64,000 nt of DNA from Pedobacter montanisoli (GTDB taxonomy: Bacteria > Bacteroidota > Bacteroidia > Sphingobacteriales > Sphingobacteriaceae): positions 310,001-374,000 of the forward strand of contig NZ_JALGBH010000002.1 in assembly GCF_022809115.1 (NCBI RefSeq). Reading direction: 5' to 3'. The position numbers were made by a program, and so were the translations under genes. The notes under the pieces were generated by a model. It had not been told where the DNA came from, made no database searches, and was given only the letters and a program-made list of their open reading frames with translations. Positions within the stretch are counted from its first letter, which is position 1. Every line of letters starts with the position of its first letter. Positions 1 through 64,000 of the stretch are shown here, piece after piece.

Positions 1-153
1 ATTTATCAGACTTTAGATAATCTTCATCTGGCTACGCCCCATCATACTGGCGACTGGTATTTCTCAGGGAATTACCCTACTGCCGGAGGAAATAAAGTGG
101 TAAATAAAGCTTTTGTAAACTGGAAAGAAGGTAACAACCAAAGAGCATATTAA
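1..153 (+). CDS. C-terminal end of a protein, possibly amidophosphoribosyltransferase-like
   Basis: Frame 1 is open from the first base to a TAA at 151-153 and encodes the last 50 residues of a protein whose start lies outside the window. The tail contains the motif WYFSGNYPTAGGNKVVNKAF and ends in NNQRAY. From memory this resembles the C-terminus of the PurF-like class II glutamine amidotransferases of Bacteroidota, but no catalytic part is visible, so the family call is tentative. A strong hairpin terminator follows 15 bases after the stop, which supports this being the true end of the gene. Confidence 0.5.
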   Translation: MYQTLDNLHLATPHHTGDWYFSGNYPTAGGNKVVNKAFVNWKEGNNQRAY

Positions 154-167
154 AACTCCCCATAAAT

Positions 168-200
168 AAAAAAAGCAGTGTTTTTAACACTGCTTTTTTT
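168..200. terminator. Bidirectional intrinsic terminator
   Basis: A 15-bp perfect stem (168-182 with 186-200) has an A-run on the left, a T-run on the right and a 3-base loop. It lies between the end of the rightward partial gene and the end of the leftward LysE-type gene, so it can serve both. Confidence 0.85.
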
Positions 201-223
201 ATGATGCCTTATTTTATTTGTAA

Positions 224-850
224 CTATAGATAAAACTGTAAATAGGTTTTTGAAATAAGCCATACAGCAAAAGCGATGATGATGACCCCGGCCAGTTTGT
301 TAAGCAGTTTAAGATGGCTTTCATGAATACGATAACGCAATTTGCCCGCATAAAAAGTTTTAACGGCATCAATACTAAGCTGAGTAAATAAAGCTATGAT
401 AAAACAAATAATTTTCTCATACATTAAATTGTTAAGCTTAACAGAGATAATACCACTTACTACCACCCAAAACATGAAGGTAGAAGGTGTTAAGATACAC
501 ATCAGAAAACCTTTGATGATATAACCCCGCTTACTGATCTTAACCAGACTGTTTTCCTGGTAATTTAGCGATATACGAGAGGAGATATAATAAATACCAA
601 CCCCCAGTAGAAAAAGACCACCTATAATGCCAATATACTTATCTAAATTTTCTCTGTACACAAAAAACTGACTGCCAAAAAGAACAATACTGATTAAAAT
701 AATATCGCTGATAAAAACACCTATGGCTAAAGAAAAGCCAGCTTTAAAGCCTCTTTCAATAGCTGTTTTAATCATGGCAAAGAAAACCGGACCAGTTATA
801 AATGAGGAAATTAACCCTGCACCAAGACCTAAAATAATCGCTTCAAACAT
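224..850 (-). CDS. LysE/RhtB family translocator
   Basis: This 208-residue membrane protein has the usual length and about six hydrophobic segments of LysE/RhtB exporters, which expel amino acids or related small solutes across the inner membrane. The N-terminus carries the family signature: a glycine-rich first helix, then ITGPVFF, then a G-x-x-x-G spacing leading to GVFISD near residue 50. The substrate cannot be told from sequence. It is divergent from the sugar transporter at 1060 and ends near a shared terminator. The start is the ATG whose complement is at 848-850. Confidence 0.85.
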   Translation of the reverse strand: MFEAIILGLGAGLISSFITGPVFFAMIKTAIERGFKAGFSLAIGVFISDIILISIVLFGSQFFVYRENLDKYIGIIGGLFLLGVGIYYISSRISLNYQENSLVKISKRGYIIKGFLMCILTPSTFMFWVVVSGIISVKLNNLMYEKIICFIIALFTQLSIDAVKTFYAGKLRYRIHESHLKLLNKLAGVIIIAFAVWLISKTYLQFYL

Positions 851-1059
851 TAATATCTGCCGTAAAAATTTTTGCTAATATGCACTTTTGTAAGTTAAAA
901 ATACATTTTTTAATTTTTAACATCTGTAAAAGCCCCTTTGTTTCGATACTTTCTTTTTGAAAAAAAGCGATACTTTTTACGTTATTTTTAACAAAAATAG
1001 GTTAGCATTTATAAATTTTTTAAGTTAGGCCAAAATTTCAAACAACCTAAACTATTTTT

Positions 1060-2340
1060 ATGGAAAAGAGATCTTCCAATTATGTTCAGCAAATGGTAAT
1101 CATTTGTGCATTATTTTTTGTTTTTGGTTTTATAACATGGCTTAATGGTACACTGATACCTTTTTTACAACTGGCCTGTGATTTAGATGAACATCAGGCA
1201 TTATTTGTAACCTTTGCCTTTTATATTGCTTATGCAGTATTTGCTCTACCGTCTTCATCAATCCTAAAAAAAACGGGATTTAAAAATGGAATGGCCTTAG
1301 GTCTTTTTGTAATGGCTATAGGTTGTGTGGTTTTTATACCTGCTGCTCAGCAACGTAATTTTACTTTGTTTTTAACTGGATTATTTATTCAGGGCGCTGG
1401 TTTAGCTTTATTACAAACAGCATCTAATCCTTATGCGGCAATTATTGGCCCAATGGAAAGTGCCGCCCAACGTATAAGTATTATGGGTATCTGTAATAAA
1501 ATAGCAGGAGCCCTTAGTCCGTTGGTATTGAGTGCCTTGGTATTAAGTGGCGCAAATGCTGTTCAGGAAAAAATCAATATGACAGGTATCACAATTGATG
1601 AAAGAACTACTTTATTAAATGAACTGGCAGGAAAAGTAATTATGCCGTACATTGTATTAGCTGCAGTATTATCATTGGTTGCATTTTTAGTTAAAAAATC
1701 AGCATTGCCTGAAATTGATACAGATAAAGAAGAAACAGTAGAAACAGGTACAGCTTTACCTGCAAAATCATCGGTTTTCTCTTATCCTCATTTAGTGTTA
1801 GGTGTAATTTGTTTGTTTTTATATGTAGGAGTGGAGGTAATGGCAGGTGATGTTATAGGTAACTATGGTCGTTCTATGGGAATGAGCTTAGATGAAACCA
1901 AGTACTTTACTACTTTTACCTTGATCGCAATGTTAGCAGGATATATTATCGGTATTCTTACTATTCCTAAATTTATCAGTCAGCAAACCAGTTTAAAATT
2001 AGCAGCAATCTTAGGGATTGCATTTACCTTAGGCGCTTATTTTACTGATGGTTATACAGCGGTTACCTTTATAGCTTTATTAGGGTTAGCAAATGCGCCA
2101 ATGTGGCCGGCTATTTTTCCTTTAGCCATTAATAAATTAGGTCGTTTTACCAAAACTGGTTCTGCCCTGTTAATCATGGGTATAGCGGGTGGCGCCATCA
2201 TTCCGCAAATTTACGGACATTTGAAAAAAGACTTTGGTGTTCCAAATAACATGGCATTCTTAATTTGCATGTTGCCTGCTTATATCTATATATTCTATTA
2301 CGCAGTTAAAGGTTATAAAGCAGGCTTAAAAGATGCATAA
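1060..2340 (+). CDS. Sugar MFS transporter, FucP/GluP family
   Basis: This 426-residue protein has twelve predicted membrane helices and the FucP-type N-terminus FGFITWLNGTLIPFL in helix 1. Members import fucose, glucose, galactose or similar sugars by proton symport; the exact sugar is not readable here. A long hydrophilic loop around residues 215-240 separates the two six-helix halves, as expected for the major facilitator fold. The stop codon overlaps the start of the dCMP deaminase gene by 8 bases, so the two are translationally linked. The ATG at 1060 is preceded by an A/T-rich leader without a Shine-Dalgarno sequence. Confidence 0.88.
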   Translation: MEKRSSNYVQQMVIICALFFVFGFITWLNGTLIPFLQLACDLDEHQALFVTFAFYIAYAVFALPSSSILKKTGFKNGMALGLFVMAIGCVVFIPAAQQRNFTLFLTGLFIQGAGLALLQTASNPYAAIIGPMESAAQRISIMGICNKIAGALSPLVLSALVLSGANAVQEKINMTGITIDERTTLLNELAGKVIMPYIVLAAVLSLVAFLVKKSALPEIDTDKEETVETGTALPAKSSVFSYPHLVLGVICLFLYVGVEVMAGDVIGNYGRSMGMSLDETKYFTTFTLIAMLAGYIIGILTIPKFISQQTSLKLAAILGIAFTLGAYFTDGYTAVTFIALLGLANAPMWPAIFPLAINKLGRFTKTGSALLIMGIAGGAIIPQIYGHLKKDFGVPNNMAFLICMLPAYIYIFYYAVKGYKAGLKDA

Positions 2341-2788
2341 ACCTAGTTTTAACCAGATATTCATGAATTTAGCTACAGACCTGGCTGGGCGCTCACATTG
2401 TGTGAGAGCCCAGGTAGGTGCTGTACTTACCAAAGATACCCGTATCATTTCTATAGGGTATAATGGTCCGCCGTCAGGTACGCATAATTGTGATGAAGAG
2501 TGGCCTGAAAAAGGTTGCGATCGTGATAGCAAAGGAAGCTGTTCATTGGCTTTACATGCAGAGGAAAATGCGATACTATATGCTGTAAAAAATGGCTCCA
2601 AGATAGAAGGTGCAACCTTATATACTACGCTTTCACCATGCATTGCCTGTGCAAGGCTGATTTTATCGTCAGGTATTAGTCAGGTGTACTACAAAGATTC
2701 ATATGCCGCATATAAAGGTTTAAATAGCGATGAAGGTGTTGACTTCTTAGAACGTTTTGGAGTTAATATCGCCCAGCTTGAAAAATAA
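2333..2788 (+). CDS. dCMP deaminase family protein
   Basis: The 151 residues form a compact cytidine/deoxycytidylate deaminase domain. The zinc and catalytic motif HAEENAI lies near residue 75 and the second zinc motif PCIAC near 103. The first part, with GAVLTKD and SIGYNGPPSG, matches dCMP deaminases, which turn dCMP into dUMP for thymidylate synthesis. The ATG overlaps the end of the sugar transporter gene by 8 bases, an operon-like arrangement although the two functions are not obviously connected. The length is normal for the bacterial enzyme. Confidence 0.88.
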   Translation: MHKPSFNQIFMNLATDLAGRSHCVRAQVGAVLTKDTRIISIGYNGPPSGTHNCDEEWPEKGCDRDSKGSCSLALHAEENAILYAVKNGSKIEGATLYTTLSPCIACARLILSSGISQVYYKDSYAAYKGLNSDEGVDFLERFGVNIAQLEK

Positions 2789-2863
2789 CAGGTAAAAGTT
2801 TAATACATCTTTAAATTGTTGTGTTTTTGCCGCTTTTTTGATGTGAAAATCATTGAAAAAGCC

Positions 2864-2871
2864 TACCTTTG
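2864..2871 (+). promoter_or_regulatory. -7 box of the guaA promoter
   Basis: TACCTTTG matches the Bacteroidota TAnnTTTG -7 box and ends only three bases before the guaA ATG at 2875. The upstream -33 box is weak (TGTG at 2842-2845, 18-base spacing). If used, the transcript would have almost no leader. Confidence 0.55.
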
Positions 2872-2874
2872 CAC

Positions 2875-4401
2875 ATGCTTGAAAAAATCATTATCCTCGA
2901 TTTTGGTTCTCAGTTCACACAACTTATTGCTCGTCGCGTTCGCGAATTAAACGTGTACTGTGAAATCCACCCTTTTAATCATATTCCAGAGTTAGATTCA
3001 ACTGTTAAAGGCATCATTCTATCAGGTAGCCCTTATTCGGTAAGACAGGAAGATGCACCTTATGTTGATCTGAATTTGTTTAAAGATTATCCGCTTCTGG
3101 CCGTATGTTATGGTGCGCAGTTTATTGCACAACAGCATGGAGGTAATGTAGAAGCATCGGCAAGCAGAGAATATGGCAGAGCTAACCTGAACTATGTAAA
3201 CGCTGATAACAAATTGTTTAAAGGCGTTCAGCAAGATTCGCAAGTTTGGATGAGCCATGGCGATACTATTACACATATCCCTGAAGATTTCGAGATTATT
3301 GCAAGTACAGCAGATGTTAAGGTAGCCGGTTATCAGCTAAAGGGGAAAGATATTTACGCGATTCAATTCCACCCTGAGGTAACTCATAGTGTAGATGGAA
3401 AAATTTTGTTAAGTAATTTCCTTACAACTATTTGTGGTTGTGCACAAGATTGGACTTCTGATGCTTTTGTAGAAACTACAATTGCAGATTTGAAGCAACA
3501 GTTAGGTAATAATAAAGTGGTTTTAGCCCTTTCGGGAGGAGTAGATTCAAGCGTTGCAGCCGTATTATTACATAAAGCCATCGGCAAAAATTTACACTGT
3601 ATTTTTGTCGATAATGGTCTTTTGCGTAAAAATGAATACGAAAGTGTACTTGAGCAGTACAAAAATTTTGGATTAAATATCAAAGGTGTTGATGCAAAAG
3701 ACAGGTTCTTAAGCGAACTTGCCGGAGTTGAAGATCCTGAGAAAAAACGCAAGATAATTGGTCGTGTATTTATCGAGGTTTTTGACGATGAGGCACACCA
3801 GATACAAGATGTAAAATGGCTGGCACAAGGTACCATTTATCCTGATGTGATCGAATCAGTTTCGGTAAAAGGCCCGTCAGCTACCATTAAATCGCACCAT
3901 AATGTGGGTGGTTTACCAGACTTTATGAAACTAAAAGTAGTAGAACCTCTTAAAACTTTGTTTAAAGATGAAGTAAGAAGAGTGGGAGCTGCTTTAGGCT
4001 TAGAAAGTTTCATCTTAGGCCGTCATCCTTTTCCGGGTCCAGGTTTAGGTATCAGGATCATTGGCGAGGTTACTGCCGAAAAAATTGCTATATTGCAGGA
4101 AGCAGATCATATTTATATCAATAACTTAAAAGAAGCCGGATTATACGATAAAGTATGGCAGGCGGGTGCAATCTTTTTACCGGTAAGATCTGTAGGCGTG
4201 ATGGGTGATGAGCGTACGTATGAGAATGTGATTGCCCTGAGAGCAGTTGAGTCCTTAGATGGAATGACTGCAGACTGGTGCCATTTACCATATAATGTAC
4301 TCGCAAAAATTTCTAATGAAATTATCAATAAAGTAAGAGGAATTAATCGGGTTGTATATGACATTAGCTCAAAACCACCGGCTACAATTGAATGGGAATA
4401 A
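2875..4401 (+). CDS. guaA: GMP synthase (glutamine-hydrolysing)
   Basis: GuaA converts XMP to GMP using ATP and glutamine. This 508-residue protein has the complete architecture: an N-terminal class I glutamine amidotransferase with nucleophile Cys78 in AVCYGAQ and His166/Glu168 in FHPEV, the ATP pyrophosphatase P-loop SGGVDSS at about 220-226, and a C-terminal dimerisation domain with [13 protein letters not shown] and the ending PPATIEWE. I chose the ATG at 2875 over an in-frame TTG six bases upstream because the TTG forms part of the promoter -7 box. The end overlaps the following lipoprotein gene. Confidence 0.97.
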
Positions 4402-5593
4402 GTTTTTAATCATACTGTGTTGCATAATTACCTTAGGTGCCTGTTCACCTAAGGTAGTGCAAAAAAAAGAGCCTGTAACCGTTCCTGTAGTTAAACCGGA
4501 AAAGACAGTAGGCCTTAATAATTTTACGCAGGCAGAAGTAAGTATACTTGTTCCTTTTAAACTCAATGAGTTTAACCCAAATACTGTAACCAAAAAGCAG
4601 TTCGAGAAATTTGAAATGCCCATTGATTTTTATCAGGGCTTAACCTATGGTTTTGATTCGGCAGCTAATTCAGGCTTAAACTTTAAATTAAATGTATTTG
4701 ATACTAGGGATAATAATGCCCGTTTAGGTAGTTTATTGCAAGATAATACCATTAAGCAAAGTAACCTGATTATTGGTCCTGTTTTTCCTGATGGGTTAAA
4801 ATACATGACCAATTTCTCTATTGCCAATGATCTTCCGGTAGTGTCACCTTTGGCAGCCTCAAAGCCTTCGGAATTTAATAACCCTAATCTGATTTCTATA
4901 GTAAATGATATTGATCAACATGGCATTAAAATAGCCGAATATATCGCCAAGCATTACAATACTGCAAACAGTATTGTGGTTTTAATTAACACACAAAAAA
5001 CCTTAGACAAGCAATTTGCTGATCCCATAAAAGAAACGTTTAAAAAGCATTATCCTAACTTCTTGGTACAAGAATATACCTCTGTAAATATTTTTGAAAC
5101 AAAGATGATCAAGGATAAAAAGTACGCAGTTATCATTTGTTCGCAGGATGTACCTTTTGTAACACCATCTATAGCAAAACTGTATAAACTGAAAACTTTA
5201 CCTAATACAGGTTATCAGATTAATCTTTTTGGGCATCCGAACTGGATAAAGCAGAATTATAGTACTGAACAATTACAGAGCTTGAATGCTATTATAAGCT
5301 CTTCTTATTTTGTAGATTACAAATCTACAGAGGTGGTAAATTTTGTAAAAAGATACCGAGCTAAATATCAGGTAGAACCAACTGAATATGCTTTTAAAGG
5401 CTTTGATATTGGTTTTTATTTTGGTAAACTGATGGTAAAACATGGTCGTAATTATCTTGATTTCATCAGGAAAGAGAAATATAAGGGACTACACAATGAT
5501 TTTGAGTTCGATTTTGATCCTCTTTATGGTTACTATAATAAAAGCCTGATGCTATTACAATATAGAAACCTGATGCTTAATGTAATTGATTAA
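4358..5593 (+). CDS. Lipoprotein with type I periplasmic-binding fold
   Basis: The N-terminus is a lipoprotein signal: a hydrophobic run [16 protein letters not shown] with lipobox LGAC. The rest resembles LivK/LpoA-type periplasmic ligand-binding proteins ([38 protein letters not shown]). No transporter lies beside it, so it may sense or scaffold rather than feed an ABC importer. It overlaps guaA by 44 bases if the ATG at 4358 is used. A TTG at 4388 gives a shorter and more typical lipoprotein leader and is a real alternative. The next gene starts 5 bases after the stop. Confidence 0.72.
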
Positions 5594-5598
5594 TCTTT

Positions 5599-6768
5599 AT
5601 GAAAGTACATCATCAGCTCAGAACCTTCGAAAAGATATTAGCAGAATATGACCATAAACTCCCTCTGCATCGCTTTTTGATAAGTTACTACAAACAAAAT
5701 AAGCAGATGGGCTCTTCAGACAGGAGATGGGCCAGTAGGTATTTATACAGTTATTTTAGGTTGGGTAATGCTTTATCAGATTTGCCTTTGGTTGAGCGTT
5801 TAGCGATTGCAGACTTTTTATGTAATCCTACATTGAGCCTTGTCATCAGCGAATACCTCCCAAGCCTTGTTTCAGAAATTGAACAGTTTTTAGAAGTTAA
5901 GCTTAATCATATAAAAGAAATCTATAAAGATTTTAACATAGAACAGGTATTTCCATTTACCGAAACTCTATCTGCTACAATAGATAAAACAGCATTTTTG
6001 CGTTCTTTCTTTATTCAGCCCGATTTGTTTATCCGAGTAAAAGAAGCGCATTTGCTTTTGGTAAAAAATATGCTTGCCGACCATGATGTACCGGTAAATG
6101 AAATTTCGCCCGTTACCTTAAGTGTGTCTAATGGTACCAAGTTAGACCAAATAATCTCTGATCAACACTTATATCACATACAAGATTTATCCTCACAGCA
6201 AACTTCTGCTTTTTTTGAACCTCATGTTTACGAATATTGGTGGGATTGCTGTGCTGCTTCCGGTGGGAAATCACTGCTTTTACATGATTTACAACCTGAT
6301 ATTAATCTTTTGGTAAGTGATGTAAGAGAAAGCAGCCTGATTAACCTCGAAGAAAGATTTAGACTCGCAGGTATAAAAAAATACCAGAAAAAAGTTCTGG
6401 ATCTTTTGCAGAACAATGATCAGGTATTGCATGATTTTAGTTTTGACGGCATATTACTCGATGCCCCTTGTACGGGTTCGGGCACATGGGGACGTACCCC
6501 TGAAATGCTGACCAGTTTTAATGCGCAAAAGGTGTCTTATTTCAATAACTTACAGAAGACCATTGCTGGTAATGTAATTAAGTACCTCAAACCCGGGAAA
6601 CCTTTAATATACATGACCTGTTCGGTATTTAAGGCCGAAAATGAAGATGTAGTGGCTTATCTGCTGGAAAATTATCCTTTAAAATTAGAAAAAATGGAAC
6701 TGATCAAAGGTTATAACCATAAAGCAGACAGCATGTTTGCTGCCCGATTAATCAGGCAAACAGATTAG
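5599..6768 (+). CDS. RsmB/NOL1-NOP2-sun family RNA (cytosine-5) methyltransferase
   Basis: The 389-residue protein has a helical N-terminal region with a NusB-like look (DRRWASRYLYSYFRLG) and a C-terminal Rossmann methyltransferase. The two cysteine motifs of m5C RNA methyltransferases are present: LLDAPCTGSGTWGRTPE and YMTCSVFKAENEDVV. These support cytosine-5 methylation of rRNA, by analogy with RsmB at 16S position 967, but the exact site is inferred. It starts 5 bases after the lipoprotein gene and is probably cotranscribed with guaA. Its stop codon overlaps the stop of a small ORF on the other strand. Confidence 0.85.
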   Translation: MKVHHQLRTFEKILAEYDHKLPLHRFLISYYKQNKQMGSSDRRWASRYLYSYFRLGNALSDLPLVERLAIADFLCNPTLSLVISEYLPSLVSEIEQFLEVKLNHIKEIYKDFNIEQVFPFTETLSATIDKTAFLRSFFIQPDLFIRVKEAHLLLVKNMLADHDVPVNEISPVTLSVSNGTKLDQIISDQHLYHIQDLSSQQTSAFFEPHVYEYWWDCCAASGGKSLLLHDLQPDINLLVSDVRESSLINLEERFRLAGIKKYQKKVLDLLQNNDQVLHDFSFDGILLDAPCTGSGTWGRTPEMLTSFNAQKVSYFNNLQKTIAGNVIKYLKPGKPLIYMTCSVFKAENEDVVAYLLENYPLKLEKMELIKGYNHKADSMFAARLIRQTD

Positions 6769-6863
6769 AACAGACGCTTAATCTTATTCTTGATATACTG
6801 AACGGCTTCCAGTAGTATGGCTAATGCGCCAATTACAACGGTATATTTTTCGAAAGGGTTCAT
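6765..6863 (-). CDS. Putative 32-residue membrane peptide
   Basis: A short ORF with an ATG start encodes MNPFEKYTVVIGALAILLEA followed by a basic tail ending KNKIKRLF. It has one hydrophobic helix flanked by charges, like many bacterial small membrane proteins. The stop codon overlaps the RsmB-like stop in a convergent arrangement. It lies directly downstream of marC on the same strand, with 43 bases between them. No family is recognised. The good membrane-peptide layout is the only support. Confidence 0.4.
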   Translation of the reverse strand: MNPFEKYTVVIGALAILLEAVQYIKNKIKRLF

Positions 6864-6906
6864 AATCAAATGTCTTTTGTTATAAGATGCTGCTTAGCCA
6901 CATTTG

Positions 6907-7482
6907 TTACAGACCAGCGTTTGATCTGAACAATTTAATCGCTATAGCTAATAAGATTACGCCAAAAGCTTTTCTTAAAACATTTAAGCCCGATTTACCT
7001 AAAAGTTTTTCAAGCTTGGCCGTATTCTTAAGTACAAAATACACAAAAAGCATGTTTAATAAAATACCTATCAATATATTTTGTGTATGATATTCTGTTT
7101 TTAACGAAAGCAAGGTAGTCATAGTTCCTGCCCCTGCAATAAGAGGAAAAGCCAGGGGAACAATAGATACGGTTTCAGGAGCTTCTTCTTTAAAGAAGTT
7201 AATCCCTAACACCATTTCCATGGCAATGAAAAAAATAACCAGAGATCCCGCAATAGCAAAAGATTGCACATCTACTCCAATTACGCTTAACAATGATTCA
7301 CCTGCAAATAAAAACAACACCATCAAAACCGTTGCTACTATCGAAGCTTTCTCAGATTGTATATGACCCGCTTTTGTACGCAACGAGATGATAACGGGGA
7401 TAGAACCCAAAATATCAATAATCGCAAATAAAATCATCGAGGTAGATAAGATCTGGTTGAAGTCAAATTTCAGATATTCCAT
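6907..7482 (-). CDS. MarC family integral membrane protein
   Basis: This 191-residue protein has six hydrophobic segments and the MarC signatures LFAIIDILGSIPVI in helix 1 and PLAFPLIAGAGTMTTLL in the middle, the latter following SIV. The biochemical role of MarC proteins is not settled; the old link to multiple antibiotic resistance has not held up. A TACTTTTG box (complement at 7499-7506) lies just before the start codon. The length is typical. Confidence 0.87.
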   Translation of the reverse strand: MEYLKFDFNQILSTSMILFAIIDILGSIPVIISLRTKAGHIQSEKASIVATVLMVLFLFAGESLLSVIGVDVQSFAIAGSLVIFFIAMEMVLGINFFKEEAPETVSIVPLAFPLIAGAGTMTTLLSLKTEYHTQNILIGILLNMLFVYFVLKNTAKLEKLLGKSGLNVLRKAFGVILLAIAIKLFRSNAGL

Positions 7483-7498
7483 TGTTTCAATTTTTTTA

Positions 7499-7506
7499 CA
7501 AAAGTA
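7499..7506 (-). promoter_or_regulatory. -7 box upstream of marC
   Basis: Reading the minus strand, TACTTTTG matches TAnnTTTG and ends 16 bases before the ATG. A TTTG lies 14 bases further upstream, shorter than the 18-19 seen at the best promoters here. Confidence 0.45.
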
Positions 7507-7570
7507 AATTTAAATTGTTACAAATTAATTAAAAAGCTGTAAACTAGATTACACAATTGATGAACCATAT

Positions 7571-8083
7571 ATGAAATACAGCGCATCTACAGATAAACCT
7601 GTTAAGATCATATCTACAGGGGTACTGATTCTTTTTCTTTTTATAGGGCAAAATAATGTCCGTACCATTATACATGCAGGTGCAGACCGAGGAGTAATCC
7701 TTATTCACGCTGCTATACTTTTGTTTCTCGTTGCTACACTACTGTTTTGCTACCTCTATGCACCTCAGTCGTATAGTATAGATGAAACAGGACTCTCTGT
7801 TAACAGAATAATTGGTAAGATCAATCTGAAATTTGATGATCTAGATCAGGTTCGTGCAGTTGAAGAAGGAGAAATGAATGGTCTGATCCGGACATTTGGT
7901 GTTGGAGGTCTTTTTGGGTACTTTGGAAAATATTATGCGAATAAAATAGGGAATATGACCTTATATGCCACTCAAAGAAAAAACAGGATTTTAATTATAA
8001 CCAAGCAGCATAAAAAAATTGTAATTACCCCTGATGATCGCTCTATGCTAGAAAAATTGGAACAGGGTGTAAAGGGTTGGTAG
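7571..8083 (+). CDS. Membrane-anchored PH-like domain protein
   Basis: The 170-residue protein has two N-terminal membrane helices (about residues 12-28 and 41-63) followed by a beta-rich soluble domain starting YSIDETGLSVNRIIGKINLKFDDLDQVR. This is the pattern of bacterial pleckstrin-homology-like proteins (bPH/DUF304 type), where the small domain follows two helices. The function is unknown. It is followed after 58 bases by a second small membrane protein on the same strand. Confidence 0.6.
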   Translation: MKYSASTDKPVKIISTGVLILFLFIGQNNVRTIIHAGADRGVILIHAAILLFLVATLLFCYLYAPQSYSIDETGLSVNRIIGKINLKFDDLDQVRAVEEGEMNGLIRTFGVGGLFGYFGKYYANKIGNMTLYATQRKNRILIITKQHKKIVITPDDRSMLEKLEQGVKGW

Positions 8084-8141
8084 AACGAATGCAGTTATTG
8101 GTATATTTAATTAACAATTTGTTTACTGAAAATATGATTGT

Positions 8142-8348
8142 ATGAATTTCTTTAACCGTAAAACCACATGGTCTAATGGAGAATTTATTCCATTAAAGTT
8201 ATGTATTGCTAGCGCCTATATTTTGGTAGGAGCTTGTTTTCACGATTTTGTTTATCAGAACCGTGTGATCTTTATCTTATTATTTATTGTTACCGTTATT
8301 TTCTCTGTTTATTCCTGGATTAAGAAAATGAGCAAAGAAAATAAGTAA
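8142..8348 (+). CDS. Small two-helix membrane protein, unknown function
   Basis: The 68 residues contain two hydrophobic helices (LKLCIASAYILVGACF and VIFILLFIVTVIFSVYSWI) and a basic C-terminus. No family is recognised. It lies between the PH-like protein and a strong terminator, so the two genes probably share a transcript. Confidence 0.6.
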   Translation: MNFFNRKTTWSNGEFIPLKLCIASAYILVGACFHDFVYQNRVIFILLFIVTVIFSVYSWIKKMSKENK

Positions 8349-8383
8349 GTTTAGATTTATTGTTATAAAACGTCAATATATAA

Positions 8384-8418
8384 AAACAAGAAAGCCACCT
8401 TTAAGGTGGCTTTCTTGT
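8384..8418. terminator. Bidirectional intrinsic terminator
   Basis: A long perfect dyad centred near 8402 has arms reading AACAAGAAAGCCACCTT and its complement. It separates the rightward small-protein gene from the leftward permease gene. Its A- and T-rich outer arms allow termination on both strands. Confidence 0.85.
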
Positions 8419-8434
8419 TATGTTTGATAACTAT

Positions 8435-9865
8435 TTAAGAATTTTCTGATTGTTTTTTCCCTAAAACTGAATTTTTCTTTCCGTAGAAGTAATAAATTAC
8501 AACTCCTAGAGCCATCCAAATTGCTAAACGCACCCAAGCTTCCCAAGGTAATGAGTACATTAAGTAAACACAAACAATAACACCTAAAATAGGAACTAAT
8601 GGCACTAATGGAGTTTTAAAAGGACGTTCTCTATCTGGGTCTGTTTTACGTAAAATCATTACACCGATACATACTAAAGAGAATGCAAATAAAGTACCTA
8701 TTGATACCATATGACCCAAATCAGTTACAGGAACAAAACCTGCAAAAACGCTCACAAACACCATGAAAAATAAGTTGGTTTTATATGGCGTACGGAATTT
8801 TGCGTGTATGCTTCCAAAGAATTTTGGTAATAACCCATCTTTAGACATCGTATAGAATACCCTAGACTGACCCATTAACATTACGAGTATTACAGAAGTA
8901 TAACCAGCCAAAATAGCTATGATTAAACCCATTTGTAACCAAGTATAGCCCGTAACTTTAAATGCCGTTGCCGCTGGTGAAGCGTCTCCTTTGAAAACAC
9001 TAAAAGGAACTAAACCAGTCATTACGTGAGCAAATAAGATATAAAGGATAGTACAGATTACTAAAGAGCCTAAGATACCGATTGGCATACCTTTTTGAGG
9101 ATTTTTTGCCTCTTGTGCAGCAGTAGATACAGCATCAAAGCCGATAAAGGCAAAGAAAACTAATGCAGCGCCAGCAGCAATACCAGAAATACCAAATTCG
9201 CCATAAACGCCAGTGTTTTTAGGAATGTATGGCGTATGGTTTGCCGGGTTAATAAATTTCCAGCCTAAGGCAATAAATAATAATACAACTGCAACTTTTA
9301 CAATTACTAGAAAGTTGTTTAAAGTAGCCGATTCTTTAGTGCCACGCATCAATAATAGTGATAATAAAGAAACGATAATTACGGCAGGCAGATTAATTCC
9401 ACCTCCATCAACTTCAGCAAAAGATTTAGTTAAATAAAGTGGCATCTCTAAACCAAATTCATGTAGTAATTTGTTGAAATAACCAGACCAAGAAACACCA
9501 ACTGTTGCGGCACCCAAGGCATATTCAAGTACTAAATCCCATCCAATAATCCAAGCCATAAACTCGCCCATTGTTGCGTAAGAGTAAGTGTACGCACTAC
9601 CTGCAACAGGGATCATAGAAGCAAATTCTGCATAGCATAAACCTGCAAATGCACAGCCCACAGCGGCTAAAATAAAAGATAATGTAACTGCAGGACCAGC
9701 GTGTTCTGCTGCTGCAATTCCTGTTAAAGAAAACAAGCCAGCACCAATAATGGCACCAATACCAAGCGCAATAAGACTGGTACTGCTTAGGGTTCGCTTA
9801 AGTGTGCCCTCTCCACTCTCTGCCGACTCGGCAACTAGCACATCAATGGGCTTTTTCAAATTCAT
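8435..9865 (-). CDS. APC-family amino acid permease (cationic amino acid transporter type)
   Basis: This 476-residue protein has the conserved first helix LIALGIGAIIGAGLFSLTG of the APC superfamily and about twelve to thirteen membrane segments. The motifs GFDAVSTAAQEAKNPQKGMP and GQSRVFYTMSKDGLLP are typical of the CAT/YfnA subgroup, which imports basic or broad-range amino acids. The last residues (KKNSVLGKKQ) are cytoplasmic and basic. It stands alone between a shared terminator and the pyrophosphatase gene. The substrate is inferred only from subfamily. Confidence 0.88.
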   Translation of the reverse strand: MNLKKPIDVLVAESAESGEGTLKRTLSSTSLIALGIGAIIGAGLFSLTGIAAAEHAGPAVTLSFILAAVGCAFAGLCYAEFASMIPVAGSAYTYSYATMGEFMAWIIGWDLVLEYALGAATVGVSWSGYFNKLLHEFGLEMPLYLTKSFAEVDGGGINLPAVIIVSLLSLLLMRGTKESATLNNFLVIVKVAVVLLFIALGWKFINPANHTPYIPKNTGVYGEFGISGIAAGAALVFFAFIGFDAVSTAAQEAKNPQKGMPIGILGSLVICTILYILFAHVMTGLVPFSVFKGDASPAATAFKVTGYTWLQMGLIIAILAGYTSVILVMLMGQSRVFYTMSKDGLLPKFFGSIHAKFRTPYKTNLFFMVFVSVFAGFVPVTDLGHMVSIGTLFAFSLVCIGVMILRKTDPDRERPFKTPLVPLVPILGVIVCVYLMYSLPWEAWVRLAIWMALGVVIYYFYGKKNSVLGKKQSENS

Positions 9866-9977
9866 AATACGTTATTAAGTTTTGATTAGTTTGATTGTTT
9901 TTGAGGCGTAAACCTAAATAAAAATTATTTAAAATGAAAAACGGATTTTGTTTACAGCCTCGTTTTTGAGTAACAAT

Positions 9978-12227
9978 TTATTGATACAAGAGAGTATCAG
10001 TCTCATTTTTTAGGGTATCAATTTTCTCATTACCTAAAGAATCTATGGTTTTACTGATCCTGACTTCTTTTTTGATTTCTACCTGATTTCCTGTTTTTGA
10101 AGCATTTACAGCAATGTAAGGCGCAATAACCAGAGATACGATAGACATCAGTTTAATCAAAATGTTCATAGAAGGGCCAGAGGTATCTTTGAAAGGATCG
10201 CCCACTGTATCGCCTGTAACCGAAGATTTGTGGGGCTCTGATTTTTTATAATGCATTTCCCCATTAATTTCAACACCTTTTTCAAAAGATTTTTTGGCAT
10301 TATCCCATGCACCACCTGCGTTAGATTGAAATATACCCATTAAAACGCCCGAAACCGTTACACCAGCCAACATGCCGCCTAAAACCTCAGGACCAAATAA
10401 AAAGCCAACGGCTACTGGGGTAATCAAAGCAATGGCTCCCGGAAGCATCATCTCTCTGATTGAAGCCTGTGTTGAAATGGCAACGCATTTTTCATACTCA
10501 GGTTTGGCTTTATACTCCATAATACCCGGTATCTCTCTAAACTGGCGGCGTACTTCCTGTACCATATCCATAGCAGCTTTTCCAACAGCTTGGATACATA
10601 ATGCAGAAAATATAAATGGAATCATACCGCCTACAAATAAACCGGCTAAAACATCAGCTTTATAAATATCGATAGCCGTAATACCTGCGATACCCACAAA
10701 AGCGGCAAATAATGCTAAAGAAGTTAAAGCAGCTGAAGCGATGGCAAAACCTTTTCCTGTAGCGGCAGTGGTATTACCTACTGCATCTAAATTATCTGTT
10801 CTTTCACGAACTTCGGGAGGTAATTGGCTCATTTCGGCAATTCCACCTGCATTATCGGCAATAGGGCCAAAAGCATCAATAGCCAATTGCATGGCAGTAG
10901 TGGCCATCATACCTGCGGCTGCAATAGCAACACCATATAAACCTGCAAAGTGATAAGAAGCCATAATTCCTGCTGCTAAAACACAGATCGGAACTACGGT
11001 AGATTTCATCCCTACAGAAAGTCCGGCAATAATATTGGTCGCATGTCCGGTTGACGATTGCTGAATAATAGAATTTACAGGAGATTTTCCCATAGCAGTA
11101 TAGTATTCGGTAACAATACTCATAATTGTACCCACTACAAGACCTACAATAATTGCATAGAAAACGTTTATATTACTAAATTCATAACCACGTAAACTAA
11201 GTGTTTCTGGTAGCATCCATTTGGTTAAAAAGAAAGATGTGATTGCAACGATGATGATTGAAGACCAGTTACCCAAATTAAGGGCATTCTGTACGTTCGA
11301 TTTTTCATCTTTAATAGTTACAAACCATGTGCCTACAATAGAAGCTAAAATACCTAAACCGCAAATCAGCATAGGTAACAATATGGGAGCCATACCGCCG
11401 AAAGAATCGGTAGATACAATTTCCTGACCCAAAACCATTGTGGCTAAGATCGTAGCTACATAAGAACCAAATAAATCGGCACCCATACCGGCCACATCGC
11501 CTACATTATCGCCTACATTATCGGCAATGGTAGCAGGGTTACGCACATCATCTTCAGGTATACCTGCTTCTACCTTCCCTACAAGATCAGCACCCACATC
11601 GGCAGCTTTAGTATAGATACCACCGCCTACACGGGCAAATAAGGCAATAGATTCTGCACCTAATGAAAATCCGGTTAATACTTCTATAGCTGTTCTTAAC
11701 TCATTGCTGTTAGGACTGATTACGTTAAAATATTTTAAAAAAACGATAAATAAACCGCCTAATCCTAAAACGGCTAATCCAGCTACACCTAATCCCATTA
11801 TCGTACCGCCGTTAAAACTAACTTTTAAGGCTTGCTTTAAACTGGTACGGGCTGCTTGGGTAGTTCTTACATTGGCTTTTGTAGCAGCTTTCATTCCTAT
11901 ATATCCGGCTGTTGCCGAAAATACAGCTCCAATAATAAAGGAAATGGAAATGATCCAGCTTGAGTGTATTTCTTTACCATTAATATGGGTTATAGTACCT
12001 GAATAAGCCAATAGAGCGGCAGCTATAACAGCAAATATGCTTAGTATTCTCCACTCGGCCTTTAAAAAAGCCATGGCGCCATCGGCAATATAAGTGGCAA
12101 GTTCTTTCATATTGGCATCACCAGCATCCTGTTTGTTGATCCATGCGCTTTTTACGGCCATTACCATAATGCCTATGAGCCCTAATACGGGTATCAGATA
12201 AATTAAATTGGTTTGTAAAAAAGTCAT
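9978..12227 (-). CDS. hppA: Membrane-bound ion-translocating pyrophosphatase
   Basis: The protein hydrolyses pyrophosphate and uses the energy to pump H+ or Na+ across the inner membrane. At 749 residues with about sixteen helices it has the full family length. The catalytic stretch [18 protein letters not shown] and the following [18 protein letters not shown] are intact. The motif [13 protein letters not shown] carries Ala and Gly where potassium-independent enzymes have Lys and Thr, so this should be a K+-dependent type. The charged C-terminal tail of about 45 residues is longer than the minimal core. A well-formed promoter lies upstream. Confidence 0.95.
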
Positions 12228-12276
12228 ACTTACGTTTTAGTTTTTTTAGTTTTAGGTTGAGTTTAAGTGGTTTAAA

Positions 12277-12306
12277 CAAAGATAATTTTGTTTGCTTAAT
12301 AAACAA
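12277..12306 (-). promoter_or_regulatory. hppA promoter
   Basis: On the minus strand a TTTG (complement at 12303-12306) is followed after 18 bases by TATCTTTG (complement at 12277-12284). This is the Bacteroidota primary sigma pattern, and it leaves a leader of about 45 bases to the hppA ATG. Confidence 0.75.
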
Positions 12307-12372
12307 ATTTTTCTCAAAATGAAATAAAAAATGCTTTTTTACATTGGAAAAGTAATTGTAGTTTTAGCTCGA

Positions 12373-12389
12373 ACCAAAGATTATTTGGT
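12373..12389. promoter_or_regulatory. Small palindrome in the hppA / permease intergenic region
   Basis: ACCAAA and TTTGGT face each other across five bases, followed by an A-run. It lies between two divergent genes and could be an operator or a weak terminator. Confidence 0.3.
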
Positions 12390-12496
12390 CTATGTCATAA
12401 AAAAATTATAATTAATATGCTTACAGGATGTAAAAAAATTAAAGGGTTCTTTTATATTCGCTATTACTAAACTATTAACCAGAACTAAACTGAATT

Positions 12497-13909
12497 ATGG
12501 AAAATCCAAAAGAAGAAGAATCTTTTAAACGCGAATTAGGACTTTTTGATGGCGCCATGCTTGTGGTGGGCTCAATGATTGGCTCGGGTATTTTTATTGT
12601 GAGCTCTGACATTACCAGACAGGTAGGGTCTGCCGGATGGCTTATTTTAATTTGGGTACTAACCGCGGTAATTACCATGATCGCTGCTGTAAGCTATGGC
12701 GAACTAAGCGCCATGTTTCCCAAAGCAGGTGGACAATATGTATATTTAAAAGAAGCTTACAATAAGCTGATTGCCTTTTTGTATGGCTGGAGTTTCTTTG
12801 CCGTAATTCAAACGGGTACCATTGCAGCGGTAGGTGTGGCTTTTTCTAAATTTGCAGCCTATCTTTTTCCGGCTTTCAGTGATAAAAACGTACTGTATGA
12901 AATCGGTTCTTTTAAATTGAATGCAGCTCAGCTAGTGTCTATAGTAACCATTATCATCTTAACATTTATAAACAGTAGAGGTGTTAAAGACGGTAAGATT
13001 TTGCAAACCTTTTTAACCATTATCAAAATCCTTTCACTATTCGGCCTTATCGTATTTGGATTTATGTTAGGTGCCAAAGCTGAGGTATGGAATGCCAACT
13101 GGCAAGATGCCTGGACACCAAGAGCATTTGATATGGGAACGGGTGACTGGGTTAACATTACAGGAGTAGCGCTGGTATCAGGTATAGCAGCCTCAATGGT
13201 AGGTTCTTTATTTAGTAGTGATGCCTGGAATGGCGTAACCTTTATTGCCGGAGAAATTAAAAACCCTCAGCGTAATGTAGGTTTGAGTTTGTTTTTGGGT
13301 ACTTTAATTGTAAGCGTAATCTATATTTTAGCCAATGTGATGTACTTGGCTGTATTGCCTTTACAGGAAATAGCAACCGCTGCCGATGACAGGGTAGCTG
13401 TTGCAGCCGCTCAGCCTATATTTGGTAGTATGGGGACTTATATTATAGCTATCATGATCATGATTTCTACTTTTGCCTGTAACAACGGCTTGATCATGGC
13501 AGGGGCAAGGGTGTATTATACGATGGCTAAAGATGGATTGTTCTTTAAAAAAGCAAGCCATTTAAATAAATTCAATGTGCCTGCATGGGCTTTATGGGCA
13601 CAGTGTGTATGGGCTTCGGCATTATGTCTTACTGGTAAATATGGTGATCTGCTTGATTTCGTGATCATCATCGTAATGATTTTTTACATCCTTACCATTT
13701 TAGGTATTTTCATATTAAGAAAGAAAATGCCGGATGCAGAAAGACCATATAAAGCTTTTGCTTATCCGGTTCTACCTGCATTATATATTATTTGTGCAAG
13801 TGCAATCAGTGTTTCTTTATTGGTATTTAAAACCAGTACCTGCGGTTGGGGCGTGCTGATCATGTTAATTGGTATTCCGGTTTATTATTTAAGTAAACCT
13901 AAGCAATAA
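12497..13909 (+). CDS. APC-family amino acid permease (LAT/SteT-like)
   Basis: The 470-residue protein begins with a charged segment and then the APC first helix AMLVVGSMIGSGIFIVSS. The following YGELSAMFPKAGGQYVYLKEAY and EIKNPQRNVGLSL are characteristic of the L-type/SteT branch, which exchanges or imports neutral amino acids. About twelve membrane segments are visible. It is a different subfamily from the permease at 8435-9865. The gene is alone and ends before a long dyad symmetry. Confidence 0.87.
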   Translation: MENPKEEESFKRELGLFDGAMLVVGSMIGSGIFIVSSDITRQVGSAGWLILIWVLTAVITMIAAVSYGELSAMFPKAGGQYVYLKEAYNKLIAFLYGWSFFAVIQTGTIAAVGVAFSKFAAYLFPAFSDKNVLYEIGSFKLNAAQLVSIVTIIILTFINSRGVKDGKILQTFLTIIKILSLFGLIVFGFMLGAKAEVWNANWQDAWTPRAFDMGTGDWVNITGVALVSGIAASMVGSLFSSDAWNGVTFIAGEIKNPQRNVGLSLFLGTLIVSVIYILANVMYLAVLPLQEIATAADDRVAVAAAQPIFGSMGTYIIAIMIMISTFACNNGLIMAGARVYYTMAKDGLFFKKASHLNKFNVPAWALWAQCVWASALCLTGKYGDLLDFVIIIVMIFYILTILGIFILRKKMPDAERPYKAFAYPVLPALYIICASAISVSLLVFKTSTCGWGVLIMLIGIPVYYLSKPKQ

Positions 13910-13927
13910 ACCTTAAATAGATTTTCA

Positions 13928-13975
13928 GAGCCTGATACAAATTGATAAAGTTATTCTTTGCAATGTATCAGGCTC
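13928..13975. terminator. Long dyad symmetry after the permease gene
   Basis: GAGCCTGATACA at 13928-13939 is perfectly complementary to 13964-13975, and ATTTTATT follows. The 24-base loop is long for an intrinsic terminator but the 12-bp stem is perfect. It lies between the permease stop and the pyrD promoter, so it may instead act on pyrD expression. Confidence 0.55.
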
Positions 13976-13982
13976 ATTTTAT

Positions 13983-13990
13983 TATATTTG
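13983..13990 (+). promoter_or_regulatory. -7 box of the pyrD promoter
   Basis: TATATTTG matches TAnnTTTG, 69 bases before the pyrD ATG. The nearest TTTG upstream (13957-13960) is 22 bases away, a little long. Confidence 0.5.
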
Positions 13991-14059
13991 CACACAGATA
14001 TACGCTGTTTAGCAAGCGCTTTCTAAAAATTATATCGGGCTTTTTTCTATCTTCGTGCC

Positions 14060-15088
14060 ATGTATCGTTTGGTAAAACCTGTTTTCTTCAAATTTGATCC
14101 TGAAAGGGTGCATCACTTTGTGGTTAAGCGTTTAAAATGGTTTCATGACTTTTTCCCTTTGGGAAAGAAAATTCTGCGAAAATCATATCACCTGCACAGT
14201 AAAGAGCTGGAACGTGAGGTTTTTGGACTGAAGTTTAAAAACCCGGTAGGACTGGCTGCAGGCTTTGATAAAAACGGAGAGTTTGTAGAGGCATTGAGCA
14301 ATTTAGGCTTTGGTTTTATTGAAGTGGGTACAGTTACGCCTTTACCTCAACCAGGCAATGATAAACCGCGGATGTTCAGGCTTAAAGAAGATGAAGCGAT
14401 CATTAACCGCATGGGTTTTAACAATAAAGGTGTGGATGTAATGGCCGAGCGTTTGAGGTTGCTAAAATGTAAGCATTCTAACATTGTGGTAGGTGGTAAT
14501 ATTGGCAAGAATAAGAATACACCTAACGAGGAAGCTGTGAATGATTACATTAAATGTTTCGACAGGCTTTTTGATGTGGTAGATTATTTTGTGGTGAATG
14601 TAAGTTCACCTAATACACCGGGTTTAAGAGCATTACAAGAAAAGGAACCTCTAATGCATATTCTTAACACGCTGCAACTTAGAAACAATAAAGAAGGCAT
14701 TTCAAGACCTATTTTATTAAAGATAGCTCCTGATTTAACTATTGAGCAATTAGACGATATTGTAGAAATCGTTAATGAAACCAAAATAGCAGGTGTAATT
14801 GCAACAAATACCACGATTGACAGGAATGGTTTATATGCAGCAGATGGGTTAAAACGTGAAACAGGTGGATTAAGTGGTAAACCTTTAACTAAAAAATCTA
14901 CTGAAGTAATCCGTTATATCTCAACCAAATCAGAAGGTAAATTCCCTATTATAGGCGTAGGCGGTATTCACACAGCTCAGGATGCAAAAGAAAAACTGGA
15001 GGCAGGCGCTTCGTTGGTTCAATTGTATACCGGTTTTATTTACGAAGGGCCGGGTTTGATCAAACGGATATGTAAAGCCTTGTGCTAA
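14060..15088 (+). CDS. pyrD: Dihydroorotate dehydrogenase, quinone-dependent (class 2)
   Basis: PyrD oxidises dihydroorotate to orotate in pyrimidine synthesis and passes electrons to membrane quinone. The N-terminal 45 residues are the amphipathic membrane-association segment of class 2 enzymes. The FMN barrel follows, with [36 protein letters not shown] and [12 protein letters not shown], which contains the catalytic-base Ser of class 2 enzymes. The C-terminal [20 protein letters not shown] is the phosphate-binding region. At 342 residues the length is typical. Its stop codon overlaps the stop of the gene on the other strand. Confidence 0.96.
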
Positions 15089-15510
15089 CGTTCTAAGTAT
15101 GCCTTTAGATTTTGGGTGATGGCTTCCCATCCAGTCACAAAATTTTCAGCATCAAAAGCCGGATCTTCATTTTTGAGTGTTTCTACATCTACATGTTTTA
15201 AGGTAAGTAGTGTTTGGCCATTTTGCTGTTCATCAAGTATCCAGATAACTAAAGAGTTGCCGGGAAAACCTTCATAACGCCAGGTATAGCTAAGTCTTTG
15301 GAGAGGTTCTACATCAATTACCTCACAACAATGTAAATATTGTTTTTCAGCCGGACCTGCCCAGAATTCAAATTTAAATCCAGACACAGTCTTAAAATCT
15401 TTCAGGGTAAAATACCAGTTCTTCATTTCTTCAGCAGAAGAAATTGCATTCCAAACCTTCGTTACGGGTGCTTTAATTGAAACGGTTATTTCTATATCCT
15501 GATTTTTCAT
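15085..15510 (-). CDS. SRPBCC / AHSA1-type START-like protein
   Basis: The 141-residue protein matches the AHSA1 group of the SRPBCC fold: an opening strand [18 protein letters not shown], the W-Y pair MKNWYF, a central [10 protein letters not shown], and a C-terminal helix [17 protein letters not shown]. Such proteins have a hydrophobic ligand cavity, and most have no assigned substrate. I chose the ATG at 15510 because the upstream extension would need a TTG start. The stop codon overlaps that of pyrD in a convergent pair. Confidence 0.75.
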
Positions 15511-15534
15511 AACTTTTAAATTAAGCAATTTGCT

Positions 15535-16776
15535 TTACTTTTTAAAATTTCTGAGCTTTTTATAGATCAGATACTTAGGGCCTAAAGGTAACTGAGAATG
15601 GTAAATGCTTTTTTTGCCGGAAAATAAATAAGCCGTTATGCAGGAAATAGAGATAAATAAAATACCAGGAGCACCAAATAGTTCAAACCCTAAAAAACAA
15701 CTGGCCAGAGGTGTATTGGTTGCACCTGCAAAAACAGAAACAAAACCCATAGCAGCTAAAAGAGCCATAGGCAAAGGGACAAAGCAACTTAAGATATTAC
15801 CTAATGTGGCACCAATAAAAAACAAAGGCGTAACTTCTCCTCCTTTAAAACCAGCGCCTAAAGTAAAAGTGGTAAATAATATCTTGAGTAAGAAATCATA
15901 GTTGTTCTGGAGATTCTCAAAACTGCTATTGATTACAGGCACACCTAGGCCTATATATCTGGTGCCCATAAAATATATCGCTATGACAATAATTGCTCCA
16001 CCGATCACAGGTCTTAAAACAACATGTTTGATTAATTTCTTAAATGTACTTTCAAAAAATCTTAGCAAACCAGAGAAACAATAAGCAGCTAAGCCAAATA
16101 TTAAACCTGCAGCGATACACCAAAATAAAATCTTAAAATTGAAGTATGGGAAAGAAGATAGGGTATAATGACTGTGTTGTATCGGGTATAAACGGCAGAT
16201 GTAATCGGCTATAAAAGCAGCAGCCAGCGCTAAGCATACATTTAAACTTTTCAGCTTTCTGAAACTTAATACTTCTAGGGAAAAAACAGCTGCAGCCAGA
16301 GGTGTTCCAAAAACAGATGAAAATCCTGCGCTTATGCCTATGATCAATACTGTTTTGCGTTCGTTATTTGACAATTTGAATAGAGCCGTAAACTGATCAG
16401 CTATGGCTCCGCCCATTTGTACAGCTGTTCCTTCTCGTCCTGCAGAACCACCAAATAAATGGGTAAGTAAGGTTCCTATATAAACCATAGGAGCCATTTT
16501 AAAGGGAATGACCGATCTTGGGGTGTGAAACTCATCAATTAGATGGTTGTTGCCTCTAATTACATCATTACCATACTTAAAATACATATAGCCGATTATC
16601 AGGCCGGCAAAAGGTAGTAGAATGATAATTAAAGGATGACCGTCTCTGAAGTTTCCTGCTAGGTCTAAAGTATATAAGAACAGAGCTGAAGCAGAACCCA
16701 CCAGAACACTGATAAGCAGAGCAATAAACAGCCATTTAAGAATGTAAAACAGGAAATTATAAATTTTAATGTCCAT
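15535..16776 (-). CDS. CLC-F type fluoride/proton antiporter
   Basis: The protein has the CLC fold and 413 residues. Three features point to the fluoride-exporting CLC-F branch rather than a chloride channel. GNNHLID at 75-81 replaces the chloride-selecting GSGIP motif. HLFGGSAGREGTAVQMGG holds the gating Glu115. GGEVTPLF at 312-319 replaces the usual GxFAP. The gene is preceded by a sequence that fits the fluoride riboswitch, which independently supports fluoride detoxification as the role. The C-terminus ends after the last helices, with no CBS domains. Confidence 0.85.
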   Translation of the reverse strand: MDIKIYNFLFYILKWLFIALLISVLVGSASALFLYTLDLAGNFRDGHPLIIILLPFAGLIIGYMYFKYGNDVIRGNNHLIDEFHTPRSVIPFKMAPMVYIGTLLTHLFGGSAGREGTAVQMGGAIADQFTALFKLSNNERKTVLIIGISAGFSSVFGTPLAAAVFSLEVLSFRKLKSLNVCLALAAAFIADYICRLYPIQHSHYTLSSFPYFNFKILFWCIAAGLIFGLAAYCFSGLLRFFESTFKKLIKHVVLRPVIGGAIIVIAIYFMGTRYIGLGVPVINSSFENLQNNYDFLLKILFTTFTLGAGFKGGEVTPLFFIGATLGNILSCFVPLPMALLAAMGFVSVFAGATNTPLASCFLGFELFGAPGILFISISCITAYLFSGKKSIYHSQLPLGPKYLIYKKLRNFKK

Positions 16777-16805
16777 GATAAAAAATCTACACTAATTTAA
16801 TAGTA

Positions 16806-16860
16806 TGTTAAGTAGATATCATCAGCACCAGGGCGGTTCAAGGCAGACATCATTGCCTAG
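16806..16860 (-). ncRNA. Fluoride riboswitch (crcB motif)
   Basis: Reading the minus strand from 16857, the leader has GGCAATGATGTCTGCC, then TTGAACCGCCC, then GTGCTGATGATATCTACTT. This follows the crcB-motif order of conserved blocks. GATGTC on the 5' side pairs perfectly with GATATC on the 3' side. It ends about 30 bases before the CLC-F start codon, so fluoride binding can control that gene. I recognised it by pattern, not by covariance search. Confidence 0.82.
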
Positions 16861-16868
16861 CAAAAATA
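16861..16868 (-). promoter_or_regulatory. -7 box upstream of the fluoride riboswitch
   Basis: TATTTTTG on the minus strand matches TAnnTTTG and ends right before the first riboswitch bases, so transcription would begin at the aptamer. No clear -33 box is seen. Confidence 0.5.
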
Positions 16869-16880
16869 TAAAGATTATAA

Positions 16881-16908
16881 AAAAAGCACGTATAAGCACG
16901 TGCTTTTT
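16881..16908 (-). terminator. Intrinsic terminator of the 56-residue ORF
   Basis: An 11-bp stem (16881-16891 with 16898-16908) has a six-base loop and a T-rich run on the minus strand. It ends 18 bases after the stop of the small ORF and separates that transcript from the fluoride riboswitch. Confidence 0.8.
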
Positions 16909-16926
16909 AAATTCCTTTAAAGAAGA

Positions 16927-17097
16927 TTATTTAGACAAAGCAGCTAAAATAGCGTTGTTTTTAGCTAACTGGTCAGTTGTAGATTGTTTAGAACGGCTTC
17001 CCAATTCTAAGTTAGTAGCTAATTTTAACCCTTGAACTTCTAAACGAGAAACAGTTTTATTATATCTGTCTTTTCTTTTTAATCTTGTAACTCCCAT
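16927..17097 (-). CDS. Small basic protein of 56 residues, unknown function
   Basis: The ORF runs from an ATG (complement at 17095-17097) to a TAA and encodes a basic N-terminus, MGVTRLKRKDRYNKTVSRLE, followed by a polar helical region ending ILAALSK. The charge pattern suggests RNA or ribosome association, but that is only inference. It follows tRNA-Cys by 39 bases on the same strand with no promoter box between them, and has its own terminator. The composition looks coding and a longer reading frame on the opposite strand does not. Confidence 0.7.
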   Translation of the reverse strand: MGVTRLKRKDRYNKTVSRLEVQGLKLATNLELGSRSKQSTTDQLAKNNAILAALSK

Positions 17098-17136
17098 AAC
17101 AATAAGCTTTAATTCCTTTTATTATTTTTAATCTTG

Positions 17137-17207
17137 AGGTCGAGAGCGGATTCGAACCGCTGTACAAGGTTTTGCAGACCTCTGCCTAGCCACTCGGCCA
17201 CTCGACC
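17137..17207 (-). tRNA. tRNA-Cys(GCA)
   Basis: The minus strand folds into a full cloverleaf of 71 bases. The acceptor arm is GGTCGAG with CTCGACC, the anticodon loop is CTGCAAA with anticodon GCA, and the T arm contains GGTTCGAATCC. The discriminator base is U, as expected for cysteine tRNA. CCA is not encoded. Confidence 0.95.
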
Positions 17208-17220
17208 TTTTTCAAGGCTG

Positions 17221-17251
17221 CAAAAATAACAATTAATTGCGAGGTTGCAAA
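17221..17251 (-). promoter_or_regulatory. tRNA-Cys promoter
   Basis: On the minus strand a TTTG (complement 17248-17251) is followed after 19 bases by TATTTTTG (complement 17221-17228), ending 13 bases before the mature tRNA. This fits the Bacteroidota primary sigma pattern. Confidence 0.75.
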
Positions 17252-17282
17252 TTAGAAATGAGAAAAATTAGAATAATTTATA

Positions 17283-18035
17283 CTAAAATTTCAATCGGCC
17301 TAATTCACTACAAAAAATAGCTGCCGAAACAGCCACATTTAGCGATTCTGTTTGGCCTATCCGTGGAATGGTTACAGGTATGTTGATTTTTTTGATCAAT
17401 TCCTGCGAAATGCCGTGTCCCTCATTACCTAATAAAATTAGTCCTTCATTTCTCCAATTTACCTTGTAAATATTTTCACCTTCAAGCAAGGCTCCAAATA
17501 CAGGTAAAGCGGTTTGGCCTAAGAAATCGGTTAATGAAGTATAGGATATATTTACCCGACATAAAGAACCCATGGTAGATTGTACCGTTTTAGGATTGTA
17601 AGCCTCAACAGTGTTTTCAGAGCAGATGATGTGCTGTATGCCAAACCAATCGGCAGTTCTGATAATAGTGCCTAAATTTCCAGGATCCTGAACATTGTCA
17701 AGAACTAACGAAAATTTGTTTTTTAGGGTTTGAGGATCAATAGCTCCTGTATTTGGTATCTCAACTATGGCCAATACACCTTGTGGTGTTTGCAGTGTAC
17801 TAATCTTTTCTAATACAGCATCGCTTAGTTCAAATAAATTTATATTTGTATCAACTTTAAGTGTGGCAATAGCTTTGGCATAAGCGGGTGTAAAATAGAT
17901 GCTTTGTAGGGTATAATCAGATTTTAAAAATTCTGTTAATGTTTTTATACCTTCAATAATAAACAACCCGTTTATATTGCGGTACTTTTTTTGATGTAGC
18001 GACTTTATAAAACTGATTTGAGATTTTGAAAGCAT
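17283..18035 (-). CDS. TrmH/SpoU family RNA 2'-O-methyltransferase
   Basis: The 250-residue protein has an N-terminal substrate-binding region (FIIEGIKTLTEFL) and the three SPOUT knot motifs: DNVQDPGNLGTIIRTADWFG, LILLGNEGHGIS and IPRIGQTESLNVAVSAAIF. It should methylate a ribose in rRNA or tRNA; the exact site is not readable. I chose the ATG at 18035 over a longer TTG-type start. The first codons overlap the beginning of tamL on the other strand, so the two genes are head to head with interlocked starts. Confidence 0.87.
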   Translation of the reverse strand: MLSKSQISFIKSLHQKKYRNINGLFIIEGIKTLTEFLKSDYTLQSIYFTPAYAKAIATLKVDTNINLFELSDAVLEKISTLQTPQGVLAIVEIPNTGAIDPQTLKNKFSLVLDNVQDPGNLGTIIRTADWFGIQHIICSENTVEAYNPKTVQSTMGSLCRVNISYTSLTDFLGQTALPVFGALLEGENIYKVNWRNEGLILLGNEGHGISQELIKKINIPVTIPRIGQTESLNVAVSAAIFCSELGRLKF

Positions 18036-20443
18036 ATTACCTAAACTATAAGCAAAAGAATTTTCACTTTGCAATAATACTATTAATTCTGCTTTTTACA
18101 GTAGGATGCTCATCAACTAAATATATTGAAAGTTACCAGTCTATAGTTAAAAAGGTAGAAATAGACAGTATTTCAAAACCTTATGAAGAAGCGGCCTACA
18201 ATTATGTTCAGAAAGATATACGGCCTGCCGGTTGGTTAGGACTTAACGAAGGTATATATAATATATTTAATACCAAGGACGGAAAATACAAAACGCATAA
18301 CATTAAACCTCTGGGCACTCCTCCGGCAATTTTAGATAGTGCGCTGGTAGAAATCTCGCGTACACAGATTGAAAAGTACCTGAGAAGTAAAGGTTTTTTT
18401 AATGCAAAAGTACAGTCAGAAATTTCGGTAAAAAATAAACTGGCTACCGTTAAGTTTAAAGCTAATACAGGTGCTCCTTTCATGGTTAATAAAATTAACT
18501 ATGAAATACCTGATGAACAGGTGAAAAACCTTTATATGGGAAATAAATCGAGATTTACTCATTTGAGTGAAGGCATGCAATATGATGAAGATTCGTTGGT
18601 TTACGAGCGTGAAAATATCTATAAGCTCATGCGCCAGAACGGATATTTCGATTTTGTGCGCCCTTATGTAAGGTATGAACCAGATTCTAACCAGAACAAC
18701 AATAAGGTAAGTGTAAAACTGATCATAGATAATCCTATAGACAGCTCGGCCAAACACAAGATTTATACCATAGGGGAGACTAATATTATCATTGCGCCGA
18801 GCTATGAAGGGTTTACAGATTCTATAGAACTTAACAAACGTGTTTTCAGAGATATACGATTTACGGATCTCTCTCATAAATACAGAAGAAACCCCATTAT
18901 ACGTTATAACTTCATTAAACCCGGCGAAATCTATGATATAGATAAAGAAACTCTGACTTATGATAGGATGTATGATCTCAATGTCTTTAAAAATGTTAAA
19001 ATAGATTATTACAAGCCTAAAGACAGTACAAATAAGGTAAATCCGGTGGTAATGCTAACGCCACAAAAGAGAATGAGCAACCGTATTGAGGGCGAAATAC
19101 CTTTTAATGATTTTACGGTAGGGTTTAACATCAGTAACACTTATACAAACAATAATATTTTTAAAGGCGCAGAGCGTTTCCAGTTCCAGATCAAAGGGGG
19201 CTTGCAGGCTAGAAATACCAAAGGAACTTCTTTGTTTTCGGATATTTATCAGAGAGATTTCTCTGTAAGTGCAAGCTTAACCGTGCCAAGGTTAATGGTG
19301 CCGTTTAACATTCCGCTTATGGGTAAAAATGGTATTCCTTATACCACTTTTTCAAGTAGTTATCTTTATGCATTACAGAAAGATATAACGGTAAGACGTA
19401 TTTTTATCAATTCCATTAGTTATGACTGGGTTGAAACCAAATCTAAATTACATTCATTTACCCCTTTAAATTTTGAATACCGATTTGGTAGTGTGCTGAT
19501 AGATACTACTGATAAGACAAATTATCAGCAGTATCTTGATAATAAAGAACTTTTCGAGAAAAACTCCTATAACATCACTTTGCTTGGACGTAAAGACGTA
19601 ACGCTGGGTATGAAATATGCCTATAGCTTAAATGCTGAAAAGCTTTCGCAGCAGCGCACTTTCATTTACTTTAAAGGAAATATGGAAATAGGCGGTAATC
19701 TTTTGTATTTAAGCAACAGGGTTTTTGGCAAAAAACCTGATCCCACAACCGGTAATTACGGAAAGGTTTTAGGTTTGCCGTATAATCAATACTTACGACC
19801 TGAAGTAGATATTAGATGGTATAAGAATTTTGATAATGAAAAGCAATTTGTAGCACGTATAAACGCAGGTGTAGGTTATGCATATGGCAACTCTTTAGCC
19901 ATGCCATTTGATAAATTGTTTTATGCAGGTGGTTCAAGTGGGGTTAGAGCCTGGCAGGCCCGTACTTTAGGTCCGGGTAATTATAACCGTGAAGTGATTT
20001 CAAGTCCAGAAGTACGTGCATCTTCTTTTGGTATTGACCAGTTAGGGCAAATGCGTATTGAAGCCAATCTGGAATACAGATTTATCTTAGCCTCGAAATT
20101 TTTTGGTGGTAAATTGAGAGGTGCTACCTTTTTAGATGGCGGAAATATCTGGAATATTGCACCGGGCAACCCGCAACCGCAAACTTATTTTAACTTTAAA
20201 AAACTGCATGAACAAATTGCCTTGGGAACAGGTTTAGGTTTCAGATATGATGTGCAGTACTTTGTTTTTAGGTTTGATGTGGGTTTGAAGTTGAAAGACC
20301 CTCAGTTTGCGCCAGGAGAACAGTGGGTTATCAGCAAATACCTGAGTGGAGCAAAAGCGTTTAAAGCAGCTTATGAGCTTACACATAGCCCGGATAGGTA
20401 CCGCTTTTTACAATACAATTTTGGTATAGGCATGCCTTTTTAA
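18026..20443 (+). CDS. TamL-like lipoprotein, BamA/TamA family
   Basis: The 805-residue protein starts with a lipoprotein signal (ILLILLFTVGCSS). POTRA-like repeats follow up to about residue 350, then a 16-strand beta-barrel with GGSSGVRAWQARTLGPG and LEYRF near the end, as in the Omp85 family. The lipid anchor is the mark of TamL, the Bacteroidota form of TamA that works with TamB in outer-membrane assembly. No tamB gene lies in this window. The reading frame has no ATG before the signal sequence; TTG at 18026 is the only reasonable start. Confidence 0.87.
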   Translation: MKAYYLNYKQKNFHFAIILLILLFTVGCSSTKYIESYQSIVKKVEIDSISKPYEEAAYNYVQKDIRPAGWLGLNEGIYNIFNTKDGKYKTHNIKPLGTPPAILDSALVEISRTQIEKYLRSKGFFNAKVQSEISVKNKLATVKFKANTGAPFMVNKINYEIPDEQVKNLYMGNKSRFTHLSEGMQYDEDSLVYERENIYKLMRQNGYFDFVRPYVRYEPDSNQNNNKVSVKLIIDNPIDSSAKHKIYTIGETNIIIAPSYEGFTDSIELNKRVFRDIRFTDLSHKYRRNPIIRYNFIKPGEIYDIDKETLTYDRMYDLNVFKNVKIDYYKPKDSTNKVNPVVMLTPQKRMSNRIEGEIPFNDFTVGFNISNTYTNNNIFKGAERFQFQIKGGLQARNTKGTSLFSDIYQRDFSVSASLTVPRLMVPFNIPLMGKNGIPYTTFSSSYLYALQKDITVRRIFINSISYDWVETKSKLHSFTPLNFEYRFGSVLIDTTDKTNYQQYLDNKELFEKNSYNITLLGRKDVTLGMKYAYSLNAEKLSQQRTFIYFKGNMEIGGNLLYLSNRVFGKKPDPTTGNYGKVLGLPYNQYLRPEVDIRWYKNFDNEKQFVARINAGVGYAYGNSLAMPFDKLFYAGGSSGVRAWQARTLGPGNYNREVISSPEVRASSFGIDQLGQMRIEANLEYRFILASKFFGGKLRGATFLDGGNIWNIAPGNPQPQTYFNFKKLHEQIALGTGLGFRYDVQYFVFRFDVGLKLKDPQFAPGEQWVISKYLSGAKAFKAAYELTHSPDRYRFLQYNFGIGMPF

Positions 20444-20502
20444 AAAGTAAAGAGTTAAAAGTCGGAAGTCTGAGGTTGGAAATCAGAACGATAACCAATC
20501 AA

Positions 20503-21036
20503 CTAATTCCTAAAAAAGCTGAATGAAGAATTTCCGTATTTACGGCATTCAGAAAAGCCCGGTTTTTGGTCTAGCTTAAGCATAGAAGGATGTTCTATAA
20601 TCAACAGGCCATCAGGTTTTAATAAATTGTGTTCAATAACCAATTGTGCAATTGCAGGTATATTAGGTAGATCATAAGGGGGATCGGCAAAGATAATATC
20701 GTGCTGCTGTTTTTCCTGTTGCAGATATTTAAACACATCAGCTTTTAAAGGATGAATTTGAGTAAGCTGGTGCTTTTGCGAAATACTTTTGATCCATTGC
20801 ACGCAGGCAGGATGTTTATCTACAGATGTAATACGCTTTGCGTTACGTGAAGCAAATTCTATACTGATATTGCCCGTTCCGCTAAACAAATCTAAGATAT
20901 CACATTCTCCAAAATCAAAAGAGTGGTTTAGAATATTGAACAAGGCTTCTTTAGCCATATCGGTAGTAGGCCTTACAGGAAGCTTATCGGGTGCTTTTAT
21001 AAAAATTCCTTTAAGATTTCCGCCAATTATCCGCAT
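20503..21036 (-). CDS. rsmD: 16S rRNA (guanine966-N2)-methyltransferase
   Basis: The 177-residue protein carries the RsmD signature set: the opening MRIIGGNLKG, RPTTDMAKEALFNIL, the SAM-binding DLFSGTGNISIEFASRNA, and the catalytic FADPPYD. It methylates G966 of 16S rRNA during small-subunit assembly. The start codon overlaps the upstream DUF3822 gene by 10 bases, so the two are translated together. Confidence 0.93.
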   Translation of the reverse strand: MRIIGGNLKGIFIKAPDKLPVRPTTDMAKEALFNILNHSFDFGECDILDLFSGTGNISIEFASRNAKRITSVDKHPACVQWIKSISQKHQLTQIHPLKADVFKYLQQEKQQHDIIFADPPYDLPNIPAIAQLVIEHNLLKPDGLLIIEHPSMLKLDQKPGFSECRKYGNSSFSFFRN

Positions 21037-21854
21037 GTGTAAATAGATAATAGTCCTGCGTAATAATGTTTAGGCATGTCTTCGATCACATAACTGTTTA
21101 AAGGAATATCGATGTTCAAGAAATTTAAGTTGGTAAAATATTTCTTGATGCTACTCCATTTTTCATCGTTTAAATGGATAATTCCGCTTACTGAAACGCT
21201 AGTTTGGTTAAAATCAAGATTTAATTGTTGCGTAATGAGCAGGAGGTAATACACAAACTCTTCGTTGTTGTCGAACTCGTAATGTTGCTGAAATTGCAAA
21301 ATACCATCATTAAATACCAAAGCTTCAAAAGTATTGGCCGAAAAATCCAGCAGGAGGTTCTGCTTTTCAAAGTTTTTTGCCAATGCAATCAATCCCTGAT
21401 TTTGTTGATACACCTTATAATGAGACCATACACCCGAAATACTTTTTTCGGTAAGTAAAGGCAGTGAAAAAACAGTAGTAAAACCAGCAGCATGGTCTGG
21501 TTGTAGAAAAACCTGCTTGGCGCTGTCTTCTGAAAAATACTGGGTATATGTATTTACTTCATCTTCATCAAACAGTTCGTTAGGAATAAAGGCAATGTTA
21601 CCTGTATTTACCGCTACATTGATTTTTGCATAAGGCAAGGTCAAATAAGTATCGGTTTTTAAGAGCTGGTTAAATTTCTGGATGCTGTTTGTGCATTCAG
21701 GTTCGTCATAAAGAGCAATAACCCGGGCTTCGTCATTATTGATGATGGCATATGATAAATTACCGGAACCTATTTTTACGATCAGGCTGCAAGATGCGGC
21801 TGTTTCAGGATGAAAATTGGGATCGATCAATAAAATGCTGTTATTCTCGTTCAT
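21027..21854 (-). CDS. DUF3822 family protein
   Basis: The 275-residue protein fits DUF3822, a Bacteroidota family regularly found beside rsmD. Visible parts include SLIVKIGSGNLSYAII near the N-terminus and the second half starting NLLLDFSANTFEALVFNDG, which together look like a duplicated actin-like (ASKHA) fold. The function is unknown. I chose the ATG at 21854 instead of an upstream TTG. It is divergent from the helicase gene. Confidence 0.75.
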   Translation of the reverse strand: MNENNSILLIDPNFHPETAASCSLIVKIGSGNLSYAIINNDEARVIALYDEPECTNSIQKFNQLLKTDTYLTLPYAKINVAVNTGNIAFIPNELFDEDEVNTYTQYFSEDSAKQVFLQPDHAAGFTTVFSLPLLTEKSISGVWSHYKVYQQNQGLIALAKNFEKQNLLLDFSANTFEALVFNDGILQFQQHYEFDNNEEFVYYLLLITQQLNLDFNQTSVSVSGIIHLNDEKWSSIKKYFTNLNFLNIDIPLNSYVIEDMPKHYYAGLLSIYTCG

Positions 21855-21906
21855 GTTAGGCAAAAATAAGTTTTTTTCTATAAGATTACCATTGCATATT
21901 TGCCAA

Positions 21907-23358
21907 ATGCAAAACGGACAAATTATAGCACAGGCTTACAATGTTAATCCAACTAAGCAACAATTGCAATTTTGTGAAGCAATGGCTGGGTTTTTAACGG
22001 CTAGAAAGCTAGAAAGCTGTTTTGTTCTGAGGGGTTATGCTGGTACGGGAAAAACAACTTCGGTTGCGGCGTTGGTAAAAGCTCTCCCAAAATTTGGATA
22101 TAAACCCCTATTATTGGCGCCAACCGGTAGAGCGGCCAAGGTGATGAGCAGTTATACGCAAAAGAAAGCATATACCATTCATAAGAAAATTTATAGGAAA
22201 AAAACTTCTAACGAAATGGATACACGATTTGGTTTGGCACCAAATCTTGTTAAGCAGACCTTGTTTATTGTAGATGAGGCTTCGATGATTGCGGATGAAT
22301 ATAATACACAAAATGGCTCCTCTCTCCTGCAGGATTTAATAGAATATGTATATCAGCCTGCTCAAGATGGGAGTGAGAAAAATTGCTTACTGCTTTTTGT
22401 TGGAGATACGGCACAGCTTCCGCCAGTAGGCAGCATAGAAAGCCCCGCGTTAAATGAAAAATATTTAGCTGATCACTTTGGACTGGATACGCAGAGCATA
22501 GAGCTAACAGAAGTGGTGAGGCAGGAAAAGAAGTCGGGCATACTTGAAAATGCCACGATGTTGCGAAAAATGATCCATCTTTCTCAACATCGTGAGTCTG
22601 GAGTTCCAAAATTTGCAACTAAGGCTTATAAAGACATTTTTAGCATGAATGGGCATAAATTTACAGAAGGTTTGGAATATGCTTACCGCAAATATGGCGT
22701 AGAAAGTACTTTGGTGGTTTGCAGGTCAAACAAATCGGCAAATGCTTATAATAACCAAATTCGTGCTCGTATCTTGTATAAAGATGATGAATTGGGTGGC
22801 GGAGACCTGATCATGATCGTACGTAACAATTATTTCTGGTTGCCCGAAAATAGTGATGCTTCTTTTATCGCAAATGGAGATATGGCTAAAATCATTCGGG
22901 TGCGTAGAGAAGAAGAACGTTATGGATTCAGGTTTGCCGAAGCACAGATAGAATTGTTGGATTATCCTGATTTAGGCGCTATAACTTGTAAGGTGATATT
23001 GGATACGCTTCAGGTTGAGAGTCCCAATCTTCCTTTCTCTGCTGCTAAGCAATTGTATGAAGGTCTTTTATTGGATTATGATCATATTACTAACCGTAAG
23101 GCTAAAATGGCTGCTATAAAGCAGGATCCTTATTACAATGCGCTGCAAATTAAGTTTGCTTACGCCGTAACCTGTCATAAAGCACAAGGCGGGCAATGGG
23201 ATTCGGTTTTTGTAGATCAGGGGTATTTAACGGAAGATATGCTTGATCTGGATTTCTTACGCTGGTTATATACTGCTGTAACCCGTGCCAAAAAAGAGTT
23301 GTTTTTGGTAAACTTTGGTAAATCATTCTTTAAAGATAGAATTGAGGAAGATTTTTAA
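21907..23358 (+). CDS. RecD-like ATP-dependent DNA helicase
   Basis: The protein is a superfamily 1B helicase of 483 residues. It has Walker A GYAGTGKTT, the following APTGRAAKVM, Walker B FIVDEASMI, GDTAQLPPVGS (motif III), VVRQ (motif IV), and the C-terminal TCHKAQGGQWDSV and YTAVTRAKKELFLV. It lacks the long N-terminal domain of RecD2. The role is probably DNA repair or recombination. The ATG at 21907 follows a near-consensus CATATTTG box and is preferred over a longer frame that would overlap the divergent gene. It ends back to back with the histidine kinase gene. Confidence 0.85.
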   Translation: MQNGQIIAQAYNVNPTKQQLQFCEAMAGFLTARKLESCFVLRGYAGTGKTTSVAALVKALPKFGYKPLLLAPTGRAAKVMSSYTQKKAYTIHKKIYRKKTSNEMDTRFGLAPNLVKQTLFIVDEASMIADEYNTQNGSSLLQDLIEYVYQPAQDGSEKNCLLLFVGDTAQLPPVGSIESPALNEKYLADHFGLDTQSIELTEVVRQEKKSGILENATMLRKMIHLSQHRESGVPKFATKAYKDIFSMNGHKFTEGLEYAYRKYGVESTLVVCRSNKSANAYNNQIRARILYKDDELGGGDLIMIVRNNYFWLPENSDASFIANGDMAKIIRVRREEERYGFRFAEAQIELLDYPDLGAITCKVILDTLQVESPNLPFSAAKQLYEGLLLDYDHITNRKAKMAAIKQDPYYNALQIKFAYAVTCHKAQGGQWDSVFVDQGYLTEDMLDLDFLRWLYTAVTRAKKELFLVNFGKSFFKDRIEEDF

Positions 23359-24663
23359 TCAGGCGATAGGTAGTTTTATGGTAAAAGTAGTCCCTTGGTT
23401 TTGTTCGCTTGTAAACTGAATACTTCCTCCATGTTTTTCAATAAGTTGTTTTGAAATATAAAGGCCTAAACCAATGGATTTTTCGCCTAATAAACCTTTT
23501 CTGCCAGCTTTAGAGAACTGATCAAAAATATAATTCTGCATATTCTGGTTTATGCCAATACCAAAGTCTTGTATCCCTACAACAGCATGGTTTTCTTCTT
23601 GATATAAATTAACTTTAATGGCAGTGCTTTTAGGTGAAAATTTTAAAGCATTACTGATAAGGTTATCTAAAACCCTTTCTAATTTAGAAGGATTAGCCAT
23701 AATAAAAGTTTCTTCTTCTGGTAACGTAAAGTTGATTAATCTGTCGCTGTTGATCTTCCATTTTTTTACAATTTGTTGCAACAGGTCATTTAAAGAAATC
23801 TCTTCCTTTTTAAAATCATCGTCTCCTTGCTTAATACCTTCTATCAGGTCATTGATGATGTTCTTTGCCTGTGATGCTGAGGACTGGATCATTTTAGCTT
23901 CAGCATTGTCTTCATTCTCCAAAAGCATTAAACTGCTAAGTGCATCAATGTTGTTTAAAGGTCCTCTCAGATCATGAGCTACAAAAGATAAAATATTGGT
24001 TTTTTGTGTGTTCAATAAAGCAATTTCTTCATTTTTCTCTTCTAATTCTTTGATTTTAATAAAATGTGCCGACCTTGATTGATAAGTGTGCCTTGAAAAA
24101 CAAAAGAGAATAAAACTTAATGTAACACCTGCAATAATATTGATAAGCTTTTCTTCTAATGCTATTTTGGGAAAAACAATGGCAAAAATAAAAGCTAAAG
24201 CAAGGAAGATTGAAATGAAAATGATTTCTCTCAATTCTATGACGAAAAAAATGCTCACCACCAATATGCCTACCAATAGCATTGTAAGTGTATTTTTAGT
24301 ATTGTGATGAGAAACGGTATAGCTTATACCTAATGAAATAAGTAACTGAAATAGGATGAAAAGAAAAACAGTGATTTTGCGTTGTGTAAGGCTGTTTTTT
24401 TGAACATTTAAGATGTATGAGCTAACAGACCAAAACAGACCACTGCCTAATAATTGTATCCAATTGCTGAGAGAGTATTCATCATAATTTGGTATTCTGC
24501 TTGTTTCTGCATAAAAAAGAACCCCTATAAGACGGGCAAATAAAGCTAAAACCAAAATACAGGCACTGATTACTTTAACTTGTTTAAGATTTATTAAGCT
24601 GTAGTGGGTATCAAAGGCCTTAAAATATTTTTGTGGTGTTTTATATAATATAAAAGAAAGCAA
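23359..24663 (-). CDS. Membrane sensor histidine kinase
   Basis: The N-terminal 190 residues hold about six membrane helices with little periplasmic sequence. A short coiled coil follows (HFIKIKELEEKNEEIALLN) and then a HisKA domain with phospho-acceptor His230 in FVAHDLRGPLNNI. The ATPase domain has NLISNALKFS, DFGIGIN and GLGLYISKQLIEKHGG. No response regulator lies beside it, so the partner is elsewhere. No ATG exists before the first helix; the TTG at 24663 is the likely start. Confidence 0.82.
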   Translation of the reverse strand: MLSFILYKTPQKYFKAFDTHYSLINLKQVKVISACILVLALFARLIGVLFYAETSRIPNYDEYSLSNWIQLLGSGLFWSVSSYILNVQKNSLTQRKITVFLFILFQLLISLGISYTVSHHNTKNTLTMLLVGILVVSIFFVIELREIIFISIFLALAFIFAIVFPKIALEEKLINIIAGVTLSFILFCFSRHTYQSRSAHFIKIKELEEKNEEIALLNTQKTNILSFVAHDLRGPLNNIDALSSLMLLENEDNAEAKMIQSSASQAKNIINDLIEGIKQGDDDFKKEEISLNDLLQQIVKKWKINSDRLINFTLPEEETFIMANPSKLERVLDNLISNALKFSPKSTAIKVNLYQEENHAVVGIQDFGIGINQNMQNYIFDQFSKAGRKGLLGEKSIGLGLYISKQLIEKHGGSIQFTSEQNQGTTFTIKLPIA

Positions 24664-24845
24664 GGGACTATATTTTATATAGCAAAAATAGCAAAACAGT
24701 TTTTAAAAATGTGTTTTTAAAGAGGTTAGGTAAGTAATATTAATATTGAAATATTCTAAAATGGAGTATATCAGCGACTTTATTTTTAAGAATCTATAAA
24801 CTTTTTGCAAAGATTCAGTATCAAGGTGAGTATGAGAATTATTTA

Positions 24846-25130
24846 TTAATTGATATAGTCACGGTCTTCGTCAGATAAAGTGCTTTTGTTTTGCTCATTT
24901 TCCTGATTTTTTTCGATTTCATCATTGTAACTGCTCATAGTGCTTCTTGGTCGGCCGGCAATAAAACCTAAAATAAAACCAATAAGAATACATACACCGA
25001 TTACAATCAGTTTTGAAACAGCTACGGGTGAGCCTATTAGAAAATTAAAGTCAACAGGTTCGTTGTTAACCATTAAGAAAATGGTCAGTAAAGCGGTTAC
25101 AACGATAATGAAAATAGTTTTTCCTTTCAT
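24846..25130 (-). CDS. LapA-like (DUF1049) small membrane protein
   Basis: The 94-residue protein has two membrane helices and the LapA-type order: helix 1 with NNEPVDFNFLIG after it, then helix 2 LIVIGVCILIGFILGFIAGRP, then an acidic cytoplasmic tail. LapA relatives take part in lipopolysaccharide assembly in proteobacteria; the role in Bacteroidota is not clear. It lies 21 bases downstream of the metallopeptidase gene and probably shares its transcript. Confidence 0.7.
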   Translation of the reverse strand: MKGKTIFIIVVTALLTIFLMVNNEPVDFNFLIGSPVAVSKLIVIGVCILIGFILGFIAGRPRSTMSSYNDEIEKNQENEQNKSTLSDEDRDYIN

Positions 25131-25151
25131 TTTTAAGGATATTAAGGAGTT

Positions 25152-27962
25152 TTAAAAGCTATAATTAAATAATAACTCGAATATAGGGTTTTGGTTGTAG
25201 ATTTTATTAACAAAAATAACTCTGCAGCCTAAATCTACGATGGGTTGATACCTGAGCAAATTCATGTCACTTCTCAATTCAAAACCATAGGTTTTAGGTT
25301 GTGAAAGATTGGTTTCGGTACCAAAATTTTCATAATGACTAAATAGGGTAGCTCTTACATTTCTGATATAAGCTAAAGGACCTATTTCAAGATCGGGATA
25401 CAAGAAAGGAAAACGATAGTTAAATAACAAAGAGTTTTTTAACAGACTCTTTGCTTTAATCTGGCTGTAGCCAAATACTGTTTGGATTTCTGTTGATCCA
25501 TTAAAAATACCACTTTCATTCTGATAATTAAAGCTGATCATGGCTGAGTGATTTTTAGCTATACCGGGGAAATAGAAATAGCTTTCAAACGAAAACAATT
25601 CGCCTTTTAAAGTTTTGTCAAAAGGTTGGTTCAGATATTGTACAATGATGTTTTGGCCAAATCTGGGCGCAATATCTCGTTGGGCCATTCGTAAGCTGTG
25701 GCTCAGGTTGAGCCTGTATTTCATCGGAAATTTAACCGCATCGCGTAAAACACCTTGTTCCTTAGGTTCGAAAAAACGTTTGACATAGTAGGTACTGACC
25801 TCGGGATTAATGCCATAGTTATGATTTAAATAGCTGCCGCTCAAAGGCAGATTGACTTTAAAATTGATGTAATCTTCACGCCAGTTAGCCTGATTGATCT
25901 GGTTTTTGTATCTGTAGAACTGCGTACGGGGCCTGTTCGTGAAATTTACGCTGAAAACAGGATAAAGTGCTTTGTAAATTAAACCCGCACTGTATTCAAA
26001 TCTTTTCAAGCTGGTGTTGTATGATGCACCTCCATAAAGGCTGGTGGTATTTAACAGGTCATTAGATCTTAGCTCAAGACCTATTTTCTCTTTTTCGTCT
26101 GTTGTGGGTGTAAGACTATGCAGGTTAAAAGTGTGAAAGAATGCTTTGTAAGGCTTGCTTTTAAAAGTACTATCAGGAATATTTTCAAAAATAGGGTGGA
26201 TGTTTTCCTGATTTTGGGCTGTCTGGGCAAAATAAACAAAATGATTTTCCTGTAAAGGCAGAGTTTCAAGTGGGGTTTCTGCTATTTGGTAGCCCTGCTC
26301 GGTATAAAGATTGAAAAGGATGGAATTCTTATTGTGGTTAAACGTTGGATTAAAGGCGCCATATTTTGCGGCTGTTAGCGCCACTATTTTTTTGTTTTGA
26401 GGGTCTATGCTGTAAATATTATCAATTCCGTTGTAATGAGCGTTAAAAGCGATTTGGCGGTTTGAAAATACAGGTCTGCTTAACTGGGCTCTTGTATAAT
26501 CAATAACTTTCTCTGTTTTCCCGTCCAAATTTTTTAGCCAAAGTGCTTTTCCTTGTTCAGAAACACTGATCCAGCTAATTTCGGTTCCGTCAAAATTCAG
26601 GGCAGGAGTTTGCAGGATATCATTTTCATTATTTAAGAAAGCTGTTATGAGTTTTCCACTATTGAGATCCACAAACACTAATTCAGATCGATTGGATTTG
26701 TCAATGCTCACGGCAATTAGTTTCTCGCCATTACCAGAAAGGCTTGGCGCAAATAATCTGCTTTTGAAAGTAATCTGACGTTTCTTTTTGGTTTGAAAGT
26801 CGTAGATACAGATTACGCTATAACTTCTTTGCTTGTATCGAGGATCATAGCGTGTTTCATCCCAAACAATTTTATGGTTGGCATAACTAAACCAAGGCTG
26901 TTCTTGGTAGCCGATATGAAATAAAGTTCTTTCATTTTTAACACTGTCTATAAGTACAAATTTAGAGGTTTCGGCCTTGCTTTGTTTAAGAGCTAAAATA
27001 TACTGCTTGCTTATTTGTGCCGGAAGAAAATAGTCGCTTGCAAAATTGCTTTTGCGATTAGAAAGCGAATAAGATTTACTGTTAGTTAAACTATCTTGTT
27101 TTTGCCATTGTTGTTTTAATGTAGCCGAAGTTTCCTGGTAAAAATGATTGGTATTAAATGTTGTGATTTTTTTTAAGCTCGACGAAAAAGGATAAAGTCT
27201 GAGCGGCCTTTGATTGATATCAGTAAGCAGCTGATCATTGATGTCTTTGCCAAATTTTTCTCTAAGATTAGAAACGAGTAAATAACCCAATTGGTAATAG
27301 CCGGGAGTTTGGTCTTTATCGGATCCAAAATAAGCTTTCGAATAAGAGAATTTTTTACCGCTAAGAAGAGAGGCGCGGTAGGGCATGATCCAGTTGGGTT
27401 GCCTGCCTCTTCCTGAGTTGGTCAATATGGTTTCAGTCAACACCGCATCACCTTCGAGGTACCAAGTAGGGATGCTTGACCCTAAGTAGGCAAAGTGTAT
27501 TTCTTCTGGAAAAGGATAGCCTTTTATTCCGGTAACTTTATCAAACTGTGCCACATGTCTTAGCTCATGAACGGTAAGGTTATTTAGCCAATCATGACTG
27601 TCAAAATATTGAGGTGGTGTAGTATAAAATTGCGACTTTTTAGGAGCCAGTTGAACAAAGCCATTTGCGCTTATTCCCTGGTTCTGAAGGATGATTGGGA
27701 TGCGTGTTTTTTGTTGCTTATAGTCGGCGCCGATAAGAGGGTAGGAGGTGGTGAAAGTATTGGCCATTCTCTGAGCTTCTTTTTCCATTTCGACAGGATA
27801 GATGATTTTAAAGCCCTCTGCAGTTATTTGTCTCCATTTTACACTAAGTGGACTTTGTGAAGAGTCGAAAATCTGTGCAAAACTAAAATGTGAATTTATT
27901 ATTGATATTGTAAAAACTAATATTCTGATTTTTAAATATTTATATGTTTTATTTTGATGCAT
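25152..27962 (-). CDS. Secreted HEXXH metallopeptidase with TolB-like propeller and barrel-like C-terminus
   Basis: The 936-residue protein has a signal peptide ending near SHFSFAQ (residue 30). The zinc motif HELRH lies at 132-136 and a candidate third ligand Glu170 in LEGDAVLTE, a gluzincin arrangement. Residues about 290-590 show repeating beta blades with TolB-like phrases (LFAPSLSGNGEKLIAVSIDKS, FNPTFNHNKNSILFNLYTEQ). The last 300 residues alternate aromatic strands and end in a hydrophobic strand with terminal Phe, like an outer-membrane barrel. It may be a surface-anchored protease, but the substrate is unknown. Confidence 0.75.
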   Translation of the reverse strand: MHQNKTYKYLKIRILVFTISIINSHFSFAQIFDSSQSPLSVKWRQITAEGFKIIYPVEMEKEAQRMANTFTTSYPLIGADYKQQKTRIPIILQNQGISANGFVQLAPKKSQFYTTPPQYFDSHDWLNNLTVHELRHVAQFDKVTGIKGYPFPEEIHFAYLGSSIPTWYLEGDAVLTETILTNSGRGRQPNWIMPYRASLLSGKKFSYSKAYFGSDKDQTPGYYQLGYLLVSNLREKFGKDINDQLLTDINQRPLRLYPFSSSLKKITTFNTNHFYQETSATLKQQWQKQDSLTNSKSYSLSNRKSNFASDYFLPAQISKQYILALKQSKAETSKFVLIDSVKNERTLFHIGYQEQPWFSYANHKIVWDETRYDPRYKQRSYSVICIYDFQTKKKRQITFKSRLFAPSLSGNGEKLIAVSIDKSNRSELVFVDLNSGKLITAFLNNENDILQTPALNFDGTEISWISVSEQGKALWLKNLDGKTEKVIDYTRAQLSRPVFSNRQIAFNAHYNGIDNIYSIDPQNKKIVALTAAKYGAFNPTFNHNKNSILFNLYTEQGYQIAETPLETLPLQENHFVYFAQTAQNQENIHPIFENIPDSTFKSKPYKAFFHTFNLHSLTPTTDEKEKIGLELRSNDLLNTTSLYGGASYNTSLKRFEYSAGLIYKALYPVFSVNFTNRPRTQFYRYKNQINQANWREDYINFKVNLPLSGSYLNHNYGINPEVSTYYVKRFFEPKEQGVLRDAVKFPMKYRLNLSHSLRMAQRDIAPRFGQNIIVQYLNQPFDKTLKGELFSFESYFYFPGIAKNHSAMISFNYQNESGIFNGSTEIQTVFGYSQIKAKSLLKNSLLFNYRFPFLYPDLEIGPLAYIRNVRATLFSHYENFGTETNLSQPKTYGFELRSDMNLLRYQPIVDLGCRVIFVNKIYNQNPIFELLFNYSF

Positions 27963-29158
27963 AAGGCTTGTTTGCTAAAAATATTAGTTTTTGTTTTGAT
28001 TTTTTTGATTTTTTATTTCGATCTGAATTTTATTTGAATTATATAATTAACTGATATTTAAAATTTTATAATTATTTTATTTTAAATTTAAATCAGCTTT
28101 TTTTGTTGTTTTTACTTGGGTTTTGCTGGTTTTTATATATCAAACATACAAAAAAATAAATGTATTATATAGTAAATTTTATGTACACTAATTATGGCTG
28201 ATTTCTTTGCCTATTTTTAGTTCATATTTTTAATTTGTATAGATTTTTGGTTGTGTTTTTTTATGGAATAGACCTATTTTATACTGAGATTTTGTGCTGT
28301 TTTTTACTGTGATTTTTGTTTGCTTGAGTTTATTTAAGTTATGAAATTGAGCTATTTTGAGTAGTGGTTTTCTGTTGTTTTTTGGGGCTTATTTTAGCTT
28401 GGTTAATTGCTTTTTATACTGACAATAATTAGTAAAATTTTTAACCATTTTATAATATTTGCTTTGTGATTTTTGTTTGCTATTTGGCTAACTTCTTTTG
28501 TTTTTTAAATATTTAATTTGTTTACTTAGTGTATTTTATTTTTTGTAAAAAACTGTTGTTTAATCTGGTGATTACTTATTTAAGACGTGAAAATATAGTC
28601 TAAATAGATATGTTTTTATAGATGTCTAAACCTCAAAAAGGTTTAGAATTTTTTTGCAAAAGCTGCTGTTTTTACACTTTTTTTAATGGTTTTTTAGATA
28701 GATTAAGTGTGTGTTTATGCGATAAATAGAAGGTAGATTTAGATTTTTTTTGTTGCTCTTAACACGTATTTTGACACTTGTTTTTAATCTTAATTTTTAA
28801 CTGAGTAGTTCTACTGTACTTGATAAGTTCTGCTTAATTAAACCTCTTTAAGAAGTCATTTTATTGGGTTTATTAGGCGGTATTTTTATCTTTATTTTTT
28901 GTTATTAAGACTTGTTTTGTTCAAAAGTGTCGCGTGTGCATATAAAAATTAAAAGATAAATGTAAACAGAATATTAACAGAAAGACGTGTGCTAACAAAT
29001 GATATTTATGATAATTTTCCAGATTTACCTTTTTTAAATAAGGTATTTATAGACAAAGCTAACCAAAAACCTCTCCAAATACACCAGAATTAACCATTAT
29101 TTTAGAACCTTCAGAATCCTATTGCAATAAGAAAGCTTTTTAGGTCAGTGTAGCTTGT
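27963..29158. other. T-rich intergenic region without genes
   Basis: These 1.2 kb contain no ORF of 60 residues or more on either strand and no recognised RNA family. The + strand is strongly T-rich with runs of TTTTG and few C, especially 28000-28960. The stretch lies between the 3' end of the LptF/G gene and the 5' end of the metallopeptidase gene, both leftward. The only distinct structure is a hairpin at 28625-28647. Confidence 0.7.
28625..28655 (+). terminator. Isolated intrinsic-terminator-like hairpin
   Basis: TCTAAACCT at 28625-28633 pairs perfectly with 28639-28647 across a five-base loop and is followed by a T-run. An imperfect hairpin (AGAC ... GTCT) precedes it. The T-run is weak evidence, because the whole region is T-rich. 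Confidence 0.45.
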
Positions 29159-30262
29159 TTATTTTGGTGCTCTCCTTAACAGGTAATAACCCAGCAGGCC
29201 AAACAGGATTACAGGGGCTAAATTGGCCAATAAAGGATGTAATCCGCCTTTGGTAGAGAACATTTTAGCAAAGCGGTCACAAACGATGTAAGCAAAGCTT
29301 AGAACAATACCTATACCCAACGGGAGACCTACGCCACCTCTTACTTTTCTTGAAGATAAGGCAACGCCTATAAGCGTTAAGATAAAGGCAGAAAGGGGTT
29401 GTACCCATCGTTTGTAATACTCAAATAAAAGGTCGTTCATCATGCCTGAGCCTCTTATTTTTTCTTTTTCAATCTTTACGCCTAATTCTTTGGTACTCAT
29501 AGATTCAACCACATTATCATACACAGAAAAATCTTCTGGTGCCATGTCTAAAATAGTATCTTTTGTAGAATTGAGATAAGAGCTGAAGTTTTCTTTCAGT
29601 CCATCTATATTACGCACCGAATAATTAGAAATTTTCCATACCCGTTTTACTGAATCATATGCGATACGTTCAGCAACCAGCTTTTTAGTTAATGTATCAC
29701 CTTTAAATTTATCCAAGGTGAAACGATAACCAATATTGCTGCGGTTGTCAAAATTATCCATATAGATATAGGTATTCTTATCTAATTTCATATGGATATT
29801 GAATTTTGTAAAGGGATCATCCTTGTTTACAACTTCGTTTACAAACTTGTTCTTAATGCGGTTGGTATAGGGCAGAATGTACAGGTTTGATACCAGGTTG
29901 GCCGAAAAAATGATAAATGCCGAAATAAAATAAGGCCTTAAGAAGCGGTTAAAACTTACCCCACCGCTTAGTATAGGTACAATTTCAGTCTGATCGGCCA
30001 TTTTTGCCGTAAAGAAAATTACCGCGATGAAATTCATCAGCGGCGAAAGCATATTTACATAAAAAGGAATTGACCCTGCATAGTATTTGGTAATCACGCC
30101 CCAAAGATTCAGTCCGCTTTTTAAGAAATCATCCAGCTTTTCTGAAAGGTCAAAAATGATAATGATAACAATAAATACAGCCAGCGTATAGAGAAAAGTA
30201 CCCAGATATTTGCCAATAATAAAGGCATCGATAATTTTTAAACGCTGTTTGATTGCTTTCAT
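29159..30262 (-). CDS. LptF/LptG family permease
   Basis: The 367-residue protein has the LptF/G layout. Helix 1 contains FIIGKYLGTFLYTLAVFIVIII. The next helices carry MNFIAVIFFTAKMADQTEIVPILSGG, which is the coupling region to the LptB ATPase. A periplasmic jellyroll follows at residues 135-260, and the C-terminal helices end YYLLRRAP. It would extract lipopolysaccharide from the inner membrane. Which of the two subunits it is cannot be decided. It starts directly after the tgt stop codon. Confidence 0.87.
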   Translation of the reverse strand: MKAIKQRLKIIDAFIIGKYLGTFLYTLAVFIVIIIIFDLSEKLDDFLKSGLNLWGVITKYYAGSIPFYVNMLSPLMNFIAVIFFTAKMADQTEIVPILSGGVSFNRFLRPYFISAFIIFSANLVSNLYILPYTNRIKNKFVNEVVNKDDPFTKFNIHMKLDKNTYIYMDNFDNRSNIGYRFTLDKFKGDTLTKKLVAERIAYDSVKRVWKISNYSVRNIDGLKENFSSYLNSTKDTILDMAPEDFSVYDNVVESMSTKELGVKIEKEKIRGSGMMNDLLFEYYKRWVQPLSAFILTLIGVALSSRKVRGGVGLPLGIGIVLSFAYIVCDRFAKMFSTKGGLHPLLANLAPVILFGLLGYYLLRRAPK

Positions 30263-31393
30263 TTACAATTTAGTGCCTAATACTTTTACCATTTTGTTTT
30301 TCCATTCATAAAAAGTGCCTTCCAATATCTTTTCACGGGCTTGTTGCACCAGCCATAAATAGAAGTGAAGGTTATGCAAGGTAGCAATTTGCGAGCCTAA
30401 AATTTCTTTAGAATGCATCAGGTGTCTTAAATAGGCTTTAGTATAAACCTGGTCGGCAAACAGATCGCTATCTGCTTCTATAGGGCTGAAATCATTTGCC
30501 CATTTCTTGTTGCCAATATTGATTACACCGTTTTTGGTAAATAACATGCCATTTCTTGCATTCCTTGTGGGCATTACGCAATCAAACATATCAACACCTA
30601 AAGCAATATTCTCCAATATATTTATCGGTGTACCTACACCCATTAAATAACGGGGTTTATGTTGAGGTAATATATCGCATACTACTTCTGTCATGGCGTA
30701 CATTTCTTCTGCAGGCTCTCCAACAGATAATCCGCCAATGGCATTTCCCTCGCGGTCTATACTGGCAATAAATTCGGCAGATTTTATCCTAAGGTCTTTA
30801 TATACAGAGCCCTGTACAATAGGGAAAAGTGTTTGCTCATAGCCGTATTTAGGGTCGGTGCTGTCAAACCTGTCGCAGCAGCGTTTTAGCCAGCGATGGG
30901 TCATGTTCAGCGAATTAGAAGCATATTTATAATCGCATGGATAAGGTGTACATTCATCAAAAGCCATAATGATATCGGCCCCGATGGTACGTTGTATATC
31001 CATTACATTTTCAGGCGTAAAAAGATGCTTTGAGCCATCAATGTGTGATCTGAAGGTAACGCCATCTTCTTTGATTTTTCTCACCTGACTTAAAGAATAA
31101 ACCTGATAACCACCACTATCGGTTAAAATGGGTTTATCCCATCCAATAAATTTATGTAATCCTCCGGCAGGCTCCAGAATATCTAAGCCCGGTCTGAGGT
31201 ACAGGTGATAAGTATTGCCTAAAATAATCTGGGCTTTAATATCTTCTTTCAGCTCTCTTTGATGTACCGCCTTTACCGAACCGGCTGTACCTACCGGCAT
31301 AAAAATAGGGGTTTGTATTTCGCCATGTGCAGTGGTTATTTTCCCTGCTCTGGCCTTAGAATGCGGATCGGCTGCGCTTAACTCAAATTTCAT
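30263..31393 (-). CDS. tgt: tRNA-guanine transglycosylase
   Basis: Tgt exchanges guanine for the queuosine precursor in tRNA anticodons. The 376-residue protein keeps the substrate motifs ILTDSGGYQVYSLS, GGLSVGEPAEEM and MGVGTPINILENIALGVDMFD (second catalytic Asp). Unlike the E. coli enzyme, the zinc ligands C-x-C-x2-C are replaced by Ser309, Leu311 and Asp314 in ADSDLFADQ, while His340 in TLHNL remains, so the structural zinc site is probably lost. It is followed without a gap by the LptF/G gene. Confidence 0.94.
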   Translation of the reverse strand: MKFELSAADPHSKARAGKITTAHGEIQTPIFMPVGTAGSVKAVHQRELKEDIKAQIILGNTYHLYLRPGLDILEPAGGLHKFIGWDKPILTDSGGYQVYSLSQVRKIKEDGVTFRSHIDGSKHLFTPENVMDIQRTIGADIIMAFDECTPYPCDYKYASNSLNMTHRWLKRCCDRFDSTDPKYGYEQTLFPIVQGSVYKDLRIKSAEFIASIDREGNAIGGLSVGEPAEEMYAMTEVVCDILPQHKPRYLMGVGTPINILENIALGVDMFDCVMPTRNARNGMLFTKNGVINIGNKKWANDFSPIEADSDLFADQVYTKAYLRHLMHSKEILGSQIATLHNLHFYLWLVQQAREKILEGTFYEWKNKMVKVLGTKL

Positions 31394-31421
31394 ATCCTGT
31401 CTTATTCCTCAAAAAATCGAA

Positions 31422-31429
31422 CAAAAGTA
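31422..31429 (-). promoter_or_regulatory. -7 box upstream of tgt
   Basis: TACTTTTG on the minus strand matches TAnnTTTG, 28 bases before the tgt ATG. No good -33 box is seen at the expected distance. Confidence 0.45.
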
Positions 31430-31561
31430 AAAAGAAAATTCTTCTTAACCGCATTTAAAACTTTGGGATGGTTCAAGCTTGATTGTTAAAAGCGCATATT
31501 TTTCAACATCAGGCAATAATACAGATTAAAAAACGAAATTTGCTAGCTTGTAATCATCATT

Positions 31562-32683
31562 GTGGAACTAAATTTAATTGAATTTACGCTTTTAATTGCG
31601 CTTGTTATCTGTCTGCTGATACAGCTTTATTATACTTTGTTTGTACATGTTAAATTGGCCCGTTATAAAATTGCGGAAATTGATGCTGAGCAACGTGAGC
31701 CTATAAGTATAATTGTTTGTGCCAGGAATGAGGCAGAGAACCTCAGGGAAAACCTGCCTAAACTGCTTAGCCAAAACTATGACCAGTTTCAGGTAGTGGT
31801 GGTTAACGACAGATCATGGGATGGTACAAAAGAGCTTTTAGAAGAATTTTCCAAACAATATGCTAACCTTAAAGTGGTAACGGTAAGCGAAGGCGGCAGT
31901 TTTATTGCCGGAAAGAAATTTGCCGCTACCATGGGCATCAAAGCAGCTCAATATAACTGGCTTGTATTTACCGATGCCGATTGTGTGCCTGCTTCGGAAA
32001 ACTGGCTTTCGGGTATGCAAAAACCTGTAAACAGGGACATAGAAATTGTATTGGGTTATTCGCCCTATACAAAGAAAAGAAGCTTATTGAATGTGCTAAT
32101 TCGTTTTGAAACCTTTTTTACGGCAGTCAATTACCTTTCTTTTGCCCTTAAAGGTATGCCTTACATGGGTGTAGGCAGAAACATGGCTTACCGGAAAGAA
32201 CTGTTTTTTAGGAACAAGGGATTTGCCGCACATATGCACGTGCCATCGGGCGATGATGACCTGTTTGTAAATGCAAATGCTACTGCCGATAATACCATTG
32301 TACAGATTAATCGCGAAACACATGTTTGGAGCGAACCTAAACAGACTTTTTTAAGTTACATCAGGCAGAAAAAGCGTCACATAGGTGCTGGTAAGCTCTA
32401 TAAACCCAAACATAAATTTATTCTAAGCTTACAGATTGTAACTCAATTTTTATTTTATGCGTTGTTTGTAGCCTTGTTATGTTTTAAAGCCACGCAGCTG
32501 ATAGCTTTGGGTGTTTTGGTGTTGAATATCATCATTAGGAGTTTTGTTTATCCTAAGCTGTTATACAGGCTTAATTATAAAGAATTACGTTGGTGGTTTC
32601 CGTTTTTGGATGTATTGTTAGTCCTGTTCTTAGTCTTTAATGCTATTCTGTCTATCTTTGTAAAAAAAGTAAGCTGGAAATAA
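31562..32683 (+). CDS. Membrane-bound family 2 glycosyltransferase
   Basis: The 373-residue protein has an N-terminal membrane helix (residues 6-28) and two or three C-terminal helices around a GT-A catalytic domain. Visible motifs are ISIIVCARNEAENL, VVVNDRSWDGT, the metal-binding FTDADC, SGDDDLFVNA, and RQKKRH in the QxxRW position. It likely builds a cell-surface polysaccharide or glycolipid, with unknown acceptor. The start is a GTG at 31562. The next gene, rsmG, follows after 15 bases. Confidence 0.83.
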   Translation: MELNLIEFTLLIALVICLLIQLYYTLFVHVKLARYKIAEIDAEQREPISIIVCARNEAENLRENLPKLLSQNYDQFQVVVVNDRSWDGTKELLEEFSKQYANLKVVTVSEGGSFIAGKKFAATMGIKAAQYNWLVFTDADCVPASENWLSGMQKPVNRDIEIVLGYSPYTKKRSLLNVLIRFETFFTAVNYLSFALKGMPYMGVGRNMAYRKELFFRNKGFAAHMHVPSGDDDLFVNANATADNTIVQINRETHVWSEPKQTFLSYIRQKKRHIGAGKLYKPKHKFILSLQIVTQFLFYALFVALLCFKATQLIALGVLVLNIIIRSFVYPKLLYRLNYKELRWWFPFLDVLLVLFLVFNAILSIFVKKVSWK

Positions 32684-32698
32684 TTTTTAATTTTAAAA

Positions 32699-33334
32699 AT
32701 GACGCAAGTTAAACCCGATATCGTTTATAAGTATTTTAAGGATCTGAGTCCTGAACAAAAGACTCAATTTGAAAAATTATTTGAATTGTATAGCTTTTGG
32801 AATGCACAGATTAATGTGATTTCTAGAAAAGATATTGAGGAACTTTATGAACGTCATATTTTACACTCTTTAGCTATTGCAAAATTTTGCAGCTTTAAAA
32901 AAGGTGAAAAAGTATTGGATGTAGGTACAGGGGGAGGATTTCCTGGTATCCCATTAGCTATCTTGTTTCCTGAAACCCAATTTCATCTGGTAGATTCTAT
33001 TGGTAAAAAAATTAAGGTTGTAACAGAGGTAGCTCAGGCTTTGGGATTAAAAAACGTAAAAGCCAGCCACAGTAGAGCAGAGCAAATTACAGATAAATAC
33101 AATTTTGTGGTTTCTCGTGCGGTAACACGTCTGGCCGATTTTTATCCTTGGGTAAGAGGTAAATTTGCCAAAGAAAATCTGAATGCCATTCAAAACGGTA
33201 TTTTGTATCTAAAAGGTGGTGATTTAACAGAAGAAATCAAAGAATCGAAATTAAAAGCAGAACTGTACCCGCTTTCAGATTATTTTGAAGAAGAATTCTT
33301 TGATACCAAATACGTGGTTTACATACCGCAGTAA
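32699..33334 (+). CDS. rsmG: 16S rRNA (guanine527-N7)-methyltransferase
   Basis: The 211-residue protein has the RsmG motifs RKDIEELYERHILHSLAIAK, LDVGTGGGFPGIPLAI (SAM site), LVDSIGKKIKV and VVSRAVTRL. It methylates G527 in the 530 loop of 16S rRNA; loss of this methylation gives low-level streptomycin resistance in other bacteria. The gene is 15 bases after the glycosyltransferase and probably cotranscribed. Confidence 0.94.
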   Translation: MTQVKPDIVYKYFKDLSPEQKTQFEKLFELYSFWNAQINVISRKDIEELYERHILHSLAIAKFCSFKKGEKVLDVGTGGGFPGIPLAILFPETQFHLVDSIGKKIKVVTEVAQALGLKNVKASHSRAEQITDKYNFVVSRAVTRLADFYPWVRGKFAKENLNAIQNGILYLKGGDLTEEIKESKLKAELYPLSDYFEEEFFDTKYVVYIPQ

Positions 33335-33390
33335 TCTTAATGCAAGTTAGGTTTTTTAGCTGCACTATATTCAGTAAGTTTAAGTCTATA

Positions 33391-33457
33391 AACCACCTAA
33401 GAAATAAAAGGTTATTTTGAAAAATTGGATTATGGTTCTTAGGTTTCTAAGGTGGTT
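33391..33457. repeat. Inverted repeat with AACCAC arms
   Basis: AACCACCTAAGAAA at 33391-33404 faces TTTCTAAGGTGGTT at 33444-33457 (13 of 14 pairs). A second element with closely related arms lies at 61615-61678, so this looks like a dispersed palindromic repeat. Confidence 0.65.
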
Positions 33458-33573
33458 AAAAAGCTGGGTTGCATAATTTGGGTTAAAACCAATATACAGG
33501 TGTTTGTTAATTTGTTCATAATTAGTATCTTAATTTGTTTTTATTCGAGCCATTAAAACGGCTTTATCATCCT

Positions 33574-34665
33574 ATGGATATGCAATTTAAGATAGCGCTT
33601 TCAATGATCCACGGTGTAGGGCCGCGGCTTTCTAAAAACCTGCTTCAGAAATTCGGAACGGCACAAGCTGTATTTGATGCTAAACATCATCAGCTTGTAC
33701 AGACAGAAGGTGTAGGTGAGAAAACCGCCAAGGCAATTTTGCAGACCACAGCTCTTAAAAAAGCAGAAGAACAGCTTAATTTCATAGAAAGACACAAGAT
33801 AGAAGTCTTATTCTATGCAGATGAGCAATATCCTAAACGTTTGCGCAATTGCATTGATGCACCTTTGATCTTGTATTATAAAGGCAATGCCAATCTTAAC
33901 CATAAACGCGTAGTTAGCATTGTGGGTACACGTAATGCCACAACTTATGGCAAACAGTTATGTAAAGATCTTTTAGAGGGCTTGCGTGAGCAAAATGTGC
34001 TTACTGTTAGTGGCCTGGCTTATGGTATAGATGCCATAGCGCATAAAGAAAGCTTAAATTGCGATATACCTACTGTGGGTGTTTTGGGCCATGGCTTAGA
34101 TCGCATATATCCTGCCAGCCATGCAGAACTGGCCAGAAAAATGGCGAAGAATGGTGGCTTACTTACAGAATACTTGCCCGGTACCAATCCCGACAGAGAA
34201 AATTTTCCTAAACGAAACAGGATCATTGCAGGTATGGCCGATGCTATTGTAGTTGTTGAGGCATCTGCTAAAGGAGGGGCTTTAATTACCGCAGAAATTG
34301 CCAATTCATACAACCGGGATGTATTTGCTTATCCGGGGCGTACAACAGATGAGTATTCAAAAGGATGCAATTTTTTAATCAAGACCAATAGGGCAGCTTT
34401 AATTCATCAGGCCAAAGATCTGATGTATTATATGGGCTGGGAAAGGCCGTTAAATCCTGAACCTGTACAACAGGCCGTTTTAACGCTTAATCTGTCTAAA
34501 GAAGAGCAATTGATTGTAAATGCATTGACAGAAAAACTCTTAAGTGTAGATGATTTACAGATTAAACTGAACATTCAGCAAAGTAAGCTGGCTGTTCAAC
34601 TGCTCATGCTGGAAATGAAAGGTGTAATCGTTTCTTTGCCGGGTAAAATTTATAAGCTTGCCTAA
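33574..34665 (+). CDS. dprA: DNA processing protein A
   Basis: DprA loads RecA on incoming single-stranded DNA during natural transformation. The 363-residue protein has an N-terminal helix-hairpin-helix region (MIHGVGPRLSKNLL, GVGEKTAKAIL), the Rossmann-like domain with VSIVGTRNATTYG, VSGLAYGIDAIAHKESL, FPKRNRIIAGMADAIVVVEAS and GALITAEIANSYNRDVFAYPG, and a C-terminal winged-helix region. The ATG at 33574 is chosen over an upstream TTG that would lie in the promoter region. Other competence genes are not in the window. Confidence 0.93.
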   Translation: MDMQFKIALSMIHGVGPRLSKNLLQKFGTAQAVFDAKHHQLVQTEGVGEKTAKAILQTTALKKAEEQLNFIERHKIEVLFYADEQYPKRLRNCIDAPLILYYKGNANLNHKRVVSIVGTRNATTYGKQLCKDLLEGLREQNVLTVSGLAYGIDAIAHKESLNCDIPTVGVLGHGLDRIYPASHAELARKMAKNGGLLTEYLPGTNPDRENFPKRNRIIAGMADAIVVVEASAKGGALITAEIANSYNRDVFAYPGRTTDEYSKGCNFLIKTNRAALIHQAKDLMYYMGWERPLNPEPVQQAVLTLNLSKEEQLIVNALTEKLLSVDDLQIKLNIQQSKLAVQLLMLEMKGVIVSLPGKIYKLA

Positions 34666-34784
34666 TTAATCACTTTTTCGCCTGACTTTTAAGGTTAAAA
34701 ATGAAATAAAATTTTCTGCTAAAAATCTCGTTAAAATAATATTCTAATTGCTTTATAATTACCTTAATACTAAAAGCATATCCT

Positions 34785-34792
34785 TATTTTTG
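34785..34792 (+). promoter_or_regulatory. -7 box of the cystathionine beta-synthase-like gene
   Basis: TATTTTTG matches TAnnTTTG and ends four bases before the ATG at 34797. Transcription from it would start at or next to the start codon. Confidence 0.55.
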
Positions 34793-34796
34793 CAGC

Positions 34797-36158
34797 ATGT
34801 GGTATAACAATATTCTAGAAACCATTGGCAACACGCCATTGGTAAAACTTAATCAAATCGTTAAAGATATTCCTGCTACGGTTTTGGCCAAAATAGAAAC
34901 AACCAATCCTGGTAACTCTATTAAAGACCGTATGGCGCTTAAAATGATTGAAGATGCCGAGAAAAGCGGAAAATTAAAACCGGGTGGTACCATTATAGAA
35001 GGAACCTCTGGTAACACCGGTATGGGACTGGCTATGGCCGCTATTATAAAAGGTTACAAATGTATTTTTACCACTACAGATAAGCAATCTAAAGAAAAAG
35101 TAGATGCTTTACGTGCTTTTGGAGCCGAAGTAATTGTTTGTCCTACCAACGTTGAACCCGAAGATCCGCGTTCATATTATTCAGTTTCTTCAAGGTTAGA
35201 ACGCGAAGTGCCAAATTCATGGAAGCCTAACCAATACGATAACCTGAGCAATTCTCAGGCGCATTATGAGCAGACAGGACCAGAGATATGGGAGCAGACT
35301 GAGGGCAAGATTACCCATCTTTTAGTTGGTGTAGGTACTGGTGGAACCATTTCGGGTACAGGTAAATACTTAAAAGAGAAAAATCCGAATATACAAGTAT
35401 GGGGTATAGATACCTATGGCTCGGTATTTAAGAAATATAAAGAGACGGGTATTTTTGATAAAAATGAGGTCTATCCCTATATAACCGAAGGTATTGGCGA
35501 AGACTTTTTACCTGCAAATGTGGATTTTGATACCATTGATTTATTTGAAAAAGTAACAGATAAAGATGCCGCCTTAATGACCCGTGAAATTTGCAGACAG
35601 GAAGGGATTTTTGTAGGAAATTCAGCTGGAGCGGCAATAGCAGGTTTATTGCAGTTAAAAGACCAGTTAAAACCCGAAGATGTAGTAGTTGTGATTTTCC
35701 ATGACCACGGAAGCCGTTATATGGGTAAGATGTATAATGAAGATTGGTTACGCGAAAGAGGGTTTTTAAAAGATGAAAAACTTACGGCAAGTACAATTCT
35801 GGCTAAGAAAGAAAGCTCAGAAATTATAAGTATCGATTGTGAGAAAACAATTTCTGAGGCAATTAATACCATGAACACGTTAAATATTTCTCAAATTCCG
35901 GTTACGCAGAAAGGTATGTTTGTGGGTAAACTGGCCGAGGGAGATATTTTAAAAGCACTACTGGAAAATCCAAGCCTTAAATCGGCACCTGTTGAGAGTA
36001 TCATGACTTCTTCATTTCCTTTTGTGGATCTGAACACCTCTATTGATAAAATATCATCATTGATCAACAAAGAGAACAGCGCTGTTTTAGTTGAACTACC
36101 AGACGGACGTTTTGATATCATTACTCAATATGATATTATCAATGCCATTAAGGGTTAA
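34797..36158 (+). CDS. Cystathionine beta-synthase / cysteine synthase-like PLP enzyme with CBS domains
   Basis: The first 320 residues are a fold-type II PLP enzyme: the PLP lysine in NPGNSIKDRMA (residue about 43), the substrate loop EGTSGNTGMGLA and the phosphate loop GVGTGGTISGTGKYL. EGIGEDFLPANVD is typical of cystathionine beta-synthase. Residues about 335-453 contain two CBS domains, which could bind a nucleotide or SAM. It may make cystathionine from serine and homocysteine or cysteine from O-acetylserine; the choice is not proven. The length of 453 is normal for the two-part enzyme. Confidence 0.87.
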   Translation: MWYNNILETIGNTPLVKLNQIVKDIPATVLAKIETTNPGNSIKDRMALKMIEDAEKSGKLKPGGTIIEGTSGNTGMGLAMAAIIKGYKCIFTTTDKQSKEKVDALRAFGAEVIVCPTNVEPEDPRSYYSVSSRLEREVPNSWKPNQYDNLSNSQAHYEQTGPEIWEQTEGKITHLLVGVGTGGTISGTGKYLKEKNPNIQVWGIDTYGSVFKKYKETGIFDKNEVYPYITEGIGEDFLPANVDFDTIDLFEKVTDKDAALMTREICRQEGIFVGNSAGAAIAGLLQLKDQLKPEDVVVVIFHDHGSRYMGKMYNEDWLRERGFLKDEKLTASTILAKKESSEIISIDCEKTISEAINTMNTLNISQIPVTQKGMFVGKLAEGDILKALLENPSLKSAPVESIMTSSFPFVDLNTSIDKISSLINKENSAVLVELPDGRFDIITQYDIINAIKG

Positions 36159-36520
36159 TTAAAGTCTATTGTCACATTGAGCCTGTCCTTGTCACATTGA
36201 ACCTCCCGATTTAATTCGGAACAAGTTGTCGAAATGTAGGCTTCGACAATCCCGATAGCTATCGGGACAGCGTGACACTGTTGTTGACCTTTACTTACCG
36301 TCATGCTGAACCTATACGTCATGCTGAACTCGTTTTACTTTATGGCTTTGCTCCAAGTCAGCATATTAAGGTGACCTTTGAGTGACTACTTTTTAAGATG
36401 CTGAAACCAGTTCAGCATGACGATAATAGCGGCGTCACCCTGAATTTATTTCAGGGTCTATCTTAATGTAATTTCAATTAACCAATTAACCAATTTCAAC
36501 AATTAACCAGTTATACAGAA
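36159..36520. repeat. Cluster of palindromic and tandem repeats
   Basis: The region holds no gene. Two 20-bp units starting TGTCACATTGA lie at 36170-36189 and 36190-36209. Hairpins follow: TGTCGAA/TTCGACA at 36227-36248, a perfect 16-bp palindrome CCCGATAGCTATCGGG at 36251-36266, and ACCCTGAA/TTCAGGGT at 36437-36457. GTCATGCTGAAC occurs twice near 36300-36328 and inverted near 36410-36421. The last 40 bases are AATTAACC-type low-complexity sequence. Related repeats occur at 58832-58856 and 61392-61607. Confidence 0.8.
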
Positions 36521-37879
36521 CTACTGGTAATTGAAAATCAAAGAAAAAGTGGTGTGTTTATATGGTTCAGAAACCACTTCTATATTGCCATTGTGCATTT
36601 TCATGATGTTACGTGTAATGGTTAATCCAATACCAGAACCATTCTTTCTCGTAGTGTAAAAAGGCACAAAGAGTTTATCAATTTTCTCCGGCTCAATGCC
36701 ACGGCCGTTATCTGTAACATTCAGGTGTATCTTATTGTCTGCAAGATGATAATTGACCTCTATGCATGGATGCTCTGTTTCTTCCAATGCATAAATGCTA
36801 TTGGTGATCAGATTAATCAAAGCTTGTTCAATCAGTTTAAAATCTATCATCAACGTAATTTTAGATGAAGTGTTTTTTACATCGAAAACAATGCCCTTAG
36901 ATTTAACCATAGGCAGCATCAGTGTTTTGATATGATTTAAAATCTCGCTCAGGGTAATCGCTTCCCGGTTAGGCGTAGGCAATTCGGCTATAAGCCTGTA
37001 ATCATTCACAAATTGCAATAAACCTTCTGATCTCTTTTTAATGGTTTGTAAAGCTGATTTAAGATCAGTTAATTCTTCCTCATTTAAATGATCTTTATGC
37101 GTAATCATCTGGTTGGCAGTATCAGATAAAGAGCTGATTGGGGTAATTGAATTTAAGATTTCGTGAGAAATCACACCCACCAAACGATTCCAGGCTTCGG
37201 TTTCTTTCTGCTCAATCTCATCTTTGATATTTTTAAAAGAAATGATTTTGTAATCAGCGCCATATAGATTTAAAGGAATAACTTCTATAGATAACTGCAC
37301 AATTTTTTCATGGATCTTAAGCTCTAAAAATCTCTTGCCCCCTTGTGCTATTTTTTCAATTTCTACCGCAAAATGGGGCAAATGTTGTTTAAACCGATGC
37401 CAGTAACTGTAAGAAGGTACACCTAATAAATTACTTGCAGCCAGGTTAAAAAAGGCAATCTGTGCCTTTTCCCAATCGCTAGTTTGTGTTTTTAAAACCA
37501 CTACACCAACCGGAACCTGTTCCAATATGGTTTTAATGAGCAGAGCTATGGCATCCTGTTCTAACTGAACATTTTTGTGTACATCAATAATCTCATTAAA
37601 AGATTCATATAATTCCGGAAAACTACCTCGGGTAGCTTTATTCCTAAAATTTAAGGTATGATCTTTGGTTTTAACCGCCAGTGTAAAGCGGCGGATATCT
37701 TCTTTGATCTGATTGATATAATAATATAAAGAAATAATGGCAATGATCAGCACAAGGCCTATACCTATAATGGTAAACCATAATTGCGTTTCACGGATTA
37801 AGAAAAATAAGACAATTGCCAGCAGATTGATGAATAAAAGCTTAACAATAAGTCTGAAAGTAAAACGCTGGTAGAACAT
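36521..37879 (-). CDS. Sensor histidine kinase paired with the sigma-54 activator
   Basis: The 452-residue protein has two N-terminal membrane helices (about 8-28 and 34-54) with almost no loop between them. A HAMP-like linker and a PAS-like domain (QVPVGVVVLKTQTSDWEKAQ onward) follow, then HisKA with His239 in GVISHEILNSITP. The ATPase domain has NLITNSIYALEE, DNGRGIEP and FYTTRKNGSGIGLTITRNIM. The short periplasmic loop suggests membrane or cytoplasmic sensing, as in kinases tied to ABC exporters. I chose the ATG at 37879; a TTG at 37945 would overlap the regulator gene. Confidence 0.85.
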   Translation of the reverse strand: MFYQRFTFRLIVKLLFINLLAIVLFFLIRETQLWFTIIGIGLVLIIAIISLYYYINQIKEDIRRFTLAVKTKDHTLNFRNKATRGSFPELYESFNEIIDVHKNVQLEQDAIALLIKTILEQVPVGVVVLKTQTSDWEKAQIAFFNLAASNLLGVPSYSYWHRFKQHLPHFAVEIEKIAQGGKRFLELKIHEKIVQLSIEVIPLNLYGADYKIISFKNIKDEIEQKETEAWNRLVGVISHEILNSITPISSLSDTANQMITHKDHLNEEELTDLKSALQTIKKRSEGLLQFVNDYRLIAELPTPNREAITLSEILNHIKTLMLPMVKSKGIVFDVKNTSSKITLMIDFKLIEQALINLITNSIYALEETEHPCIEVNYHLADNKIHLNVTDNGRGIEPEKIDKLFVPFYTTRKNGSGIGLTITRNIMKMHNGNIEVVSEPYKHTTFSLIFNYQ

Positions 37880-37934
37880 ATAGTTAAATGATTCTTTCTC
37901 TGTTAAATTTTGTTTAAAGTTACAAGTGACAAAA

Positions 37935-39305
37935 TTATAAGCCAAATTTCTCGATACGTCTGTAGAGTGCAGCTCTGGTTAAGCCTAATTCTGCTGCAGC
38001 ACGCGATATATTGCCTTTGTGTTTTTCTATAGCTTTGGCTACCATAGCTTTTTCCATTTCTTCCAAAGGTAAATCCATAGGTACGGCCTGCTGGTGATTA
38101 AATTTATGAGGTGATAATTGCAGGTCATCTTCCGTAATCTCAAAATTTTCAGACATGATGGTGGCACGCTCAATAACATGTTGCAATTCTCTTACGTTGC
38201 CAGGCCAGCTGTATTCCTGTAAGGCCTTTTTGGCTTGTAAGGTTAAAGATTTGGCGGGCTTATGGTATTTATTGCTAAAAACATCAATAAAATGTTTAGC
38301 AAGTACCTGTATATCGTCTCCTCTTTTTCTTAAAGCTGGTAACAGCAATTCTACTGTATTGATACGAAACAGTAAATCCTGTCTGAATGTTCCTTTGGCT
38401 ACCATTTCATTTAAAGGCATATTGGTAGCTGCGATCAGCCTTACATTAATAGGTCTTTCTTTGCTTTCGCCCAAGCGGGTTACTGTTCTATTTTGTAATA
38501 CCGAAAGCAATTTGGTTTGCAGGGTTAAGGATAGGTTACCGATTTCATCTAAAAATATAGTACCACCTTCGGCCATTTCAAATCTTCCGGGGCGGTCTTC
38601 TTTGGCATCGGTAAATGCGCCTTTGGCATAACCGAACAATTCGCTTTCAAATAAGTTCTCATTTAACGAACCCAGATCAACATGCATAAAAATCTGCTGA
38701 TTGCGCAATGATTTTTTATGGATCTCATAGGCATATACCTGTTTTCCTGTTCCATTTTCCCCGAGGATCAGCACATTGGCATCGGTAGGGGCAACTTTAA
38801 GCAAATTCTTTTGCAAAAGCTGGATATCGGTACTGTCGCCTATTATATTTTCAAATTTGCGGGCAATATCAGTATGAAGAGAACTTTGTATCCTTTCGAG
38901 TTTTTTAACTTTCTTTTTAGACTGGGTAAGTTTTGATGCGGCAGACAGCGTGGCAAACAGTTTATCGTTTTCCCAGGGTTTAAGAATAAAGTCTGTTGCT
39001 CCTTTTTTAATGGCTTGTATAGCCAGTTCAACACTTCCAAAGGCAGTCATCAATATTACTACATAATCTTTGTCGATAGAAAGAATATGTTCAAGCCAGT
39101 AAAGCCCTTCACGGCCATCGCTGGCTCCTTTCTGATAATTCATGTCCAGTAAGATGAGGTCTATATCGTTGGTACTTAACAATACATTGATTTCTTTGGG
39201 AGATTTACAGGTGATCACATTCCTGAAATGCAGTTTTAAAAAAAGCTTGGCACTCAGTAAAATGTCGTCATCGTCATCAATTACAAGAATATTACTCTCT
39301 ATCAT
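37935..39305 (-). CDS. NtrC-family sigma-54 dependent response regulator
   Basis: The 456-residue protein has a receiver domain (acidic pocket in VIDDDDDIL, phospho-acceptor Asp54, TAFG, Lys109 in ILKPW), an AAA+ domain with Walker A GENGTGK at 182-188, GAFTDA at 229-234 and Walker B TIFLDEIG, and a Fis-type helix-turn-helix near the end (ISRAAAELGLTRAALYRRI). The sigma-54 contact motif is GAFTDA instead of the proteobacterial GAFTGA. The ATG at 39305 is preferred over a frame extending 19 residues upstream. It is divergent from the exporter cluster and is its likely activator. Confidence 0.92.
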   Translation of the reverse strand: MIESNILVIDDDDDILLSAKLFLKLHFRNVITCKSPKEINVLLSTNDIDLILLDMNYQKGASDGREGLYWLEHILSIDKDYVVILMTAFGSVELAIQAIKKGATDFILKPWENDKLFATLSAASKLTQSKKKVKKLERIQSSLHTDIARKFENIIGDSTDIQLLQKNLLKVAPTDANVLILGENGTGKQVYAYEIHKKSLRNQQIFMHVDLGSLNENLFESELFGYAKGAFTDAKEDRPGRFEMAEGGTIFLDEIGNLSLTLQTKLLSVLQNRTVTRLGESKERPINVRLIAATNMPLNEMVAKGTFRQDLLFRINTVELLLPALRKRGDDIQVLAKHFIDVFSNKYHKPAKSLTLQAKKALQEYSWPGNVRELQHVIERATIMSENFEITEDDLQLSPHKFNHQQAVPMDLPLEEMEKAMVAKAIEKHKGNISRAAAELGLTRAALYRRIEKFGL

Positions 39306-39425
39306 GCTACAAAAATAATGGAAGTGTACGTTGCTGCACAGTAAATGTTCAATAACGGACACCTTATTTTTGATAATTGTATTTATGTTTCTGATTTACA
39401 GTTGTTTACTATTTTTTGTGTGTAT

Positions 39426-39441
39426 TGGCATAAACTTGGCA
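39426..39441 (+). promoter_or_regulatory. Sigma-54 promoter (-24/-12) of the exporter cluster
   Basis: TGGCAT, five bases, then TGGCA matches the TGGCAC-N5-TTGCA consensus with GG and GC exactly 12 bases apart (39427 and 39439). Transcription would start near 39452, so the adaptor start codon at 39468 fits better than the ATG at 39444. The divergent gene encodes a sigma-54 activator. Confidence 0.65.
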
Positions 39442-39467
39442 AAATGCAGGTAACGTTTAAAAAATTC

Positions 39468-40712
39468 ATGGACAAAGTAATAGAGAAGAAAAAATTTAAC
39501 CGCAAAACCATTATCATCATGGTTGCAGCTATTGTTTTTATTGCATTGGTTGCTTACGGATATCGCTTATCATTAAACAAGGTTTACAGGGTCGAAGCTG
39601 ATAAGATTACATTGAGTAAAGTAGAATATGGAGATTTTGAAGATGTGGTGCTGCTTAATGCCAGTGTTGTGCCTTTAACTTCTGTAATTGTAAGCTCAAG
39701 CGAAGGTGGAACAGTAGCACAAATCTTTACTGAAAACGGATCATTTGTAAAAGAGGGTACACCTTTATTAAGAATAGCAAATCCTAACGCTTTGGCAAGT
39801 TATACCTCTAGCGAAACCAGTATAACCGAACAAATTAACCAATTGCGTAAAGTACGCTTAGACCTAGAGCAGAACCAACGTGTTATGTTGCAAGATATGA
39901 TGGATATCGATAACAAGCTGCGTTCGGCTACCCGTAAATTTAAAGCAGATAGTATCTTATTTGAACGCAAGGTAATTACCAGAGAAGAATTTACCATGTC
40001 ATCGCAAGATTACGATTATTATAAAGGACGTAAATCACTTTTGCAGCAAGCCATTAAACAAGAGAACCAAAGTCGTGGAATGCAGTTGCAGCAGATCGAA
40101 AGCTCTATAGGTCGTATGAATGAAAGTTTAGAACTGATCAGACAAAATATAGAGAACATGACCATTAAAGCTCCGGTATCAGGAAGATTGTCGTCTTATG
40201 ATCCGGTAATTGGTAAATCTTATTCAGCTAACGAGATGTTGGGTAAAATTGATGTTCTGCAAGGTTATAAACTACAGGCTGGTGTGGATGAGTATTATAT
40301 CAACCGTGTTAAAGAAGGACAAAGTGCACATTGCGAGTTTGACGGACAGACTTACAAATTAAAAGTAAACAAAGTTATACCAGAAGTAACAGCCGGTCAG
40401 TTTCAGGTAGAAATGGTATTTGATGGCAAAGCGCCTGAGAACCTGAGAAGAGGTTTGTCTATGCAAACCAAATTAACACTTTCAGATAATAGTAAATCGT
40501 TGTTATTATCACAGGGGCAATTTTTCCAAAGTACCGGAGGCAACTGGGTATTTGTAGAAAAAGATGGAAAAGCAACCAAACGTAACGTAAAGATAGGACG
40601 TAAAAATTACCTGTATTATGAAGTTCTTGAAGGCTTGCAAAAAGGAGAGAACGTGGTAACCTCATCTTACGATTTGTTTAACCAGTACGATATGTTAGAA
40701 ATCACTAAATAA
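39468..40712 (+). CDS. Periplasmic adaptor, HlyD/RND-type membrane fusion protein
   Basis: The 414-residue protein has one N-terminal membrane helix (KTIIIMVAAIVFIALVAYGY). A split lipoyl domain follows (SSSEGGTVAQIFTENGSFVKEGTPLLRI, then TIKAPVSGRLSSY). Between the halves lies a helical hairpin of about 120 residues with several RMNESLELI-type coiled-coil stretches that would reach an outer-membrane TolC channel. The C-terminus has beta-barrel and membrane-proximal parts ending with GLQKGENVVTSSYDLFNQYD. It probably links the ABC permeases that follow to the outer membrane. It is the first gene after the sigma-54 promoter. Confidence 0.85.
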   Translation: MDKVIEKKKFNRKTIIIMVAAIVFIALVAYGYRLSLNKVYRVEADKITLSKVEYGDFEDVVLLNASVVPLTSVIVSSSEGGTVAQIFTENGSFVKEGTPLLRIANPNALASYTSSETSITEQINQLRKVRLDLEQNQRVMLQDMMDIDNKLRSATRKFKADSILFERKVITREEFTMSSQDYDYYKGRKSLLQQAIKQENQSRGMQLQQIESSIGRMNESLELIRQNIENMTIKAPVSGRLSSYDPVIGKSYSANEMLGKIDVLQGYKLQAGVDEYYINRVKEGQSAHCEFDGQTYKLKVNKVIPEVTAGQFQVEMVFDGKAPENLRRGLSMQTKLTLSDNSKSLLLSQGQFFQSTGGNWVFVEKDGKATKRNVKIGRKNYLYYEVLEGLQKGENVVTSSYDLFNQYDMLEITK

Positions 40713-40748
40713 ACCAAATAAACCAAAGGATAATTTTAGGTTGGTTAA

Positions 40749-40776
40749 GCCCTGAATCAGGTGCGTTGAACAGGGC
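40749..40776 (+). other. Hairpin between adaptor and ATPase genes
   Basis: GCCCTG at 40749-40754 pairs with CAGGGC at 40771-40776 across 16 bases. No T-run follows, so it is more likely an mRNA stability or partial read-through element than a terminator. Confidence 0.35.
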
Positions 40777-40822
40777 GCCAACTTATTATACCTTGAATAA
40801 ATGAAATTAAAAACCTTAAAAT

Positions 40823-41521
40823 ATGATCACAATAGAGAATCTGGAAAAGATATACAAAACCGAAGAAATTGAAACCACTGCGTTGAATGGTATTAATTTC
40901 AAAATTAGAGAAGGTGAATTTGTTTCCATTATGGGCCCTTCTGGATGCGGTAAATCTACTTTATTAAATGTTATGGGTTTATTGGATAAACCCGAAAAAG
41001 GAAGCTACAAGTTTATAGATACCGAGTTGCTTACCTTAAATGATAAGGAGCGTTCTAATTTCAGAAAAAGAAACATGGGCTTTGTATTCCAGAACTTTAA
41101 CCTTATTGATGAATTGAGTGTATTTGAGAACATTGAACTGCCATTGATCTACAATAAAGTAGCTGCTTCTGAGCGTAAAAAGTTGGTGAACGAGATCATT
41201 GAACGTATGAATATTGTTAACCGTAAAGGGCATTTTCCTCAACAATTATCAGGCGGACAGCAACAACGTGTAGCTGTAGCAAGAGCGCTTGTAACTAAAC
41301 CTAAACTGATTTTAGCCGATGAGCCTACTGGTAACTTAGACAGTAGCCATGGTAACGAGGTAATGGAATTACTATGCGAGTTGAATGAGCAGGGAACAAC
41401 TATTGTAATGGTAACCCACTCAAGCCACGATGCCAGCTTCTCAGACAGGATCATCAACCTTAAAGATGGTCATGTAATTTCTGAAAAACTAAATAAAGGT
41501 AAAACAGAAGAACTGATCTAA
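40823..41521 (+). CDS. ABC transporter ATPase, MacB/LolD type (first ATPase)
   Basis: The 232-residue nucleotide-binding subunit has all catalytic motifs: Walker A GPSGCGKST at 38-46, Q-loop VFQNFNLIDELSV, signature LSGGQQQRVAVARAL from 142, Walker B LILADE, canonical D-loop NLDS at 171-174 and switch His199 in MVTHS. The closest families are the ATPases of MacB, LolD and FtsE transporters. It lies 110 bases after the adaptor gene and 78 bases before the first permease, and can be expected to drive several of the permeases. Confidence 0.93.
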   Translation: MITIENLEKIYKTEEIETTALNGINFKIREGEFVSIMGPSGCGKSTLLNVMGLLDKPEKGSYKFIDTELLTLNDKERSNFRKRNMGFVFQNFNLIDELSVFENIELPLIYNKVAASERKKLVNEIIERMNIVNRKGHFPQQLSGGQQQRVAVARALVTKPKLILADEPTGNLDSSHGNEVMELLCELNEQGTTIVMVTHSSHDASFSDRIINLKDGHVISEKLNKGKTEELI

Positions 41522-41599
41522 AGTTTGAAGTAGAAAGCTTAAAGCCCAAAGCTAACAACGAACAACGACAGACGAACAACGAATAAACAAACAACACAC
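41522..41599 (+). other. Low-complexity spacer before permease 1
   Basis: The 78 bases are purine-rich and then a tract of AACGAACAACGACAGACGAA and similar words with almost no T, ending right before the ATG. No Shine-Dalgarno sequence is seen. Confidence 0.6.
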
Positions 41600-43972
41600 A
41601 TGTTCAAACTAAACCTCAAAATCGCTTTGCGTAACTTATGGAAGAACAAAACTGCTTCTTTCATAAACATTACCGGCCTGGCCATAGGTTTGGCTGCCTG
41701 CTTAATGTTGCTGCTATATGTAAGCTATGAGTGGAATTTTGACAAGCAGGCCAAAAATTCGGCAGACGTTTATACTACAATGACTAATATACCCGGCGAT
41801 GACGGGAAAATAGCAGGAACTTTTGAAGGCTCTGTAAGTGCATTTGGCCCCGCTATTAAACAGGATATTCCTGAAATTGAGTATATGAGCCGCATGGATT
41901 ATGGCAGGAAGAGCCTGATAGCTAACGGAACCAATTCCTTTAAACGTAATTCAAAATTTGCCGAGTCTGATATTTTTAAAATGTATGATTATACATTTAT
42001 TCAGGGTAATCCTGAAACTGCACTGAAAGATCTAAACTCAGTGGTGCTTACAGCAAGCACGGCAAAAATATTGTTTGGTACCACAGATGTATTGAATAAA
42101 ACTGTTCGTTTTCAGGATAAACTGGATTTAAACGTTACGGCAGTAATTAAAGACCAGCCAGATAATAGCTCAAATAAATTTGATTATCTCATGCCCTGGT
42201 CATTGTTGGGTACGCTCGATCCAATGGCACAAACGCTCAATTGGGAGAGTTATAGCTATGTTACTTTGGTTAGATTAAAACCGGGTACTGATGCGGAGTT
42301 GGTTAACCAAAAAATTAAAGAGGTCATCAGAAAAAATACCAGAGATAGCTTTCAATCGCAGTCTTTATTTCCTTTAAGCAAGCTACATTTATACAGTAAG
42401 TTTGAAAACGGCAAAAGTGTTGGGGGTGCTATTGAGCAGATCAGGTTATTTATGGGGCTTGCTTTTGGCATTTTATTAATTGCCTGTATCAATTTCATGA
42501 ACATGGCTACTGCCAAATCAGAAAAACGGGCAAAAGAAGTAGGAATAAAGAAAACAATAGGTGCAAACCGGGTTTCGTTAATTACGCAATTCTTAACCGA
42601 GTCAATGCTGATGGCTTTTGTTGCGGTAATTATTGCAATTGTATTGCTAGAGGTTAGTTTGCCAACTTTTAACGGCTTACTGAACATTAAGTTAAGTATG
42701 CACTATTTTAATGCTTTAAATTGGGTAGGCATTTTAGGTATTGTGTTTATAACCGGTTTAATAGCAGGAAGCTATCCCGCTTTTTATCTATCGGCTTTTA
42801 ACCCAATTCAGAACCTTAAACGCAAAATTAGAGGTAGCGGGTGGGCTAAAATCAGCTTAAGACAGGTTTTGGTAGTAGCTCAGTTTTGTTTTGCTATCAT
42901 TCTGATCATTTCAACCTTGGTTATTTACCGTCAGATACAATATGTAAAAAACAGACCTGTGGGTTTTAATATCAACGCTTTGGTAGAAATGCCTCAAGAC
43001 GGAGAACTTAAAACCAAATATGATGTCTTAAAAAGTGAACTGTTGAAATCTGGAGCTGTTACTTCTATGTTCCAGTCGTCGGTAAGTCTTTCGCATCATG
43101 GAGCTAATTTTTTGGATATCAAATGGGAAGGCATGACACAGCCTGAAAACAGGGTAATGTTTAATCAGGTTGCTACTTCTTATGATTTCCTTAAAACCAA
43201 TGGCATTAAACTGTTAGAAGGAAGAGATTTTTCAGAACAGTTCGCTTCAGATTCGCTGGGTGTTCTGGTAAGTGCTTCAGCAGTGAAAACATTTGGTTAC
43301 AAAGATCCGCTGGGTAAAACGATTACCGTTTTTGGTAGTAAACTTAATATTATAGGGGTTTTTGATGACTACGTATGGGATTCGCCTTATAAAGCCAATA
43401 ACCCAATGGTTGTGTTTTTAGATCCAAACCGTAGAGGCACTATTACGATGCGTTTAAACGAAACACGTACTTTGGCCGATAACATCAATACCATTAGTCA
43501 GATCGCAAAATCACTAAATCCTGCCTATCCGGTTGAGATCAATTTCCTTAACAATGTATATGCAGAAAAATACAATGCCGAAAAAACCTTAGGCATTTTG
43601 GCTAACCTTTTTGGCGGACTGGCCATTTTCGTTTCCTGTTTAGGTTTATTTGGTCTGGTGGCTTACAGCGCAGAACAACGTACCAAAGAGTTTGGAGTGC
43701 GTAAAGTACTGGGTGCATCAGTAGCTAACCTGATGCAGCTTTTATCCGTTTCGTTTGTAAAAATGATTTTGGTTGCTGTGGTTATAGCCGTACCATTGAG
43801 TTACTACGCCATGAACAAATGGTTAAGCCAGTTTGAGTTCCATACAGAAATCAGTTGGTGGATTGTACCGGTTGCTGCATTCGGAACCCTGTCTTTAGCA
43901 TTGATCACTATTAGTTTTCAGGCTTTTAAATCGGCCAAGGCCAACCCGGTTGATGCTTTGAAATACGAGTAG
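41600..43972 (+). CDS. ABC permease, FtsX/MacB type, copy 1 of 7
   Basis: The 790-residue protein is an internal duplication of a four-helix MacB-like unit. Each half has one helix, a large periplasmic domain (about residues 43-280 and 450-665) and three further helices. The cytoplasmic coupling motifs are RAKEVGIKKTIGA near 310 and RTKEFGVRKVLGA near 695. The start MFKLNLKIALRNLWKNK and the tail NPVDALKYE recur in all seven copies. Copies 1 and 2 are the closest to each other in the first half (LLLYVSYEW, LYSKFENGKSVGG). The substrate is unknown; relatives export peptides, lipoproteins or antibiotics. Confidence 0.9.
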   Translation: MFKLNLKIALRNLWKNKTASFINITGLAIGLAACLMLLLYVSYEWNFDKQAKNSADVYTTMTNIPGDDGKIAGTFEGSVSAFGPAIKQDIPEIEYMSRMDYGRKSLIANGTNSFKRNSKFAESDIFKMYDYTFIQGNPETALKDLNSVVLTASTAKILFGTTDVLNKTVRFQDKLDLNVTAVIKDQPDNSSNKFDYLMPWSLLGTLDPMAQTLNWESYSYVTLVRLKPGTDAELVNQKIKEVIRKNTRDSFQSQSLFPLSKLHLYSKFENGKSVGGAIEQIRLFMGLAFGILLIACINFMNMATAKSEKRAKEVGIKKTIGANRVSLITQFLTESMLMAFVAVIIAIVLLEVSLPTFNGLLNIKLSMHYFNALNWVGILGIVFITGLIAGSYPAFYLSAFNPIQNLKRKIRGSGWAKISLRQVLVVAQFCFAIILIISTLVIYRQIQYVKNRPVGFNINALVEMPQDGELKTKYDVLKSELLKSGAVTSMFQSSVSLSHHGANFLDIKWEGMTQPENRVMFNQVATSYDFLKTNGIKLLEGRDFSEQFASDSLGVLVSASAVKTFGYKDPLGKTITVFGSKLNIIGVFDDYVWDSPYKANNPMVVFLDPNRRGTITMRLNETRTLADNINTISQIAKSLNPAYPVEINFLNNVYAEKYNAEKTLGILANLFGGLAIFVSCLGLFGLVAYSAEQRTKEFGVRKVLGASVANLMQLLSVSFVKMILVAVVIAVPLSYYAMNKWLSQFEFHTEISWWIVPVAAFGTLSLALITISFQAFKSAKANPVDALKYE

Positions 43973-44141
43973 TTTGAAGACGGAAGTCCGGAGACAGAAG
44001 TCCGGAGACAGAAGTCAGAAGTCAGAAGTCAGAAGACTGAAAGACGACCAACGAACAAATAAATGACAAGCAAACAACGACAAGCGAACAACGAAATAAA
44101 CGACAAACGAACAACGGAAAAACGAATAAACAAACACACAC
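43973..44141 (+). repeat. Spacer between permeases 1 and 2 with short tandem repeats
   Basis: Two exact copies of GAAGTCCGGAGACA lie at 43983-43996 and 43997-44010. Three copies of GAAGTCA follow at 44011-44031. The rest is A/C-rich sequence of the ACGAACAACGA type up to CACACACATG, with few T. Confidence 0.7.
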
Positions 44142-46505
44142 ATGTTTAAACTGAATTTAAAAATAGCTTTACGTAACCTTTGGAAAAATAAAGGTTTTTC
44201 ACTGATCAATATTGGCGGTTTGGCCATTGGTTTAGCCAGTTGTATGATATTGCTGCTTTATGTAGCTTATGAATGGAGCTATGACAAGCAATTTACCAAT
44301 TACGACAAGACCTATGTAGTCTATAACAACCAGAAAACGCCTACGCAAACGTTTAGTTTTGTGGCCGTTTCAGGAGTAATGGAAAAAGAAGTTAGAGAAA
44401 AAGTTAACGGCGTAGCTGCGGTTACCCGTGTAGCCTATCCAGAAGAAACTCTTCTTTCATATAATAACAACAATATTAAGAAAGAAGTTGTTTCTGCCGA
44501 TCCAGACTTTTTAAAGATCTTTGATTATAAGGTACTTAAAGGCAATCCAAAAGATCTGTTAAAAAACCCTGATGGAGTTGTTCTTACCGAAACGCTTGCC
44601 AAAATTCTTTTTAATACAGAAGATCCTATTGGTAAAGTGATCAAATACGATAATAAAGAACCTCTTAAAGTAGAAGCAGTTATCCAAGATTTACCTAAAA
44701 ACTCATCCATCAGTGCCGATATGATCACTTCGTGGGCATTGTACGAAAAAATAAATCCATGGGTAAAAAACAGCGGATGGGGCAATAATTATTGCATGTT
44801 GTTTATCCAATTAAAGGATAATAAGTTCTTTAATACGGCTAATAATCATCTAAAAGGAATGATAAAGGCCAGTAATCCAGAAACGAACAACGAAGCCATG
44901 ATGTTCCCTTTAAAAAAATGGCATCTGTACAGCAAATTTGAAAACGGAGTTTCTGTTGGTGGTAAAATAGATAACCTTAGAATATTCCTGATCTTGGCAT
45001 TTAGCATCTTGCTGATCGCCTGTATCAATTTTATGAATCTTTCAACGGCAAAATCAGAGAAAAGAGCGAGAGAAGTTGGGGTGCGCAAGGCCATAGGATC
45101 TACTAGGGGAAATCTTGTTGGGCAGTTTATGTTAGAATCGGTTCTAATTGCCCTGTTCAGTACATTGGTAGCATTTGTGTTGATAGAAGTCAGCTTACCT
45201 TATTTTAACAATTTGTTGGGCATTACACTTAAAATCAATTATACAGATGTTTATTTCTGGACAGTTTTTATAGGCTTGGCATTAATTACCGGAATAGTTT
45301 CAGGAAGCTATCCAGCATTTTATTTATCGTCTTTTGAACCTGTTAAAGTACTTAAAGGTTTTAAGCTTGGCGGTAGCGGATCACTCTCTGTACGTAAGTT
45401 TTTGGTGGTGTTTCAGTTTGCTTTTTCTGCCTGTTTAATTATATGTACGGTGGTAATTTACCAGCAGTTAACTTATATCAAAAACAAACCTATAGGTTAT
45501 AACAGCGTAAACTTGCTAGAAATAAAAGCAGAGGGAGAGTTAGACAATGAGGGCAAGCGCAAGGTTTTAAAAGACTTGTTGATTAAATCGGGCGCAATAA
45601 CCGATTTTACAGAATACAGCACTTCTTTAACCGGATCGGGTAACAATACCTATGGTTTTAGCTGGCCTGGCAAAAATGAAAAAGACATTGTGTTGGTAAA
45701 TTTTAGGTTTACCAATTTAGATTTTACCAAAACCACAGGCATGAGCCTTTTGCAAGGTAGAGACTTTGCCAAAGAATTTAAAGATACGGCAAGTGTTATG
45801 GTAAACGAAGCCATGGTTAAAACAATGGGAATGGAAAAACCTGTTGGGCAAATCGTTTCTTGGGGCGATGACAAATACAAAATAATAGGGGTACTTAACG
45901 ATTATGTAATGGGCAGCCCGTATAAAAAACCTATGCCCTTAGTCGTAATGCAAAACCCAAGTGCGGCTAATACAATTATTGTAAGACTTAACCCTGAAAA
46001 TAATGCTACAAACTCGGTAGAAAAAATAAAAAACATCATTAAAGAAGTTAATCCAGCATATCCAGCTGAAATCAAGTTTGTGAGCGAAAAATTTGAGAGT
46101 AAACTGAATGATGAGAAACTGTTAGGAACACTGGCCAACTGGTTTGGCGGCTTGGCCATATTTATCTCTTGTTTAGGTTTATTAGGTCTGGCTCTGTATA
46201 TGGCTACACAGCGTAAAAAAGAAATCAGTATCCGTAAAGTACTGGGCGCAAGTACAGGCAACATTCTTACTTTGTTAAATAAGGAGTTTATTGTTCTGGT
46301 AATTATTGCTAATGCGGTGGCTTTTCCACTGGCCTATATCATTATTAATAAATGGCTTATCGGTTTTGAGTACCATGTTAGTTTATCGGTTATTCCTTTC
46401 CTGATCGCCATCAGTCTTTCTATTCTTGTGGCCATCCTTACGGTAAGTATCCAGTCGGTAAAAGTGGCTAAATCAAATCCGGTAGATGCGCTAAAATATG
46501 AATAG
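44142..46505 (+). CDS. ABC permease, FtsX/MacB type, copy 2 of 7
   Basis: The 787-residue copy has coupling motifs KRAREVGVRKAIGS near residue 308 and RKKEISIRKVLGA near 689. Its first periplasmic domain begins YDKQFTNYDKTYVVYNNQKT and differs from copy 1 in most positions, although the framework phrases GSYPAFYLSSFEPVKVLKG and LHLYSKFENGVSVGG-like sequence are shared. The second periplasmic domain has SLLQGRDFAKEFKDTASVMV. No frameshift or missing helix is seen, so the gene appears functional. Confidence 0.9.
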   Translation: MFKLNLKIALRNLWKNKGFSLINIGGLAIGLASCMILLLYVAYEWSYDKQFTNYDKTYVVYNNQKTPTQTFSFVAVSGVMEKEVREKVNGVAAVTRVAYPEETLLSYNNNNIKKEVVSADPDFLKIFDYKVLKGNPKDLLKNPDGVVLTETLAKILFNTEDPIGKVIKYDNKEPLKVEAVIQDLPKNSSISADMITSWALYEKINPWVKNSGWGNNYCMLFIQLKDNKFFNTANNHLKGMIKASNPETNNEAMMFPLKKWHLYSKFENGVSVGGKIDNLRIFLILAFSILLIACINFMNLSTAKSEKRAREVGVRKAIGSTRGNLVGQFMLESVLIALFSTLVAFVLIEVSLPYFNNLLGITLKINYTDVYFWTVFIGLALITGIVSGSYPAFYLSSFEPVKVLKGFKLGGSGSLSVRKFLVVFQFAFSACLIICTVVIYQQLTYIKNKPIGYNSVNLLEIKAEGELDNEGKRKVLKDLLIKSGAITDFTEYSTSLTGSGNNTYGFSWPGKNEKDIVLVNFRFTNLDFTKTTGMSLLQGRDFAKEFKDTASVMVNEAMVKTMGMEKPVGQIVSWGDDKYKIIGVLNDYVMGSPYKKPMPLVVMQNPSAANTIIVRLNPENNATNSVEKIKNIIKEVNPAYPAEIKFVSEKFESKLNDEKLLGTLANWFGGLAIFISCLGLLGLALYMATQRKKEISIRKVLGASTGNILTLLNKEFIVLVIIANAVAFPLAYIIINKWLIGFEYHVSLSVIPFLIAISLSILVAILTVSIQSVKVAKSNPVDALKYE

Positions 46506-46653
46506 ATAAAGATGTAAAGTCTGGAGACGGAAGTCCGAAGCCAAAAATTAAAGGTCGGGAGTCCGAAAAGACAACCAACGATAAGCGAATAACAATCAAC
46601 GAAAGACGAAAAACGACCGATAAAAAACGAGTAAAAAACACATAACCACAAAA
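46506..46653 (+). other. Spacer between permeases 2 and 3
   Basis: Just after the stop lies TAGATAAAGATGTAAAGTCTG, a block nearly repeated after permease 4 (51494 onward). It is followed by GGAAGTCCGAAGCC and an A/C/G-rich ACCAACGATAAGCGAATAAC-like tract up to the next ATG. Confidence 0.6.
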
Positions 46654-49023
46654 ATGTTTAAACTCAATTTAAAAATAGCCTTGCGTAACCTTTGGAAAAA
46701 TAAAGGGATTACAGCCATAAATATTGGTGGATTAGCTATTGCTTTGGCAGCCTTTGTTTTGGTCATGTTATATTTTACTTATGAAACTAGTTTTGATAAG
46801 GAAAATCCGAATTATGATCATGTTTATATTGTTGGAATAAATTATCCAGAATTTAAAACTGATTATGCCCCTGCGCCATTTGCAGTAGCTATCAAACAAA
46901 ATTTTCCTGAAGTAGATAGAGTTGGCCTTGTTAAGGGTAGCTCTTTTGAGTTGACAATTAAAAATGGGGGAAATACACTTTTTACGAGTAAAATTCTCAC
47001 TGTTGATTGCAATGCGGCCAAAATTCTCAACATCAACCCCAGTGGCGGTCTTGTAAAACCATCTGGAGATGCAGAAAGACTTAATTATTTAAGTAATGAA
47101 AGCATGAAAATACTCTTTCCTGATAAAAAGGATAATAAACCGGAGATAGTTGGATTTGGAGCAAGTAATTTAGGGATAACCGGAATAATAGCTGGGTCAA
47201 TAAAAAATGATCCTCATTCTAACTTTAATTTCGATGGTGTTTCTATTAGCAATAAATTAGGTAATCGTGATAACTATGACATGAACGATTATACCATTTA
47301 TCTACAGCTAAAACCTGGCGTTAATGTATTAAGTTTAGAACGAAAAATCACTGATCTCTATAGAGCAGAATTACTAAAAAATAAAGTAGGGGGAAGTAAG
47401 GATGAACTAAAAGGCATTTCTACATTTTTAGATCCACTATCGAGTTTGCATTTAAAGCCAAAAGCTGGTAATAACACTCCATATAAAATACTCATTGCGA
47501 TTTCAGTTTTGGGCTTGTTGATTTTGCTAATAGCCTGCATTAATTTTACTAACCTGAGTATTGCACAAGCCACTAAGCGTGCCAAAGAAGTTGGTGTTAA
47601 AAAAGTTATGGGAGCTTTTCGTTTCCAATTGATCACACAATTTCTTATTGAGATTTTTATGCAATGTTTTGCTGCTATCATTTTGGCTTTAATTTTAGCA
47701 GAATTGGTGTTACCAAGCTTCAATACACTGTTTCAAGTACAATTATCGATTTGGCATTTGGGTAACGATTTGTTTTGGCAACTACCACTAATTTTATCTG
47801 TAATTACACTTATTGCAGGTATTTATCCGGCAATAATTTTATCTGGGTTTAAACCTATATTGGTTTTAAAAGGTAATTTTTCTACTAGCAAACAAAGTTA
47901 TGTGTTGCGTAATAGTTTGATAGTTTTTCAGTTCAGTATTGCTGTTGTTTTCATGATAAGTTTACTTATTATCAATTCGCAATTAAAGTATATGCGAAGT
48001 CAGGATTTAGGTTTTACAGCAGATGAAGTGGTTTATATTAAAAACATTTCCATTTTTAACGATCCTTTAAAATTTGAACCAGTTAGAGAAAAAATTCTAA
48101 AAATTCCGGGTATAAAATCAGCAACCGTAGCCACTTTTGTACCAAGTGGTCAAAATGGAGTAAATAGTTACGTGGCCAATGGTATAAAAGCCAATATTGA
48201 TTTTGTGGGCGTAGATTTTGATTACTTCGAGACTTTGGATATTAAGCTAAAAAAAGGGCGTTTTTTTTCTCGTGAATTTAAAACAGATACTGCAAACTCT
48301 GCTGTAATAAATGAAAGCGCCATGGTTAAATATGGTATAAAAAATCCAATCGGACAAACTATAAGAGGTTGCAATATAGATTATAAAATTGTTGGGGTTG
48401 TTAAAGATTTTAAAACACAAGGTTTTGAAAATATTGTTCAACCTACTATTTATACCATTAAAGAACCATGCGGAGGGAACAAAATGCAAATCATGCTAAA
48501 AATTGAACAGAAGATGATGGCTGGTGCATTAGCTACATTGAAAGCACAATGGTCTGATATTAATAAGCAAGATGGTGAAGATTTCAGATATCTGTTTCTG
48601 GATGAAATGTATGGTAAGCTTTTTAAAAAGCAAGAGCAATTGCAAACGGTCTTTTTTGCGGCAGCGCTGCTAACTATTTTTATTGCCATTTTAGGACTCT
48701 TTGCCTTCGTAAAATATATCACTAATGTTAGAATCAAAGAAATAGCACTTCGCAAAATATTAGGTGCAAGTAACTTTCAGATTATGAAATTAATTAATTC
48801 TTCATTCTTTGTTATGGTATTAATTGCCAATTTAATATCCTGGCCACTTGCCTATGTTTTAACCAAAAAATGGCTTTCAACTTTTGCTTATCGAATTGAT
48901 ATGCCCGTTTTGCCTTTTATGTTAAGTGCAGTGGTAACTGTTTTATTAACCATTATTACGGTAAGCATACAAACCAATAAAGCTGTGAAAGCTAAACCTG
49001 TTGATGCTCTGAAATATGAATAG
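46654..49023 (+). CDS. ABC permease, FtsX/MacB type, copy 3 of 7
   Basis: The 789-residue copy has coupling motifs KRAKEVGVKKVMGA near residue 308 and RIKEIALRKILGA near 692. It forms a close pair with copy 4: identical length, and shared phrases such as NPNYDHVYIVG, FTNLSIAQATKRAKEVGVKK, DYKIVGVVKDFKTQGFEN and KPVDALKYE. Its DNA looks more AT-rich than copy 4 (21 versus 27 G or C in one comparable 60-base sample), so it may have a different recent history. Membrane helices are complete. Confidence 0.9.
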   Translation: MFKLNLKIALRNLWKNKGITAINIGGLAIALAAFVLVMLYFTYETSFDKENPNYDHVYIVGINYPEFKTDYAPAPFAVAIKQNFPEVDRVGLVKGSSFELTIKNGGNTLFTSKILTVDCNAAKILNINPSGGLVKPSGDAERLNYLSNESMKILFPDKKDNKPEIVGFGASNLGITGIIAGSIKNDPHSNFNFDGVSISNKLGNRDNYDMNDYTIYLQLKPGVNVLSLERKITDLYRAELLKNKVGGSKDELKGISTFLDPLSSLHLKPKAGNNTPYKILIAISVLGLLILLIACINFTNLSIAQATKRAKEVGVKKVMGAFRFQLITQFLIEIFMQCFAAIILALILAELVLPSFNTLFQVQLSIWHLGNDLFWQLPLILSVITLIAGIYPAIILSGFKPILVLKGNFSTSKQSYVLRNSLIVFQFSIAVVFMISLLIINSQLKYMRSQDLGFTADEVVYIKNISIFNDPLKFEPVREKILKIPGIKSATVATFVPSGQNGVNSYVANGIKANIDFVGVDFDYFETLDIKLKKGRFFSREFKTDTANSAVINESAMVKYGIKNPIGQTIRGCNIDYKIVGVVKDFKTQGFENIVQPTIYTIKEPCGGNKMQIMLKIEQKMMAGALATLKAQWSDINKQDGEDFRYLFLDEMYGKLFKKQEQLQTVFFAAALLTIFIAILGLFAFVKYITNVRIKEIALRKILGASNFQIMKLINSSFFVMVLIANLISWPLAYVLTKKWLSTFAYRIDMPVLPFMLSAVVTVLLTIITVSIQTNKAVKAKPVDALKYE

Positions 49024-49126
49024 CCTGAAGACGGAAGTCTAAAGCCTAAAACAAACAAAAAACGAATAATGACCAATGAAAGACGAATAATAAACATCGA
49101 GTAAAACACCATAAACCACAAAAAAA
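49024..49126 (+). other. Spacer between permeases 3 and 4
   Basis: It holds the shared GAAGACGGAAGTCTAAAGCC block and then A-rich words such as AAAACGAATAATGACC, ending CCACAAAAAAAATG. It is the most A-rich of the spacers. Confidence 0.6.
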
Positions 49127-51496
49127 ATGTTTAAACTCAATTTAAAAATAGCATTACGTAATCTTTGGAGAAACAAAAGTATTACTGCCATAAATATTGG
49201 AGGCCTTGCCATTGCATTGGCTGCTTTCCTGATCCTTATGATTTATGTTACTTATGAAACTACTTTTGATAAGGACAATCCCAATTATAATCATATTTAT
49301 TTAGTTGGACGTAAATCATCTGCTTTCCAGACAAATTTTACTCCGCCATCATTAAGCAAAGAGATCAAAGCAAATTTTCCGGAAGTTGAAGCGGCCGGAA
49401 CCATTAAGCACAATTTCTTTGAATTTGCGATAAATAAAGATGCCAATACCGTATTTGCTAAGAAACACATTTTTATAGAGTACGAAGCAGCTAAGATCCT
49501 GAATATAAAACCTGAACATGGTCTTACGCAACCGGCTGGCGATGAGTTTATTTTTTACCTCAATAAACCTTATATGGAAACCTTGTTTCCGGGTAAAAAA
49601 GATGATAAGCCTGAAATGGTTTCGCTCGGAAGCAAATCTGCAGGACATACCGGAAAAATAAGCGGTGTTATCCAAACAGATGCACATTCAAATATAGATT
49701 TTGATGTACTGACAGTTGTTAAAGAACTGGGCAAAGGCGAAAATTATGGTTACAACAATTACTTCACTTATATACAGGTAAAACCTGGGACAGATATTGC
49801 CTTACTCACTAAAAAAATAGAGAAAATGTATCGTGCCAATACGGCAAAGGCTTTTGGCGAACCAGATTGGAAAGAGATCAATAGCGTTAATGTTTTTCTT
49901 GATCCTTTGAAAAATTTGCATTTAAGACCTACAGCTGGTACAGATACAAACTATAAAGTAGTGCTGGCCATATCGGTACTGGGCTTATTGATGTTAGTTA
50001 TAGCCTGTATCAATTTTACCAACCTAAGTATTGCACAGGCAGCTAAAAGAGCTAAAGAAGTAGGTGTAAAAAAAGTAATGGGCGTTTTCCGTTACCAGCT
50101 TGTATTTCAGTTCATCACAGAAATACTGATACAATGTATTGTGGCCGGAGGGGTGGCACTTATATTGGCCGAACTGATCCTGCCGGCATTTAACAGCTTA
50201 TTTGAAATCAACCTTAACATATGGCATAACAATACCGCTATTTTCTGGCAATTACCAGCTATAATTATGGGTATTACTCTTATTGCCGGTATCTATCCTG
50301 CGTTGGTTCTCTCGGGTTTCAGACCAGCTCTGGTATTAAAAGGTAACTTTCAGACCAGCAGACAAAGTTACTGGCTTAAAAACAGCTTGCTCGTATTTCA
50401 GTTTGCGGTAGCAGTTATCTTTATTGTAGGTCTGTTTATTATTAATTCGCAGCTTAAATATATGCGAACGCAAGATGTAGGATTTAAAGCCGAGCAAGTG
50501 GTAGCTGTAAAAAACATGGCATTTTTCACAGATCCTAAGGTTTTTGAACCCGTTCGCGAAAAGATCATGCAAATACCAGGTGTAAAATCGGTAACTGTTG
50601 CAAATGCCATTCCTGATGGTTCAAAGTTGGGCAAGAATGGTTATACAGCCGAAGGTAAGAAAGAAACACTTGGTTTCTTGGATGTTGATTTTGATTACTT
50701 TGAAACTTTAGGTATTTCGTTAAAAGAAGGCAGATTTTTTAACAGGGCATTTAAATCAGATACTGTAAACTCAGCTATTCTTAACGAAAGTGCCGTTGCT
50801 AAATATGGTTTGGTAAATCCGATTGGTAAAACCATAAGAGGTTGCAGTATGGATTATAAGATTGTAGGCGTAATCAAAGATTTTAAATCAGAAGGATTTG
50901 AAAATGCGGTAGAACCTACTATTTATAGCTTAAACAATCCTTGCGGTAATGCTAAACTCGAAATCCTGATTAAGATAGAAGCCCAGCAGATGTCTGCTGC
51001 ATTAGAAGGCTTAAAAAGACAATGGTCGTCTATTAACAAGTTAGATGGAGATCATTTCCGTTACCAGTTTTTGGATGAATTGTATGGTCGTTTGTTTAAA
51101 AAACAAGAACAATTGCAGGCCATATTTTTTGTAGCCGCTATGCTTACCGTATTTATAGCTGTATTGGGTTTGTTTGCCTTTGCTAAATATGTAACCAATG
51201 CACGCAATAAAGAAATTGCGGTACGTAAAGTTTTAGGTGCTACCGATTTACAGATTTTAAAACTGTTAAACAGCTCATTCTTTGTTATTGTGCTTATCGC
51301 CAATTTACTGGGCTGGCCTTTAGCTTATTTGCTAACCAAAAAATGGCTCGAAACCTTTGCTTACAGAGCAGATATGCCTGTAACTCCATTTGTATTGAGT
51401 GCTTTGATTACTATGGGTTTGTCTTTGCTTACTGTGAGCATACAAGCTTCAAAAAGTGTGAAAGCTAAACCGGTTGACGCCTTGAAATATGAATAG
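49127..51496 (+). CDS. ABC permease, FtsX/MacB type, copy 4 of 7
   Basis: The 789-residue copy is the sister of copy 3. It carries NLWRNK instead of NLWKNK at the N-terminus, coupling motifs KRAKEVGVKKVMGV near 308 and RNKEIAVRKVLGA near 692, and the tail KPVDALKYE. Differences from copy 3 are concentrated in the first periplasmic domain (residues 60-230) and in a short insert GSKLGKNGYTAEG in the second. That pattern would fit diversification of the substrate-facing parts. The reading frame is intact. Confidence 0.9.
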   Translation: MFKLNLKIALRNLWRNKSITAINIGGLAIALAAFLILMIYVTYETTFDKDNPNYNHIYLVGRKSSAFQTNFTPPSLSKEIKANFPEVEAAGTIKHNFFEFAINKDANTVFAKKHIFIEYEAAKILNIKPEHGLTQPAGDEFIFYLNKPYMETLFPGKKDDKPEMVSLGSKSAGHTGKISGVIQTDAHSNIDFDVLTVVKELGKGENYGYNNYFTYIQVKPGTDIALLTKKIEKMYRANTAKAFGEPDWKEINSVNVFLDPLKNLHLRPTAGTDTNYKVVLAISVLGLLMLVIACINFTNLSIAQAAKRAKEVGVKKVMGVFRYQLVFQFITEILIQCIVAGGVALILAELILPAFNSLFEINLNIWHNNTAIFWQLPAIIMGITLIAGIYPALVLSGFRPALVLKGNFQTSRQSYWLKNSLLVFQFAVAVIFIVGLFIINSQLKYMRTQDVGFKAEQVVAVKNMAFFTDPKVFEPVREKIMQIPGVKSVTVANAIPDGSKLGKNGYTAEGKKETLGFLDVDFDYFETLGISLKEGRFFNRAFKSDTVNSAILNESAVAKYGLVNPIGKTIRGCSMDYKIVGVIKDFKSEGFENAVEPTIYSLNNPCGNAKLEILIKIEAQQMSAALEGLKRQWSSINKLDGDHFRYQFLDELYGRLFKKQEQLQAIFFVAAMLTVFIAVLGLFAFAKYVTNARNKEIAVRKVLGATDLQILKLLNSSFFVIVLIANLLGWPLAYLLTKKWLETFAYRADMPVTPFVLSALITMGLSLLTVSIQASKSVKAKPVDALKYE

Positions 51497-51573
51497 ATAA
51501 AGATGTGAAGTCTGAAGACGGAAGTCCGAAGCCTAAAACAAACGACAAACGAACAATAACAAACGAACAGACA
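51497..51573 (+). other. Spacer between permease 4 and the S41-like gene
   Basis: The block after the stop repeats the one after permease 2 (GATAAAGATGTGAAGTCTGA, then GGAAGTCCGAAGCC), followed by ACGACAAACGAACAATAAC. The S41-like gene therefore carries the same leader type as the permeases. Confidence 0.6.
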
Positions 51574-53043
51574 ATGAAACATAAATTTTTAATACTAACC
51601 TTACTGATGATTGGATTGGGATTTTTTAACGGTTATGCGCAAAGCTGTAACTGTGAAGAAAATTTCAATTGGGTAAAGAAAACGTTTGAAGAGAACGATG
51701 CCGGGTTTAAGTATGCTTTAAGTGTTAAAGGCAAACAGGCATACGAAGATCATAACAAAAGAATTTTAGAGAAGATTAAAACAGCTAAAACGCTGAACGA
51801 ATGTGCACCTATACTTTATGAATGGTTGGAGTTTTTCCGTTCGGGGCATATTGCCATTAGGTTAACAAACCAAAATTCAAATAATAATACCAATACAACT
51901 GCAGTTGCAACCAGCTCGGCAAATTATGATAATTGGGAAACGCTGAAGGTTAATCTGCCTGAATTTGAAAAATATCTGGCTAATAAAAAAGAACAGGATC
52001 TGGAAGGCATATGGGTTACCGAACCTTATAAAATAGGAATCAAGAAAGTAAAGAATGATTATATCGGATTTATCATCGAATCAGGTGCTGATACATGGAA
52101 AAAAGATCAAGTAAAACTTAAAGTTACCCATAAGAACAATAAGCTTTACTCTACTTTTTATATGCGTGATCATAGTGCGGTAGAATCAGATAAGGTTGAA
52201 CCTTTTGGTAAGAATACATTGCAATTGGGAAATACTGCCTTAAAAAGAGTATATCCCAAGTTAGAAGAGGATAAAGATATTAAAGCCTATTCGAGAATAA
52301 TAGAGGCCAGAAAACCTTTTATGGAGAAACTGGATGATAAGACCGTTTATATCAGAATCCCGTCGTTTAACGTAAGCAGTAAAAAAGATATAGACAGTGT
52401 ATTGAACTTACACAGAGCAACCATTTTAAAAACAGAAAATCTGATACTGGATATCCGTTACGGTACAGGCGGTAGCGATTCGAGTTTTGGAGAAATCATT
52501 CCTTTTATTTACACCAACCCCATAAGAACAGTAGGAGTAGAATATTACTCAACAAAACTGAATAACCAACGTATGCTCGATTTTATCAGTAAACCTGAGT
52601 ATGGTTTTGATGAAGATGATAAAAAATGGGCAAAAAAAGCATACGATACACTTGAAAAACACTTAGGAACCTTTATGTCCTTAAATAAATATCCCGTTTC
52701 AGAAGAAAAGCTGGATACTATACATGAATACCCTAAAAATGTAGGCATCATTATCAATAAAAATAATGGAAGCACAGATGAACAGTTTCTGTTAGCAGCC
52801 AAACAAAGTAAAAAAGTAAAACTTTTTGGTACCACAACTCACGGCGTGCTCGATATCTCAAACATGTATTTTGTACCCTCACCATGCAAAGAATTTGAAC
52901 TGGGTTATTCGTTAAGCAGAAGCAAAAGAATACCTGATTTCCCGATAGATGAAATAGGCATACAGCCCGATTTTTATATAGATGAATCTATTCCTAAATA
53001 CAAATGGGTAGAATTTGTAAGCGGGGTACTGAATAATAAATAG
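51574..53043 (+). CDS. Secreted S41-peptidase-like protein
   Basis: The 489-residue protein starts with a signal peptide (FLILTLLMIGLGFFNGYAQ). A cysteine pair CNC and a helical N-terminal part follow, then a C-terminal region like S41 proteases: FFRSGHIAIRL, VYIRIPSFN, LILDIRYGTGGSDSSFGEII and NGSTDEQFLLAAKQSKKVKL with candidate nucleophile Ser400. The usual lysine in the last motif is not evident, so activity is uncertain. The ATG at 51574 is chosen over a frame starting in the spacer. It is the only non-transporter gene inside the array. Confidence 0.75.
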   Translation: MKHKFLILTLLMIGLGFFNGYAQSCNCEENFNWVKKTFEENDAGFKYALSVKGKQAYEDHNKRILEKIKTAKTLNECAPILYEWLEFFRSGHIAIRLTNQNSNNNTNTTAVATSSANYDNWETLKVNLPEFEKYLANKKEQDLEGIWVTEPYKIGIKKVKNDYIGFIIESGADTWKKDQVKLKVTHKNNKLYSTFYMRDHSAVESDKVEPFGKNTLQLGNTALKRVYPKLEEDKDIKAYSRIIEARKPFMEKLDDKTVYIRIPSFNVSSKKDIDSVLNLHRATILKTENLILDIRYGTGGSDSSFGEIIPFIYTNPIRTVGVEYYSTKLNNQRMLDFISKPEYGFDEDDKKWAKKAYDTLEKHLGTFMSLNKYPVSEEKLDTIHEYPKNVGIIINKNNGSTDEQFLLAAKQSKKVKLFGTTTHGVLDISNMYFVPSPCKEFELGYSLSRSKRIPDFPIDEIGIQPDFYIDESIPKYKWVEFVSGVLNNK

Positions 53044-53130
53044 TACTCATTTGAGATAAGACCTAGTTGGATTGAACGACCAACGAACCAACGAACCAAC
53101 GACCAACGAACCAACAAAACCAGACCAAAA
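53044..53130 (+). other. Spacer before permease 5
   Basis: It contains repeated words of the form ACGAACCAACGACCA: CCAACGAA occurs four times within 53079-53116. The end is CAGACCAAAAATG. The preceding purine-rich block is absent here. Confidence 0.6.
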
Positions 53131-55521
53131 ATGTTTAAACTGAACTTAAAAATAGCCTTACGCAATCTTTGGAAAAACAAGACCTATACCATTATTAATA
53201 TTTTGGGTCTTTCTATAGGAATGGCCTGTTGTATCCTCATTTTCATGTTTATCAATTACCAGATGAGCTATGATAAAGGCTACAAAAATGAAGACCAGAT
53301 TTATCGTGTAGTTTCTACCTGGAATTATGCTGATGGTAATAATTTTTCTTCACAGGGTGTCCCACTGCCATTAGCACCTGCTTTGCGCAATGATTTTTCG
53401 GCACAACTCGAAAAGGTTTCAGCTATACAGCAGGCATTTGGTATTGTCAAAATAAATGATGCTAAAGGCAATGAAAAATTAAAAACACAAGAGCGTACAT
53501 TTTATATAGAGCCAGAGTTTTTTGATATTTTCGATTTCAAGTGGTTAGCCGGGCAGGCAGATGAACTGAAAAATCCAAATACAACCATTCTAACTAAAGA
53601 AACAGCTACCCGATTTTTTGGTGACTGGAAAAACGCAGTTGGCAAATCATTTAACTACCAGAATAATGAAAACTACAAGGTAATTGGGGTAATTGACGAC
53701 CTACCTAAAAACAGCTCATTCCCTATAAGAATTGTTCTTTCGTATAAAAATTATAAGAACAAAAATATGGATAGATGGGGTTCTTGCTCTTCATCTTCAG
53801 AATGTTATGTTTTGCTAAAGAAAGGTGTAGATATCAATAGCCTAAGCGCCCCAATGGCTCAGTTTGTAAATAAATATTATACAGATAAGGGCCCGGGTAA
53901 AGAGGGACATCATTTTCAGGCTTTAAGCCAGATCCATTACGATCCTGAATATGGAAATTTTGCAGGTAATACCATGCCTATGAAAGAAATATATGGCCTA
54001 ATGGTAATAGGAGCGTTTCTTATGCTTACAGCTTGTATCAACTTTATCAATCTGGCTACAGCTCAATCGATCAGTCGTTCAAAAGAAATAGGCGTAAGAA
54101 AGGTAATGGGAAGTATGCGCAAGCAATTGATCGTGCAATTCCTTACAGAAACTTTTTCTTTAACCCTTATTGCTTTGCTATTTGCCTGTGTGTTAACAGA
54201 AGCTGCTTTACCGGGCATGCGCAACCTGTTCAACATCGATATGGCTTTCAATATCTTTCAATATCCGTCTATCTTTTTATTTATGGTAGCCTTAACGGTT
54301 GTGGTAGCTTGTTTGTCTGGTTTTTATCCTGCATTGGTGATGTCGGGTTTTAGCCCGGCTTTAGCTATTAAAAACAAAGTAAAAGCCAATACGGGTGGTT
54401 TAGGACTGAGAAAAGTGCTTGTGGTGGTACAGTTTGCCCTTACTGTGGTACTTATTATCGGCACTTTGTTTATCATCAATCAGATGAAATACATCAGAGA
54501 GCGGCCTATAGGCTTTAATCCTTCGGCCATTGCGTTGGTAGATATTCCTAATGATAGTATCAGCAGAACAAGATTTGACGTATTAAAATCGCGTATTATG
54601 CAAGTGCCGGGAGTAAAAAATCTGACTTTGTGTATGTCTGCACCTTCATCATCTAATAATAATGAAAGCAATTTCTCTTATAACAGCTCAAAAGATGCCG
54701 ATTTCCAGGTTAATACTAAAGTTGGCGACGAAAATTACTTTAAAACATTTGGGCTGGATTTTGTAGCCGGCAGAGCTTTCAGTAAAAGTGATACCATAAG
54801 AGAATATGTGGTAAATGAAACCTTACTGAAACGATTAAATGTACCTAACCCGCAGGAAGCTGTAGGTAAAAAGCTGAACATTAGCGGCAGATCAGGACAA
54901 ATTGTGGGTGTGGTTAAAGATTTTAATAATAATAGCCTGCGCGATGGTATTTCACCAATAGCCATCAGTACCTATAAAAAAGGCTATTATACCATGGCTG
55001 TTAAGCTTGATAGTAAGCAGATTATGCAGGGTATGGCAGATATCCAGAAAATATGGAATAATGTATTTCCTGAATATGTATATAGTTCTTCATTTATGGA
55101 TGATGAGATTAACAGTTATTACGAGAGCGAAAAAATTATGGGTACTTTATTTAAAGTGTTTGCAGGGGTAATTATTTTCATCTCATTCATAGGTTTATTT
55201 GGGTTGATTTCTTTTGTGGCTGCACAACGAACCAAAGAAGTGGCTATTAGGAGAGTGTTAGGTGCTTCTACATTTGAGCTGGTTAAAATGCTAAATGGTT
55301 CATTTCTGCTTATGGTTTTCATTGCAAATCTGGTGGCCTGGCCTTTGGCTTATGTATTTGTGTCGAAATGGCTCAATGGCTTTACCTATCGTATCAATGT
55401 GAGTATATGGCCTTTTGTTATTGCCATGTGCATTTCTTTAATCATCACTTTGATTACAGTATCGATGCGCTCGTTAAGAGCAGCTAAAGCCAATGCCATT
55501 GATGCCCTTAAATATGAATAA
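53131..55521 (+). CDS. ABC permease, FtsX/MacB type, copy 5 of 7
   Basis: The 796-residue copy is divergent from copies 1-4. Its first helix reads GLSIGMACCILIFMFINYQMSY, coupling motifs are SRSKEIGVRKVMGS near 315 and RTKEVAIRRVLGA near 700, and the tail is NAIDALKYE instead of NPVDALKYE. The first periplasmic domain contains a distinct cysteine-containing stretch WGSCSSSSECYVLLKKG. It directly precedes the second ATPase gene, so it may be the partner of that ATPase. Confidence 0.9.
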   Translation: MFKLNLKIALRNLWKNKTYTIINILGLSIGMACCILIFMFINYQMSYDKGYKNEDQIYRVVSTWNYADGNNFSSQGVPLPLAPALRNDFSAQLEKVSAIQQAFGIVKINDAKGNEKLKTQERTFYIEPEFFDIFDFKWLAGQADELKNPNTTILTKETATRFFGDWKNAVGKSFNYQNNENYKVIGVIDDLPKNSSFPIRIVLSYKNYKNKNMDRWGSCSSSSECYVLLKKGVDINSLSAPMAQFVNKYYTDKGPGKEGHHFQALSQIHYDPEYGNFAGNTMPMKEIYGLMVIGAFLMLTACINFINLATAQSISRSKEIGVRKVMGSMRKQLIVQFLTETFSLTLIALLFACVLTEAALPGMRNLFNIDMAFNIFQYPSIFLFMVALTVVVACLSGFYPALVMSGFSPALAIKNKVKANTGGLGLRKVLVVVQFALTVVLIIGTLFIINQMKYIRERPIGFNPSAIALVDIPNDSISRTRFDVLKSRIMQVPGVKNLTLCMSAPSSSNNNESNFSYNSSKDADFQVNTKVGDENYFKTFGLDFVAGRAFSKSDTIREYVVNETLLKRLNVPNPQEAVGKKLNISGRSGQIVGVVKDFNNNSLRDGISPIAISTYKKGYYTMAVKLDSKQIMQGMADIQKIWNNVFPEYVYSSSFMDDEINSYYESEKIMGTLFKVFAGVIIFISFIGLFGLISFVAAQRTKEVAIRRVLGASTFELVKMLNGSFLLMVFIANLVAWPLAYVFVSKWLNGFTYRINVSIWPFVIAMCISLIITLITVSMRSLRAAKANAIDALKYE

Positions 55522-55634
55522 TAATGAATTCAGAAGTAGAGAGTTAAGAGTCGAAAGACCGAAAGATAAGCATCAAACAAGCCTAACCAACAAACCAACA
55601 ACCAATCAACCAATCAACGAATAACAATAACAAT
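55522..55634 (+). other. Spacer between permease 5 and the second ATPase
   Basis: AGAGTTAAGAGTCGAAAGACCG near 55541 resembles AGAGTTAAAAGTCGGAAG at 20450. The remainder is CAACCAATCAACCAATCAAC, a four-base-offset tandem pattern, then AACAATAACAATATG. Confidence 0.6.
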
Positions 55635-56315
55635 ATGATAAAACTGGAAAATATAGAAAAATACTACGCTAACAAAGGAGTTAAAAACTATGTTTTGCGA
55701 CACGTTACCACCCAGATCAATAAAGGAGAATTTGTATCCATTATGGGGCCATCAGGAGCAGGAAAATCTACCTTATTGAATATCATGGGTATGTTGGAAG
55801 AACCCACATACGGCAGTTATTTTTTTAATGAAGAAGATGTGACCCATTTGGGCGAGCGTAAGAAAATAGAATTATACCGTAACCATATAGGCTTTGTTTT
55901 TCAGGCTTATCACCTTATAGATGAGATGACGGTGTATGAAAATATCGAAGCACCCTTGCTGTATAAGAACGTGAGCAGTGGAGAACGTAAAAGCCGCATA
56001 GCCGATCTTTTAGATAGATTTAATATCGTGGCTAAGAAAGATCTGTTTCCTAATCAACTTTCGGGCGGACAACAACAGTTAGTAGGTATAGCCAGAGCTT
56101 TGGCAGCACAGCCGGCCATTATACTGGCAGATGAACCTACAGGCAATTTGCAGTCTGTGCAGGCAGAGGAGATTATGGAACTCTTTAAAAAATTGAATAG
56201 AGAAGACGGTATAACAATAGTACAGGTTACCCATTCTGAGAAAAATGCAGGATATGGAAACAGAATCATAACTATTGAAGACGGAGTGATCAAAGAAGAT
56301 TTGAAAATCGGATAA
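55635..56315 (+). CDS. ABC transporter ATPase with altered D-loop (second ATPase)
   Basis: The 226-residue subunit has Walker A GPSGAGKST, Q-loop VFQAYHLIDEMTV, Walker B IILADE and switch His200 in VTH, like the first ATPase. Two motif changes stand out. The signature LSGGQQQLVGIARAL has Leu149 where most have Arg, and the D-loop is NLQS with Gln173 instead of Asp. The D-loop Asp contacts the opposite nucleotide site in dimers, so this subunit could form an asymmetric pair or hydrolyse slowly. It lies between permeases 5 and 6. Confidence 0.9.
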   Translation: MIKLENIEKYYANKGVKNYVLRHVTTQINKGEFVSIMGPSGAGKSTLLNIMGMLEEPTYGSYFFNEEDVTHLGERKKIELYRNHIGFVFQAYHLIDEMTVYENIEAPLLYKNVSSGERKSRIADLLDRFNIVAKKDLFPNQLSGGQQQLVGIARALAAQPAIILADEPTGNLQSVQAEEIMELFKKLNREDGITIVQVTHSEKNAGYGNRIITIEDGVIKEDLKIG

Positions 56316-56386
56316 TTGACGTGAAGCAATTTGAGAACTAAAAAACATTAAATGACCTTTCTGTTAACCCATAACCAAACAAGCAT

Positions 56387-58804
56387 ATGTTTAAGATAAA
56401 CCTGAAAATAGCCCTACGCAATCTATGGAAAAATAAAACCTATACAGCCATTAATATTGGCGGTTTGGCTTTAGGCTTAACGGCATTTATTTTATTGCTT
56501 CTTTTTATCAATAATGAAAAAAGTTACGATACCTGGGATCCACAGCTTAAACAGGTTTACCAGATCCGTGAAAGGCATGATTTCTTCACGCCTGATAATA
56601 AACCTAGATGGCAGCATATAACCGATTCGAGGATAGGTAATCTGCTCAAAGAAAAAATACCTCAGTTCTCGGCTGTTACAAAAATTGATAACGGTTGGGG
56701 CAATTCTTATTCTATTAAAATAGAGAATAAAGAGCCTATTCTTGTAAGTGACATCAAAAATGCCGATTCAATGTTCTTTAAGGTTTTTCCTTATGAATTT
56801 TTGTATGGAGACGAAAAAACAGCATTGAGCAAACCGTTTACAGTAGTAGTAAAACAAAGTTTCGCTAAAAAGTTATTTGGTACAGACCAGGTTTTGGGCA
56901 AACAAATCAGCGTGTTGGCCTGGAGAGGAGATGAAGCAAAACCGATGACCATTACAGGTGTTGTAAAGGATACAGAAACTCCTGAAACTGTAGCCTTTAA
57001 TGCCATGACACATACTGGAAGGAGAGAGGTAGATCCTGATCGGCCGCAATCTACCAATTATTGTCAGGTTTATGCATTGGCAACCCAAAAGTTAGATACC
57101 ACTAATTTAAACAAGACGCTGTTAAGTACTTATATCACATTTAAGAAAGCCAATTTTGCAAAGCGTGAAATTAAATTCGAAGATTTTTATAAAAACGGTT
57201 ACAACCCTGGGCTAAAAGCGGTTCCTATGACAGAGGTGCATATTAACCCTACGGTTAATTCTACCTGGCTCGAAAAAATCAAACCACTTATCGCAATATC
57301 CCTGTTTTTGTTGCTCATTTCTATCATCAACTTTGTAAACCTTTCAACAGCCCAGTCTGTACAGAGAGCTAAAGAAGTAGGCGTAAAAAAAGTCTTAGGT
57401 GTGTATAAGCAGCAGCTTGTTCGTCAGTTTTTAAATGAAGCGGCTATACAGAGTTTCGTCGCTACACTTATTGCGGTAGTTCTGGTAGAGATACTTTTGC
57501 CATCTTTTAACCGCCAGTTCGATATCAATCTGTCTTTCTGGTATAACAATCATTTGGGTACTTTGTTGCTCCAGTTGTTTGGACTGTTCTTGCTCATTAC
57601 GCTTTTGGCAGGCTTTTATCCGGCCTGGATTATTTCTGGCTTCAATCCTGTAAAGGTACTTAAAGGCAATTATGAAACCAGTTTTAAAGGTATTGCGTTA
57701 AGAAATGCGCTGGTGATCCTTCAATTTGTAATTGCCGTTACATTCATAATTGGTATAGGAGTTATACATCTTCAAAATGAATACATTGCCCATAAAGATT
57801 TAGGTTTTGATCGTAGCAAACTGATTAATATTGCAACCAATTATGAAGATAACTTTGTAGAAAGGATTAAGCATATACCAGGCGTACAATATGTGGGCAC
57901 AACCACACAGGTTATGGGTAATAGCTTTAATGTGCCACATGAAATAAAATACAATAACCAGGAATATAATTTGAATACGGTTACCGTAAGCATGGAAACC
58001 TTGCCTGCTTTGGGTGTAGAAGTTGTAAAGGGGAGGATCTTTGGTTCTCAATACAAACAAGATACTGTAAATACGGCAGTTTTAAACGAGGCTGCTGCAA
58101 AACTGCTGGGTAATGATGTGGTTGGTAAATTTTATAAGAGCGGAAAAGATGAATTTCAAAATACTTTTCAGATTGTAGGAGTAATTAAAGATTACAACAA
58201 TGAGAGTTTTGACAAAGCCGTATTACCAACCGTTTATAAAGTAACTGAGTTAGGAGGCACATCAAGCACCAATAATCTTTTGGTTAAATTCAATACTTCG
58301 CAGAATAAAGCTGTAATACAGGCTATAGAGAAAGAATGGAGTAAATTGTATCCTAATTTCCCGATGCAATACACCAGTCTTGAAGCTGCCTTTAAAAAAG
58401 AGCTGCAAAGTGGAGAACGTATTATGCAGATTATGCTATTGTTTAGTGTTATATCGGTTGCGCTTTCATTACTGGGCTTATTTGCTTTATCTGCATTTAT
58501 GGCGCAAAGACGTACCAAAGAAATTGCCATCAGAAAAATATTGGGCGCTTCAGATCTGCAGCTCATCAATATGCTAAACCGTTCTTTCCTTATTCTGGTT
58601 ATAACCGCAAATGTAATCAGCTGGCCTGTAGCTTATATTTTAACCAGGCAATGGTTGACAGGCTTCGCTTATCGTATTGATATGCCAATATGGCCTTTTG
58701 TTATCGCAACGGTTTCATCTGTATTGGTGGCTATCTTAACTACGAGTATGCAGGCACGTAAGGCAGCAGTTAATAATCCGGTTAATGCCTTAAAATATGA
58801 GTAA
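56387..58804 (+). CDS. ABC permease, FtsX/MacB type, copy 6 of 7
   Basis: The 805-residue copy begins MFKINLKIALRNLWKNK, one residue different from the others. Coupling motifs are QRAKEVGVKKVLGV near residue 327 and RTKEIAIRKILGA near 708. The first periplasmic domain is longer by about 18 residues than in copies 1-4 and has YDTWDPQLKQVYQIRERHDFF. Membrane helices and the C-terminal tail NPVNALKYE are complete. It begins 71 bases after the second ATPase gene. Confidence 0.9.
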   Translation: MFKINLKIALRNLWKNKTYTAINIGGLALGLTAFILLLLFINNEKSYDTWDPQLKQVYQIRERHDFFTPDNKPRWQHITDSRIGNLLKEKIPQFSAVTKIDNGWGNSYSIKIENKEPILVSDIKNADSMFFKVFPYEFLYGDEKTALSKPFTVVVKQSFAKKLFGTDQVLGKQISVLAWRGDEAKPMTITGVVKDTETPETVAFNAMTHTGRREVDPDRPQSTNYCQVYALATQKLDTTNLNKTLLSTYITFKKANFAKREIKFEDFYKNGYNPGLKAVPMTEVHINPTVNSTWLEKIKPLIAISLFLLLISIINFVNLSTAQSVQRAKEVGVKKVLGVYKQQLVRQFLNEAAIQSFVATLIAVVLVEILLPSFNRQFDINLSFWYNNHLGTLLLQLFGLFLLITLLAGFYPAWIISGFNPVKVLKGNYETSFKGIALRNALVILQFVIAVTFIIGIGVIHLQNEYIAHKDLGFDRSKLINIATNYEDNFVERIKHIPGVQYVGTTTQVMGNSFNVPHEIKYNNQEYNLNTVTVSMETLPALGVEVVKGRIFGSQYKQDTVNTAVLNEAAAKLLGNDVVGKFYKSGKDEFQNTFQIVGVIKDYNNESFDKAVLPTVYKVTELGGTSSTNNLLVKFNTSQNKAVIQAIEKEWSKLYPNFPMQYTSLEAAFKKELQSGERIMQIMLLFSVISVALSLLGLFALSAFMAQRRTKEIAIRKILGASDLQLINMLNRSFLILVITANVISWPVAYILTRQWLTGFAYRIDMPIWPFVIATVSSVLVAILTTSMQARKAAVNNPVNALKYE

Positions 58805-58831
58805 GAGTTATCAAAAAGATCTATTATCATG

Positions 58832-58856
58832 TTACATTGAGCTTGTCTAAATGTAA
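58832..58856. repeat. Palindrome TTACATT / AATGTAA with GAGCTTGTCTA loop
   Basis: Seven-base arms at 58832-58838 and 58850-58856 enclose an 11-base loop GAGCTTGTCTA. The same layout with other arms occurs at 61583-61607. Confidence 0.7.
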
Positions 58857-58903
58857 ATAATGTCTAATCAAATTAATGACCAATAGACCACCAGCCAATA
58901 ATT

Positions 58904-61378
58904 ATGTTTAAACTAAATTTAAAAATAGCGTTACGCAACCTATGGAAAAATAAGGCTTATACAGCCATAAATATATTAGGGCTATCATTAGGTTTGGCGG
59001 GCTTTATGATGATTTTAACCTATGTAAACAGGGAAACGAGTTATGATAAATGGAACGAAAAACTGTACCGCACTTACAGGGTAGGCAGGGAAGAAGTTCA
59101 GAATGGAGCTGAAAGCAAAGGGCCAAAAATCAAAAGGTTGTTTGCTAAAATGCTGAATGAACAGTTTCACGAAGTAGAAAACGTATCTGTAGGCCATTTA
59201 GAAAGCAGACGATATTTATACGGAACAGAAGATATCTCAAAGCCTGCCGAAAGGTCAGTAACCGTAACGGTAGATAGTAATTTTTTGAAAGTTTATCCGC
59301 TTACACCTGTAAAAGGAAGCATAATTGGATTTAATACAGCCCCTAATGCAGTTGCCATAAGCTTAAGTTGTGCCAAAAAGTATTTCGGCGATGAAGATCC
59401 CATAGGTAAAACTTTGATAAGAAAAGGAGGATTTAATTTTAAGGATGAAAATCTGGTGGTTAAAGCGGTGTGGGATGACCAAAAGCAACCATCGGTCTTT
59501 AAATTTGATGTCATTACAAAGTTAGATGAGAAAGTATATGGCGATCAGTTGTTGGGAACCTCATTTTCTACCTTATTTACTTTACGCAAAAATGCAGATC
59601 ATAAACAGTTATTTGAAAAAATAAATAATCAATACCTTATAGAAAGAGCCAAACTGGCAAGTAAGAACAGCAGTGCTGCATTTAATCCGAGTATAGAAGA
59701 AGCTAAAGAAATCTTAAAGAAAGAAGAGGGTATTACCAATCATAAAGTAATTATAGAATCCGTTCCTGATATCAACCTTACTTCATATTATTCATCAGAC
59801 AATCCAAAGCAAAAGAGTATTTATATACTGGCAACCTTAGCCGGATTTCTAATTTTTATTTCGTGCGTAAACTATACCAACATGGCTTTGGTTTTAGCCC
59901 AGAGCAGGGCTAAAGAAGTGGGTGTTAAAAAGGTTTTAGGATGTTTCAGGGCAGACCTCACCAAACAGTTTCTATTAGAAACGGCAGTTCAATGTATAGG
60001 TGCGTTTTTAATTGCATTGATGTTGGTAGAACTCTTTATGCCATCTGTAAACCTGATGATTAATGATAACCTCAAATTTTTTGATGGTTACAATACCTTA
60101 AAAGTATTGCAGCAGTCTTTATTGCTGTTAGCAGGTGTAATTATTATAGCCGGTTTATATCCTGCGTTAATTTTATCTGGTTATGCACCGGTTAAAGTGC
60201 TTAAAGGCAATCTTAGTACATCCAAAAAAATTGGCGCTTTCAGAAAAGTGCTGATCGTTTCGCAGTTTGCTATTGCCGCATCGTTGGCCATTAGTTTTTT
60301 GGTGGTTTATGCCCAATTGCAATACATGAAAAATAAGGATTTAGGTATAGAACCCAAACTCTTGGTAAATCTAGGTATTGCAGATTTCAAGCATAGAAAT
60401 CTTAATCCTAATGAATTTGAAAGCATCAAGCAAAGATTGTTGACCATTAAAGGCGTGGAAGACGTTTCAAGGTCTGTTGACATGCCGATTAACGATTCAG
60501 GCTTTGAAGATGATATCGAATTTAAAGGCATTAAACAGAAAGTAGATGCTAAATACACAGATCCTAACTATTTATCGGTTGTAAAAGGAAAAATTATAGC
60601 CGGAAGAGATTTTTCAGCTCAAAAAATGAGTACAGATACCCTCAATAGTGTAATCATTAACCAAACGCTTTACAATAAATTGAGCTTATCTGATCGTTTG
60701 GACCAGCAGCTCGGAATTTACGTGAATGATGAGCTTAAACAGTTTAATGTAATAGGCGTGGTAAAAGATATACAGGTGTATGGTTTCGAAAGTAAAATCA
60801 ATCCTACTATTTATATGGCCAATGATTTTAAATTTCATTGGCGTCAGAATGTTCTTATCAGAATAAACGGTCATAACATAACTGAAACCATTAGCGATAT
60901 CAAGAAAACTTGGAGACAAATAGAACCAGGAGATGAACCAAATATCAATTTTATAGATGAAGTAGCGGCGAAAATGAATTTAAGCTATGAAGTATCGGGC
61001 AGACTGATCTTTTTATTTGGTTCTTTAACGCTGTTGGTATCGCTGTTCGGTTTATTGAGCATCGCTGCTTACAGCGCAAAAATAAGGCTTAAAGAAATCG
61101 CCGTAAGAAGAGTATTGGGCGCCTCTACAGGCTCGTTACTCAAATTACTGAATAAAGATTTGGTAAAGCTCGTTCTCATGGCTAATATCATTGCCGATGT
61201 GCTCGCTTATATCTATATGGATAGCTGGTTCAGGATTTTTGTGTATCGCATTGAAATGCCTTTTATGCTTTTCCTGAGTGTAAATCTGGTTTCGGTCTTA
61301 TTGGCTATCGCTATTGTGAGTATGCAAAGTATCAGAGCTGTAAAAGCCGATCCGGTTAAGATGCTTAAGTACGAGTAA
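58904..61378 (+). CDS. ABC permease, FtsX/MacB type, copy 7 of 7
   Basis: The 824-residue copy is the longest and most divergent. Its first periplasmic domain carries an additional segment (about residues 225-275, SSAAFNPSIEEAKEILKKEE). The coupling motifs are SRAKEVGVKKVLGC near 335 and RLKEIAVRRVLGA near 727. The tail is DPVKMLKYE. The preceding spacer is not of the ACGAAC type but contains a palindrome of the genome-wide repeat family. It ends the array; palindromic repeats follow. Confidence 0.9.
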   Translation: MFKLNLKIALRNLWKNKAYTAINILGLSLGLAGFMMILTYVNRETSYDKWNEKLYRTYRVGREEVQNGAESKGPKIKRLFAKMLNEQFHEVENVSVGHLESRRYLYGTEDISKPAERSVTVTVDSNFLKVYPLTPVKGSIIGFNTAPNAVAISLSCAKKYFGDEDPIGKTLIRKGGFNFKDENLVVKAVWDDQKQPSVFKFDVITKLDEKVYGDQLLGTSFSTLFTLRKNADHKQLFEKINNQYLIERAKLASKNSSAAFNPSIEEAKEILKKEEGITNHKVIIESVPDINLTSYYSSDNPKQKSIYILATLAGFLIFISCVNYTNMALVLAQSRAKEVGVKKVLGCFRADLTKQFLLETAVQCIGAFLIALMLVELFMPSVNLMINDNLKFFDGYNTLKVLQQSLLLLAGVIIIAGLYPALILSGYAPVKVLKGNLSTSKKIGAFRKVLIVSQFAIAASLAISFLVVYAQLQYMKNKDLGIEPKLLVNLGIADFKHRNLNPNEFESIKQRLLTIKGVEDVSRSVDMPINDSGFEDDIEFKGIKQKVDAKYTDPNYLSVVKGKIIAGRDFSAQKMSTDTLNSVIINQTLYNKLSLSDRLDQQLGIYVNDELKQFNVIGVVKDIQVYGFESKINPTIYMANDFKFHWRQNVLIRINGHNITETISDIKKTWRQIEPGDEPNINFIDEVAAKMNLSYEVSGRLIFLFGSLTLLVSLFGLLSIAAYSAKIRLKEIAVRRVLGASTGSLLKLLNKDLVKLVLMANIIADVLAYIYMDSWFRIFVYRIEMPFMLFLSVNLVSVLLAIAIVSMQSIRAVKADPVKMLKYE

Positions 61379-61607
61379 TAGTTAGTAATAATTGTCCCAT
61401 TGAGCTTGTCGAAGCATCGGGACAAGTTGTCGAAATGTAATAGGCTTCGACAAGCTCAGCCTGACATTTGAGCCTTAAAAGTACCATAGTCTTTTATTTG
61501 CGTGACGCCGCTTTCTCCATGTTCATCCTGAGCCTGTCCTTGTCATATTGAACTTGTCCTTGTCATATTGAGCTTGTCCTTGTCATATTGAGCTTGTCGA
61601 AATATGA
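61379..61607. repeat. Palindromic repeats and 20-bp tandem repeats
   Basis: TGAGCTTGTCGAAGC at 61401-61415 is a perfect 15-bp inverted match to 61444-61458. TTGTCCC/GGGACAA lie at 61392-61398 and 61419-61425. Four 20-bp units follow at 61521-61540, 61541-61560, 61561-61580 and 61581-61600, the middle one reading TGTCATATTGAGCTTGTCCT. The last unit closes as a hairpin TCATATT/AATATGA (61583-61607) with loop GAGCTTGTCGA. There is no coding potential. Confidence 0.85.
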
Positions 61608-61614
61608 TTAATTA

Positions 61615-61678
61615 AAACCACATAGAAACAAAGTACAAAATGTTATAAATGTATAAAATCTATGTTTCTATGTGGTTT
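61615..61678. repeat. Inverted repeat with AACCACATAG arms
   Basis: AAACCACATAGAAACA at 61615-61630 is perfectly complementary to TGTTTCTATGTGGTTT at 61663-61678, with a 32-base A/T-rich interior. It is related to the element at 33391-33457. Confidence 0.75.
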
Positions 61679-61703
61679 GGATAGCTAAAAGCAATATAAT
61701 GCC

Positions 61704-61711
61704 TATTTTTG
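61704..61711 (+). promoter_or_regulatory. -7 box upstream of the BtuF-like gene
   Basis: TATTTTTG matches TAnnTTTG and ends three bases before the ATG at 61715. A TTTG at 61676-61679, inside the preceding inverted repeat, is 24 bases upstream. Confidence 0.5.
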
Positions 61712-61714
61712 TAT

Positions 61715-62515
61715 ATGCAAAAGAGCTTTACAGATCAGCTGGGTCATGCCATAAACATTAACTATCCACCCAAACGTATTGTTTCTCTGGTACCTTCGCA
61801 AACAGAGCTCTTATTCGATCTGGGATTAAATGATGAAGTTGTGGGGATTACCAAATTCTGTATCCATCCTATTGAAAAATTTGCCTCCACACCAAAAGTA
61901 GGCGGAACCAAAAAGCTTAAAATAGATGAAATCAGGGCATTAAAACCCGATTTGATCATAGGGAATAAAGAAGAAAATACCAGAGAAGATATAGAACAGT
62001 TAATGCATGAATTTCCGGTATGGATGAGTGATATCTATACACTTGAAGATGCCTTAACTACAATTACCGAAATAGGAGAGTTGGTAAATCGTCAACCCGA
62101 AGCATCTTATTTAAACTATCTCATCAAAAATGGATTTACAGATCTGCAAGGTCTGGCGGCTCAATATGCTATTTCTTTAAATACGCTTTATCTTATCTGG
62201 AGAAATCCTTATATGGCTGCCGGTAAGCATACCTTTATTGATGATATATTAACTAAAATCGGTCTTATAAATGCTGTTAAAGAACAACGTTACCCTGAGC
62301 TGAGTATAGATGAGATCAAAACTCTTGCGCCACAAATGATTTTTTTGTCATCAGAACCTTATCCTTTCAAACAACAACATATTGATGAACTTGCCGTAGA
62401 ATTACCCCATACAAAGGTCATACTGGTAGATGGAGAGATGTTTTCATGGTATGGTAGCAGACTGGTAAAATCGGTGCAGTATTTTTTTGATTTTTTGCAA
62501 GAGATTAAGAATTAG
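61715..62515 (+). CDS. BtuF-like helical-backbone metal receptor
   Basis: The 266-residue protein matches cobalamin/iron-chelate binding proteins of the BtuF/FhuD fold: KRIVSLVPSQTELLFDLGL, VVGITKFCIHP, KVGGTKKLKIDEIRALKPDLIIG, and a C-terminal half with IKTLAPQMIFLSSEP. No signal peptide or lipobox is present, so the protein is likely cytoplasmic or secreted in another way. No ABC importer genes are next to it. The ATG at 61715 is preferred to a TTG six bases upstream that overlaps the -7 box. Confidence 0.8.
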   Translation: MQKSFTDQLGHAININYPPKRIVSLVPSQTELLFDLGLNDEVVGITKFCIHPIEKFASTPKVGGTKKLKIDEIRALKPDLIIGNKEENTREDIEQLMHEFPVWMSDIYTLEDALTTITEIGELVNRQPEASYLNYLIKNGFTDLQGLAAQYAISLNTLYLIWRNPYMAAGKHTFIDDILTKIGLINAVKEQRYPELSIDEIKTLAPQMIFLSSEPYPFKQQHIDELAVELPHTKVILVDGEMFSWYGSRLVKSVQYFFDFLQEIKN

Positions 62516-62576
62516 CGCTTTGCAGATATAAGCTCAAAAAAGAAGGAATTTAGGGTGAAAATAATTTCAATTTATT

Positions 62577-62606
62577 TTTGAAAATTAAAGCAAAACACTA
62601 TCTTTG
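62577..62606 (+). promoter_or_regulatory. tRNA-Leu promoter
   Basis: TTTG at 62577-62580 is followed after 18 bases by TATCTTTG at 62599-62606. The mature tRNA begins 23 bases later. Confidence 0.8.
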
Positions 62607-62628
62607 CAATCCGAAATAAATCCTAACT

Positions 62629-62710
62629 GCGGAAGTGGCGTAATTGGTAGCCGCACCAGACTTAGGATCTGGCGCTTCACGGCGTGGGGGTTCGAGTCCC
62701 TTCTTCCGCA
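62629..62710 (+). tRNA. tRNA-Leu(UAG)
   Basis: The 82-base sequence folds with acceptor arms GCGGAAG and CTTCCGC, anticodon stem CCAGA/TCTGG around loop CTTAGGA (anticodon TAG), a long variable arm, and T arm GGGTTCGAGTCCC. The long variable arm fits leucine. CCA is not encoded. Confidence 0.96.
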
Positions 62711-62718
62711 CAAAAGGT

Positions 62719-62752
62719 AAACCGTCCCGATTTTATGTCGGGACGGTTTTAT
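62719..62752 (+). terminator. Intrinsic terminator after tRNA-Leu
   Basis: AAACCGTCCCGA at 62719-62730 pairs perfectly with 62738-62749, followed by TTATTTT. It lies 8 bases after the tRNA. Confidence 0.88.
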
Positions 62753-62851
62753 TTTAAAAAGACATTTTAAATAATTTATATCGATGTGCGTTTGGGCTTA
62801 ACTTTATCACCTCAAATCTCATATCTCAATACTCAACTCTAATTGAATAAA

Positions 62852-64000
62852 ATGAACATCACACAGGAGAAAATTGATGATTTAAATGCAGTAGTAAAAA
62901 TTGCTATCGCACCTGAAGATTACACGCCAAGAGTAGATAAAGCTTTAAAAGAGCAGGCAAAAAAAGCTAACCTACCAGGTTTCCGTAAAGGAATGGTACC
63001 AGTAGGTCACATTAAAAGAATGTATGGAAAAAGCATTCTTGTTGAAGAAATCAACAACATGTTAAATGAAAATATCGGTAAATATTTAACAGATAACAAC
63101 GTTGAAATCTTAGGTCAGCCGCTGCCAAAAGTAGAAGATGAGAAAGATTTTAACTGGGATGGTAACGATACTTTTGAATTTGCATACGAAATAGGACTTG
63201 CACCTGCAGTAGATATCGATATTACCTCAAAAGATAAATTTACACAGTATAATGTAACGGCAGACGAAGAAACTTTAGCAGAACGTATCACAAACATCCG
63301 CAAAAGCTATGGTAAAATGACTAACCCTGATGTAGCTGCAGAAGGAGATGTACTTTATGCTGATTTAGCTGAGCTGGCAGAAGACGGTTCTGTATTAGAA
63401 GGTGGTATTACAAGCACAGGTTCTGTTCGTACAGACCTTGTAAGTGATAAAAAGATTTTAAAATCATTAATCGGCGCTAAAAAAGACGATGTAATTGAAT
63501 TAGATGTACAAAAAGCTTATGGTAATGATGCAGCAGCAATTGCTAAATTATTAAACATTACCGATGAGCAGGCAGCAGCAGTAAAATCTAAATTTAAAGT
63601 TACTGTTAAAAATGTTAACCGTTTAGAAGAAGCAGACCTTAACCAGGAGTTTTTTGATAAATTGTTTGGAGCTGGAGTGGTAACTGATGAAGAAGGCTTT
63701 AAAACCAAGATCAAAGAAGAGATCGAGGCCATGTTTAAACAAGATGCTGAGCGTAAATTGCAAAATGACATTTACACACAATATTCTGAGCAAACAAAAA
63801 TGCAGTTACCAGATGAGTTTTTACGTAAATGGTTAAAAGCTACCAACGAAAAATTATCTGATGCAGAACTAGCAGAAGGTTACAATGACTTTGCTAAGAA
63901 CTTAAAATGGACTTTGATCGAAAATAAAATCGTTAAAGACAACGATATCAAAATAGAGTACAAAGACGTTTTTGAAACTGCTAAACAACGCTTAGATGCA
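62852..64000 (+). CDS. tig: Trigger factor, 5' part (runs off the window)
   Basis: The frame is open from ATG 62852 to the last base, 383 codons without a stop. The N-terminal ribosome-binding domain shows the signature GFRKGMVPVGHIKRMYGKS. The PPIase-like middle domain contains DVLYADLAELAEDGS, and the helical C-terminal domain includes FFDKLFGAGVVTDEEGFKTK. Trigger factor binds nascent chains at the ribosome exit. The leader is a low-complexity run of TCAA/CTCA words from 62812, without a Shine-Dalgarno sequence. Confidence 0.92.
   Translation, partial: MNITQEKIDDLNAVVKIAIAPEDYTPRVDKALKEQAKKANLPGFRKGMVPVGHIKRMYGKSILVEEINNMLNENIGKYLTDNNVEILGQPLPKVEDEKDFNWDGNDTFEFAYEIGLAPAVDIDITSKDKFTQYNVTADEETLAERITNIRKSYGKMTNPDVAAEGDVLYADLAELAEDGSVLEGGITSTGSVRTDLVSDKKILKSLIGAKKDDVIELDVQKAYGNDAAAIAKLLNITDEQAAAVKSKFKVTVKNVNRLEEADLNQEFFDKLFGAGVVTDEEGFKTKIKEEIEAMFKQDAERKLQNDIYTQYSEQTKMQLPDEFLRKWLKATNEKLSDAELAEGYNDFAKNLKWTLIENKIVKDNDIKIEYKDVFETAKQRLDA

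Follow-up and report, generated by a model that had tools for sequence, protein, structure and literature searches.

Seven duplicated FtsX/MacB-type permeases encoded with one adaptor and two ATPases in Pedobacter montanisoli carry a locus-specific C-terminal residue

A stretch of the Pedobacter montanisoli genome encodes seven intact permeases, all on the plus strand, which in our reading (at a probability of roughly 0.6) belong to one sigma-54 operon encoding an envelope exporter of the MacAB/DarBCD-like (type VII ABC) kind, with the permeases sharing an adaptor and a pair of ATPases. The penultimate residue of these permeases is specific to the locus, a property that is new here.

Results

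Within the window (the whole stretch of 64,000 nucleotides analysed), the locus consists of the following features, with kinase and regulator on the strand opposite to the array.

36521–37879, minus strand: sensor histidine kinase (HisKA/HATPase_c), with the same topology in orthologous loci
37935–39305, minus strand: NtrC-family response regulator (receiver, sigma-54 AAA+ domain and Fis helix-turn-helix)
39325–39361, unstranded: paired palindromic activator site, TGTACGTTGCTGCACA-GTAAA-TGTTCAATAACGGACA, from a 23-locus Pedobacter alignment
39425–39439, plus strand: sigma-54-type -24/-12 element, TTGGCATAAACTTGG
39468–40712, plus strand: HlyD/MacA-type periplasmic adaptor (best named family DarC, below the DarC cut-off)
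40823–41521, plus strand: ATPase 1 (NBD1), DarD/MacB/LolD-like, LSGGQQQR signature and GNLDS D-loop
41600–43972, plus strand: permease p1, duplicated FtsX/MacB type, eight predicted membrane helices
44142–46505, plus strand: permease p2
46654–49023, plus strand: permease p3
49127–51496, plus strand: permease p4
51574–53043, plus strand: secreted S41-peptidase-like protein (PF03572)
53131–55521, plus strand: permease p5
55635–56315, plus strand: ATPase 2 (NBD2), LSGGQQQL signature and GNLQS D-loop
56387–58804, plus strand: permease p6
58904–61378, plus strand: permease p7

Open reading frames, residues 1–17 and the LKYE tails, present in all seven, verified the first-pass annotation of seven same-strand permeases with a common start and tail, and domain and family matches recovered the single HlyD-type adaptor, the two MacB/LolD-type ATPases and the S41-like protein that it had listed. 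The most likely starts appear to be 39468 for the adaptor (414 aa) and 39305 for the regulator (456 aa), both as in congeners, and 37879 for the kinase. Position 39426, given earlier as the left edge, falls on the sigma-54-type element.

The permeases are 787–824 aa long and share 29–35% pairwise identity, mostly ~31%, the exceptions being p1/p2 (45%) and p3/p4 (62%); their ends agree more closely, the first 20 alignment columns averaging 87% pairwise identity and the final 7 averaging 84%. Each of the four permeases scanned contains two MacB_PCD and two FtsX stretches, and 'duplicated' is meant here in the structural sense that every chain is built as a pseudo-dimer, with eight helices in the membrane. 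As in type VII ABC transporters, each half of the chain has an FtsX transmembrane domain whose first two helices are separated by a periplasmic domain. In an AlphaFold2 model of p1 (pLDDT 90.9, pTM 0.87), the N-terminal end forms a cytoplasmic helix (residues 2–15) and the C-terminal end a final helix (783–789). Elsewhere in the genome we found no duplicated permeases, just single ones of ~411–425 aa. The exact 17-residue start pattern occurs in 26 of 36 sampled Pedobacter genomes versus 0 of 165 genomes from other genera of the family, so the shared start is not due to chance.

Both ATPases have intact Walker A, signature, Walker B and H-loop motifs, as in type VII transporters, and the altered D-loop and post-signature residue are confined to NBD2. 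Wherever NBD2 is found, across families, it carries LSGGQQQ(L/I) and GNL(Q/H/N); because these substitutions are conserved, NBD2 would suit NBD1 as a partner. Judged from these motifs, the two look like a conserved asymmetric pair rather than two interchangeable motors, and an ATPase1:ATPase2 heterodimer probably serves the permeases. At many multi-permease loci NBD2 was not seen within the 20 kb read, and we therefore do not claim the heterodimer for all of them.

The paired palindrome and sigma-54-type element preceding the adaptor are conserved across the 23-locus alignment. The palindrome is unique in the genome, allowing up to two mismatches, and the -24/-12 element is the sole zero-mismatch copy within the window; its -12 part reads TTGG in Pedobacter, where the consensus is TTGC. 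Similar palindromes occur in other families. Neither internal sigma-54 sites within the array nor intergenic terminator-like sites on its plus strand were detected. The locus combines a sigma-54 AAA+ activator, a -24/-12 element and an upstream activator site with the one rpoN gene of the genome, and the earlier proposal of a single sigma-54 switch is borne out by conserved promoter and activator sites without an internal copy. The kinase, with two adjacent membrane helices, a very short extracellular loop and no periplasmic sensor domain, appears to be of the intramembrane-sensing (BceS) type. Literature searches of the open-licence subset returned no description of the regulator site, of such permease arrays or of the tail pattern.

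The order kinase-regulator, then adaptor-NBD1-permeases(-NBD2), which was sought in other Bacteroidota as the first-pass annotation had proposed, recurs throughout Pedobacter with 2–10 permeases per locus, and holds for 80 close loci and for numerous families across the phylum. One genome has an array of 25 same-strand permeases over 97 kb downstream of one adaptor/ATPase. The S41 gene is present at 1 of the 80 related loci, and none of the other arrays read has it; since it is not conserved, the protein is probably an insertion in this species and not part of the system, and we dropped it as an exporter component. About a dozen TolC/OEP genes lie in the genome and none in the array, while four orthologous operons of other genomes include a TolC-type gene, which ends the operon in other families. 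Several TolC genes at other loci, and orthologous operons carrying one, would explain the missing TolC, the exit being probably encoded elsewhere, as had been suggested. We also looked for TolC beside the array in congeners, but the neighbours checked were trehalose-phosphate, starch-synthase and GlgC-type genes.

The most locus-specific of ~780 permease columns is the penultimate residue (within-locus 0.68, between-locus 0.23, z 8.1), at which 173 of 264 pairs agree, compared with a shuffled mean of 62 and maximum of 87. It again ranks first in an independent locus set and when one locus per family is taken. This residue requires 41 changes on the NBD1 tree versus 63 on the permease core tree; among 255 comparably variable columns, the same comparison gives a median difference of -15, and the runner-up reaches +3. 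The penultimate residue thus follows the ATPase tree more closely than the phylogeny of the permeases themselves, supporting one ATPase set serving many permeases. Two genomes with two loci each illustrate the pattern: in G561 the tail is ALKYE in one locus and mostly LKTE in the other, and in G518 YLKFE in one versus ALRYE/SLRYE. An orphan permease group in Pedobacter, with a CLRDE tail, departs from it. Outside Pedobacter the N-terminal segment discriminates less well, with 73 versus 73 changes required at position 10. The Pedobacter array permeases are not monophyletic (p-AU 0.0026), though both ends are common to them.

The penultimate residue closes the C-terminal 'minor coupling helix'. 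In MacB, an N-terminal amphipathic helix joins the ATPase and the minor coupling helix contacts it (PMC5985334), although the literature is divided on the importance of the latter for activity (PMC10094684). The idea that a shared N-terminus and coupling motifs let one ATPase set serve all permeases stands in part: comparative evidence favours the ends, but the internal coupling motifs (RAKEVG.KK..GA) are FtsX motifs found family-wide. The discriminating part would then be the extreme C-terminus, the N-terminal helix less so and the internal motifs not. Uncorrected mutual information between permease and ATPase is confounded by ancestry; after correction, permease 789 with NBD1 224 came first of 98150 pairs, but this signal was unstable in half-splits and disappeared within tail classes, and we do not claim a contact. 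Among identical residues, codon identity amounts to 0.54/0.58 at the tags and 0.42 elsewhere (0.47/0.55 between genomes); at the tags it is far from the level of a conversion tract, which excludes recent gene conversion as the source of the shared ends.

Discussion

The nearest named relatives of the system are DarBCD, the darobactin exporter, and MacAB-TolC. DarBCD (NF038008, NF038010, NF038007) is the best named match for the adaptor and both ATPases and has a permease of the same duplicated type, but the array proteins score below every curated DarB, DarC and DarD cut-off (adaptor 226 bits against 450, ATPases 290 and 258 against 375, permeases 62–173 against 700). DarBCD, encoded beside darA/darE, has only one permease (PMC9055067), whereas no darA-type precursor or radical-SAM gene is among the array genes read. 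With MacAB-TolC the locus shares a MacA-type adaptor (113 bits against TIGR01730, cut-off 95), and MacB-type periplasmic and FtsX domains, and its orthologous operons in four other genomes include TolC genes; it differs in its separate-chain ATPase, fused pseudo-dimer permease and many permeases per ATPase pair. The ADOP family (TIGR03434) is matched by p1, p3 and p5 over positions 4–803 of 803, and by p7 through its second part, but at 240–343 bits against a cut-off of 622.3, and the array permeases adjoin ATPases and an adaptor.

Other readings of the array can be weighed against this framework. The permeases might transmit mechanical force rather than export, driving or positioning different periplasmic partners as in FtsEX or YbbAP-TesA, with the adaptor just one of these. 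YbbP is the closest full-length solved fold (PDB 9GE6), YbbAP likewise pairs a single duplicated permease with two ATPase subunits and works with a hydrolase, TesA (PMC12646458), and a secreted hydrolase-like S41 gene lies within the array. Yet YbbP has ten membrane helices, 15% identity and no adaptor, whereas the constant gene here encodes a MacA/HlyD-type adaptor, other families have TolC genes in the operon and the S41 gene is not conserved, so we regard this as unlikely. Rather less probable is that the permeases are BceB-like sensors reporting flux or antibiotic capture to the kinase, many ligands calling for many permeases. BceS-type kinases have two membrane helices and lack a periplasmic domain, as do the kinases in the loci examined; BceAB, itself an FtsX-type transporter adjoining such a kinase, is among the fold matches. 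However, BceB, with its ten helices and single large extracellular domain, functions without an adaptor, whereas these loci always have one, together with an NtrC/sigma-54 regulator, eight helices and two periplasmic domains. Such sensing could be an addition to export rather than a replacement.

About as improbable as sensing is a pair of transporters side by side, NBD1 driving p1–p5 and NBD2 driving p6 and p7. In the window NBD2 does lie immediately ahead of p6 and p7, and a few congeners have one or two permeases after it; but in many congeners none follows it (for example G001, G009, G011, G020, G004a and G018), p6-type permeases precede NBD2 in several, the ends are identical in type across all permeases, and the NBD2 substitutions suit an NBD1 partner. 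Less probable again, we consider, is neutral birth and death of copies, with shared ends reflecting inheritance or gene conversion and having no matching role. Copy number does vary widely, with at least one split copy in a congener (G002), but orthologous groups are kept at ~50–77% identity between species, the ends are common to non-monophyletic lineages, synonymous codons at the tags are not homogenised, and one column stands out, also on replication.

We therefore return to the shared exporter, for which the following scheme can be proposed. The kinase would sense membrane disturbance and phosphorylate the regulator, which would bind the paired palindrome and fire the single promoter ahead of the adaptor. 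Every permease chain, comprising two FtsX halves, would consequently need two ATPase subunits, the likeliest set being one NBD1 and one NBD2. The docking surface would consist of the N-terminal cytoplasmic helix and the minor coupling helix with its locus-specific residue, and may ensure that the permeases pair with the ATPases of their own locus. Through its divergent periplasmic domains, every pump would have a different substrate or partner, and in this genome the path would be completed by a TolC-type channel from another locus. Export is the likely function; with low confidence, we name antimicrobial peptides, lipopeptides or damaged envelope components as the likeliest cargo. The peptide, lipoprotein or toxin cargo that the first-pass annotation envisaged for a combinatorial exporter is likewise hypothetical.

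More tentatively, and a little short of even odds, the extreme C-terminus may be a locus-specific docking key, by which an ATPase pair recognises its own 2 to ~25 pumps, possibly including orphan permeases elsewhere, through the minor coupling helix and penultimate residue. Group II ECF vitamin importers use one energising module for many interchangeable membrane subunits; their proteins are unrelated and import rather than export, and the docking key would be the exporter counterpart to this shared-energiser design.

Pedobacter is a genus of soil and water bacteria, for which the locus may offer a defined inducible envelope-stress system. MacB-type exporters have been described with one permease per ATPase; 2–25 permeases per ATPase pair in a widespread sigma-54-controlled operon, if true, would change how these exporters are counted and annotated and hint at the way orphan permeases are energised, and a docking key, if true, would account for how duplicated 'orphan' permeases obtain their energy.

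Architecture of the permease array

All genes predicted in the first-pass annotation, namely seven duplicated FtsX/MacB-type permeases (p1–p7), an adaptor, two ATPases and an S41-like protein, proved to be intact in the window. Every duplicated permease of the genome (3.29 Mb, three contigs) lies inside this array. The named relatives nearest to the window belong to the genus Pedobacter; one locus has a 98% match to the adaptor. Pairwise permease identity is 29–35%, except for p1/p2 (45%) and p3/p4 (62%); when p1–p7 are aligned, the first 20 columns (0.87) and the last seven (0.84) are most conserved, and periplasmic regions least (mostly about 0.1–0.3).

Features accompanying the window array
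51574–53043: S41-peptidase-like gene, secreted product, an insertion separating p4 from p5; one of 80 related loci has it
61715–62515: Peripla_BP_2 (BtuF-like) protein, next to the array in the majority of Pedobacter genomes inspected
41512–41600, 43973–44141, 46506–46653, 49024–49126, 51497–51573: purine-rich repetitive leaders before permeases
61523–61612: tandem 20-base units (TTGTCATATTGAGCTTGTCC), 3′ of the array

By eye, the S41-like protein has a GH motif, and its residue at the site of the catalytic lysine of C-terminal processing proteases seems to be a non-lysine. The BtuF-like protein lacks an obvious signal peptide. The leaders, found before several permeases, contain units GAAGACGGAAGTC and AACGACCAACGAAC, and a copy related to the TTGTCATATTGAGCTTGTCC units lies between p6 and p7 (58830–58861).

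Sequence comparison shows the order of adaptor, ATPase and permeases to be that of a recurring locus. Adaptor orthologs (E below 1e-60) occur in 56 of 296 genomes of the class, and the search for the same gene order in other Bacteroidota, proposed in the first-pass annotation, finds the layout repeated in most of their neighbourhoods, the permeases numbering from one to seven or more (2–10 throughout Pedobacter); a few hold adaptor and ATPase with no permease in the stretch read. By far the largest array met, in a family-84 genome of the same class (G506:C2:88797–185675), starts at one adaptor and ATPase and runs downstream of them for 97 kb on one strand, with 25 duplicated permeases, a count resting on gene positions, the sequence covering the first 20 kb. 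A TolC/OEP gene lies 3′ of the permeases or of ATPase 2 in four loci. One array permease is split in two frames, apparently a pseudogene (L092, 12675–15045 of the joined G002 locus, L092+L093).

Control region

The interval between the NtrC-family regulator gene and the adaptor gene is conserved, aligning in 23 Pedobacter loci on two features:

Palindrome pair TGTNCR-N4-YGNACA, five bases apart
Promoter element TTGGCAYANNCTTGG, about 30–45 bases 5′ of the adaptor start

A strict pattern detects the palindrome pair in 66 and the promoter element in 64 of 80 related loci. The genome holds a single paired palindrome and the window a single promoter element; rpoN is present. Inspection of other families reveals similar palindromes and TGGCAY elements in the same interval. 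Kinases of the loci examined span the membrane with two helices and lack a periplasmic domain. We found no terminator-like sites on the + strand between genes of the window array.

Permease and ATPase structure

Permease topology, predicted from sequence, was read from a confident model of p1 (pLDDT 90.9, pTM 0.87), with membrane helices assigned by us from model helices and the MacB layout.

Residues 2–15: N-terminal cytoplasmic helix
17–45, 277–309, 324–361, 372–398, 420–450, 659–693, 708–742, 755–779: membrane helices
311–319, 695–703: coupling helices
402–408, 783–789: short helices

By these positions, the two ends that the first-pass annotation noted as shared are the helix at 2–15 and the final one at 783–789. 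In sequence comparison, half of the chain can be aligned to MacB, starting at the linker helix, and the nearest full-length fold is YbbP, followed by MacB, BceB and LolC/E. YbbAP combines a single duplicated permease with two ATPase subunits (PMC12646458).

The ATPases fall into two classes by their motifs: NBD1 has LSGGQQQR and GNLD(S/T), and NBD2, wherever found, has LSGGQQQ(L/I) and GNL(Q/H/N), conserved substitutions which suggest that the two form an asymmetric pair.

Locus specificity of the permease ends

We compared within-locus with between-locus agreement at every permease column, using pairs under 42% identity. The penultimate residue ranked first and positions 786 and 788 came next; positions 5, 10 and 3 of the N-terminus scored high as well. 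The top rank of the penultimate residue, seen in the original set (the window and 18 loci), was repeated in a later set of 36 loci and again when each family contributed a single locus. With the permease ends left out of tree building, this residue required 41 changes on the NBD1 tree versus 63 on the permease tree (shuffles about 90 on either); across 255 similarly variable columns the median difference was −15 and the next best +3. At the level of sequence, the permease tail is locus-specific.

Shared ancestry is not by itself sufficient to explain these ends, since monophyly of the Pedobacter array permeases was rejected (p-AU 0.0026, quick tree, LG+G4), nor does recent gene conversion account for them. 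Genomes whose two loci can differ in tail (G561, G518) argue against a factor acting across the whole cell, for example a protease that reads C-termini. The MacB helix equivalent to the last permease helix makes contact with the ATPase; how much this helix matters is disputed (PMC5985334, PMC10094684). A proposed NBD1 contact for the tail (permease 789 with NBD1 224) failed a robustness check and was dropped.

Scattered Pedobacter permeases, nearly all without a neighbouring ATPase or adaptor, mostly bear array-type ends. One clear exception is an orphan group (L162, L168, L181, L191) with ends unlike the array, MFQHHLLLIYRNF...CLRDE or CLREE. In another family, a protein resembling this group and ending in CLRDE directly follows the ATPase (L151).

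Proposed mechanism

We propose that envelope stress would induce the array as one transcript, that the ATPases may act as a heterodimer on which permease ends would dock, and that export would proceed via the adaptor and a TolC channel. The components fall into established categories (type VII ABC transporters, MacA-like adaptors, NtrC-type control), and DarBCD and similar named equivalogs are relatives of the array proteins rather than matches, and a literature search of partial coverage returned no description of such permease arrays. What appears new is the occurrence of many permeases per ATPase pair as a conserved, putatively sigma-54-controlled locus, together with a locus-specific C-terminal residue of its permeases.

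Follow-up and report, generated by a model that had tools for sequence, protein, structure and literature searches.

A conserved -24/-12 element with putative tandem enhancer palindromes before a predicted MacB-type exporter array in Pedobacter montanisoli

How a large exporter gene array is switched on is the question raised by a stretch of 64,000 nucleotides from Pedobacter montanisoli, here called the window. The array starts with an adaptor gene that lies back to back with the gene of a response regulator, and the interval between them carries the sequence TGGCATAAACTTGGCA on the plus strand (39426-39441), with a T just before it at 39425. The initial annotation had described a TGGCAT-N5-TGGCA element with 12-nucleotide spacing between GG and GC, located before the adaptor ATG and divergent from the regulator gene, and the sequence confirmed each of these points. 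The G of GG is at 39427, the G of GC at 39439 and the ATG at 39468; a Met-Asp start at the same place opens every Pedobacter ortholog of the adaptor. The -12 box of the window reads TGGC, one base different from the canonical TTGC. From the usual spacing between a -12 box and the start site, transcription is predicted to begin at about 39452. The features of the locus are collected in Table 1.

Table 1. Features of the regulatory region and the exporter array, in window coordinates
Feature	Position	Strand	Basis or remark
Kinase, histidine, with two membrane helices and very short loop	36521-37879	-	Pfam, hydropathy; start codon inferred from orthologs
NtrC-type response regulator	37935-39305	-	Pfam: receiver, AAA+ sigma-54 domain with GAFTDA, Fis-type HTH
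Probable -7 box TATTTTTG of regulator promoter (consensus TAnnTTTG)	39310-39317	-	-33 region would fall in UAS1
Distal enhancer palindrome UAS1 TGTACGTTGCTGCACA	39325-39340	.	Predicted; pair conserved in 46/46 Pedobacter loci
Proximal enhancer palindrome UAS2 TGTTCAATAACGGACA	39346-39361	.	Predicted; 21 bp after UAS1, 80 bp before TGG
Possible DNA-bending (IHF/HU-like) site, YAAN4TTGATW-like	39384-39396	+	Two mismatches in window; weak
-24/-12 element TTGGCATAAACTTGGCA	39425-39441	+	Sequence; TTGGC and -12 G invariant in 46/46 distinct Pedobacter loci
Periplasmic adaptor (HlyD/RND-MFP type, DarC-like)	39468-40712	+	Pfam, family models
ABC ATPase (DarD/LolD-like)	40823-41521	+	Pfam, family models
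Duplicated MacB/FtsX permease 1	41600-43972	+	
Duplicated MacB/FtsX permease 2	44142-46505	+	
Duplicated MacB/FtsX permease 3	46654-49023	+	
Duplicated MacB/FtsX permease 4	49127-51496	+	
Peptidase family S41 protein within array	51505-53043	+	Start codon uncertain
Duplicated MacB/FtsX permease 5	53131-55521	+	
Second ABC ATPase (DarD-like)	55635-56315	+	
Duplicated MacB/FtsX permease 6	56387-58804	+	
Duplicated MacB/FtsX permease 7	58904-61378	+	

Conservation of the -24/-12 element

Motif counts did little to single out the element. Its own exact pattern gave a single zero-mismatch match within the window, the degenerate pattern TGGNA-N6-TKGCW gave 3 matches in the window against 3.2 expected, and TTGGYA-N6-TKGCW gave 20 matches in the whole genome against 11 with a backwards control. 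Since these counts are near chance in both window and genome, we dropped them as a means of judging the element. It is convincing as a sigma-54 promoter because it is conserved in relatives.

Adaptor orthologs with 73-82% identity were found in 27 other genomes of the genus; the nearest named record is the MAG Pedobacter sp. UBA1951, with 98% adaptor identity. Across 28 same-genus loci TTGGC, the T at position 12 and the -12 G were all invariant, and the element started 41-48 nt upstream of the ATG. Pooling the same-genus loci with named records and removing duplicates gave 46 distinct Pedobacter loci, which were aligned on the anchor TGGC[AG][CT]. Conservation in close relatives, set beforehand as the test by which the element could be refuted, was looked for and found in all 46. 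The C of the -12 box is replaced by T in 14 of them, and position 13 is mostly G. Among 82 distinct loci of other genera, 79 have TGGCAY no more than 220 nt from the start, as compared to 7.2 in shuffles. As the loci share descent, none of these locus counts are independent. The -12 box in these 82 loci varies by clade (TTACC in 20, TTGAC in 12), being mostly TTAC in Flavobacterium and TTGA in another clade. Because the box departs from TTGC, we regard the -12 contact as atypical. Promoters of the -24/-12 type have been mapped experimentally in Flavobacterium psychrophilum, where the targets of sigma-54 include envelope-stress functions (PMC9723704).

Predicted enhancer palindromes and the divergent regulator

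Upstream of the element two putative activator sites with the consensus TGTNC-N6-GNACA stand in tandem, 21 bp apart from start to start. In the window the -24 box follows them at 80 and 101 bp, a looping distance. The pair was present in 46 of 46 Pedobacter loci (0.00 in shuffles) and a single palindrome in 67 of the 82 loci from other genera (0.08 in shuffles). A search of 38 genomes with the tandem pattern gave no control matches at all; the pair occurred in each of the 18 Pedobacter genomes that carry the adaptor gene, and five without it (G005, G010, G012, G015, G017) lacked the pair. The exception is G021, a 78% complete genome with one tandem site in which the adaptor was not detected. 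The P. montanisoli genome has the tandem pair in one place. A third genome match to the single palindrome (C1:1408280) sits past the end of a deacetylase-like gene and was rejected as chance, and a palindrome plus -24 box separated by a loose gap was matched 4 times in the genome against 7 times in the control, so only the known site was counted. With the pair unique and the loose search null, the switch in P. montanisoli appears to have one target.

Every one of the 46 Pedobacter loci has 78-80 bp between the proximal palindrome and TGG. Loci of other genera have 68-70, 77-80, 88-91 or 101-103 bp, apart from one with 94, and at the extra tandem sites of Pedobacter described below the distance was mainly 67-69 and 77-80 bp, with some at 57. 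As judged from the sequences, the palindrome-to-promoter distances among relatives differ by whole helical turns. Because the loci are related by descent, the phase test was done on the distinct distance values rather than on locus counts and, according to the period assumed, gave p of about 0.001-0.03. Between enhancer and promoter, an exact IHF-like motif occurred in 23 of 46 Pedobacter loci (0.9 in shuffles) and in 2 of 82 loci elsewhere (1.3 in shuffles). The P. montanisoli genome has one clear HU-type gene. The reading as an IHF site is weak, the motif being strong across Pedobacter and absent elsewhere.

The regulator scored above the cut-offs of PF00072, PF00158 and PF02954, which places it in the NtrC family by domain content. 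Among 109 relatives, 106 have the regulator gene divergent from the adaptor gene; this set overlaps the promoter loci described above. A literal GAFTGA loop was not found in the window regulator, which reads GAFTDA; about 100 of the 106 relatives also carry GAFTDA, one has GAFTGA, and in five no motif was read. The NorR variant G266D, with the same glycine-to-aspartate change, is active, forms open complexes in vitro and bypasses repression (PMC2941729), so GAFTDA fails the strict motif rule and not the function. Possibly the loop is matched to the unusual -12 sequence of this promoter group. In L181, the only relative with GAFTGA, the -12 box reads TTGCC. A rule that GAFTDA always accompanies a non-TTGC box was rejected, as it fails on locus L141, which combines GAFTDA with TTGCA.

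On the minus strand 22 of the 28 Pedobacter loci have a TAnnTTTG motif at 23-24 nt from UAS1, with the match in L013 counted as chance. Its position suggests a regulator promoter overlapping the enhancer and hence that the regulator may repress its own promoter through UAS1. According to hydropathy, the kinase encoded next to the regulator has helices at about residues 10-28 and 33-51, joined by a loop of about 4 residues. The helix pair with a short loop is similar in three relatives; it was not seen by hydropathy in G037, where the called start lies later. Two helices joined by a very short extracytoplasmic loop are the topology of an intramembrane-sensing histidine kinase. The 3.29 Mb genome contains one copy of rpoN and four clear sigma-54 activators besides the regulator.

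We estimate a probability of roughly 90% that the element serves the exporter operon as its sigma-54 promoter, equipped with the enhancer pair and controlled by the divergent NtrC-type regulator. Sigma-54 control is strongly supported by the conserved element, the phased palindromes, the single rpoN and the loss of the pair where the adaptor is missing. In the mechanism that we propose, the kinase would phosphorylate the regulator, dimers of which would bind both palindromes and then assemble an AAA+ ring; the ring would loop the DNA to the sigma-54 polymerase and open the promoter. On the palindromes the regulator would also cover the -33 region of its own sigma-A promoter and tend to repress its gene.

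The element might instead be a Bacteroidota housekeeping (sigma-A) promoter whose likeness to sigma-54 promoters is incidental, given that TAAACTTG at 39431-39438 is one base off the -7 box TAnnTTTG, a consensus established in Flavobacterium (PMC9723704). The TA of that box is not kept, however: the 46 loci are split evenly at position 6, 23 with T and 23 with C, whereas all of them have TTGGC. A housekeeping promoter would also leave the whole-turn distances of the palindromes and their joint absence with the adaptor unexplained, which makes this explanation extremely improbable. It is likewise very improbable that the sigma-54 promoter is real while the palindromes belong to another regulator and the neighbouring one controls something else. 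The four other activators in the genome could provide such a regulator, and binding of the palindromes by the neighbouring regulator is predicted. Against this stand the divergent arrangement in nearly all relatives and the absence of the tandem pair from the five adaptor-less Pedobacter genomes, which were classed by adaptor and not by regulator.

The exporter array and dispersed permeases

The adaptor scored 113.9 bits against TIGR01730 (cut-off 94.9), which identifies it as an RND/HlyD-type periplasmic adaptor. Of 396 Bacteroidota genomes sampled, 121 contain it. By Pfam, the permease type has both the MacB_PCD and the FtsX domain, in two stretches each; against the ADOP model TIGR03434 the permease score of 283 bits over the full length was under the cut-off of 622. 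Relatives of the exporter parts with solved structures are MacB and MacA. Within the P. montanisoli genome duplicated permeases occur in this array only, the other MacB_PCD matches being in frames of 411-425 aa.

According to the initial annotation, the kinase-regulator pair senses membrane or envelope stress and turns on the whole exporter. The part of this proposal that concerns a regulator-driven sigma-54 promoter was supported by the conserved element, the phased enhancers and the single rpoN. The element may activate the whole exporter, which is plausible, but the intergenic gaps of 71-169 bp between most exporter genes and the extra enhancers inside the arrays of three related genomes speak against taking this as established. 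Sensing of the envelope by the kinase, suggested by the helix pair with its short loop and by general sigma-54 themes, is a tentative and rather doubtful assignment. An envelope disturbance as the signal would be a guess, as would a peptide, lipopeptide or similar amphiphile as the substrate, which is suggested by the relation to MacB and to the darobactin exporter. In view of the MacB/MacA and DarBCD relatives and the kinase topology, both guesses appear reasonable.

Two gaps in the array (43973-44141 and 46506-46653) are made of the short repeats GAAGTCCGGAGACA and AACGAACAACGA, possibly traces of array rearrangement. No counterpart of the S41 peptidase gene was seen in the two related arrays that were read (G016, G022). 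In G050 (L072:11829-20000, L073:1-6000) repeated proteins with an RHS-like core lie between the ATPase and distant permeases.

In the 38-genome search the locus was present in 17 other genomes of the genus; 14 of these contain further tandem palindromes, and G003, G007 and G016 have the main site only. Out of 36 such extra sites 21 lay within 300 bp of the start of a duplicated permease, and 34 had a -24-like hexamer 55-105 bp downstream; two were without a -24 box. Downstream of the other extra sites are genes for small secreted proteins or for proteins of about 120 aa, or unrelated genes. In addition, the upstream regions of 16 off-array permeases were read, chosen as having no tandem site found. 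Fifteen of them had one or more palindromes together with a -24 box at a matching distance (67 or 77-79, or 98-101 when measured from a distal palindrome), L299 being the exception; shuffles put the chance of such a combination at about 1.2% per region. The permease family has 7-18 copies in six genomes with the adaptor-ATPase hub and, at E 1e-60, no member in four genomes without the adaptor. In the stretches that were inspected, the main arrays aside, the orphan permeases had no close relative of either the ATPase or the adaptor as a neighbour.

Because the same switch precedes orphan permeases without a neighbouring ATPase or adaptor, one adaptor and ATPase may form a hub that serves several, possibly interchangeable, permeases, co-expressed with them through the common switch. 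Judged from gene neighbourhoods, which are the basis for ATPase sharing, we give this arrangement an even chance. For other Pedobacter we infer a sigma-54 regulon built around the exporter hub. The full picture, in which a hub would power interchangeable duplicated permeases, some far away, under one sigma-54 switch whose enhancer moves by whole turns only, falls a little short of even odds.

The extra permeases could also be ordinary independent transporters that have a common regulator at their promoters and share neither ATPase nor adaptor, an explanation that deserves attention and that we hold for possible rather than probable. Other ABC ATPases in these genomes could serve them; the lack of close ATPase or adaptor relatives near the orphan permeases and the absence of the family from the four genomes without the hub argue for the shared hub instead. 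A further possibility is that the system exports a self-made product and does not defend against envelope damage, since the best named relatives of its adaptor and ATPases are DarC and DarD of the darobactin exporter. These matches are under the equivalog cut-offs, and no biosynthetic genes were identified beside the exporter cluster among the window genes examined, which makes export of a self-made product unlikely.

Some sites have other surroundings. In L206, L209, L220, L226 and L229 (near position 4001) a tandem palindrome pair and a TGGCAC or TGGCAT -24 box precede small secreted proteins, which match DUF2807 (GIN domain) in L206 and L229 and are alike by sequence start in L209, L220 and L226. 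Similar proteins of about 120 aa without a confident Pfam family follow the tandem sites in L199, L201 and L225 (near 4001) and are a possible small-protein member of the regulon. In three Pedobacter genomes (L205, L211, L227) an extra tandem pair lies within the main permease array, which suggests internal promoters there; the window array has none.

Relation to known systems

The predicted switch has the parts of the NtrC, AtoC, ZraR and PrsR systems, that is a -24/-12 element, upstream palindromic enhancers, a receiver-AAA-Fis activator and a cognate kinase. It differs from NtrC-family systems in the GAFTDA loop, the atypical -12 box and the permease-exporter target, and the window regulator scored under the cut-offs of the named equivalog models. 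The initial annotation had seen a resemblance to stress-sensing kinases paired with antibiotic exporters. In systems of the BceRS-BceAB type a kinase with almost no extracellular loop is encoded beside a permease exporter. The resemblance holds in logic only: here the regulator is a sigma-54 activator and not of the OmpR type, the permeases are of the duplicated MacB type, and the adaptor and ATPases are nearest to the darobactin exporter. DarB-DarC-DarD comprises the same three kinds of part; the scores against the Dar models were all under the cut-offs (adaptor 226 of 450 bits for DarC, ATPases 290 and 258 of 375 for DarD, permease 112 of 700 for DarB), and the darobactin exporter differs from the present array with its seven permeases, two ATPases and sigma-54 switch.

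Passages of a 2025 survey report that sigma-54 promoters are enriched before COG0577 FtsX-like permeases in Bacteroidia, which it termed first evidence (PMC12316311). As given in these passages, the survey retained GAFTGA activators only, a rule by which the regulator type of the window would be left out; the same passages hold no description of this enhancer, its phasing, the dedicated regulator or the dispersed sites (PMC12316311). Our search for literature on MacB or FtsX regulation in Pedobacter found nothing direct. As far as could be found, the specific enhancer, its phasing, the GAFTDA regulator type and the dispersed permeases are new. In passages of a study on Pseudomonas H2-type VI secretion, RpoN/Sfa2 is examined as coordinator of the main cluster and scattered vgrG islands (PMC8855297). 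That case and the present one share a sigma-54 activator and a main cluster with satellites; the machine and the regulator are unrelated.

The enhancer provides a sequence handle with which the regulon can be listed in any genome, and the whole-turn spacings amount to a natural experiment on DNA looping by sigma-54 activators. The existence of a GAFTDA type suggests that real activators escape searches restricted to GAFTGA. A large MacB-type permease family would have its dedicated sigma-54 regulon, and, if the permeases indeed share one ATPase, the system would be an unusual modular exporter.

Adaptor relatives with a GAFTDA regulator were also seen in MAGs titled Zixibacteriota-like and Cloacimonadota (L141 and L153), with the -12 boxes TTGCA and ATGCT, which are nearer to the canonical sequence.
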